This document shows, one piece after another, positions 1-33,123 of a stretch of 33,123 nt of DNA. The stretch is taken from contig VEPA01000054.1 in assembly GCA_012026675.1 (NCBI GenBank), positions 1 through 33,123 of the forward strand, read 5' to 3'. The notes under the pieces were generated by a model. It worked only from the letters and a program-made list of their open reading frames with translations, was not told where the DNA came from and ran no database searches. The position numbers and the translations under genes were made by a program. The DNA comes from Betaproteobacteria bacterium. GTDB lineage: Bacteria > Pseudomonadota > Gammaproteobacteria > Burkholderiales > Rhodocyclaceae. Each line of letters opens with the position of its first letter. Positions within the stretch are counted from its first letter, which is position 1.

Positions 1-411
1 GCGGCGGTAGCGCACGCCGTGTTCGTTCCCGAAGTCCGCCATCCGGTCGAAGTCGGCGCCGACCAGGAAGCCCATCTGGTCGCCTGGCTGTCCAAGCGCC
101 TCGGCGCGCCGCTGAAGCCGCCGCAACTCGAAGAAGCCGGCTACCGGCTGGTCGGCGGCCGCCTGTTGCCCGGAGACGGCGGCGGAGTGGCCCAGTTCAT
201 GTACGAGAATGCGGCCCGCGACCGCCTGACGCGCTACCTCCGCCCCGCCGCACCCAGGCAGGGCGAAACCGCGTTTCGCTATGCGCGTGAAAACGATGTC
301 GACGTTTTCTACTGGACCGACAGCCGCTTCGGCTACGCCCTGTCAGGCAACACCGGGCGCGAAGACATGCTGCGCCTGGCCACCCTAGTCTATCGACAGC
401 ACGACAAATAG
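1..411 (+). CDS. Anti-sigma factor, C-terminal part (5' end outside window)
   Basis: The reading frame is open from the first base of the window (A-A-V-A-H-A-V-F-V-P before the first possible start at 19), so this is the 3' end of a longer gene. The visible part, with the stretches EVRHPVEVGADQEAHLVAWL, LVGGRLLPGDGG, VAQFMYE and FYWTDSRFGYALSG, resembles the periplasmic C-terminal domain of proteobacterial membrane anti-sigma factors (RsiW/ChrR-like) that sequester an ECF sigma factor. The cytoplasmic zinc-binding part and the membrane helix would lie upstream, where an ECF sigma gene is also expected. It ends 4 bases before the convergent gene at 416. Family assignment is from recalled similarity. 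Confidence 0.75.
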   Translation, partial: AAVAHAVFVPEVRHPVEVGADQEAHLVAWLSKRLGAPLKPPQLEEAGYRLVGGRLLPGDGGGVAQFMYENAARDRLTRYLRPAAPRQGETAFRYARENDVDVFYWTDSRFGYALSGNTGREDMLRLATLVYRQHDK

Positions 412-415
412 CGCG

Positions 416-1099
416 TCAAGCCGGCGAGCTTCCCCCGCCAGTACGGCGACGATCTAGCAACTCCGCCACCTCGGGAAACATGGCGGCGATCCGTTCAACA
501 TCTTCCGGCCGATCGACATCCCACAAGGTCGACAACTCTGTCCAGCGCCAGCCCATCGCGGCAAGGCTTTGCCGGGTCTGCGCCATGACCTGCGAAGTTC
601 CCCAGTCGATGGCAGAAAAGGCCGCCGCTGAGGGCGCCTTCATGCCGATCAGGACATAGCCGCCATCCTCGACCGGGATCAGCACCGCGTCGTGATCCGC
701 CAGGGAACGCGCCCCCTCGCGCAAGTGCGCGGCATTCAGGACAGGGCAATCGGTTCCGATGACCAGCGTTCCCGCCGCTGTCGGCGATTCCTGCACGGCC
801 GCGAGCATGCGCCGGCCCAGGTCGCCCGCGACTTGCGGCCGGATGCGCAGCGGCCCAAGTTCGCGACAGCGAATGAAGGCGCGATGCTCGGCGTCTCCTT
901 CACACCAGAGGCTGACAGGGCCGACATCGGCCTCGAGTGCCATGGCCACGGTCCGCCGCAGCATCCAGGCCTGCAGGCTTGCCGCACCCTCCTCGCCCAG
1001 CACGGAAACCAGCCGCGTCTTGACCCGGCCCGGCACCGGCGCGCGCGCCAGGATGGCCACGCCGATCCGCGGCGATGAGTCAGGATTTGCGGGGCACAT
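416..1099 (-). CDS. TIGR04282-type glycosyltransferase (DUF2064)
   Basis: A nucleotidyl/glycosyl-transferase fold protein of the rSAM/selenodomain-associated transferase 1 family, also labelled arsenosugar biosynthesis glycosyltransferase. Visible family motifs are VAILARAPVPGRVKTRL near the N terminus, a GTDCPVL Asp motif, the EDGGYVLIGM segment and WDVDRPEDVERI near the C terminus. The start was chosen at an ATG preceded by GGAG at 7 bases. ATGs at 1105 and, in a longer open frame, 1144 are alternatives. The start lies inside the end of the upstream glycosyltransferase gene, so the two are probably translationally coupled. The arsenosugar label comes from gene neighbourhoods elsewhere; no arsenic genes are seen here, so the substrate is unknown. 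Confidence 0.85.
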   Translation of the reverse strand: MCPANPDSSPRIGVAILARAPVPGRVKTRLVSVLGEEGAASLQAWMLRRTVAMALEADVGPVSLWCEGDAEHRAFIRCRELGPLRIRPQVAGDLGRRMLAAVQESPTAAGTLVIGTDCPVLNAAHLREGARSLADHDAVLIPVEDGGYVLIGMKAPSAAAFSAIDWGTSQVMAQTRQSLAAMGWRWTELSTLWDVDRPEDVERIAAMFPEVAELLDRRRTGGGSSPA

Positions 1100-1781
1100 A
1101 GCCATACTCCACGGCCAGGCGCCGCGGATCGGCGCCAAGGGCATAGCGCAGGCGCAGCCACCACATGCGCAGGATCGTGCGCCACACGCCCTGCGCCTCC
1201 CAGCGCCGCCCTGAGGTCGTCACCCGTGCCGCGAGGCAGGCCGGGCGACCGATGTGCAAAAGCCGGCGCGACAGTTCGATGTCCTCCATCAGCGGAATAT
1301 CCGCAAAACCGCCGACCGAATCGAAAGCCGCACGCGAGACAAACATGGCCTGATCGCCGGTGGCAATGCCTGTCAGGCGCGAGCGCCGGTTCATCAGCGC
1401 GGCGACCAGCGGCAGCCAGGCGGACTTGCCCTCGATATGCACATCGAATCGCCCCCAGACATGACCTGCCGCCACGGCCTGCGCCACGAGGTGCTCGGCG
1501 CCTTCAGGCAGGCGGGTATCCGCATGCAGAAACAGCAGTACGCCGGCGCGCGCCGCGGCGGCGCCGGCATTCATCTGGCTGGCCCGCCCGCGCGGGGCGT
1601 GAAGCAGCTGATCCGCAAGAGGCCCGGCCAGTTCGGCGCTGCGATCCGCACTGCCGCCGTCGACGACAATGACTTCCGCGCCGCCGGCACGCAAGGGCGC
1701 AACGGCGTCCAGCGCGGCGACGATGCCCGCCGCTTCGTTCAGCACCGGCACGATGATCGAAAGCCCCGGCACGCCTTGCAT
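1080..1781 (-). CDS. TIGR04283-type family 2 glycosyltransferase
   Basis: A GT-A fold family 2 glycosyltransferase, the rSAM/selenodomain-associated transferase 2 family. It opens with LSIIVPVLNEAAGIVAAL, followed by VIVVDGGSADRS, LLFLHADTRLP (DxD-like metal site), the acceptor segment GDQAMFVSRAAF and MEDIELSRRL. The start ATG overlaps the stop of the upstream VTT/flavoprotein gene as TGATG (bases 1783-1779), a clear coupling signal; the open frame extends further to 1856 but that part has no family similarity. Its own 3' end overlaps the following TIGR04282 gene. The pair probably acts together on one glycosylated lipid or metabolite, but the product cannot be deduced. Confidence 0.88.
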   Translation of the reverse strand: MQGVPGLSIIVPVLNEAAGIVAALDAVAPLRAGGAEVIVVDGGSADRSAELAGPLADQLLHAPRGRASQMNAGAAAARAGVLLFLHADTRLPEGAEHLVAQAVAAGHVWGRFDVHIEGKSAWLPLVAALMNRRSRLTGIATGDQAMFVSRAAFDSVGGFADIPLMEDIELSRRLLHIGRPACLAARVTTSGRRWEAQGVWRTILRMWWLRLRYALGADPRRLAVEYGYVPRKS

Positions 1782-3931
1782 CAGGCCCCTCGCCGCCAGG
1801 CGTGGAAGCGCCGCACCCAGGCCAGCAGGCGTTCCGGCGCATGGGCCTTCTTCCATACCCCGGCGACATACTTGTTGGCCTCGGCCAGGGTCGGGTAGAT
1901 GTGGATGGTGCCGAGGATCCTGTTCAGGCCGATGCCGTGCTTCATCGCCAGAACATACTCGGCGATGAGGTCTCCCGCGTGGTCGCCGACGATGGTGACG
2001 CCGAGGATGCGGTCCTTGCCCGGCACGGTCAGCACCTTGACGAAGCCGTGCGCCTCGCTGTCGGCAATCGCCCGGTCGAGGTCGTCGATGTAATAGCGGC
2101 TGACTTCATGCGCAATGCCCTGCTCCTTCGCCTCCGTCTCGTTGAGCCCGACGCGTGCCACTTCGGGCTCGACGAAGGTGGCCCAGGGAATCACCGAATA
2201 GTCGACCTTGAACTTCCGGAAGGGATCGAACAGCGCATTGACAGCGGCATACCAGGCCTGGTGCGCCGCTGTATGGGTGAACTGGTAAGGCCCGGCGACA
2301 TCGCCGGCAGCATAGATGTTCGGGTAACTGGTCTGCAGGAACTCGTTGGTGTCGACCGTGCGCGTCGCCGCCACGCCGATGTCCTCCAGCCCGTAGCCCT
2401 TGAGGTTGGCTACACGGCCGACGGCGACCAGCACGTCATCGAAAGGAATGCGCACCTCGCGGCCCTCATGTTCGGCGATCAGGATCTTCTCGCCCTTTTC
2501 GATGACGAACTGTTTGGCCTTGTGGTTCAGCAGTACGCCTATGCCCTCCTTGCCGAAGCGCGCGGCGACGAGTTCCGAGACTTCCGGGTCCTCCCGGATC
2601 ATCAGTCGCGGCAACATTTCGACCTGCGATACCTTCGATCCGAAACGGGCGAAGGCCTGAGCCAGTTCGCAGCCGATCGGCCCGCCGCCCAACACCACCA
2701 GTCGACGCGGCAGTTCGCGCAGGTCCCACACCGTATCCGACGTCAGGTAGCCGACCTCCTCGATACCGGGAATCGGCGGTACGAAGGGCCGCGCACCGGC
2801 GGCGATGACGATGCTGCGCGTGCTCAAGCGTTCGACGACACCGTTGTTGCGCGTGACTTCGACTTCCCAGGGCGAGACGATCTTCGCGCCGCCCTCGATC
2901 ACCTCGACGCCGAGTCCGATGTAACGCTCGACCGAATCATGCGGCTCGACCTGGCGCACGATGCGCTGTACGCGCTCCATCACGTCGGCAAAGTCAAAGT
3001 CGGCGCCGGTGACACGGCGAATTCCGAATTCTTCGGCGCGCGAAACATGCGACAGGAACTTCGCCGAGCGGATCAGGGCCTTCGACGGCACACAACCGGT
3101 GTTCAGGCAGTCGCCGCCGAGCTTGTGCTTTTCGATCAGGGTGACTTTCGCCTTGACCGCGGCGGCGATGTAGGCCGTGACCAGGCCGGCACTGCCGCCG
3201 CCGATGACGACGATGTTGCGATCAAACTTCGCCGGCCGCTTCCAGCGCGCATAGACCTTGCGCGCCTTGATCGCGTCGACGATTTTCTTGGCGATCAGCG
3301 GAAAGAAACCGAGCAGGGCAAACGAGGCGATCAGGCCCGGCGAGAATATGCCGGAGAGGCTGGTGATGCCGGCCAGTTGCGTGCCGGCATTCACATATAC
3401 CAGGGTGCCGGCCAGCATGCCGAGCTGGCTGATCCAGTAAAAGGTGGCCGCGCGCATGGGGGTCAGGCCCATCAGCAGGTTGATCATGAAGAAAGGAAAC
3501 ACCGGCACCAGGCGGAGGGTGAACAGATAAAAGCCGCCCTCCCTTCCAACACCGAGATTGATCGCACGCAGGCGCTCGCCGAAGCGCCCCTGCACCCAGT
3601 CGCGCAACAGGAAGCGCGAGGCGAGAAAGGCCAGCGTGGCGCCGATCGACGAAGCGAAGGAGACCAGCACCGTGCCCCACAGCAGGCCGAAGATCGCCCC
3701 GGCGGCGAGCGTCATCACCGCTGCGCCGGGCAGGGACAGCGCGGTGACCGCCACATAGATGACGAAGTAGATGGCGGACGCCAGCCAGGGATTGGCCTGG
3801 CGATAGGCTTCGATCGACGCCTGGTGGGCCTTCAGCGCGTCGAGGCTGAAATAGCGGCCGAGGTCGAGCGCGATGTACAGCCCGATTACGGCGGCAAGGG
3901 CTACGAGGACCAGCAGCTTGCGTAGTGACAT
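1781..3931 (-). CDS. VTT (TVP38/TMEM64) membrane domain fused to mercuric-reductase-like flavoprotein
   Basis: A 716-residue fusion. Residues about 1-225 form a hydrophobic TVP38/TMEM64 (VTT, SNARE-associated, DedA-like) domain with several membrane segments. From about 238 a pyridine nucleotide-disulfide oxidoreductase of the mercuric reductase/dihydrolipoamide dehydrogenase type follows, with a GGGSAG dinucleotide-binding motif, the redox-active Cys pair C275/C280 in GGDCLNTGC, an NAD(P)H motif GGGPIGCELA, AAGDVAGPYQFTH and the C-terminal His-Glu segment HIYPTLAEA. There is no N-terminal heavy-metal-associated domain and no terminal vicinal Cys pair, so true mercuric reductase activity is unlikely. 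The fusion places an NAD(P)H-dependent disulfide or quinone-type reductase at the inner membrane. It sits 13 bases after a stand-alone VTT gene. It contains one copy of the dispersed 20-bp repeat. Confidence 0.9.
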   Translation of the reverse strand: MSLRKLLVLVALAAVIGLYIALDLGRYFSLDALKAHQASIEAYRQANPWLASAIYFVIYVAVTALSLPGAAVMTLAAGAIFGLLWGTVLVSFASSIGATLAFLASRFLLRDWVQGRFGERLRAINLGVGREGGFYLFTLRLVPVFPFFMINLLMGLTPMRAATFYWISQLGMLAGTLVYVNAGTQLAGITSLSGIFSPGLIASFALLGFFPLIAKKIVDAIKARKVYARWKRPAKFDRNIVVIGGGSAGLVTAYIAAAVKAKVTLIEKHKLGGDCLNTGCVPSKALIRSAKFLSHVSRAEEFGIRRVTGADFDFADVMERVQRIVRQVEPHDSVERYIGLGVEVIEGGAKIVSPWEVEVTRNNGVVERLSTRSIVIAAGARPFVPPIPGIEEVGYLTSDTVWDLRELPRRLVVLGGGPIGCELAQAFARFGSKVSQVEMLPRLMIREDPEVSELVAARFGKEGIGVLLNHKAKQFVIEKGEKILIAEHEGREVRIPFDDVLVAVGRVANLKGYGLEDIGVAATRTVDTNEFLQTSYPNIYAAGDVAGPYQFTHTAAHQAWYAAVNALFDPFRKFKVDYSVIPWATFVEPEVARVGLNETEAKEQGIAHEVSRYYIDDLDRAIADSEAHGFVKVLTVPGKDRILGVTIVGDHAGDLIAEYVLAMKHGIGLNRILGTIHIYPTLAEANKYVAGVWKKAHAPERLLAWVRRFHAWRRGA
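2999..3018 (+). repeat. Dispersed 20-bp repeat, copy 1
   Basis: The bases read GTCGGCGCCGGTGACACGGC. The two copies in the uup gene differ from it at one position only (C for T at position 12). It lies inside the VTT-flavoprotein gene, where on the coding strand it is read as V-T-G-A-D within RRVTGADF, a third reading frame compared with the other copies. All four copies are preceded by an A. Confidence 0.7.
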
Positions 3932-3944
3932 CAGTCTTCCCGCG

Positions 3945-4514
3945 CTAAAGCAGATTTAGCGCCTTGGCCAGATAGTCGAAGAACAGACAATACAGCAGGA
4001 TCGGCAAGGGCAGGCCAAGCAGCGTGCCGATCAGGTAGGGACGAAAGCGGACACCCGACATCGCCAGTGCGTAGTTGAGCGCGGGCACCGTCTGGAACAG
4101 CATGCGCAGCAGCACGATGATGGCGACGGGGTGGCTGTCGAGCCGGCCCAGCAAGTAGGTCGCGATCCGGTTATCCAGCCGGCGCAGCGCGTCGCCGCCG
4201 ACGAAACGGATGACGACAAAGGTTGCCGCACAGGAAATACCGGCGGCGACGTAAGTGGCGATTCCACCCAGGGCGCGTCCCAGGGTCAGCACGGCTGCCG
4301 CCAGGAACAGCCAGCCGGGAATCTGGATCAGGTTCCCCAGTGCGAACAGCAGGACGAATACCAGCAGGCCGCCCAGCCGGTGTTCGAGGATTTGCTGTTG
4401 CAAGGCGGCCAGCGTGAAATGCTCGTCCAGATCGGTCAGCCGAAAAACGGCAAACAGGATCGCGAGGAACAGAACGACCGCAATCAGCCTCCGGTATTTG
4501 AGCAATGGCGACAC
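3945..4514 (-). CDS. TVP38/TMEM64 (VTT) family inner-membrane protein
   Basis: About 189 residues with several hydrophobic helices and the VTT core: a basic N terminus (SPLLKYRRL), a membrane segment IAVVLFLAILFAVF, GNLIQIPGWLFLAAAVLTLG, and the family's ALNYALAMSGVRFRPYLIGTLLGLP segment. The start is GTG at 4514, preceded by a GGGGG stretch 5 bases away; the open frame continues far upstream (to 5072) but that part is the shadow of the doxX gene. It is followed after 13 bases by the VTT-flavoprotein fusion, so two VTT domains are encoded side by side. VTT proteins are linked to lipid handling at membranes; the cargo here is unknown. Confidence 0.82.
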   Translation of the reverse strand: MSPLLKYRRLIAVVLFLAILFAVFRLTDLDEHFTLAALQQQILEHRLGGLLVFVLLFALGNLIQIPGWLFLAAAVLTLGRALGGIATYVAAGISCAATFVVIRFVGGDALRRLDNRIATYLLGRLDSHPVAIIVLLRMLFQTVPALNYALAMSGVRFRPYLIGTLLGLPLPILLYCLFFDYLAKALNLL

Positions 4515-4569
4515 TCGAACCCCCAGCCCGCGCGACACGGCAACAGGCTGATTGTACGGCGGCGGCAAG

Positions 4570-4586
4570 CCCGGCCGAAGGCCGGG
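4570..4586. other. GC-rich hairpin between doxX and the VTT gene
   Basis: A perfect 7-bp inverted repeat (CCCGGCC, three-base loop, GGCCGGG) in the 131-base gap between doxX and the VTT gene. No T-run follows on the minus strand (CTTGCC), so it is at best a weak terminator or an RNA-processing and stability hairpin separating the bufferin operon from the downstream genes. Confidence 0.45.
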
Positions 4587-4645
4587 AAGCAGGTCGCGCG
4601 GGGGAAACGACCCCCAATCACCGGCGGCCCGCAAGGCAATGCGTC

Positions 4646-5182
4646 CTAGCGTTCGGTGCGGGCATGGCGCCGCGCGATCAAGTGGTCGATGGATAGAACT
4701 CCCGGGCCTTTGGCGACCAGAAAAAGCAGCACCGCCGCCCAGACACCATGTGTCGGCCAGGCGTCGGGATAGACCAGCAACTGTATGGTTGCGGTCATCG
4801 CCAACAGCGCCGCCGCCGAAAACCGCGTCGCGAGTCCGATAAGAATCAGCAGCGGAAACAGATGTTCGGCAAAGGCCGCCAGCGGCGCGGCGATTTCGGG
4901 CGGGACCAGCGGCAACTTGTACTCGTCGCGGAACAAGGCGACGACCGAATCGGAAAGCCGCGGCAGCCCCAACTGGAACTCGCCACTGACGATATCGATG
5001 GCGAAGCCCTGCACCTTGGTCTGGCCTGATTTCCAGAAGATCGCTGCAATCGAAAAACGGCCGAGCAGGCAAATCAGCGAATCCGGGATGCGCGCGGCGA
5101 TCCCGATCGCGGCGCGGATCGGGCCCTCCAGCCGGCAGGCATGGGCGCGTGGTGCCGAGGCGAGTGTCGTGGTCGAATTCAT
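4646..5182 (-). CDS. DoxX family membrane protein, last gene of bufferin operon
   Basis: A 178-residue inner-membrane protein with four predicted membrane segments and DoxX features: an N-terminal helix SLICLLGRFSIAAIFWKSG, then AAPLAAFAEHLFPLLILIGLATRF, SAAALLAMTATIQLLVYP and WAAVLLFLVAKGPGVLSIDHLI. Its ATG overlaps the stop of the DUF2063 gene by four bases (ATGA), so it is co-translated with it. The order DUF2282-DUF692-DUF2063-DoxX matches the Caulobacter gig (bufferin) operon, in which the DoxX protein is the fourth member. Its precise role is not established; a redox or membrane function in metallophore maturation or use is inferred from context. Confidence 0.88.
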   Translation of the reverse strand: MNSTTTLASAPRAHACRLEGPIRAAIGIAARIPDSLICLLGRFSIAAIFWKSGQTKVQGFAIDIVSGEFQLGLPRLSDSVVALFRDEYKLPLVPPEIAAPLAAFAEHLFPLLILIGLATRFSAAALLAMTATIQLLVYPDAWPTHGVWAAVLLFLVAKGPGVLSIDHLIARRHARTER

Positions 5183-5964
5183 GATGTCGTACTCCCTGAG
5201 ATCGTTAAGTCGGCGAGGGCCCCGCTGCGGACAAGCAAGCCGAGCGTCTGCGCCAGATCGAAGCGGCTGTCGGCGTCCAGGGCCTGCCCGGCCGCGAGGC
5301 CGAAAGCCCGGCCTTGTTGCAGAAGTTCGATGAAGATGGCCGCGGCTTCGTCGATGACGGAGATTTCCACCTCCAGCCCGTTACGCAGAACGAGGGCGGA
5401 TTCCGCGCTTGCCGTGTCGATCGTTGCCAGCGACGATGACGGCGCTTCGGATTGATGCGCGGCCCACAACGAGACCACAGCATGGCGCGAACGCAGCAGC
5501 CGGACCGAGGGATGCAGCGTGAAGCGGGCTTGCGGCAGGGCTGCGGCGTCATCCAGCAGGCGGACTATGGTTTCCGCCGCGACCGCTGCGGCATCGGCGG
5601 CGTGCCAGGCCTGCACGCGCATGAGTTCCAGACGCGCCAGGTCGGCGAGATAGCTCAGCGCCGCCACCGGCGGAAAGGCTTCGATGAATTCGGCAAAACC
5701 GTCGCCATACAGGGCCAGTACCGGCGAGCGGGGTGGTGTCTGCCGCGCAAACTCGCGCGCCATGGCGCGGAAAAAATCTTCGCCCACCAGTTGCAGAGTC
5801 ACCGGAAAACTGTCTGCCAGCGCATCGACGAGACCGACGGTGACGGTGTTGCGATAGACGGCGAAACGCTTTTCCGGCGCCGATCCGTTCCATGTCGTGA
5901 GGCCCGGCGGACAAACCGGTTCCGCGGCGAGCAGTGCTTCGGCGAATGCCTGCCGAGCGTTCAT
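5179..5964 (-). CDS. bufC: DUF2063 protein, BufC-like bufferin maturation partner
   Basis: About 261 residues beginning [16 protein letters not shown]. The N-terminal part carries the HvfC/BufC (DUF2063) pattern: [23 protein letters not shown], then a short linker and [14 protein letters not shown] with [12 protein letters not shown]2063 proteins are the partner of DUF692 enzymes and are thought to present the precursor peptide to them. The start ATG overlaps the stop of the DUF692 gene by four bases, and its own end overlaps the doxX start in the same way, so three genes are translationally coupled. The open frame runs on to 6321 but overlaps bufB there and is not expected to be used. Confidence 0.88.
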
Positions 5965-6875
5965 GCGACGGCCTCGCGCGAGGCGATCGGACTCAGACGT
6001 TTCATGATGCGCTCCGCCTGCTGCGCCTCGGCCAGCAGTACCGGAAGTGGCGGGATGTCGTTGTCGCGCTCGATCAAAGTCGGCATCGGCCCGAGCCGAT
6101 CGAGCGCATAGCGGTACAGATCCCACACAGCCTCCGCCACCGGCGCACCGTGGCTGTCGATCAGGAGCGACGCACCGGCGGCATCGGTGTCCTCGGCAAA
6201 GCCGGCAAGATGGATCTGTCCCACCGCCGCCAGCGGCATTGCGCTGACGGCGGCGCGCTGATCGCGGCCATGGTTGATGCTGGAGACATAAACGTTGTTC
6301 ACGTCGAGCAGCAGGCCGCAACCGCTGCGGCGCACCACCTCGCCGATGAAGTCGGGCTCCGCCATGGTCGACGCGGCGAATTCGACATAGGTGGCCGGGT
6401 TTTCCAGCAGCATGCGGCGCTTGAGGCGATCCTGCACGCGGTCGATGTGTTCGCAGACACGCGCCAGGGTGGCGGCGTGATAGGGCACGGGCAATAAATC
6501 GTTGAGGAAGGTGCCACCGTGGCTGGACCAGGCCAGATGTTCCGAAAAGGACTCCGGCTGGTAGCGATCGAGCAACACCGCAAGCCGATCGAGATGCCGC
6601 TCGTCGAGGGCATCTTCGCCACCGATCGACAAACCGACGCCATGGATGGACAGCGGATAGCGCTCGCGAATGCGCGTCAGGTAATGGTGGAACGGGCCGC
6701 CATCCACCATGTAATTCTCCGCATGAATCTCGAAGAAACCGATATCCGGCGCGGTGTCGAGAATCTCCTGGAGGTGCTCCGGCTTCAAACCGATCCCCGC
6801 CCGCTCGGGCAGGGATCGGCGTTTCTGCCCCGGCACGGCACCGATCGGGCGCAGACGGTCGGCACGGGCTGTCAT
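5961..6875 (-). CDS. bufB: DUF692 multinuclear non-heme iron enzyme, BufB-like
   Basis: A TIM-barrel enzyme of the MNIO (DUF692) family, about 304 residues, that installs oxidative modifications on cysteines of bufferin-type precursor peptides. All the usual family motifs are visible in order: [64 protein letters not shown] and IERDNDIP. The His, Asp and Glu residues in these motifs form the iron site in the family. The ATG at 6875 has GGAG 8 bases upstream and leaves 30 bases after bufA; a TTG at 6905 is the longer alternative. The modification chemistry on this BufA (thiooxazole-type in the described DUF2282 bufferins) is inferred from family knowledge. Confidence 0.92.
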
Positions 6876-6905
6876 GACAGACGCTCCGGGCAGCTCGTCA
6901 GGCAA

Positions 6906-7220
6906 TCAGGCCTTCTTTTCCTTGAACTCCATGAGTTGGCCATTGCCGGTCGGCGAGGTCTTGGACATGGTCTTCTCGCAGGTGCCCTTGGGCACCATCG
7001 ACCAGGCGTTACCCTGGTGGTCCATCTTCGAGGTGCCGGCGCAAGTGGTGCCCGCGCCCGCCTTGCAGTCGTTCTTGCCCTTCAACGCTACCCCGAAGCA
7101 CTTTTCGGTTTCCGCCTTCATGGCGCCGCCATGAGAGGCTGCATGGATGGGGGCGGCGGCCATTGTCATGGCGGCGCCCAGGGCCAGGGCGAGGGAAGCT
7201 GCGTTCATTGTCTTGTTCAT
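6906..7220 (-). CDS. bufA: DUF2282 periplasmic bufferin precursor, BufA1-like
   Basis: A 104-residue precursor with an N-terminal signal peptide ([20 protein letters not shown], ending near AAAPIHA). The mature part has the DUF2282 signature with four cysteines at 41, 52, 60 and 81 ([36 protein letters not shown]). In described bufferins, cysteines of such a precursor are oxidatively modified by the DUF692 enzyme and the secreted product buffers copper or other thiophilic metals in the periplasm. The ATG at 7220 has an AAGGAG ribosome binding site at 8 bases. It is the first gene of a four-gene operon and is followed after 30 bases by bufB. A candidate ECF-type promoter lies about 75 bases upstream. 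Confidence 0.92.
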
Positions 7221-7295
7221 CGCGTTACTCCTTGTGATTTGGTAAAGACTTCCGTAAGTTGCAGACACTGCGACAGATTGCGCCTGCTGCGGCTT

Positions 7296-7322
7296 GGTCG
7301 CCGCCGGACGAGAATTCTTACA
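7296..7322 (-). promoter_or_regulatory. Candidate ECF-sigma promoter of the bufferin operon
   Basis: On the minus strand, TGTAAG (7322-7317) is followed after 16 bases by CGACC (7300-7296), about 75 bases before the bufA start. ECF sigma promoters commonly have an AAC-type -35 and a CG-containing -10 with 16-17 bases between, and the related Caulobacter operon is ECF-controlled. The match is loose, so this is a suggestion only. Confidence 0.28.
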
Positions 7323-7363
7323 ATGGTGGCCATGCACATTGCAATTGCCTTTGGCAGAAGCAT

Positions 7364-7380
7364 TTATTGCATTGCAACAA
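7364..7380. promoter_or_regulatory. PhaR-like palindromic operator upstream of MaoC-PTA/ackA
   Basis: TTATTGCATTGCAACAA is a 17-base near-palindrome (one mismatched pair plus the centre base), 41 bases before the MaoC-PTA start codon. TTGCA/TGCAA dyads of this kind are typical of PhaR-type repressor sites in betaproteobacteria, which control polyhydroxyalkanoate genes. A second partial dyad, ATTGCAAT, lies at 7338-7345. The link to acetyl-CoA and hydroxyacyl-CoA metabolism of the downstream genes is inference. Confidence 0.4.
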
Positions 7381-7421
7381 TTTCGCGCTAAGATAAGAGT
7401 GTCAGCTCAGGGAGAGCACTC

Positions 7422-8840
7422 ATGGCACGCATAGAAGCCACCAATTCCGAATACATAGAAAATCGTACCTTCGATGAAATCGCCGTCGGCGATAGCGCGC
7501 GTCTGGTGCGTACCTTGCGCCAGGAGGACATACAGATGTACGCCATCATGTCCGGCGACATCAATCCCTCGCACGTCGATCCGGAATATGCACATTCCTC
7601 GATGCTGCGTGAGGTCATCGCCCATGGCATGTGGGGTGGCGCACTGATCTCCAACGTGCTCGGCACCCAGTTTCCAGGGCCGGGCACGGTCTACAAGGAT
7701 CAGACGCTGCACTTCTCGCTGCCGGTGCGTGTCGGCGACACGCTGACCGTCACCATCACCTGCGAGAAGAAATTCCCGCGTACCCATCACATGGTGTTCG
7801 ACTGCCTGTGCACCAACCAGGATGGACAAAAGGTGATCAGCGGCACGGCAGAAGTTCTGGCGCCCACCGAAAAAATCAAGCGCCTGAAGGCCAACCTGCC
7901 CGATTTCAAGCTTTCCGAAACGCGCAAGGCGCGCTTCGAGCATCTGCTGGAAATCACCAAGGGACTGAGCCCGGTCTCGATGGCGGTCGCCCATCCCTGC
8001 GACACCGAAGCGCTCAAGGGAGCCTTGCAGGCACGCGACCGCGGCCTGATCATCCCGACTCTGGTCGGCCCCGAGGACAAGATCCGCCAGATCGCCGAGG
8101 GCAATGGGCTCGACCTCTACGGCTGCACCCTGATCAATGTCCCGCACAGCCATGCCGCTGCCGAAGTAGCCGTATCGCTGGCGCGCGAAGGCCAGGTCGA
8201 GGCCCTGATGAAGGGCTCTCTGCACACTGACGAACTGATGAGCGAAGTGGTCGACAAAGCCACCGGCCTGCGCACCGCAAGGCGCATCAGCCATGTCTTC
8301 CTGATGGACGTGCCAACCTACCCGCGCCTGCTGTTCATCACCGACGCCGCGGTCAACGTCGCGCCCGATCTCGCCGCCAAGGTCGACATCGTGCAGAACG
8401 CCATCGACCTTGCGCACATGCTGAAGGTCGCCGATCCCAAGGTGGCGATCCTCGCCGCGGTGGAAACCGTCAACATCACCATGCAGGCCACACTCGACGC
8501 CGCCGCCCTGTGCAAGATGGCCGACCGCGGCCAGATTACCGGCGGCCTGCTGGACGGCCCGCTGGCCTTCGACAATGCCATATCGGTCGTCGCCGCGCGC
8601 ACCAAAGGCATCAAGTCGGCCGTCGCCGGCCAAGCCGATATCCTGCTGGTGCCCGACATCGAATCCGGCAACATGCTGGCCAAGCAGCTGGAATACCTGG
8701 CCGACGCGCTGACCTCGGGCATCGTGTTGGGCGCCAGGGTGCCTATCGTGCTCACCAGCCGCGCCGATTCCGCCGAAACCCGCACCGCCTCCACGGCAGT
8801 GGCCATGGTCATGGCGCACGCAAAACGCAAGAAAATTTAG
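7422..8840 (+). CDS. Bifunctional enoyl-CoA hydratase / phosphate acetyltransferase
   Basis: A 472-residue fusion. Residues about 1-150 are a MaoC/hot-dog R-specific enoyl-CoA hydratase domain with the hydratase-2 dyad D46 and H51 in SGDINPSHVD. The rest is a phosphate acetyl/butyryltransferase domain that exchanges CoA and phosphate on acyl groups, with segments such as LVGPEDKIRQIAE, LMKGSLHTDELM, RRISHVFLMDVP and the C-terminal PDIESGNMLAKQLEYL. The ATG has GGGAG 8 bases upstream. Acetate kinase follows after 11 bases, so together they interconvert acetyl-CoA, acetyl phosphate and acetate. The hydratase domain links this to fatty-acid or hydroxyacyl-CoA pools. The fusion is known and common in betaproteobacteria. 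Confidence 0.93.
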   Translation: MARIEATNSEYIENRTFDEIAVGDSARLVRTLRQEDIQMYAIMSGDINPSHVDPEYAHSSMLREVIAHGMWGGALISNVLGTQFPGPGTVYKDQTLHFSLPVRVGDTLTVTITCEKKFPRTHHMVFDCLCTNQDGQKVISGTAEVLAPTEKIKRLKANLPDFKLSETRKARFEHLLEITKGLSPVSMAVAHPCDTEALKGALQARDRGLIIPTLVGPEDKIRQIAEGNGLDLYGCTLINVPHSHAAAEVAVSLAREGQVEALMKGSLHTDELMSEVVDKATGLRTARRISHVFLMDVPTYPRLLFITDAAVNVAPDLAAKVDIVQNAIDLAHMLKVADPKVAILAAVETVNITMQATLDAAALCKMADRGQITGGLLDGPLAFDNAISVVAARTKGIKSAVAGQADILLVPDIESGNMLAKQLEYLADALTSGIVLGARVPIVLTSRADSAETRTASTAVAMVMAHAKRKKI

Positions 8841-8851
8841 GGAGCAACAAC

Positions 8852-10054
8852 GTGGCCGATGCAATTCTCACCCTCAATGCCGGATCTTCCTCGATCAAGT
8901 TCGCCCTGTTCGCCCGCCAGGCCGAAATATCCCGAAAGCCGGAACTGGTCGGTCAGATCGACGGTATCGGTGCTGCCGGCGGGCAGGCAGCACATCTCAA
9001 GATCAAGGATGCCGCCGGACACGTAAGGGCCGACACCGATCTCGAACTCAATGGCACGGCACAATCCCCGCAAAAGGCCGCCCTGGGTCTTCTGGTGGAA
9101 AGGCTGCGCCGCAGCGACGCGGGCTGGCAGCTTGCCGGCGTCGGCCATCGCATCGTGCATGGCGCGGAGAAGTTTTCGCAGCCGGTCGTGCTCAATAGCG
9201 CCATGATCGACACCCTGCGTGGCTTCACACCGCTGGCGCCCCTGCACCAACCGCACAACCTGGCCGGCGTCGATGCCCTGACTGCGGCCCTGCCCGACAC
9301 ACCGCAGATCGCCTGCTTCGACACGGCGTTTCACCGCAGCCAGCCCGAATTGGCTCAACTGTTTGCCCTGCCCCGGGCCATCACGGCGCAAGGCGTGCGT
9401 CGCTATGGCTTTCACGGCCTGTCTTACGAATACATTGCCGAGGTACTGCCGCAACATCTCGACCCCGACCTTGCCCGCGGTCGTGTCATCGTCGCTCATC
9501 TCGGCAATGGCGCCTCGATGTGCGCCTTGAAAGACCTGACGAGTCAGGCCTCGACCATGGGCTTCACCGCCGTCGATGGCCTGATGATGGGCACCCGCAC
9601 CGGCAACCTCGATCCCGGCGTTCTGCTCTACCTGATGGATTACCGGAAGATGGACAGCAAGGCCCTGACCAGCCTGCTCTACAAGGAATCCGGCCTGCTC
9701 GGCGTCTCCGGCATCAGCGGCGACATGCGCGTGCTGCTGGAATCAGCGGCGCCCGAAGCACGCGAGGCCATCGACCTGTTCTGCTACCGCATCGTGCGGG
9801 AAATCGGCTCGCTCGCCTCGGCGCTGGGCGGGCGCGATGCCCTGGTATTCACCGGCGGCATCGGCGAGCATGGCGCTCCGGTGCGCGAACAGGTGTGCCG
9901 CCAACTTGGCTGGCTCGGATTGACCCTGAATCCGGCCGCCAATACCGCCAACGCGACAAAAATTTCGGCCGCCGACAGTCGGATTGCGACTTGCGTCATA
10001 CCCACTAATGAAGAATGGATTATTGCCCGGCACACCGCAAAGCTCATCCGCTGA
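8852..10054 (+). CDS. ackA: Acetate kinase
   Basis: A 400-residue ASKHA-family kinase that transfers phosphate between acetyl phosphate and ADP. Visible motifs: ILTLNAGSSSIKFALF at the N terminus, GHRIVHGAEKF, the ACFDTAFHRSQP segment, RRYGFHGLSYEYI, VIVAHLGNGASMCAL, MMGTRTGNLDPG, GVSGISGDMR and LVFTGGIGEHGAPVR. The length is normal for the family. The start is GTG at 8852 with GGAG at 7 bases spacing, just after the stop of the MaoC-PTA gene; an upstream open frame in this phase overlaps that gene and is ignored. It works as the second half of the Pta-AckA pathway and is probably co-transcribed with its neighbour. Confidence 0.95.
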   Translation: MADAILTLNAGSSSIKFALFARQAEISRKPELVGQIDGIGAAGGQAAHLKIKDAAGHVRADTDLELNGTAQSPQKAALGLLVERLRRSDAGWQLAGVGHRIVHGAEKFSQPVVLNSAMIDTLRGFTPLAPLHQPHNLAGVDALTAALPDTPQIACFDTAFHRSQPELAQLFALPRAITAQGVRRYGFHGLSYEYIAEVLPQHLDPDLARGRVIVAHLGNGASMCALKDLTSQASTMGFTAVDGLMMGTRTGNLDPGVLLYLMDYRKMDSKALTSLLYKESGLLGVSGISGDMRVLLESAAPEAREAIDLFCYRIVREIGSLASALGGRDALVFTGGIGEHGAPVREQVCRQLGWLGLTLNPAANTANATKISAADSRIATCVIPTNEEWIIARHTAKLIR

Positions 10055-10168
10055 GCAGGCACTTTCGCGTTTTGTCAGGCCTGTCGCGCCTGTCAACCCC
10101 TTTGACGCGACACGCGGAACAATCCAAGCAATAAGCGACCCAAATCGGCATCAGGCCAAGGTTTGAAA

Positions 10169-10195
10169 AGCAGCGCCATCCTGCTGTTTTTCTTC
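10169..10195 (+). terminator. Possible rho-independent terminator after ackA
   Basis: A 5-bp stem AGCAG/CTGCT with a 7-base loop (10169-10185), followed by GTTTTTCTT. The stem is short, but A residues before it can pair with the T-run. It lies 115 bases past the ackA stop. Confidence 0.45.
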
Positions 10196-10215
10196 CCATT
10201 TCCTTTGCCAAAAAC

Positions 10216-10263
10216 ATACTATATCTAGTAGGGCGCACTCAATGGCTGCACTAGACAGTTATG
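10216..10263. promoter_or_regulatory. NrdR box pair upstream of nrdJ
   Basis: ATACTATATCTAGTAG at 10216-10231 fits the NrdR box consensus (acaCwAtATaTwGtgt) well. Exactly 32 bases further on, GCACTAGACAGTTATG (10248-10263) keeps the left half of a second box (CACTA) but has a degenerate right half. A spacing of about three helical turns between boxes is typical for NrdR, the repressor of ribonucleotide reductase genes. The boxes are 113-160 bases before the nrdJ start. Confidence 0.65.
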
Positions 10264-10281
10264 TAATTAACTGTTTTTATT
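10255..10281 (+). terminator. Terminator-like hairpin in the nrdJ upstream region
   Basis: ACAGTTA (10255-10261) and TAACTGT (10268-10274) form a perfect 7-bp stem with a 6-base loop, followed by TTTTTATT. It overlaps the second, degenerate NrdR box. It could end transcription from ackA, or, if the nrdJ promoter lies at the NrdR boxes, act as a leader attenuator. It is followed by an AT-rich palindrome, TTTTTATTAAATAAAAA, that may serve as an UP element. No B12 riboswitch box is seen in the 321-base gap. Confidence 0.45.
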
Positions 10282-10375
10282 AAATAAAAAATTTTCTGCT
10301 TTTCACGAACGAGAGCTGGAGTTATGCTTCGGCGCTCACTGGAACCTTAAACGGAACTGTCCTTCGGAAGAGACC

Positions 10376-13270
10376 ATGACAACGACAACTAATAATACTG
10401 AGGAATCAACAAACTACGAGCACACAGGGCAGATGGACCTGCCCCTGCCGCAGGAAATATCGGGCGAAGTGCTGGTCGAAAAATACGCAAAGGGCACGGA
10501 ACGCGCCGTGCGCGACGTGCGCAGCCGGGTGGCGCGTGCGCTGGCGTCGATCGAGGCCGAAGACAAGCGTGCCTTTTGGGAGGCGCGCTTCCTCGAAGCC
10601 CAGGAAAACGGCTTCGTTCCGGCCGGCCGCATCAACTCGGCCGCCGGTACCGACCTCTGCGCCACGCTGATCAACTGCTTCGTGCAACCGGTGGGCGATT
10701 CGATCTCGGAAATCGTCGACGGCCGCCCCGGCATCTACACCGCCCAGCTGCAGGCCGCCGAGACCATGCGCCGCGGCGGCGGCGAGGGCTACGACATTTC
10801 GTCGATCCGTCCGATCGGCGCCCATGTCAAGGGCACGCCGTCGCGCGCCTCGGGCCCGGTGTCCTACATGCGCGTCTTCGACCGCTCCTGCGAGACCGTC
10901 GAGTCCGCGGGTTCGCGCCGCGGCGCGCAGATGGGCGTGCTGCGCTGCGACCACCCGGACATCGAGGAATTCATCCACGCCAAGGATGCCGGCGACCTGA
11001 CCAACTTCAACATCTCGGTCGGCGTCACCGATCCCTTCATGCAGGCCGTCGAAGCCGACGGCGACATCGAACTGTCGCATCGCGCCACACCATCGGCCGA
11101 CATCAAGGCTGCCGGTGCCTACCAGCGCGGCGATGGCAGCTGGGTCTATCGCAAGGTGCGCGCGCGCGACCTGTGGGAGCAGATCATGCGCTCCACCTAC
11201 GACCACGCCGAGCCGGGCATCCTGTTCCTCGACCGCATGAACAAGGACAACAACCTTTACTACTGCGAAACCATCGAGGCCACCAACCCTTGCGCCGAAC
11301 AGCCGCTGCCGCCCTACGGCTGCTGCTGCCTGGGCTCGATCAACCTGACTCTGTTCGTCAAGGACGCCTTCAGCAAGAACCCCACGTTCGATTTCGCCGC
11401 CTTCGGCCGCGTCATAGACACTTCGGTGCGCATGCTCGACAACGTACTCGACGCCACGCACTGGCCACTCGAGCAGCAGCTCAAGGAGGCACAGAACAAG
11501 CGTCGGGTGGGCCTCGGTTTCACCGGCCTGGGCGATGCCCTGATCATGCTCAAGCTGCGCTACGACACCGACGGCGCGCGCGACATGGCGACGAAGATCT
11601 CCGAATACATGCGCGACCGTTCCTATCTTTACTCAGTGGAACTGGCCAAGGAACGCGGCGCCTTTCCGCTGTTCAACGCCGACATGTACCTGTCCGGCGG
11701 CAACTTCGCCTCGCGCCTGCCGCAGGAGATCAAGGACCAGATCCGCAAGCACGGCCTGCGCAATTCGCACCTGCTGTCGATCGCGCCCACCGGCACCATC
11801 AGCCTGGCCTTCGCCGACAATGCCAGCAACGGCATCGAGCCACCCTTCTCCTGGGTCTACACGCGCAAGAAGCGCATGGCCGACGGAACCTTCAAGGAAT
11901 ACGCGGTCGAGGACTACGCCTGGCGCCTTTACAAGCACCAGGGCGGCGATATCTCCAAGCTGCCGAACTACTTCGTCACGGCGCTGGAAATCTCGGCCCA
12001 GGCGCATGAGCGCATGGTCGCCGCCGTCGCACCCTATGTCGATACATCGATCTCGAAGACGGTGAATGTCCCCGCCGACTATCCCTATTCCGAGTTCGAA
12101 GACCTCTACATGGTGGCCTGGAAATCCGGCCTCAAGGGACTCGCCACCTACCGGCCCAACTCGGTACTCGGCAGCGTGCTCTCCGTCGCCCAGACCCCTG
12201 CGGAAAACGCCCAGAAGCAGCCGCAGGACGTCAAGATCGATTCCGCCAACCGCCGCCTGTCGATCGGCGCCCTGCCCGCCCCGGTGCTGGCATCCCTGCG
12301 CTGGCCGGGCCGGCCGCGCATGACCGACGGCAATGCGGCATGGACCTACATGGTCGAAGCGCCGCACGGCGAGTTCGCCCTGTTCGTCGGCCAGATCGAG
12401 AACGAGTCGGGGCGCGACGTGCCCTTCGAGGTCTGGGTCAATGGCGCCGAACAGCCGCGCGGCATCGGCGCCGTGGCCAAGACCCTGTCGATGGACATGC
12501 GTGCCAACGACAAGGCCTGGCTCAAGCTCAAGCTCGACGCCCTGGCCAGGACGCCGGACGACGACGCCTTCGAACTGCCGCTGCCGCCCAACGGCGAGAG
12601 GAAACTCGTTCCCGGCGTGGTTTCCGCGCTGGCCCAGGTGGTGCGCTACCGCTGCGAAAAGCTCGGCGCGCTGGAAGGCAATGAAGCCACTCCCGTGATT
12701 GACTGCATGTTCAGCCGCGACGAGCCGAAAACCGGCACCGACGGCACGCTGTCCTGGACCGTTGATGTGGTCAATCCGGCCGCCGGCGAAGAATTTGTGC
12801 TGGGCCTGAAGGAAATCACCTTGCCCGACGGCGTCACGCGGCCCTACTCGGTCTGGCTCTCCGGCCACTATCCGCGCGCCCTGGACGGCCTGACGCGCCT
12901 GCTCTCGCTCGATATGCGCGTGCTCGACCCGGCCTGGATCGGCATGAAGCTGAGGAAACTCCTGAACTACGCCGAACCGCTGGGCGATTTCATGGCCCGC
13001 GTCCCCGGCTCCAGCAAGCAGCAGAACTGGCCCTCGACGGTCGCCTACATCGCGCGCCTGATCATGCACCGCTACGCCATGCTCGGCATCCTCGACGAGA
13101 ACGGTTACCCGACCCGCGAAATGGGCATCCTTGTAGTCCCCGAGCAGAAGAGCGGCGGCGTCAAGGTCATGCAGGGCTCACTGTGCGGCGAATGCGGCAA
13201 TTACACCGTCATTCGCAAGGACGGATGCGACTTCTGCTCTGCCTGCGGGGCAGTGGGGAGTTGCGGCTGA
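10376..13270 (+). CDS. nrdJ: Adenosylcobalamin-dependent (class II) ribonucleoside-diphosphate reductase
   Basis: A 964-residue enzyme that makes deoxyribonucleotides with a B12-generated thiyl radical and therefore without needing oxygen. The active site N304-P-C306-A-E308 is present in [21 protein letters not shown]101 ([10 protein letters not shown]) and C317, 11 residues after the radical cysteine, match the redox pair of class II enzymes; C317 lies in an unusual Cys triplet 316-318. The [10 protein letters not shown] nucleotide-binding loop is present. After about residue 600 come two related modules of the long betaproteobacterial form, then a Cys-rich tail ([15 protein letters not shown]) suited to relaying electrons or binding zinc. 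No intein is seen. The ATG at 10376 follows a weak GGAAGAG site. NrdR boxes upstream indicate dNTP-responsive repression. Confidence 0.95.
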
Positions 13271-13292
13271 AATCGTCCAACCGCAAAGGAGA

Positions 13293-13317
13293 AGCCCGGC
13301 TCAGGCCGGGCTTTTTT
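13293..13317 (+). terminator. Rho-independent terminator of nrdJ
   Basis: AGCCCGGC (13293-13300), loop TCAG, GCCGGGCT (13305-13312) and a run of six T residues. It begins 22 bases after the nrdJ stop. The stop codon of the convergent hydrolase gene (13301-13303) lies in the loop, so the two genes share this element. Confidence 0.92.
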
Positions 13318-14161
13318 CTTGTTGCGAGGCTGAGCCGCCCTGCCCACCTAGCATACGCACCGCATCGAGCCGCTCCATCCAGCGCAGCACCTCCTGCACG
13401 GTTTCCTGCGGGCGCTCGAAGGGAAACAGATGCGTGCCTTCGAGCCAGCTGATGCGTCCCTGCGTGATGCGCTGCGTGGCGGCGAGTCCGGCCTGGCGCA
13501 CCTCGCGCGAGCGCGTGCCGGCGATAAAGGCCACCGGACCGCCCGGCGGATGCAAACGCAGGTAGGGCACCAGGCGGTGCGGCACGGTCGAGTAGATTTC
13601 GGCTTCGATTTCCCGGCGGAATTTCAGACGCCGGCCTTTGCCGCTGCGATCCGCCGGGTCCTGCTCGGTGCCGTGGCGGACATAGTCGTCGAGAACATCC
13701 GGGTGCCAGCGCGCGAACATCGGCTTTCTGGCGAAATGACTATGTACTGCGCCCAAGTCGGGCCAGCGGTCGCGGCGCCTGACCGCTACCGCTGCCGGCG
13801 ATATCCGGTCCATCTGTCCGATCGCCTTGACCACGCTGACCAGGCCGGACTTCCAGCCATAGACGATGGGCGAATCGAGCAGCACCATGCCGCGCACGCG
13901 ATCGGGACGCCGACCGGCCGCCAGCAGGCTGAGATAACCGCCCATCGAGTGCCCCACCAGCCAAAGCCGCGGCTGCGGCAGGCTGTCGATCAGTTCCGTG
14001 AGCTGCTGCGTCATGCCGCTCCAGCGACGATCGACGGGGAATTGCGCATCGTGGCCGAAATACTCGATGGCCGCCACCTCGTGCCCGGCAGCGCGCCAGC
14101 CGGCGAACAACTGGCGGTAAGTCGAGGCACTGTAACTGTTGGCGTGGGAAAAAACGATCAT
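13301..14161 (-). CDS. Alpha/beta hydrolase
   Basis: A 286-residue alpha/beta hydrolase. The nucleophile elbow is GHSMGG with S72; FSHANSYSA near the N terminus would form the oxyanion region, and the His of EGTHLFPFERP is the likely catalytic base. The usual Asp before that His is not obvious in VAFIAGTRSREVR, so the acid may come from another position. The cap region is Arg-rich (RRRDRWPDL, DRSGKGRRLKFRRE). No signal peptide is present, so it should be cytoplasmic. The ATG follows AAAGG at 5 bases and lies 14 bases after the GIY-YIG gene, suggesting an operon. The substrate is unknown. Confidence 0.85.
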   Translation of the reverse strand: MIVFSHANSYSASTYRQLFAGWRAAGHEVAAIEYFGHDAQFPVDRRWSGMTQQLTELIDSLPQPRLWLVGHSMGGYLSLLAAGRRPDRVRGMVLLDSPIVYGWKSGLVSVVKAIGQMDRISPAAVAVRRRDRWPDLGAVHSHFARKPMFARWHPDVLDDYVRHGTEQDPADRSGKGRRLKFRREIEAEIYSTVPHRLVPYLRLHPPGGPVAFIAGTRSREVRQAGLAATQRITQGRISWLEGTHLFPFERPQETVQEVLRWMERLDAVRMLGGQGGSASQQEKSPA

Positions 14162-14175
14162 GGCGCCTTTGCGGA

Positions 14176-14463
14176 TCAGGAGGGCGACGCCAGCAGCGGG
14201 TCAGGCGTCATGGTCGCCGCGTAGGCCCGTTTTTCAGCGGCCGTCAGCTGCTTGATGCGGTACTCGGCCTTCGAGGCCGCCGAGCGGTCTGGATGCGCTT
14301 CGGCTGCCAGCATGCGTACCGGTGCATGCAAGCGCATGAAGCGCGCGCCGCGGCCGTCACGGTGGGCGGCGAAGCGCGCCGCCAGGTCGACGGTGATCCC
14401 CGTGTAGAGACTGCCGTCGCTGCATTCGATCAGGTAGACGTACCAGGTCTTTGACGCGGACAT
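14176..14463 (-). CDS. GIY-YIG nuclease-fold protein (UPF0213/YhbQ-like)
   Basis: A 95-residue single-domain protein of the small GIY-YIG family. The signature is modified to VYLIECSDGSLYTG, followed by T-V-D-L-A-A-R-F with the conserved Arg, HRDGRGARFMRLHAPVRM and the Glu-containing SKAEYRIKQLTAAEKRA. Members of this group are predicted structure-specific nucleases, with roles in DNA repair suggested for some. It begins 4 bases after the stop of the upstream unknown gene and precedes the hydrolase by 14 bases, so the three genes are probably one transcript. Confidence 0.9.
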   Translation of the reverse strand: MSASKTWYVYLIECSDGSLYTGITVDLAARFAAHRDGRGARFMRLHAPVRMLAAEAHPDRSAASKAEYRIKQLTAAEKRAYAATMTPDPLLASPS

Positions 14464-14467
14464 CGGT

Positions 14468-14902
14468 TCAGGTCAATAGCGGATGCATCCAGACGAACAT
14501 CGCCTGTCCCTGCGAGTCGGCGAGCCGCGCCAGATCGGCCAGCTCGAACACCAGCGTCTGCACGTCGGCCGTTTCCCACTGTTCCATTTCGTACTCTTCG
14601 GTGGCCGCGAGTTCCTCGGCGACCAGTTCCAGCGCCTCCTCGTCCAGAGTGGCCAGGCGCTCCATGAGTTCGTCGGCCATGCGCAGCACCACGGCGCCTT
14701 CGTCGGCGACATAGACAGGCTCGTAGGTGCCGACAGCCGACTCGAACTCGTCGCCGGTGAGCAGGCAGTGCAAAGTGGCGATCTTGGCCGTGTCGATGCC
14801 GCGCCGCTCGATGCCGCTCCATTCGTCTACCGGCCGCAAGGATTCGCCGATCGCGGCGTATTCATCTTCCTCGGCGGCAATGATGTTGGTCAGTATTCCC
14901 AA
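14468..14902 (-). CDS. Acidic hypothetical protein, 144 aa
   Basis: I do not recognise a named family with confidence. The protein begins M-G-I-L-T-N-I-I-A-A-E-E and is strongly acidic, with helical stretches such as MADELMERLATLDEEALELVAEELAATEE and a C terminus LADSQGQAMFVWMHPLLT. There is no signal peptide or membrane segment. The start is TTG at 14902, chosen because a strong AAAGGAG site lies 7 bases upstream and no ATG fits. It is the first gene of the short operon with the GIY-YIG protein and the hydrolase. Confidence 0.75.
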   Translation of the reverse strand: MGILTNIIAAEEDEYAAIGESLRPVDEWSGIERRGIDTAKIATLHCLLTGDEFESAVGTYEPVYVADEGAVVLRMADELMERLATLDEEALELVAEELAATEEYEMEQWETADVQTLVFELADLARLADSQGQAMFVWMHPLLT

Positions 14903-14949
14903 ACGACTTCTCCTTTATGTCCCCGGCTATGCCTGGGAAGGTATCCCCT

Positions 14950-14971
14950 GGCGGGATGTGCAATTCCCGCC
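14950..14971. other. Inverted repeat between the RNase HI gene and the acidic protein gene
   Basis: GGCGGGA (14950-14956) and TCCCGCC (14965-14971) form a perfect 7-bp stem with an 8-base loop, 42 bases past the stop of the RNase HI-like gene on the minus strand. No T-run follows, so a terminator is uncertain. Confidence 0.35.
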
Positions 14972-15012
14972 GATCATAGCGGAAGCCGCGCAACAAGCGC
15001 CTGCCAATCCGC

Positions 15013-15474
15013 TCAGCGCGTCCGTCGCCGTCCGCGCGCGATCGGCAGTGGACTCGGCGGCAAGCTCAGCGCCTGGCGCGACAGGCGATCCGCCTCGCGA
15101 TTGTGATGGCGAGGAATCCACAACAATTGCAGTTCCTCGAAACGCCCCAGCCAGTCGCGCGCAGCGGCAATCAACAGGCGCAGGCGGACAACCTTGGTAC
15201 CGTCCGGCCCGCGAACATAGCGCAGTGCCACATCGCTGTCGCCGTGCAGCAGCAGGCGGCGCGCACCGGCCGCAGCGGCCATTTCAAGCGCCGCGCAAAG
15301 CGCGTGCAGTTCGGCCTCGTTGTTGCAGCCGGAAACATTCAGCAGAACGGATTTTTCCTTGCGCCGGCCGTCGGGCGCGACCAGCACTGCGCCGATGCCG
15401 ATCTTGCCCGGATTGGGCAAGGCGCAGCCGTCGAACCAGGCCTGCCAGAAATCCTCGACGACCGTTGGCCTCAG
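15013..15474 (-). CDS. RNase HI-like protein with unclear start
   Basis: An RNase H-fold protein of about 153 residues. The four catalytic acids are visible: D in WFDGCALPNPG, E in NNEAELHALCAALE, D in LLLHGDSDVALRYV and D in HNREADRLSRQAL. The C terminus is short and basic (RGRRRTR). Similarity begins around WQAWFDG, but no ATG, GTG or TTG lies in frame close to it. The only near candidate is CTG at 15474-15472, overlapping the TGA of the upstream gene as CTGA. The nearest GTG in frame is at 15552, inside that gene, and would add an Arg-rich leader. I place the start at CTG with low certainty. The coding part itself is well supported. Confidence 0.8.
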   Translation of the reverse strand: MRPTVVEDFWQAWFDGCALPNPGKIGIGAVLVAPDGRRKEKSVLLNVSGCNNEAELHALCAALEMAAAAGARRLLLHGDSDVALRYVRGPDGTKVVRLRLLIAAARDWLGRFEELQLLWIPRHHNREADRLSRQALSLPPSPLPIARGRRRTR

Positions 15475-15746
15475 AACAAACTTGCGACGACGAAACGGTC
15501 GCGCGCGGCGAGCTTTTCCAGGCCCCTGACGACTTCGAGCGAGGCGCCCCACTTCATGATGTGCGCCAGAAAGGTCGTCAGCGCCTGCGACAGCGCATAA
15601 CCGGTTTCCTTCCACTCCTGACGGAACTCGTCGAAGCCGACCGTCTTGGCCGAAAGCTTGCCGCTTTTCATCGGCACCAGCGTGACGCTGTCGCCGCGAT
15701 GGCGGATCACGATGGCGGTGGTGCGCTTGCCGTTGATGACAACCAC
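15471..15746 (-). CDS. Hypothetical protein, 91 aa
   Basis: A small protein of no family that I recognise. It starts at GTG (VVINGKRTTAIVIRHRGDSV) with GGAG 6 bases upstream; the ATG two bases further upstream is out of frame. The first half looks like a small beta-rich domain and the second half is helical (TTFLAHIMKWGASLEVVRGLEKL). There is no signal peptide. It overlaps or abuts the RNase HI-like gene, which suggests that the pair is translated together. Confidence 0.7.
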   Translation of the reverse strand: MVVINGKRTTAIVIRHRGDSVTLVPMKSGKLSAKTVGFDEFRQEWKETGYALSQALTTFLAHIMKWGASLEVVRGLEKLAARDRFVVASLF

Positions 15747-15837
15747 ATGAGTCTCCCTGTCTGGCTGACGGTGTCGAGACTAACCGCAATGCAAGTCGAA
15801 CGAGACTTGGAAAAAATGTCCTTTTGGGCGCCAGCTT

Positions 15838-17751
15838 TCAGCCCTTCGCCTCCAAAGCCTCCCAGCGCAACAGGGCCGCATCGATCTCGGCATCGACCTT
15901 GGCCAACCTTGCCTGCACTTCACGCTGGGCTTCGGCCGGCTCCTGATAGAAGGCCGGATCGGCCAGCCGGCCTTGCAGCAAGCCCTGCTCGGCTTCCAGC
16001 GCGGCGATGCGATCGGGTAGCTGTTCGAGCTCACGCTGTTCCTTGAAACTCAGTTTCTTGCGCTCGGCGGGCTTCGTTTTTGCCGTGTCGCCGGCGCCGA
16101 CTCTTGAAGCCGGCTTGGCGTCGGGACCGCCCGTGGCATCGAAGCGCGCCGCGCCGCCGGCCGGCCGCTGGCGCAGCCAGGCGCTGTAGCCACCGACATA
16201 TTCCTTCCACTGCCCATCGCCTTCGCTGGCGATGGTCTGCGTCACCACGTTGTCGAGGAAGGCCCGGTCGTGGCTGACCAGGAACACCGTGCCGGAATAG
16301 TCCTGCAGCAGTGCTTCGAGCAGCTCCAGGGTTTCGATGTCGAGGTCATTGGTCGGCTCGTCCAGCACCAGCACATTGGCCGGCCGCGCGAACAGGCGCG
16401 CCAGCAAGAGCCGATTGCGCTCGCCGCCGGAAAGCGACTTGACCGGCGAACGCGCGCGCTGCGGGGCGAAGAGGAAATCCTCCAGATAGCCGATCACATG
16501 CTTTTTCGTGCCGCCGATCTCGACATAGTCCGAACCCGGACTGATGACTTCGCACAGCGGCGCCTCGGGGTCGAGCTGGGTGCGGAACTGGTCGAAGTAG
16601 GCGACTTCTATGCGGCTGCCCAGTTGCACCTTGCCGGAGTCGGGCTGCAGCTCGCCGAGGATCAGGCGCAGCAGCGTGGTCTTGCCCGTGCCGTTGGCGC
16701 CGATCAGGCCGACCTTGTCGCCGCGCTGGATGCGGCAGGAGAAGTTCTTCACCACAGTCTTGTCGCCAAAGCGTTTCGAGACATCTTCAAGTTCGGCCAC
16801 CAGCTTGCCGGAGGCGTCACCGCGCACCACTTTGAATTCCACCTTGCCCAACTGCTCGCGCCGTGCCGCGCGCGCCGCACGAAGTTGTTCGAGGCGCTGC
16901 ACGCGACCGACGCTGCGCGTGCGCCGCGCCTCCACACCCTTCCTGATCCAGATCTCCTCCTGTGCCAGCATCTTGTCGGCGCGGGCATTGGCCAGCGCTT
17001 CTTCGTTGAGCATGAACTCCTTGCGTTCCTGGTAGGCGGCGAAACTCCCCGGGAAGCTCACCAGCCGGCCCCGGTCGAGTTCGACGATGCGCGTCGCCAC
17101 GCTGTCGAGGAAGACCCGGTCGTGGGTGATTACCATGATGGCGCCGGCATAACCGCGCAGCAGATCCTCCAGCCAGAGGATGCCATCGACATCGAGGTGG
17201 TTGGTCGGCTCGTCGAGCAACAGCAATTCCGGCTCGGCCACCAGCGCCCGCGCCAGGGCGACGCGCTTCTTGCCGCCGCCGGAGAGCGCATCGACGCGCG
17301 CGTCACCGTCCAGCGCGAGGCGCGAAATGGCCTGTTCGACGCGCGAATTGAGCCGCCAGCCGTCGTTGGCCTCCAATTGCGACTGCAACTCATGCATGCG
17401 ATCCATGGTCGCCGTGTCGCCGGCGCCGACTTTGTGGGTTATCTCGTGGTACTCGGCGAGCACCCGCGCCACGTCGCCGAGGCCGGCCGCGACGGCTTCG
17501 AACACCGTGTCGTGAGTGGCGAACTCGGGCTCCTGCGGCACATAAGCGATGGAGAGGCCCGGTTCGCGCCAGACCTCGCCGTCGTCGAGCGAGCCGAGAC
17601 CCGCCAAGGCCTTCAGCAAGCTGGATTTGCCGCTGCCGTTGCGGCCGATGAGGCCGCCGCGCTCGCCGGCGTCGATCTGCATGGCAGCGTGGTCCAGCAG
17701 GGCAACATGCCCATAGGCCAGACAGGCACGATCGAGGGAAATGACAGGCAT
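15838..17751 (-). CDS. uup: ABC-F family ATPase, Uup-like
   Basis: A soluble 637-residue protein with two ABC ATPase domains and no membrane segment. Domain 1 has GRNGSGKSS, LSGGGKKRVALARAL and LLLLDEPTNHLD; domain 2 has GANGTGKTT, LSGGERNRLLLARL and VLVLDEPTNDLD. Between them is the basic interdomain linker (ARADKMLAQEEIWIRKGVEARRTRSVGRVQRLEQLR) typical of ABC-F proteins that act on the ribosome. A C-terminal coiled-coil extension (FKEQRELEQLPDRIAALEAEQ) is the DNA-binding type tail of Uup. Two copies of the dispersed 20-bp repeat are read in the same frame as VGAGDTA, at residues 108-114 in domain 1 and 551-557 in the linker before the tail. The second looks like an insertion in a flexible region. 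Confidence 0.93.
   Translation of the reverse strand: MPVISLDRACLAYGHVALLDHAAMQIDAGERGGLIGRNGSGKSSLLKALAGLGSLDDGEVWREPGLSIAYVPQEPEFATHDTVFEAVAAGLGDVARVLAEYHEITHKVGAGDTATMDRMHELQSQLEANDGWRLNSRVEQAISRLALDGDARVDALSGGGKKRVALARALVAEPELLLLDEPTNHLDVDGILWLEDLLRGYAGAIMVITHDRVFLDSVATRIVELDRGRLVSFPGSFAAYQERKEFMLNEEALANARADKMLAQEEIWIRKGVEARRTRSVGRVQRLEQLRAARAARREQLGKVEFKVVRGDASGKLVAELEDVSKRFGDKTVVKNFSCRIQRGDKVGLIGANGTGKTTLLRLILGELQPDSGKVQLGSRIEVAYFDQFRTQLDPEAPLCEVISPGSDYVEIGGTKKHVIGYLEDFLFAPQRARSPVKSLSGGERNRLLLARLFARPANVLVLDEPTNDLDIETLELLEALLQDYSGTVFLVSHDRAFLDNVVTQTIASEGDGQWKEYVGGYSAWLRQRPAGGAARFDATGGPDAKPASRVGAGDTAKTKPAERKKLSFKEQRELEQLPDRIAALEAEQGLLQGRLADPAFYQEPAEAQREVQARLAKVDAEIDAALLRWEALEAKG
16082..16101 (-). 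repeat. Dispersed 20-bp repeat, copy 2
   Basis: On the minus strand it reads GTCGGCGCCGGCGACACGGC, identical to copy 3. It encodes VGAGDTA at residues 551-557 of the Uup protein, in the low-complexity linker before the C-terminal coiled coil. Confidence 0.75.
17411..17430 (-). repeat. Dispersed 20-bp repeat, copy 3
   Basis: Identical over all 20 bases to copy 2, same strand and same reading frame, encoding VGAGDTA at residues 108-114 of the same Uup protein. The local protein context (THK before, TMDRM after) is a helical, length-variable part of the first ABC domain. Confidence 0.75.
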
Positions 17752-17822
17752 GGAAACGAGGCCGGGAAAGGCCGTTGAGGGGGTGCGCGATTATAGGCGA
17801 GAGGTTAGAATTCGCGCCTTGC

Positions 17823-17898
17823 GCCCTTGTAGCTCAGTGGATAGAGCGACCGCCTCCTAAGCGGTAGGTCTCAGGTTCGATTCCTGACTTGGGCGCCA
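17823..17898 (+). tRNA. tRNA-Arg (anticodon CCU)
   Basis: A 76-base tRNA with encoded CCA. D arm GCTC/GAGC (17832-17847), anticodon stem ACCGC/GCGGT with loop CTCCTAA giving anticodon CCT at 17856-17858, variable loop AGGTC, T arm TCAGG-TTCGATT-CCTGA, discriminator G. The acceptor stem pairs GCCCTTG with CTTGGGC and so has two adjacent U-U mismatches at positions 5:68 and 6:67. Confidence 0.93.
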
Positions 17899-17930
17899 AG
17901 GCCATGGATGGCGTATTATTCAGCGTCAAT

Positions 17931-18003
17931 ACCTGTCGAAACCATGGAAACGTGGTTGCCGGATTTTCCGGGTGAAGGCCCGAGGCTCCGGATCCGGACA
18001 GGT
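17931..18003 (+). ncRNA. Candidate structured leader RNA of the coiled-coil/cyclase operon
   Basis: Between the tRNA and the coiled-coil gene the sequence folds into a multi-branch structure. ACCTGTC (17931-17937) pairs with GACAGGT (17997-18003) over 7 bp. Inside are a 7-bp hairpin AACCATG-GAAA-CGTGGTT with a GAAA tetraloop (17940-17957), a 5-bp hairpin CCGGA-TTT-TCCGG (17959-17971) and a small hairpin around GCCCGAGGC (17978-17986). Two further TCCGG copies (17987-17991 and 17993-17997) allow alternative pairing with CCGGA. I do not recognise a known riboswitch. The gene that follows at 18030 has no clear ribosome binding site close to its ATG, consistent with regulated initiation. Confidence 0.4.
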
Positions 18004-18029
18004 TCAAGTGGGGACCCGCGGTTCACTGC

Positions 18030-18698
18030 ATGATGACTGCCGAAGTTTCGACCATCGAAGAAGAACTCGCCCTGGCCCAGGCCGATGCCCGTGACATGAA
18101 GCGTACGGTGATCGCCCTGCGTACCGAGCTCGAAGCGGCGCACGCTGAAATTCATGACTCCACGCTGCGCGCCACCCAGGCCAGCGCGGCCGAGATTTCA
18201 CAACTGAAAATCACCGTTGGCGCCCTGCGTGAAGAGCTCGAGCGCGCGCGCGTCGAACGCGAAAAAGCCATCCAGCAGGAACGTGTCGCCGCCAATCAGG
18301 AATCCCAGATGCTCAAGGCCACGGCCGCCGCCTTGCGTGAGGAACTGGAACGATCGCACGCCGAACGCGACCGCGCAGTGCAGCAGGAGCGCGTCGTCGG
18401 CCACAATGAAATGCAGCAGTTGAAGGCCACCTCGGCAGCCCTGCGCGAGGAACTGGAGCGCGCGCGGGCCGATACCGACAATGCCGTGCGCATGGCGCTG
18501 GTCACCGCGCAAGGCGAAATTGCGCAACTGCGAGAGACAGTCAGCGGCTTGCGTGAAAGCCTTGAACTGGCACAGATCGACACGACCAATTCGGTCAATC
18601 GCGAGCGCACCCTGTTCGCCGACGAGGGCGCCCAGCTGCGACAGACGATCCAGGCCCTGCGCGACCAGATCGAAGCCATGCAACGGACATTGACATGA
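18030..18698 (+). CDS. Coiled-coil protein of 36-residue repeats
   Basis: A 222-residue, almost purely helical protein with no membrane segment or signal. From residue 23 it consists of five full units of exactly 36 residues plus a partial sixth, each starting with a pattern like LKxTxxALREELERARAE (units at 23, 59, 95, 131, 167 and 203). I know of no family for it. The stop overlaps the start of the adenylate cyclase gene as ATGA, so both are made from one mRNA and translation is coupled, which suggests a scaffold, clustering or regulatory partner of the cyclase. ATG codons at 18030 and 18033 are both possible; neither has a good Shine-Dalgarno sequence. Confidence 0.85.
   Translation: MMTAEVSTIEEELALAQADARDMKRTVIALRTELEAAHAEIHDSTLRATQASAAEISQLKITVGALREELERARVEREKAIQQERVAANQESQMLKATAAALREELERSHAERDRAVQQERVVGHNEMQQLKATSAALREELERARADTDNAVRMALVTAQGEIAQLRETVSGLRESLELAQIDTTNSVNRERTLFADEGAQLRQTIQALRDQIEAMQRTLT
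18096..18695 (+). repeat. Tandem 108-base coding repeats
   Basis: Five complete 108-base units begin at 18096, 18204, 18312, 18420 and 18528, with a partial unit from 18636. Each encodes one 36-residue coiled-coil unit. The spacing is exact although the sequences have diverged. Confidence 0.8.
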
Positions 18699-21001
18699 AT
18701 GCCATCGACCCAACCGCCGAACCCGGCGGTACGAAGAAAAGAGTGCCGGAACGCGACCAGGAAAGTCGGCGTCGGCTGCGTCATCTCGAGCTGCTGCTTG
18801 AAGTGACGCGCCGCATGGCGGGCTACGGCACGCTCGACGAAGTGTTGCGGGCCCTGGTGGAAATGACCACCGCGGAACTGAATGCCGAGCGCGGCTCGCT
18901 GTTCCTCAACGACCCCGATACCAACGAGCTTTATTCGCGCGTCGCGCAGGGAAATATCCAGCGCGAAATACGCATCCTGAATACCAGCGGCATCGCCGGC
19001 TACGTCTACACTTCGGGCGAAGCGCTGATCATCCACGATGCCTATGCAGACGACCGCTTCAACCGTTCGATCGATGAGCAGACCGGCTTCACCACCCACG
19101 ACATCCTTTGCGTACCGATCAGGACGGTCAAAGGCGAGATCATCGGCGTGGCGCAGACGCTCAACAAGCGCAGCGGGAAGTTCACCAAGCAGGACCTGCA
19201 TCTGCTCGAAGCCATGACCAGCCAGGGCACCCTGGCCCTGCAAAGCGCGCAGTTCATCGAGCGCATGCAGGCCATCCGCCGCCAGGAGATGGAGTTCATC
19301 GACGTCGTCTCCGAGGTCACCGCCGACATCAAGCTCGGGTCCCTGCTGCAGAAGGTCATGGGCGAGGCGACGCGCCTGCTCAATGCCGAACGTTCCACGC
19401 TTTTCCTCAATGACGAAAAAACCAACGAGTTGTGGTCGGAGGTCGGCCAAGGCCTGGAATCGGTGCAGATCCGCCTGCCCAACCATCTCGGCATTGCCGG
19501 TGCCGTATTCACCTCGGGCAAGGCGATCAACATTCCCTACGCCTACGCCGATCTGCGCTTCAATCCGGCCTTCGACAAGAAGACCGGCTACTTCACGCGC
19601 TCCATTCTCTGCGTGCCCATCACCAACAAGCACGGCAAGGTGATCGGCGTCACCCAGGTGCTGAACAAGCGCGGCGGCCCCTTCACCGGCGATGACGAAT
19701 CGCGCCTGCGCGCCTTCACCGCGCAAATTTCGATCGCGCTCGAAAATGCCAAGCTGTTCGCCGACGTGCAGAACATGAAGAACTACAACGAGGCGATGCT
19801 GGAGTCGATGTCGAACGCGGTGATCACACTGGATGAGTCGGAGAAGATCGCCACCTGCAATGCCGCCGGCCTGCGCATCCTGCGCGTGACGCCGGCGCAG
19901 ATCCTGCAAAGGCCGGCGACGGAATTCTTCGCCGGCAGCAACGCCTGGGTCCAGGAAAAGCTCAAGCGCGTCGGCGAAACGCAGACCACGGAACTGGCGA
20001 TGGAAGCCGAACTCATCGTCGGCGAGGAAAAGCTATCGGTCAACCTGACCGCCCTGCCCCTGTTGTCGGCGGAGAAGAAGCGGCTCGGCTCGATGCTGAT
20101 GCTGGAGGACATCTCCAGCGAGAAGCGCATGCGCTCGACCATGTCGCGCCTGATGGACCCGGGCATCGCCGACCAGATGCTGGCCGGCGGCGTCGATGCG
20201 CTGGGCGGCAAGAATGTCGTGGCCACGGTTCTCTTCTCCGACATACGCGGCTTCACCACCATCACCGAAGCACTTGGCGCCCAAGGCACGGTGGCCCTGC
20301 TCAACGAATACTTCACGCTGATGGTCGATTGCATCCAGCGCGAGGAGGGCATGCTGGACAAGTTCATCGGCGACGCCATCATGGCCGCCTTCGGCATCCC
20401 CGTGGGCCACGACGATGACGCCGACCGCTCGGTGCGCACTTCGATCGCGATGATCCGCGAGTTGTGGAACTGGAACAAGCTGCGCGTTAATGAAGGCAAG
20501 CTGCCCGTCGATATCGGCATCGGCTTGAACACCGACAACGTCGTGTCCGGCACCATCGGCTCGAAGAAGCGCATGGACTACACGATCATCGGCGACGGGG
20601 TGAACCTCGCCGCGCGATTGGAGTCGGCCTGCAAGCAGTACGGCTCCCACATCCTGATCAGCGAGTTCACCTACAAGGCGCTCAAGGCGACCTACTACAG
20701 CCGCGAACTCGACCTGGTGGTGGTCAAGGGCAAGACCAAGCCGGTCGCCATTTATGAGATCCTTGACTATCACACGGACGAAAGCTACCCGCAGATGATC
20801 GACGCCTTGCGTCATTTCAAGTCGGGACTGGTGAAATACCGGCAGCAGAAGTGGAACGACGCGAAAGGAGAGTTCGGCGAAGTGCTGGCCCTGAATGAGC
20901 ACGACAAGGCAGCGAAAATGTATATCGAGCGCTGCGATCACTTCCTTGCCAACCCGCCCGGCGATGGCTGGAACGGCGTCTGGGTCATGGAATCCAAGTA
21001 A
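18695..21001 (+). CDS. GAF-GAF-PAS class III adenylate cyclase
   Basis: A 768-residue soluble signalling enzyme. GAF-A spans about 40-190, GAF-B about 205-355, a PAS domain about 365-480, a class III cyclase domain about 505-690 and a helical TPR-like tail to the end. The metal-binding Asp residues are D516 (FSDIRGF) and D560 (FIGDAIMA). K556 and D628 are the residue types that select ATP, and N637/R641 for the transition state are intact, so an active adenylate cyclase is predicted. GAF-B has a complete NKFDE motif (N324, K325, F330, D334, E335) as in cyclic-nucleotide-binding GAF domains; GAF-A has N157, K158, F163 and D167 but Leu instead of the final Glu. The layout resembles cyanobacterial CyaB1. 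Its start overlaps the coiled-coil gene by four bases. Confidence 0.93.
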   Translation: MNAIDPTAEPGGTKKRVPERDQESRRRLRHLELLLEVTRRMAGYGTLDEVLRALVEMTTAELNAERGSLFLNDPDTNELYSRVAQGNIQREIRILNTSGIAGYVYTSGEALIIHDAYADDRFNRSIDEQTGFTTHDILCVPIRTVKGEIIGVAQTLNKRSGKFTKQDLHLLEAMTSQGTLALQSAQFIERMQAIRRQEMEFIDVVSEVTADIKLGSLLQKVMGEATRLLNAERSTLFLNDEKTNELWSEVGQGLESVQIRLPNHLGIAGAVFTSGKAINIPYAYADLRFNPAFDKKTGYFTRSILCVPITNKHGKVIGVTQVLNKRGGPFTGDDESRLRAFTAQISIALENAKLFADVQNMKNYNEAMLESMSNAVITLDESEKIATCNAAGLRILRVTPAQILQRPATEFFAGSNAWVQEKLKRVGETQTTELAMEAELIVGEEKLSVNLTALPLLSAEKKRLGSMLMLEDISSEKRMRSTMSRLMDPGIADQMLAGGVDALGGKNVVATVLFSDIRGFTTITEALGAQGTVALLNEYFTLMVDCIQREEGMLDKFIGDAIMAAFGIPVGHDDDADRSVRTSIAMIRELWNWNKLRVNEGKLPVDIGIGLNTDNVVSGTIGSKKRMDYTIIGDGVNLAARLESACKQYGSHILISEFTYKALKATYYSRELDLVVVKGKTKPVAIYEILDYHTDESYPQMIDALRHFKSGLVKYRQQKWNDAKGEFGEVLALNEHDKAAKMYIERCDHFLANPPGDGWNGVWVMESK

Positions 21002-21050
21002 AGCCGAAGACCATTGCTATTAGATGGCTTGATTAAGCTATAGGCAGTCG

Positions 21051-21073
21051 GCTACCCGTTTTGCTACCCGTTT
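21051..21073. repeat. Short direct repeat in a gene-poor patch
   Basis: GCTACCCGTTT occurs twice with a 12-base period, 50 bases past the cyclase stop. Read on the minus strand, the stretch gives a K-R-V-A-K-R-V-A-D-like or Q-T-G-S-K-T-G-S-R-like tail before a stop, which reminds me of the C-terminal ends of mobile-element proteins. No larger gene can be rebuilt. Apart from this, the pseudogene and the hairpin listed next, I see nothing in 21002-21508. Confidence 0.3.
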
Positions 21074-21169
21074 GCTCTTGCGGTGCAACTGATTTGACTG
21101 CTGTTGCACCAGCATCAACTGGCAAACAACACGCCCCGCTCTCGCCGGCCCACCAGCGCCGACTATCAA

Positions 21170-21331
21170 TCACACCTCATGCTTCCTCGGCAATCTTCCA
21201 ACATCTGAGGGACAGGTCTCCGCGTCGAGCACGGTGACGGTATCGCCGTCAGAAACGCCGACCACCTTGCCGATGAATTCGGCATAGGCATAGAAGGACA
21301 GCAGGAATAGGACGGCGAAGAAAAATCGCAT
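21170..21331 (-). pseudogene. Truncated thermonuclease (SNase-like) gene
   Basis: A 53-codon frame encodes a signal peptide (MRFFFAVLFLLSFYAYA) directly followed by EFIGKVVGVSDGDTVTVLDA, the start of the staphylococcal-nuclease-like domain with its DGDT metal/active-site element. After DAE the sequence departs from the family (TCPSDVGRLPRKHEV) and stops, so nearly all of the nuclease, including the catalytic Arg and Glu, is missing. This looks like a gene cut by a deletion or insertion. It lies at the left edge of the low-GC accessory patch. Confidence 0.7.
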
Positions 21332-21375
21332 CGTGGAAGTGTAGCCCGCCTTCCTGCATTCCTATGACACCCATG

Positions 21376-21399
21376 GGCAGCAAAGCAGCGGTTGCTGCC
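21376..21399. other. Perfect 8-bp hairpin
   Basis: GGCAGCAA (21376-21383), loop AGCAGCGG and TTGCTGCC (21392-21399), between the nuclease remnant and the first lipoprotein gene. There is no T-run on either side. It could be a repeat remnant or an operator. Confidence 0.4.
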
Positions 21400-21508
21400 G
21401 TTGGCCTAGAAGGATTTTAGGGCGGCAATCAGCCAAACCCTGACATACTAGTTACACCTTTGAAAATCGCTTGAGGCCGCACTTTTTTCTATTGCAACGA
21501 CACCCGAT

Positions 21509-22195
21509 GTGAAGATTGCTTTTGGGAAAATCGTAACACGCGGCTGTAATGCTGCGCTGACAATCATCCTTACTATGCTTGCATTGTCGGGATGTAGTAT
21601 TTTTCCGCCATACCCAAGCAATTTCCCAGCACTAGAGCATGTCAGCACGAAACTAGAAGCCTGCCCACCGATTGCCGGGCGTTACTCAGATATCGGTGAA
21701 GCGGTGAGTGCTGACGGAAGCAGCGTTGGTTCAGTATCGCTCACTAAGCTACTCCACATGCGTGACAAGCTATTGGCAGTACCTGAAATTGTAGTGTCAA
21801 GTGATGCAGGAGCGCATGTCCAGATTGATTCATTTCGCGGATCTGAACGCATCGCGACTTGGCAGCAGGCGAAACTGACCAAGGAAGCATATCTAGCAAG
21901 TGGAGATAGTGCCGCTGGAAAAACATACCTTTGCCAAGATGGCTATGTTCGCCTTGGTCTGTCATATGGCACTCAAGGTGGAGGCGCAGGACCGCTTATT
22001 GTCTTAGGGGTTCGTAGCGATTTCTTATGGCTACGTAAAGCAAATGATGGGTCTTTGGTTGTTCTTCATACTGACTTGAGTGGCTATGTCATCATGTTGC
22101 TGTTCCCGGTGGGTACATTTGACAAAGTTTGGTACAGATTCCCCCCACTGGACTTACCTGAAACTTCTTCAGGAGCTGGAAACGCCACAAACTGA
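21509..22195 (+). CDS. Lipoprotein of unknown function, first of tandem pair
   Basis: A 228-residue protein with a basic N terminus, a hydrophobic stretch (ALTIILTMLALSGC) and a lipobox Cys at 29, so a lipid-anchored envelope protein. The mature part is unlike any family I know. It shares spaced features with the next gene: C-P-P-I-A-G-R-Y against C-K-D-I-E-G-G-Y, a Y-L-C/S-F-C position, then GGGAGPLIVLG against GGGVIRPVVWG, FLWLRKANDGSLV against NVWLGRGFDGSLI, and W-Y-R-F against W-A-R-F. The start is GTG at 21509 without a strong ribosome binding site. Base composition is much less GC-rich than the surrounding chromosome (28 of 60 in one sampled line), which suggests transfer. Confidence 0.75.
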   Translation: MKIAFGKIVTRGCNAALTIILTMLALSGCSIFPPYPSNFPALEHVSTKLEACPPIAGRYSDIGEAVSADGSSVGSVSLTKLLHMRDKLLAVPEIVVSSDAGAHVQIDSFRGSERIATWQQAKLTKEAYLASGDSAAGKTYLCQDGYVRLGLSYGTQGGGAGPLIVLGVRSDFLWLRKANDGSLVVLHTDLSGYVIMLLFPVGTFDKVWYRFPPLDLPETSSGAGNATN

Positions 22196-22196
22196 T

Positions 22197-22838
22197 ATGT
22201 CGAAGATATTTCTGCGGATGCTTTTCGCTGTACTTACTCCACTCAGCATCGGCGGATGTGCCAGCATGCAGGCTCCCACTGGAAGTGAAATAAGCTATCC
22301 GAATAGTTGGCCAGAACTTGAAGGACTTGGGGCTGAGTGCAAGGATATTGAAGGTGGCTATGAGGGTGATGGAGTATTTATTGATGCCGATGGTGTGCAA
22401 AACCAACTGTCAATAATTGACCTCTTCTCCTTGCGCAAAAACAACAGAGTAGGGGTTGTTCATCTTGCCGTAACTACATCTAGAAAAGACCCGAATGAAG
22501 ACACCATCGGCTCCTTGCAGGTAATTGCTGATGGGGACAAGGACAATGCACGACGCTACGACAGCTTTTGTATTCGTAATATTCTTTTCTTTGTAGCGTC
22601 CGCGGGTGGCGGAGTAATTAGGCCCGTTGTCTGGGGGAACCAGCAAAATGTATGGCTCGGTCGTGGATTTGATGGCTCTTTGATTGCAAAGATTGGCAAA
22701 TACACAGCGGGTGCTGTTGGTTTTGTGCCGTTCTATTCGGAGATGGTTGGTTGGGCTCGGTTCTTCAAGAAACCGTGCGATAGTACATCTGGCTGCTTTG
22801 AGGCGACTCCTGCCAGCAGGCAGCCCCAAGCGAAATGA
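22197..22838 (+). CDS. Lipoprotein of unknown function, paralogue of preceding gene
   Basis: A 213-residue protein starting MSKIFLRMLFAVLTPLSIGGC with lipobox Cys at 21. The ATG comes one base after the stop of the previous gene, so the two form an operon. The mature part carries the same pattern as its neighbour (Cys, I-x-G-x-Y, a second Cys near the middle, GGG-x4-P-x-V-x-G, x-W-L-x-DGSL, W-A-R-F), showing an old tandem duplication. A Cys pair near the C terminus (PCDSTSGC) is unique to this copy. The function is unknown; both are expected on the periplasmic face of a membrane. GC content is low as in the first copy. Confidence 0.78.
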   Translation: MSKIFLRMLFAVLTPLSIGGCASMQAPTGSEISYPNSWPELEGLGAECKDIEGGYEGDGVFIDADGVQNQLSIIDLFSLRKNNRVGVVHLAVTTSRKDPNEDTIGSLQVIADGDKDNARRYDSFCIRNILFFVASAGGGVIRPVVWGNQQNVWLGRGFDGSLIAKIGKYTAGAVGFVPFYSEMVGWARFFKKPCDSTSGCFEATPASRQPQAK

Positions 22839-23261
22839 CCGTAACCAGTCTGTAGCACCCATTCGGCTTTACCTGGACCGACGATCGGGCCCAATGTCGG
22901 CAATACACCATGGTGAATTTCGGCTATGCAGCGGGAGCGGTCGATTGGATTTAATGATCCGAGCATACAGTCCGTGCAACGCCATTGGCAGAAGGCGGCA
23001 TCCAGAAGGGGCACTCCTTTACCCATCTCGGTCGCTCGATCATCTTCACTCGAAAACCGATGGCCGAAACCAAGGCAATGCTTGGGATGGTATTCGACAG
23101 ACCTTGCTGCAAATTCCGACGAACCGGCCCGGAATCGGCAAAAGACGGCTTCACCCGGCGCCAACCATACTCCCTGAAGCCCGAATGGATTACCTATCGC
23201 TTTTCCCGCGAGCGCACGGCGTCACCGCATGAGTTCCCGTAGTTGCGTGCCGCCCGGGCCC
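22839..23261. other. Region without a convincing gene
   Basis: Several frames of 60-180 codons are open here on both strands, including one on the minus strand from 23164 that runs into the lipoprotein gene, but none resembles a protein I know. None has a good start signal and they contradict one another. It may hold decayed sequence of the accessory patch. Confidence 0.5.
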
Positions 23262-23275
23262 TTGACGTGGATCAA
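23262..23275. promoter_or_regulatory. FNR/Anr-type box upstream of the metacaspase gene
   Basis: TTGACGTGGATCAA matches the FNR/Anr/Dnr consensus TTGAT-N4-ATCAA with one substitution. An AT-rich -10-like ATTATC lies at 23301-23306, which would place the box centre near -42 of a start site around 23311, the position of class II FNR activation. The gene start at 23334 follows. Confidence 0.55.
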
Positions 23276-23333
23276 CACCGCCCGCCCGGATGGCAGGAAA
23301 ATTATCGCAACTTCTTGTGAGCGAACGAGAGAG

Positions 23334-24830
23334 ATGAAAACCGGGTGGTCCATGCCGAGGGCGACCAAGAGCCAGGCGAAGGCGATCATGTGCTGGCTCC
23401 GGGAGTCGGTTTGTTGCAGCGTCGTTGCGGCCGTAATTCTCGGTGGCAGTTCGACTGCAAGTCTGGCCGCAGACGGTCAGGACTCTCCCAAGGGAACCAC
23501 TGTCGACAAGGCCGAAATCGGACATCTAGAAGAAGTCCGGCCGCGGGAACTCGCCCCGGGCCAAGAACGCAGTGTTCAGGTTCTGGCCGCCGAGGAGCGA
23601 TGGCAGAGTTCAGGCATCCTCGTGCAGGACGGGCAGACCTACCGCATCGAGGCCAGCGGCGAGTGGAAATTGGGCCCCCTCTGCAATCGTGGCGGTCCCA
23701 CAGGCAAGGACATGTACACCCTCTTGTGTTTCCCGCTCTTCCAGCCGGTAGTACGGGGCTTCAGCATCGGAATGCTAATCGCGAAAATCGGCCGGGATGG
23801 TAATCCTTTCCCGGTGGGAGACAAGATCGAGTTCGAGGCGAGTCGCGACGGCATCCTTTACTTCAGGACAAACGAATACCCTGGCTGGGCCTGGGACAAC
23901 AGTGGTCAGGTAACGGCGGTGGTGAGGCTGGTTCAGGACACCGCACACGCCTCACCTGCGAGGCAGCCGGCTGGCGCGACGCCTGAAGCAAAGGCACCCA
24001 CGGCTCCCCAGGCGACCCCCGCGGTCTCCGCACGGAGCCAGCACTGGGCGGTGGTGATCGGCGTGTCCGATTATGCGGACAGCCAGATTCCGTCACTGCG
24101 CTTTGCGAACGCCGACGCCAAGGCCGTCTACGACTGGTTGGTGGCCCCGAACGGCGGCCGCTATGCCCCAGCGAGAGTGAGGCTGCTGCTTGATCGGGAA
24201 GCGACGGCCACCAACATCCGCGATTCCTTGTTCAACTGGCTCCGGCAGTCGATCGCCGAGGACGTGGTCTTGATCTATTTCGCGGGGCACGGGTCGCCAG
24301 ATTCGCCGGACAGCGCCCAGAACCTATTCCTGCTTCCCCACGATACCCGTTACGACAATGTCGCGGCTACCGGCTTTCCCATGTGGGACATCGAAACTGC
24401 GCTAAAGCGCTTCATCCCGGCGCGGCGCGTGGTCGTGATCGCCGATGCCTGCCACTCCGGCGGGGTCGGAGCCAGCTTCGACATCGCCCGCAGGACCACC
24501 ACCCGCGGCGAGCCGGCGAACCCGATATCGTCCGGATTCCAGAGCCTTTCCAAGGTAGGTGACGGTATCGCCGTCATCAGCGCTTCTGATGAGAGGCAAC
24601 TCTCAGCCGAGGGCGCCCGGTTCGGCGGCGGCCATGGGGTATTCACGTACTTTCTCTTGGAGGGGCTTAAGGGGTCGGCCGATTACAACCGCGACGGACA
24701 GGTCTCGCTCGGGGAGTTGATCCCCTACCTGTCGGAAAACGTGCGGCGCGAGACTCTGAGCGCCCAGAGCCCGACAGTCGCCGGCAAGTTCGACCCGGCG
24801 ATCTCCATTGCCCGTCAGCCTGCACCATAG
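23334..24830 (+). CDS. Secreted caspase-like protease (metacaspase) with LecA-like domain
   Basis: About 498 residues. The N terminus has a hydrophobic signal segment (CCSVVAAVILGGSSTASLAA), so export is expected. Residues about 85-200 resemble the PA-IL/LecA-type lectin fold (WQSSGILVQDGQTYRIEASG, MLIAKIGRDGNPFPVGD, FEASRDGILYFRTNE, DNSGQVTAVVRL). A Pro/Ala linker (205-232) leads to a caspase-like p20 domain with the catalytic His H319 in YFAGHGSPD and Cys C373 in DACHSGG. Residues 450-461 (DYNRDGQVSLGE) are a canonical EF-hand loop, fitting calcium control of metacaspases. I chose ATG 23334, next to GAGAG; the frame is open from 23229. It lies in the accessory patch behind an FNR-type box. 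The target is unknown. Confidence 0.9.
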   Translation: MKTGWSMPRATKSQAKAIMCWLRESVCCSVVAAVILGGSSTASLAADGQDSPKGTTVDKAEIGHLEEVRPRELAPGQERSVQVLAAEERWQSSGILVQDGQTYRIEASGEWKLGPLCNRGGPTGKDMYTLLCFPLFQPVVRGFSIGMLIAKIGRDGNPFPVGDKIEFEASRDGILYFRTNEYPGWAWDNSGQVTAVVRLVQDTAHASPARQPAGATPEAKAPTAPQATPAVSARSQHWAVVIGVSDYADSQIPSLRFANADAKAVYDWLVAPNGGRYAPARVRLLLDREATATNIRDSLFNWLRQSIAEDVVLIYFAGHGSPDSPDSAQNLFLLPHDTRYDNVAATGFPMWDIETALKRFIPARRVVVIADACHSGGVGASFDIARRTTTRGEPANPISSGFQSLSKVGDGIAVISASDERQLSAEGARFGGGHGVFTYFLLEGLKGSADYNRDGQVSLGELIPYLSENVRRETLSAQSPTVAGKFDPAISIARQPAP

Positions 24831-24857
24831 CGATATCGCCCGAGACTGCTGCGACGA

Positions 24858-25023
24858 GTGCCAGCACGATTTCCGATCGCCCACTCGTGCAAGTGTCGTG
24901 GCGTATGCCCCTCGCGCGATTTGTGTCGACAGCGCATCGATGAAACGGCTCCATACCTGGTCAATGACGTTTCTCCGCCGCTACCGACGCGACAATGGGT
25001 GCTGGCGATGCCCGAGCGGTTGA
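24858..25023 (+). pseudogene. Decayed IS91-type transposase fragment
   Basis: One frame reads AHSCKCRGVCPS, then after degraded residues E-T-A-P-Y-L-V-N-D-V-S-P-P-L-P-T-R-Q-W-V-L-A-M-P. This matches the zinc-ribbon and following segment of IS91-family transposases (SCKxRGxCPSC, MAExAAxLVDxVLPxxPxRQWVLSxP). The second Cys of the CPSC motif and the rest of the protein are missing. It starts soon after the metacaspase stop and is a relic of the event that shaped this patch. Confidence 0.7.
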
Positions 25024-25109
25024 ATCCAAGTGCAGTGAGCGGACGCTCTTAACCCAGTGTGCGGACTAGCCATATGGGATACTGCCCGACGAATTCCAAA
25101 GGAGCACCA

Positions 25110-25199
25110 ATGGCCGCAATCAGTCTGAAGCACTCATTCAGGCGAGAAACTGCCAGGTCGCCGGCCACCGTCTCCTACAGACTGTCAACGGCCAGTTGA
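25110..25199 (+). CDS. Possible 29-codon small ORF
   Basis: The sequence AAAGGAG stands 5 bases before an ATG that opens a 29-codon frame, M-A-A-I-S-L-K-H-S-F-R-R-E-T-A-R and on to S-T-A-S before TGA. The product is basic and unlike anything I know. It may be a real small peptide or the start of a gene that was later destroyed, since the site is next to the transposase remnant. Confidence 0.3.
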   Translation: MAAISLKHSFRRETARSPATVSYRLSTAS

Positions 25200-25630
25200 T
25201 ATTTTTATGCTGGATGGCCGTTCCCCGCCACAAAGCGGAAGTGGAACGAATGGGAAAGCTGCCGCTCAACGTTTTGGACCACCTGCCAGCGCAAACTACT
25301 TGCGCGCAAGTGCCAGTTCCCTTGCTGCACGAACTATGTTCGAAGGCACTCTGCTTGACACTGAAAGCAGAGACAGCGCTTCTTGGTCATGGAGTCGAAA
25401 TAAGACTGCGGACAGCTACTAGCAAGGACCCTCAGCAAGGCCAATGTCATCCGCTACCGGTTTCGCCTGACCGTGAATATCTCGGTTCAAGATCAAGGTC
25501 TCATGACGCCGGATCCAGGCTGAGCGATAGCAGGCCCTCGCTTGCCACCTTCGCTCTCCAACCGGGAATTGCAGCTCTTGCGGCTTGCCTTGTGTTGGCA
25601 CTTTGCGTTTACTTTCGGTTCGCCTTAGCC
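25200..25630. other. Region without a convincing gene
   Basis: One plus-strand frame (25196-25648, 150 codons) is open and ends with a hydrophobic stretch (GIAALAACLVLALCVYF), but it has no ribosome binding site, no family resemblance, and overlaps the end of the convergent cyclase gene. No repeats or RNA signals stand out. Confidence 0.45.
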
Positions 25631-26782
25631 TCATATGCGAGCGTTTAGGAGGTAGGTCGCTATTTGACGATCTCCCCCCTTGAGCGACAGACGGCCCTGT
25701 TCCGTGAAGGCATAGCGGACCTTCAGCTTCGTCCTCAAAGTCTCGCTCACCAGAATCGAACCAGGCGCGGCGATCGACTGCAACTGCGCCGCGATATTGA
25801 CCGTTTCACCCCAGAGATCATAGGCGAAGCGCAGGCTGCCGATCACGCCAGCGACCACCGGCCCGCTGTGCAGACCAATGCGTATGCGCAAGGGTTTGCC
25901 GTCGGGCCGGGTCATGGACAGTACTTCGCGCTGGATCCGCAGGGCCATGTTCGCCGCCGCTGCGGCGTGGTCAGGGTTCGGCGTGGGTACACCGGCCACG
26001 GCCATATAGGCGTCGCCGATGGACTTGATCTTTTCCAGTCCATAGTACTGCGCGAGTTGGTCGCAGGCGCTGAACACATTATCCAGCCAAGCGACCAGTT
26101 GCGCAGCGGGCAAGCTCGCTGCAAGCGAGGAAAAGTCCGCCAAGTCGACAAACAGAATCGTCGATTCCGGGAAATGCTCCGCGATCATTCGCGGGCCGTC
26201 GCGCAACTGTTCCGCAATCGGTGCCGGCAGGATGCGAAAGAGTAGGCTTTGATAGGATGTCTGCGCCTCGATGACCGTCTGCTGCAAAGTGCCAAGTTCG
26301 GTCAGGTTAAGTTCGCGCTCCACGATTGCTGCGAGATCCTGCAGGATCTCGCACTGATGATCTGACAACTCGCGTGGCCTTCTGTCAATTGCACACAGCG
26401 TGCCGACGCGATGTCCACCGGGGCCGCGCAGCGGATGGCCCGCGTAGAAGCGGATGTGGGGATCCGAAACCACCAGTGGATTATCGCGGAAGCGCCAATC
26501 ATTCGTCGCGTTGGGAATGACGAAAGTCTTGTCTTCCATGATGGCGTGGGAGCAGAACGCAAATTCGCGCGGCGTCTCCGTCACCATCACGCCGACGCTG
26601 GACTTGAACCACTGGCGTTCGGAGTCGACCAGGGAGACGAGCGCGATGGGTGTATCAAGGAGCTTGGCAAGCAGGCGCGTGTAACAATCGAAGCGTTCTT
26701 CGCGGGGTGTATCGAGGATCCGGAGACTCCGCAATGCAGCTAGTCGCTCGGCCTCATCGTGCAGCGCTGGTGTCTGGGTCAC
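25631..26782 (-). CDS. GAF domain adenylate cyclase (class III)
   Basis: A 383-residue soluble protein. A GAF domain of the type that starts RLAALRSLRILDTPREERFD spans about 10-160 (FCSHAIMEDKTFVIPNA, GHPLRGPGGHRVGTLCAID). A class III cyclase domain follows from about 200. Metal Asp residues D213 (FVDLADF) and D257 (SIGDAYM) are present, and K253 and D322 (YDLWGETVN) select ATP. N329 is kept, but the transition-state Arg four residues later is Gln (Q333), so activity may be reduced. The start is GTG at 26782, where the GAF similarity begins; the open frame continues to 27136 but overlaps the divergent gene. No Shine-Dalgarno sequence is seen, while TATACT lies 6 bases upstream, so a near-leaderless mRNA is possible. 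Confidence 0.88.
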   Translation of the reverse strand: MTQTPALHDEAERLAALRSLRILDTPREERFDCYTRLLAKLLDTPIALVSLVDSERQWFKSSVGVMVTETPREFAFCSHAIMEDKTFVIPNATNDWRFRDNPLVVSDPHIRFYAGHPLRGPGGHRVGTLCAIDRRPRELSDHQCEILQDLAAIVERELNLTELGTLQQTVIEAQTSYQSLLFRILPAPIAEQLRDGPRMIAEHFPESTILFVDLADFSSLAASLPAAQLVAWLDNVFSACDQLAQYYGLEKIKSIGDAYMAVAGVPTPNPDHAAAAANMALRIQREVLSMTRPDGKPLRIRIGLHSGPVVAGVIGSLRFAYDLWGETVNIAAQLQSIAAPGSILVSETLRTKLKVRYAFTEQGRLSLKGGDRQIATYLLNARI

Positions 26783-26864
26783 GGGGAAAGTATACACCGG
26801 CCTAGTCAAATTGCCTTTTGACCCGGTTTGGTCGATGATCCAGTGTTTTGGCGGGGAGATATCT

Positions 26865-27968
26865 GTGTCGTCGAACAGAGATAAGGTTCTGATAGTGGAA
26901 AGCGAAACGAAGCTTGCGAGGGGCGTCGCTCGAGAGTTGCAAGACCGGGGTTTTGAGGTATTTCTGGCGTCCGACGCGATGGATGCCCTCATCGCGGCAC
27001 GCAAATTTAGCCCTGACGTGGCATTGATCAACAGTGAGCTGGAAGGTGGCGGCGGAATTGTCGCCCTGAAGAGCATTCGCTGCAACGCATTCACCACCAA
27101 CATTCCTGTCATCATCATCATCGCGCCCGAGAGCACAGCGAACGAGCGTGACTATCTCGATGCCGGGGCACAGGAATGCGTGGTGTCTCCGCTTTCGAGC
27201 GAGGCGATGCAGCTGGCGTTGCAGCGTCATGCACTGAAGTCGCTCGATTTCACCCTGGCTCCGGCGGAGGCGATCACGCACCCGGATCGCTTGGCTGCTT
27301 TGCGCGAAACTTCGCTACTCGATACCCCTCCGGAAGAATCCTTTGACAGACTCACGCGCCTGGCTTCGCATCTTCTTGGGGTTGGCACGGCGCTCCTTTC
27401 GCTTGTGGACACGGATCGCCAGTTCTTCAAGAGCCAGGTCGGTCTCCCGCAGCCCTGGGCGACCATGCGACAGACCCGCCTGTCATACTCGTTTTGCCAG
27501 TGGGTGGTTTCCAGCCGGGAGCAACTCGTCGTGGAAGACGCCAATGAGCATCCGGCACTGCGCGCCAACCTCGCGGTGAAGGATCTGGGTGTCATCGCCT
27601 ATGCGGGTGTTCCCGTGAAAGGGCGAGGCGGGCAAGTGCTCGGTTCGTTCTGTGCAATACATTCCGAGCCACGCACCTGGAGCAACGAAGACGTGGAAAC
27701 ACTGCACGATCTGAGCCGGGTGAGTGAAGTCTATGCCTTGCTCGACCGGGCGAAACAAGGAACCGACACGCCAGCATCTAACGCGCAGACGAATCTGGAG
27801 ATATCGATCCATGTCGCAGGGAACGCCATCACCAGCGCAGCGCGAATATTGAGCCGCTACGGTACCCGGATGGATGATGCCGACCGCAGCGACCTGCTCG
27901 CGATCATTCTGGAGCAGGGCAGGCATCTGGCACAGCTCGTACCCGACCCGCATTTTCCCTGCACTTGA
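26865..27968 (+). CDS. Pseudo-receiver plus GAF domain protein
   Basis: About 367 residues. The N-terminal 120 residues look like a response-regulator receiver fold (DKVLIVESETKLARGVARE, PDVALINSELEGGGG, PVIIIIAPES, GAQECVVSPLSSEAM), but the phosphoacceptor Asp is Asn (N56) and the conserved Lys before Pro is Ser (S108), so it cannot be phosphorylated in the usual way. A GAF domain (about 135-310) follows, closely related to that of the divergent cyclase (RLAALRETSLLDTPPEESFD, SFCQWVVSSREQLVVEDA, GVPVKGRGGQVLGSFCAIH). There is no output domain; the C-terminal 50 residues are helical. The start is GTG with GGGGAG at 6 bases; the ATG at 26835 is an alternative. It probably senses or modulates cAMP signalling with its neighbour. 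Confidence 0.85.
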   Translation: MSSNRDKVLIVESETKLARGVARELQDRGFEVFLASDAMDALIAARKFSPDVALINSELEGGGGIVALKSIRCNAFTTNIPVIIIIAPESTANERDYLDAGAQECVVSPLSSEAMQLALQRHALKSLDFTLAPAEAITHPDRLAALRETSLLDTPPEESFDRLTRLASHLLGVGTALLSLVDTDRQFFKSQVGLPQPWATMRQTRLSYSFCQWVVSSREQLVVEDANEHPALRANLAVKDLGVIAYAGVPVKGRGGQVLGSFCAIHSEPRTWSNEDVETLHDLSRVSEVYALLDRAKQGTDTPASNAQTNLEISIHVAGNAITSAARILSRYGTRMDDADRSDLLAIILEQGRHLAQLVPDPHFPCT

Positions 27969-28099
27969 TTTGAAGCCGGGGAGCGCACTGCGATAGTTGG
28001 AGCAGCCGAATCAGGCAGGCATCGCGATGCAGCAGTGCGCAACTCTGGAACTTGCTTTGATAAGCGGCACTGGATGCGAGGTTACCGGAACCCGCGGGA

Positions 28100-28537
28100 T
28101 TACTTGATGCGGGTCAGAAAAGGCCGTCCGGGAGTGCGCTCGGAAGTTGGTGCGGGTGACACGGCGGAGGATGTCTTGTCCGGGATCGCATCCGACGTCT
28201 CGCCATCGGTGACAACGCCACCTTCCGGCCTTTCGGTGACTTCAAAAGCCATGCCCTCCCCGTTCTCGCGGGCGTAGATCGCCGCAACCCGCTCGATGGG
28301 AACCACCACCGGGAAAGCGCGCCCGCCAAAGCGCGCCTGGAAGGTAATTTCCTCGTTGCCCAGCAACAACTGATGTGTCGCTTCGAGACCGACGTTGAGG
28401 ACGATCTCGCCGTCCTTGACGAATTCACGGGGCACACGGGTCGACGCATCCACCTTGACCGCCAGATAAGGCGTGAAGCCCTGATCCGCACACCATTCAT
28501 GAATGGCGCGGATCAGGTAGGGCTTGGTGGTTTTCAT
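28100..28537 (-). CDS. sspB: ClpXP protease specificity-enhancing factor SspB
   Basis: A 145-residue adaptor that tethers SsrA-tagged proteins to the ClpXP protease. The conserved SspB domain is visible: KPYLIRAIHEWCADQGFTPYL, VPREFVKDGEIVLNVG, HQLLLGNEEITFQARFGG and VPIERVAAIYARENGEGMAF. A variable linker follows and ends in a short basic-hydrophobic tail (GRPFLTRIK), corresponding to the ClpX-binding tail of the family. The linker contains one diverged copy of the dispersed 20-bp repeat, read here as AVSPAPT (residues 125-131). It lies 46 bases downstream of sspA in the usual order. Confidence 0.95.
   Translation of the reverse strand: MKTTKPYLIRAIHEWCADQGFTPYLAVKVDASTRVPREFVKDGEIVLNVGLEATHQLLLGNEEITFQARFGGRAFPVVVPIERVAAIYARENGEGMAFEVTERPEGGVVTDGETSDAIPDKTSSAVSPAPTSERTPGRPFLTRIK
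28146..28165 (+). repeat. Dispersed 20-bp repeat, copy 4
   Basis: GTTGGTGCGGGTGACACGGC, 16 of 20 matches to copy 1 and 15 of 20 to copies 2 and 3, again preceded by A. It lies in the linker-coding part of sspB and, read from the minus strand, gives AVSPAPT. Confidence 0.55.
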
Positions 28538-28583
28538 TGGCGTTGCGCCAAAGTAAATCAGGCGGAGGTGACGGCGACGTGCA

Positions 28584-29180
28584 TTAGCGCCGCATCATCT
28601 TTTCTGTCGGCGTCAGCGCGTCGATGAAACCCTGGCGCGAGAAGATGCGCTCGGCAAACTTCATCAGCGGCGCGGCGGTTTTGGGCAGTTCGATGGCGTA
28701 ATGGTCGAGGCGCCACAAGAGCGGCGCGATCGCCACGTCGAGCATGGAAAAGTCGTCGCCGAGCAGGAACTTCTGCTTGTTGAACATGGGCGCCAGTTCA
28801 ATGAGACGGTCGCGCATGTGCAAGCGCGCCTTGTCGGCCGACTTGAGGTTCTTTTCCAGCGCATCGATGTGACTGAACAGTTCCTGTTCCATCGTGAACA
28901 ACAACTGGCGCGCCTTGGCCCTCGTTTGCGGATCGGGCGGCATCAGCTGCGGATGCGGAAAGCGCTCGTCGATGTACTCGTTGATGATGTTCGACTCGTA
29001 GAGCACCAGATCACGATCCACCAGCACCGGCACGCGGTTGTATGGGTTGATGACCGCGATGTCTTCGGGCTTGTTGAACAGATCGACGTCGATCACCTGA
29101 AAGTCCATCTGCTTCTCGTAGAGGACGATGCGGCAGCGATGACTGAACGGGCAGGTGGTGCCCGAGTACAGGTTCATCAT
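28584..29180 (-). CDS. sspA: Stringent starvation protein A (GST-like)
   Basis: About 198 residues with a glutathione-S-transferase fold: a thioredoxin-like N-terminal domain (MMNLYSGTTCPFSHRCRIVLYEK, NPYNRVPVLVDRDLVLYESNIINEYIDERFP) and a helical C-terminal domain (FLLGDDFSMLDVAIAPLLWRLDHY). SspA binds RNA polymerase and acts in starvation and acid responses; it has no GST activity in the known cases. I chose the ATG at 29180 because family similarity begins there; the frame is open to 29267 and would overlap petC. It follows petC and precedes sspB, the order conserved in beta- and gammaproteobacteria. Confidence 0.93.
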   Translation of the reverse strand: MMNLYSGTTCPFSHRCRIVLYEKQMDFQVIDVDLFNKPEDIAVINPYNRVPVLVDRDLVLYESNIINEYIDERFPHPQLMPPDPQTRAKARQLLFTMEQELFSHIDALEKNLKSADKARLHMRDRLIELAPMFNKQKFLLGDDFSMLDVAIAPLLWRLDHYAIELPKTAAPLMKFAERIFSRQGFIDALTPTEKMMRR

Positions 29181-29208
29181 GGCGCTGGTGCCCCAGGAAT
29201 AGTCTGCA

Positions 29209-29997
29209 TCACGCACCACTTTGCGGACGGGTGGCGCGTTCATTTCTCGATGCCCCATAGTATGCATTCACGTATAAGAATAAGAGTTTATGGATGTCTT
29301 TCCAGTACTCGCGTTTCAGCGCGTATGCAAAGACAAAAAGCACGGCCAGGAAAATCAGCACGATCACGCCCAGCTTCTTGCGGAACTCGGCCACCGGCTC
29401 GCCCATGTACTTGAGATAGGCCACCAGGTCACCGATCGCGGCATCGAATTCCTGCGGCTTCATCTTGCCAGGCTTGACCAGTTGCAGCTTGTGGTCGGCG
29501 CCCATGACCTGCTCGCCCTGCAGTTCCCAAAGCACATGCGGCATGCCGACATTTTCGAAGACCACGTTGTTCCATCCGGTCGGGCGGTTTTCGTCGCGAT
29601 AGAAGGTGCGCAGGTAGGTGTAGAGCCAGTCGGCGCCGCTGCCATGCTCGGAGGCACGGGCCCGTGCAATCACGCTCAGATCGGGCGGCGCAGCGCCGAA
29701 CCAGGCCTTGGCTTCGGCGCGCTGCATGGCGAGCTTCATCGGCTCACCCACCTTGTCGGCGGTGAACAGAAGGTTGTCCTTGATCTGCGCATCGCTGAGG
29801 CCGATGTCCTTCAGGCGGTTGTAACGCATGTAGGACGCCGAATGGCAGTTCAGGCAGTAATTGACGAAGATCTTGGCGCCGTTCTGCAGGGCAGCCATGT
29901 CGGTAGCCTTGTCCGGAGCGCTGTCCAGATGTAGCGTGGCGCCGGCGGCGAACGCCAGGACAGGCGCGAACAGGATTGCGGTAAGGAATTTCTTCAT
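29209..29997 (-). CDS. petC: Cytochrome c1 of the bc1 complex
   Basis: A 262-residue membrane-anchored c-type cytochrome. It has a signal peptide (MKKFLTAILFAPVLAFAAGA), heme-binding C48-L-N-C51-H52, the NRP-containing segment YRDENRPTGWNNVVFENVGMPHVLWELQG with the probable Met ligand, and a C-terminal anchor LGVIVLIFLAVLFVFAYAL. After the usual end around KREYWKDIH the frame runs on for 26 residues (KLLFLYVNAYYGASRNER and on), an unusual extension reaching toward sspA. Its ATG overlaps the petB stop by four bases (ATGA). It passes electrons from the Rieske protein to soluble or membrane c-type cytochromes. Confidence 0.95.
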   Translation of the reverse strand: MKKFLTAILFAPVLAFAAGATLHLDSAPDKATDMAALQNGAKIFVNYCLNCHSASYMRYNRLKDIGLSDAQIKDNLLFTADKVGEPMKLAMQRAEAKAWFGAAPPDLSVIARARASEHGSGADWLYTYLRTFYRDENRPTGWNNVVFENVGMPHVLWELQGEQVMGADHKLQLVKPGKMKPQEFDAAIGDLVAYLKYMGEPVAEFRKKLGVIVLIFLAVLFVFAYALKREYWKDIHKLLFLYVNAYYGASRNERATRPQSGA

Positions 29998-31295
29998 TTC
30001 ATTGTCACCCGATCCGGCTCCGGCTTGCAGCGATCCAGGGAAGACCAGATCGGCATCGTCAGGAAAAACAGGAAGTAATACACGCTGAGCAGCTGTGCGA
30101 TCGGCGCACCGGGAATGAAGCCGAAGAACTTGTAGGCCGGATCCTTGGTGCCGAGAAAGCCGAGGATGAAGAAGCCGACGATCCAGATCGACAGCAGCCA
30201 CTTGGTCATCGGGCCGCGATAGCGGATCGACTTTACCGGGCTGCGATCCAGCCAGGGCAGGAAAGCGAAGATCAGCGTGCCGGCGCCCATCGCCACCACC
30301 CCCCAGAACTTGACATAGATGCCGAACAGCGGATAAGTCACGACGCGCAGCAGCGAGTAGTAAGGCGTGAAGTACCAGACCGGCGCGATATGCGGCGGCG
30401 TCTGCAGTGGATCGGCCGGAAAGAAATTATTGTACTCGAGGAAGTAGCCACCGCCCTCGGGCATGAAGAAGACCACGATCGAGAACACCATCAGGAAGAC
30501 CACGACGCCGACAATGTCCTTCACCGTGTAATAGGGATGGAAGGGAATGCCGTCGAGCGGGATTCCATTGGCATCCTTTTTCTTCTTGATCTCGACGCCG
30601 TCCGGATTGTTCGAACCGACTTCATGCAGCGCGATGATGTGCGCTCCCACCAGGCCGAGCAACACCAGCGGCATGGCGATGACATGGAAGGCGAAGAAGC
30701 GGTTCAATGTCGCGTCGCCGACCACGTTATCGCCGCGCAGCCAGATCGACAGGTCGGGACCGCTCACCGGAATCGCGGAGAAAAGATTGACGATGACCTG
30801 CGCGCCCCAGAAGGACATCTGGCCCCAGGGCAACAGGTAACCGAAGAAGGCCTCGCCCATCAGGCAGAGGAAGATGCCGATGCCGAACAGCCAGATCAGT
30901 TCGCGCGGCTTGCGGTAGGAACCGTAGAGCAGGCCGCGAAACATATGCAGATAAACGACGAGGAAAAAGGCCGAAGCGCCGGTCGAGTGCATGTAGCGGA
31001 TCAGCCAGCCCCAGGACACGTCGCGCATGATGTACTCGACGCTGGCGAAGGCGACCGGCACACCGGATGCATTCAGCGCGGCGTCGGGCTTGACGTGCAT
31101 GGTCAGGAAGATGCCGGTGACGATCTGTATGACCAGCACCAGCATGGCCAGCGAACCGAAGAAGTACCAGAAGTTGAAGTTCTTCGGCGCGTAATATTCC
31201 GAAAGATGGGCTTTCCAGTTGGATGTGAGCGGAAACCGCTCGTCGACCCAGTTCAGCGTCCCTTGCAACAGGGCGTTCACGTTCACTTTGCTCAT
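29994..31295 (-). CDS. petB: Cytochrome b of the bc1 complex
   Basis: A 433-residue membrane protein with about eight helices. The heme-binding His residues are in RYMHSTGASAFFLVVYLHMFRG and RFFAFHVIAMPLVLLGLVGAHIIALHE. The quinol-oxidation-site motif is PVWY (HIAPVWYFTPYYS) instead of the textbook PEWY, a variant known in beta- and gammaproteobacteria. The ATG at 31295 lies 4 bases after the petA stop; the open frame to 31322 overlaps petA. It forms the proton-translocating core of complex III with the Rieske protein and cytochrome c1. Confidence 0.96.
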   Translation of the reverse strand: MSKVNVNALLQGTLNWVDERFPLTSNWKAHLSEYYAPKNFNFWYFFGSLAMLVLVIQIVTGIFLTMHVKPDAALNASGVPVAFASVEYIMRDVSWGWLIRYMHSTGASAFFLVVYLHMFRGLLYGSYRKPRELIWLFGIGIFLCLMGEAFFGYLLPWGQMSFWGAQVIVNLFSAIPVSGPDLSIWLRGDNVVGDATLNRFFAFHVIAMPLVLLGLVGAHIIALHEVGSNNPDGVEIKKKKDANGIPLDGIPFHPYYTVKDIVGVVVFLMVFSIVVFFMPEGGGYFLEYNNFFPADPLQTPPHIAPVWYFTPYYSLLRVVTYPLFGIYVKFWGVVAMGAGTLIFAFLPWLDRSPVKSIRYRGPMTKWLLSIWIVGFFILGFLGTKDPAYKFFGFIPGAPIAQLLSVYYFLFFLTMPIWSSLDRCKPEPDRVTMK

Positions 31296-31299
31296 CGCG

Positions 31300-31893
31300 T
31301 CATGCCTTCTTGTCTTCGCCAATCACGATCTTGGCGTCGCCAAGGTACATGTGCGGTGGGATTTCGAGGTTGTCCGGCGCCGGCTTGCTCTTGTAAACAC
31401 GACCGGCAAGGTCGAAGGTGGAGCCATGACAGGGGCAGAGGAAGCCGCCCGGCCAGTTGGGATCGATACCCGATTCGGCACCGGTCTTGAACTTGTCGGT
31501 CGGCGAGCAGCCAAGGTGGGTACAGATGCCGACGGCGACCAGGATTTCCGGCTTGATCGAACGCGTCGCGTTCTTGGCGTATTCAGGTTGCATGTTCTTC
31601 TCCGACTTCGGATCAGCCAGCTGATCGCTGATCTTCGCCATGGAGTCGAGCATTTCCTTGGTACGGTTGATGATCCAGACGGGCTTGCCGCGCCATTCGA
31701 CGGTCATCATCTGGCCGGGGGCGAGCTTGCTGATATCCACCTCCACCGGCGCGCCGGCCGCCTTTGCCCGTTCGGAAGGCAGCATGCTGGCCACAAAAGG
31801 CACGGCTGCAGCCACTCCGGCAACCCCGCCCGCGGCTGCCGTGGCAACCAGCAGACGCCGCCGACCGCAATCGACTGTTTCGTCACAACTCAT
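31300..31893 (-). CDS. petA: Rieske iron-sulfur protein of the bc1 complex
   Basis: A 197-residue protein with a twin-arginine signal/anchor (CGRRRLLVATAAAGGVAGVAAAV) and the 2Fe-2S ligands C124, H126 (CTHLGC, with C129 in the disulfide) and C153, H156 (CPCHG, with C155 in the disulfide). Length and layout are normal. It takes electrons from quinol at the cytochrome b site and swings to cytochrome c1. It is the first gene of the petABC-sspAB run. Upstream lie a possible promoter, a hairpin and a tandem 12-base repeat. Confidence 0.96.
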   Translation of the reverse strand: MSCDETVDCGRRRLLVATAAAGGVAGVAAAVPFVASMLPSERAKAAGAPVEVDISKLAPGQMMTVEWRGKPVWIINRTKEMLDSMAKISDQLADPKSEKNMQPEYAKNATRSIKPEILVAVGICTHLGCSPTDKFKTGAESGIDPNWPGGFLCPCHGSTFDLAGRVYKSKPAPDNLEIPPHMYLGDAKIVIGEDKKA

Positions 31894-31928
31894 GGTGTTA
31901 GTCCCTGAATGCTCAAATGCGAAATCGA

Positions 31929-31956
31929 AAACTAAGTTTCAACAAAACGTAGTTTC
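31929..31956. repeat. Tandem 12-base repeat upstream of petA
   Basis: AAACTAAGTTTC (31929-31940) and AAACGTAGTTTC (31945-31956) are 10/12 identical with a 16-base period, and each is nearly palindromic in its AAACT-like arms. The position in the petA leader suggests a regulator site, but I cannot name the regulator. Confidence 0.35.
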
Positions 31957-32017
31957 AGTGAAGGCTAAAGTCGGTTCTATCGACGTTAAGCGCAGCGGCC
32001 GTAACTAAAAGTTTGCA

Positions 32018-32053
32018 ATTGTAGCGAATGTCGTCAGGGGATTAAAGCCCTGA
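32018..32053 (-). promoter_or_regulatory. Possible petABC promoter with overlapping hairpin
   Basis: On the minus strand TACAAT (32023-32018) is a good -10; TTTAAT 17 bases upstream (32046-32041) is a poor -35. The -35 sits in the loop of a perfect 6-bp inverted repeat TCAGGG/CCCTGA (32034-32053), which could be an activator site or the terminator stem of the CoA-transferase gene. Confidence 0.3.
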
Positions 32054-32110
32054 ACTGGCACAACTTAGCGGCGCTGACAGTTGTAACGCATATTTAATTT
32101 TATTAATCAA

Positions 32111-33123
32111 TTAGATAATACCGTCACTCCGAAAGCGAACTATCTCTTCAGAGGCGTAACCCAGCTGCCTGAGGACCGCTTCAGTATGTTCCCCGAGGGC
32201 CGGCCCCAGCCAGCGGGTCCCGCCCGGCGTCAGCGACAGCTTCGGCACCACACCTGGAATTAGAAAGTCTTTTCCATCAGGTAGTTGCGCTTTTTCCAGC
32301 ATCTGCCGTGCAAGGAACTGGGGGTCATCCACCATATCCGCGACCGAGTAAATTCGACTGGCCGGCACCTGGGCCTCTGCTGCAATGCGCAAAACGCTGT
32401 CCGCATCATTCGCCGCAACCCAGGCGTCGATTACGCCGTAAATCTCCTTTGCCCGCGCATCCCGTCCGGCGTTGCTGCCAAGCTGAGGATCTTCGGCCAG
32501 GTCGGCACGTCCGATGGCGAGCATCAGGCGACGGAAAATCGCATCGCCGTTGGCGCCGATGATCAGGTGCCTGCCATCCCGGGTCGTGTGCGTGTTCGAC
32601 GGCGTGATCCCCGGCATTACATTGCCGGTACGTTCGCGAATGAAGCCGAAGACATCGAATTCCGGCACCAGGCTTTCCATCATGGCGAACACCGCTTCAT
32701 ACAAGGCAACGTCCACCACCTGCCCCGCGCCACCCATGACTTCGCGATGGCGCAGCGCCATCAGGGCGCCCAGCGCACCCCACAGGGCGGCAATCGAATC
32801 GCCGATCGATATGCCGGTCTTCACCGGCGGGCGGTCGGCGAAACCGGTGACGTAGCGCAGCCCGCCCATCGACTCGCCTATTGCCCCGAAGCCGGGCTGG
32901 CTCGCCATGGGTCCGGTCTGGCCGAAGCCGGAAAGACGCACCATGACCAGGCCGGGATTGATTTTTGACAGTGCATCCCAGCCCAGGCCGAGTTTTTCCA
33001 TGACGCCGGGCCGGAAGTTCTCGATCACGATGTCGGCCCGTGCCACGAGCTTGTGCGCGATGATGATGCCTTCGGGATGCTTGAGATTGAGCGTCACGGA
33101 CTGTTTGTTGCGCGCCTGGACGA
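32111..33123 (-). CDS. CaiB/BaiF family CoA-transferase (5' end outside window)
   Basis: A family III CoA-transferase. The frame stays open to the window edge (VQARNKQSVTLNLKHPEG), so the N terminus is missing; the GTG at 33097 is not the true start. Family features: IVIENFRPGVMEKLGLGWDAL, LVMVRLSGFGQTGP, GFGAIGESMGG, GISIGDSIAALWGALGALMAL, DVALYEAVFAMM with the probable catalytic Asp, NTHTTRDGRHLIIGANGD, and the C-terminal VPASRIYSVADMVDDPQF and GTRWLGPALGEHTEAVL. It moves CoA between acyl groups; the substrate cannot be read from the sequence. The stop is followed by an AT-rich stretch and then the petA promoter region. Confidence 0.93.
   Translation of the reverse strand, partial: VQARNKQSVTLNLKHPEGIIIAHKLVARADIVIENFRPGVMEKLGLGWDALSKINPGLVMVRLSGFGQTGPMASQPGFGAIGESMGGLRYVTGFADRPPVKTGISIGDSIAALWGALGALMALRHREVMGGAGQVVDVALYEAVFAMMESLVPEFDVFGFIRERTGNVMPGITPSNTHTTRDGRHLIIGANGDAIFRRLMLAIGRADLAEDPQLGSNAGRDARAKEIYGVIDAWVAANDADSVLRIAAEAQVPASRIYSVADMVDDPQFLARQMLEKAQLPDGKDFLIPGVVPKLSLTPGGTRWLGPALGEHTEAVLRQLGYASEEIVRFRSDGII

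Follow-up and report, generated by a model that had tools for sequence, protein, structure and literature searches.

A 27-bp repeat of Sulfuritalea and related genera, tentatively read as an uptake-sequence-like genomic tag with lineage dialects

Genome-wide self tags are well known from the Neisseriaceae and Pasteurellaceae; the DUS of Neisseriaceae are 10-12 bp long, occur in hundreds to thousands of copies and come in dialects (PMC3630211). The repeat considered here shares with the DUS its high copy number, its placement both within and between genes, its lack of palindromy and its confinement to related taxa, as well as the existence of lineage dialects one or a few bases apart. It departs from them in length (27 bp against 10-12 bp, at about one copy per 5 kb), in lacking frequent inverted pairs, in possessing long forms that bear hairpins, and in its hosts, the Rhodocyclaceae and their kin, in which uptake and receptor are putative. 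Close pairs of opposite orientation are common for DUS, and the cores of DUS and USS are shorter and lower in information than a 27-bp, 30.5-bit element; extended USS are near 30 bp long, start with a run of A before GT, and have AT-rich flanking tracts. The element is like the USS of Pasteurellaceae in being a genome-wide tag, in its own A-run before GT and in its similar extended length, but it has another sequence, belongs to another host group, and is without AT-rich tracts beyond the short A-run.

Dispersed short repeats provide the other comparisons. The cyanobacterial SDR, which Elhai reportedly described in 2008, are said to be 21-27 nt long, dispersed in and out of genes, and apparently nested with small hairpin repeats. 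Size class, dispersal inside and outside genes, and nesting with hairpin repeats are common ground; the difference is that no recent precise insertions of the element were seen, and that its constraint, dialect and degradation suggest upkeep in place. Rickettsia palindromic elements (RPE) are palindromic insertions; they too are repeats inside reading frames, but the present element shows no clear sign of having been inserted, and its short form is non-palindromic. REP elements are GTAG- or CGTC-tagged, with one class lacking a dedicated transposase, and are likewise short and numerous with some intragenic copies (PMC3733652); the present element, in contrast, is non-palindromic, not mainly extragenic, and without an identified tagged stem or head-to-head dimers. 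A search of the open-licence literature for an earlier report of the element, for a Sulfuritalea repeat, for a Rhodocyclaceae uptake sequence or for transformation of Sulfuritalea hydrogenivorans found none.

The window (the whole stretch of DNA that was analysed, 33,123 nucleotides) came with an initial annotation of four copies of a 20-bp imperfect palindrome, at 2999-3018 (+), 16082-16101 (-), 17411-17430 (-) and 28146-28165 (+). All four are real, the first three with no mismatch to the Y-containing pattern and the last with three, and their gene contexts are borne out (VGAGDTA twice in Uup, AVSPAPT in SspB, VTGAD in the FAD-oxidoreductase fusion); a fifth, diverged copy at 21144-21163 (-), GTCGGCGCTGGTGGGCCGGC, had been missed. 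Chance is indeed an unlikely source: shuffles expect 0.03 copies in the window, and 0 of 100 shuffles reach four. At full length the copies, and the gene that carries two of them, are:

2994..3020, + strand: copy 1, antisense within the FAD-oxidoreductase fusion gene (ORF 1781-3931, -), read RRVTGADF; score 34.1
15838..17751, - strand: uup gene (ABC-F ATPase), carrying copies 2 and 3
16080..16106, - strand: copy 2, C-terminal linker of Uup, in frame, RVGAGDTA; score 38.4
17409..17435, - strand: copy 3, Uup site 1, read KVGAGDTA; score 36.3
21142..21168, - strand: copy 4, diverged, about 140 bp after the sensor-kinase-like ORF 18695-21001; score 26.2
28141..28167, + strand: copy 5, diverged, antisense within sspB (ORF 28100-28537, -), read AVSPAPT; score 23.3

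The unit in fact spans positions -5 to +21, 27 bp rather than 20, the 20-mer being its core. Its consensus, c[AG]A[AG]A-GTCGGCGCYGGCGRNACGGCG, is directional and non-palindromic, and holds 30.5 bits. The dyad GTCG...CGAC that had suggested a palindrome is an accident of the copies then seen: in the genome sample the least conserved core positions are precisely the A (0.44) and C (0.39) of the "CGAC" arm, while position 8 is C or T. With the dyad bases the most variable, 100 copies inside long mechanical ORFs, 74/133 in a clear coding frame and one close opposite pair among 94, the element does not fit the REP/REPIN type, an extragenic palindrome often in inverted pairs. The short form has no conserved stem. 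That it is always preceded by A is true of 4/4 copies in the window and of about 97% of 132 copies in the genome sample.

How far does the element extend beyond the window? With up to three mismatches the 20-mer occurs 473 times (232 + 241) in the window's whole draft genome, against 12 matches (6 + 6) to the reversed pattern, which rejects chance and composition; counts of 90-720 per genome in 30/30 sampled Sulfuritalea congeners make "dispersed short repeat family" the right description. Most other genera sampled are near background, and several related genera also carry the element. The weight matrix finds 132 copies, against 1 reversed and 0 second-order-Markov matches, in a 627-kb sample made up of the window and 40 stretches, 20 of which were drawn from contigs where matches had been found beforehand. 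There is no bias between replichores in the 400 kb of one genome (G002) in which strand bias about the origin was checked (21+/19- on one side of the inferred origin, 25+/29- on the other), so that a polar chromosome motif of the KOPS or Chi kind is rejected. Close opposite pairs are nearly absent (1 within 100 bp among 94 G002 copies). Even spacing reaches significance in two stretches of G002 (0.05, 0.004) and not in seven G000 contigs (0.39), an inconsistency for which it is rejected as a general property. Depletion in foreign DNA gives a contradictory picture: the shared sites and the largely accessory stretch L127, without a copy over 20 kb, favour a concentration in the core genome, while L297 and L300, situated mainly in strain-variable segments, hold 3 each and tell against it.

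Is it the DNA or the encoded protein that is constrained? A clear coding frame can be assigned to 74/133 copies, of which 31 lie in sense frame 0, 13 in another sense frame and 30 antisense; the remaining 59 are unclear or intergenic. The per-position profile is the same across all four classes, with positions 15-17 at 93% or more in each; an identical profile in sense, antisense and unassigned copies means that the constraint acts on DNA, not on protein. The codon-matched comparison that the initial annotation called for is a strict control because the peptides are kept, and it points the same way: 414 long mechanical ORFs hold 100 copies, while 20 rounds of synonymous-codon resampling average 21.4 and never exceed 26. 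Overall the element is hardly better conserved than its flanks: across 1422 orthologue pairs its 27 positions differ at 0.140, the flanks at 0.145 and 0.163. Near-fixation is confined to some of its positions.

The sites are old, shared across the genus, and mostly inherited within Sulfuritalea: at the two best-covered sites the element is present in 21/21 and 20/21 genomes, and in the Uup alignment Sulfuritalea and Rugosibacter have the peptide of copy 3 at site 1 in common, with small changes. The outcome that had been named as fatal to a repeat, sites ancestral and conserved at the protein level, is correct for most sites as to ancestry within the genus and wrong as to protein, since the constraint is on DNA. 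Precise insertion leaves little trace. Across 266 alignments of the element with an element-free orthologous place, that place mostly matches the element in length (27 bp in 99) or exceeds it; it measures 12-24 bp in 29 and closes to -3 bp in 1, the nearest approach to a clean 27-bp empty site, of which none was seen among the 266. The recent precise insertion that marks an SDR is thus absent from these orthologous-site alignments, the single -3 bp case apart, and the proposal that the element tolerates insertion into linkers is unsupported as a mechanism. Nor is Uup site 1 a clean insertion: element-bearing proteins are 1-6 residues shorter there than their element-free relatives, not 7-9 longer.

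The spelling of the element changes by lineage. In a clade of three genomes (G001/G015/G027) position 2, the base after GT, has gone from C to T in 37/47 copies; T stands there in 6/132 G000 copies and 0/124 G002 copies. Where the clade copy has an outgroup orthologue, T is found in 31/41 (about 16 distinct sites by our count), and the outgroup base is C in 287/295 pairs. The flanks serve as control: an outgroup GTC has become GTT in the clade in 34/897 cases there, against 228/276 pairs inside the element. (A technical note: pairs with gaps in the element or fewer than 35 flanking bases were excluded, as were, in the dialect test, those with an orthologue score below 14.) At the same time agreement with the orthologue at bases 8, 13 and 14 is 0.81, where random pairs reach 0.47; since these variable bases are kept site by site, the sites have been edited in place and not overwritten by a master copy. 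A second dialect, GTCGACGC, is found in 16/16 listed copies (of 73) of G098. Both agree with phylogeny, the one marking the G001/G015/G027 clade, the other, in the listed copies, G098.

In three genomes the element decays. Mean scores at orthologous sites are 4.7 (G016), 15.8 (G025) and 17.3 (G021), against 26.5-34.6 in 19 other genomes. The comparison covers few places: the pairs number 40, 58 and 50 but come from 7, 5 and 5 different subject sequences, the matrix was derived from G000, and the queries were picked to score at least 28. Flank identity is 0.79-0.86 throughout, in degraded and standard genomes alike. Genome-wide counts agree: 90 (G016), 201 (G025) and 172 (G021), against 294-720 in the other 27 congeners. 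The relics of G016 are scattered point mutants.

From a one-lineage dialect shift at many sites, and from degraded sites in three genomes, we infer that a trans-acting, sequence-reading process keeps the sites near consensus and, with less support, that the process in question is one of self-recognition during natural transformation. In that model a DNA receptor at the cell surface would prefer fragments with the tag; tagged alleles would overwrite untagged or misspelt ones by recombination, a molecular drive like that of the DUS in Neisseriaceae and the USS in Pasteurellaceae; changed receptor specificity would generate a dialect, and loss of the receptor would let the tag decay. Of the two ideas in the initial annotation the "uptake-signal-like" one is accordingly the better with regard to pattern (a DNA-level motif, on both strands, free of replichore bias, with dialects and degradation), while function stays putative. 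The best explanation that the sequences offer, to be held tentatively, is an uptake-sequence-like self-recognition watermark with dialects. A bolder claim, which we would venture with more hesitation, is that Sulfuritalea and several related genera may possess a further, independently evolved DNA uptake sequence system, with a 27-bp tag, at least two dialects, losing lineages and hairpin-carrying long alleles. Such a tag would, to our knowledge, be the longest uptake tag known.

For the questions of how dialects originate and how tag systems come to an end, it matters that the same orthologous sites are readable here in more than 20 genomes of one genus and in three states: standard, shifted in dialect, and degraded. 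With that set of sites the drive model can be put to the test through sequence comparison and, if the model is true, one could follow site by site how a self-recognition system is born, shifts its dialect and dies.

Several points run against an uptake reading: no gene tracks the element, ComEA has no match above cut-off, and overall divergence is about that of the flanks; inverted pairs are nearly absent, the spacing result is uneven, L297 and L300 carry copies, few degraded sites were compared, and the motif is longer and more information-rich than DUS or USS cores. As to the genes, ComEC and ComP_DUS-type pilin matches are each present in 30/31 genus genomes. Degraded genomes have them just as much, and so do most relatives that lack the element, so that they do not track it. 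ComEA gives none above cut-off in the 31 genus genomes and 19 weaker matches, in frames mostly near 800 aa. None of the three is discriminating.

Might the reader of these sites be something other than a receptor? Binding sites of a DNA-binding protein with a chromosome-wide role (nucleoid structure, replication, repair), each under weak selection, would account as well as uptake does for DNA-level constraint, both strands, absence of replichore bias, dialect and degradation: a change of the protein's specificity would yield the dialect and its loss the degradation, and competence genes need not track the element. We nevertheless consider this rather unlikely, if deserving of serious attention. 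By our own arithmetic some 700 sites in 3.6 Mb need about 13 bits, whereas the motif holds 30.5; a one-base shift at most sites asks for an effect at every one of them, while drive acts at each; and the families surveyed (Y1 transposase, ComEC, ComP_DUS, ComEA) offer no candidate protein. If uptake is not the cause, some sequence-specific factor reads several hundred sites per chromosome.

The long forms bring in mobility. Rare longer versions of the element carry hairpin-like modules at fixed positions: an A form in 31/31 genus genomes (1-36 copies each; 0 in reversed controls) and a C form, as an exact pattern, in 21/31. These are alternative alleles of the same sites: at Uup site 2 (copy 2) three genomes (stretches L039, L048 and L085) have the longer A form and others the short one, and at the site of copy 5 stretches L039 and L050 have the A form, judged by flank likeness. 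The modules have no place in a simple uptake tag; the long alleles may be an ancestral or parasitic state of it. Alternatively, a tiny mobile repeat akin to SDR, REP or RPE may have spread in an ancestor of these genera, the long hairpin forms being the mobile units, the 27-bp form a trimmed derivative, and recombination keeping copies alike. The occurrence of the A and C forms speaks for it, and so do the long and short alleles of Uup site 2, near-identical A forms within G005, G003 and G014 (in tandem in G003), several listed A stems that differ on both sides (TTCC/GGAA, TCTC/GAGA, for example), and a 27-mer that other relatives have, read in a different frame, in their Uup linker. Still, we judge it improbable: 1) there is no clean empty site except the one alignment at -3 bp; 2) the dialect hit one base while site-specific bases stayed, and copying would have erased them; 3) the G016 relics are point mutants; 4) Y1 transposase is without a match in G018 (99% complete; 495 copies), as in G016 (90 copies), and has matches in families without the element, so that RAYT/Y1 transposase, lacking any correlation, is rejected as maintainer; 5) in the loci subset only 1/37 A stems is changed on both sides (34 are TCCC/GGGA), and whole-fold z-scores, computed for 5 sequences, are weak (-1.50 to +0.96).

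A recurring protein linker motif (VGAGDTA) under protein-level selection, its DNA made alike by codon usage, is next to impossible as the main cause: sense frame 0 is the commonest coding class (31/74 assigned copies), the peptide is kept at Uup site 1 and resampling with peptides kept still gives a mean of 21.4 matches, but 30/74 assigned copies are antisense, profiles are equal in all classes, and the 100 copies far exceed that mean.

Finally, an RNA-family search of three stretches (L212, L223 and L215; 60 kb), with E-values up to 5, returned 9 matches, consisting of a tRNA and weak ones.

The four copies that the initial annotation placed in the window are present (chance expectation 0.03), and the 20-mer core is abundant well beyond them: at up to 3 mismatches, the whole of G000, the 3.58-Mb draft genome of 267 contigs that contains the window, has 232 + 241 matches, where the reversed pattern has 6 + 6. 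A weight matrix covering positions -5 to +21 was built with 118 aligned seeds from a 627-kb sample of G000 (the window and 40 stretches, some picked blind, others from contigs with known matches). In that sample 132 sites score at least 14 (reversed, 1; Markov-2, 0), and a threshold of 20 instead of 8 still leaves 128 of 145 sites: the family is sharply separated from background. The scan adds a fifth copy to the window:

21144-21163, minus strand, element copy

The dyad originally ascribed to the element is not one of its properties: across the family, position 8 varies between C and T, and positions 13-14 are almost unconstrained.

The element is constrained as DNA and not as protein. Of the 133 copies of the G000 sample, a codon-usage frame test assigns 44 to the sense strand, 31 of these in frame 0, and 30 to the antisense strand, with 59 left unclear or intergenic; position by position, every class shows the same base profile. 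Long mechanical ORFs, 414 in number, contain 100 copies, versus 21.4 after synonymous resampling, which preserves the encoded peptides. Strand bias about the origin, raised in the initial annotation, was checked in the complete genome G002, where DnaA-box-like sites suggest an origin near position 1; the 200 kb on each side hold 21+/19- and 25+/29- copies.

Among 61 genomes counted at 3 mismatches, all 31 of the window's genus have 90-720 copies; counts in the 30 from other genera and families run from 0 to 42, close to or somewhat over reversed controls. A family sample of 249 genomes, counted at 2 mismatches, gives 280-754 copies in the window's genus (G016 excepted, with 58), a range that also takes in two genera of one member each (g32, g62), 7 of 8 genomes of g43, all four of g70 and all seven of g88; G076 has 61 copies, G098 has 73, and nearly all the rest have 0-20. 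The g43 genome G293 (2.3 Mb, 87% complete) has 0 copies versus 374-736 in its seven congeners; complete loss and a misplaced bin are both possible. By Uup, the ABC-F ATPase whose gene holds two copies, the closest named relatives of G000 are MAGs whose titles read Sulfuritalea, Rhodocyclales or beta proteobacterium, and there is a 91% match to a MAG under the label S. hydrogenivorans sk43H. Named Uup loci of Rugosibacter and of several unnamed Rhodocyclaceae carry copies; the fetched Uup loci of Accumulibacter, Azonexus, Dechloromonas and Methyloversatilis carry none. Two loci (L057, L079) come from MAGs titled Propionivibrio dicarboxylicus and Klebsiella pneumoniae; their Uup genes rank within the Rhodocyclaceae-type set, and the labels look doubtful.

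How did the copies come to be where they are? By alignment the sites are old, with no visible insertion. A clean insertion at Uup site 1 is not borne out: proteins with the element there are no longer than relatives without it. Nor was a clean empty site found in the Uup-centred loci, the alignments being mostly from the two Uup sites. Comparison of a 20-kb region carrying 8 copies with 20 other Sulfuritalea genomes gave 1807 element-to-orthologue alignments, with the element present in 1526, intermediate in 15 and absent from 266; the element-free places measure 27 bp in 99, 30-93 bp in 137 (many of them long forms, in which hairpin-like modules are added), 12-24 bp in 29 and, in a single case, -3 bp. 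Of the 16 sites printed, two are occupied in 21/21 and 20/21 genomes and others patchily; two more, L219 and L136 -4095, are low-scoring matches in one genome each and may be due to chance. Over 1422 orthologous pairs the mean difference per base is 0.140 in the element, scarcely below the 0.145 and 0.163 of the flanks, with positions 0, 1, 3-5, 9, 16 and 17 at or below 0.05. In the Uup C-terminal linker of L070, L072, L075, L076, L081 and L084 (a Sulfurisoma MAG and further relatives), the element is read in another frame, giving a KSALAGR-type peptide, which suggests independent acquisition.

The consensus itself has changed by lineage. In the clade of G027, G001 and G015 (tree of the compared region), T follows GT in 37/47 copies, versus 6/132 in G000 and 0/124 in G002. 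An outgroup orthologue is available for 41 clade copies; 31 of these have T, and in 287 of 295 pairs the outgroup has C. Across 238 T-vs-C pairs, agreement with the orthologue is 0.81 at the variable bases 8, 13 and 14, compared with 0.47 for random pairs and 0.61 for other clade sites; at bases -4, -2 and 21 it is 0.69 versus 0.35 at random. In the flanks the same C-to-T change occurs in 34/897 cases. Many sites thus shifted one base together and were not recopied. A second dialect is apparent in G098, where all 16 listed copies (of 73) read GTCGACGC. In G023 the first G is replaced by C in 3/6 copies, a sample too small to judge.

In three genomes the element has decayed. Mean score at orthologous places is 4.7 in G016, 15.8 in G025 and 17.3 in G021, and 26.5-34.6 in 19 others. 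The pairs number 40, 58 and 50 but include only 7, 5 and 5 subject sequences that are distinct; the G016 data amount to 57 kb, scoring relied on a matrix trained on G000, and alignments with gaps are excluded. Flanks are about equally conserved throughout, and low genome-wide counts in the three agree with the scores. The degraded sequences differ by scattered point changes and show no discernible new consensus; some of these places may never have been full elements. All three genomes fall within one region of the tree, with the high-copy G010 and G012 interspersed at weak support. Degradation and dialect shift are taken as the chief signs that the element is under active upkeep.

The DNA-level motif, its in-place dialect change and its degradation in three genomes point to a probable sequence-specific reader with drive. 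Natural transformation with a tag-reading receptor would account for all three, and dialects have a precedent in Neisseriaceae (PMC3630211). Against uptake count the following: 1) neither ComEC nor ComP-type pilins follow the element's distribution, and no ComEA lies above cut-off; 2) copies are evenly spaced in G002, not in G000; 3) the strain-variable stretches L297 and L300 carry copies; 4) it leaves the hairpin modules unexplained. A protein that binds the sites chromosome-wide is a serious rival, and so is descent from an old mobile repeat. Two known repeat classes drop out: REPs are palindromic and mainly extragenic (PMC3733652), the element is neither and no transposase tracks it, and SDR membership fails on recent insertion, which the element does not display.

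ComP_DUS-type pilin matches adjoin the compared syntenic region in several genomes:

G005:C122:28983
G007:C92:75200
G025:C73:134334
G028:C35:23625

Another observation concerns a window ORF:

1781-3931, minus strand, 716-aa ORF, N-terminal hydrophobic region fused to an FAD-dependent oxidoreductase (family matches start at residue 228)

The modules of the long forms sit, in some genomes, at the same sites as short forms. One module place lies between AAAGT and GGCGCTGG and takes module A, TCCCGNAGGGACGCANNGCGCT, or module C, TATGCGNAGCGGTATCC-(loop)-GGGAC; the second lies between GGCGCTGG and the final CGGCG. The A form has 1-36 copies in each of the 31 genus genomes; the C form (exact pattern) occurs in 21 of them, and its left half is also present in three genomes of other genera that bear the element (G099, G153, G199). 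In the 33 C forms from the loci examined, the loop spans 6 or 9 bases, so the reading frame is preserved; in the exact-pattern listing, the G030:C67 and G020:C398 copies are one base shorter. At four sites of the compared region, 1-3 genomes have long alleles and the others, sisters included, the short form. Two-sided changes in A stems number several among the listed copies and 1/37 in the loci examined; whole folds are nothing out of the ordinary. Another module that resembles a hairpin, CCGAAGGAAGTCCC..GGGG and its variants, sits within the element, in one orientation in L242 and L253 and in the opposite one at the start of L047 (minus strand), as if nested. Three tandem A-form units with 49-bp spacing and a CTTCCC start occur at both G003:C25:34016-34142 and G003:C52:15108-15234.
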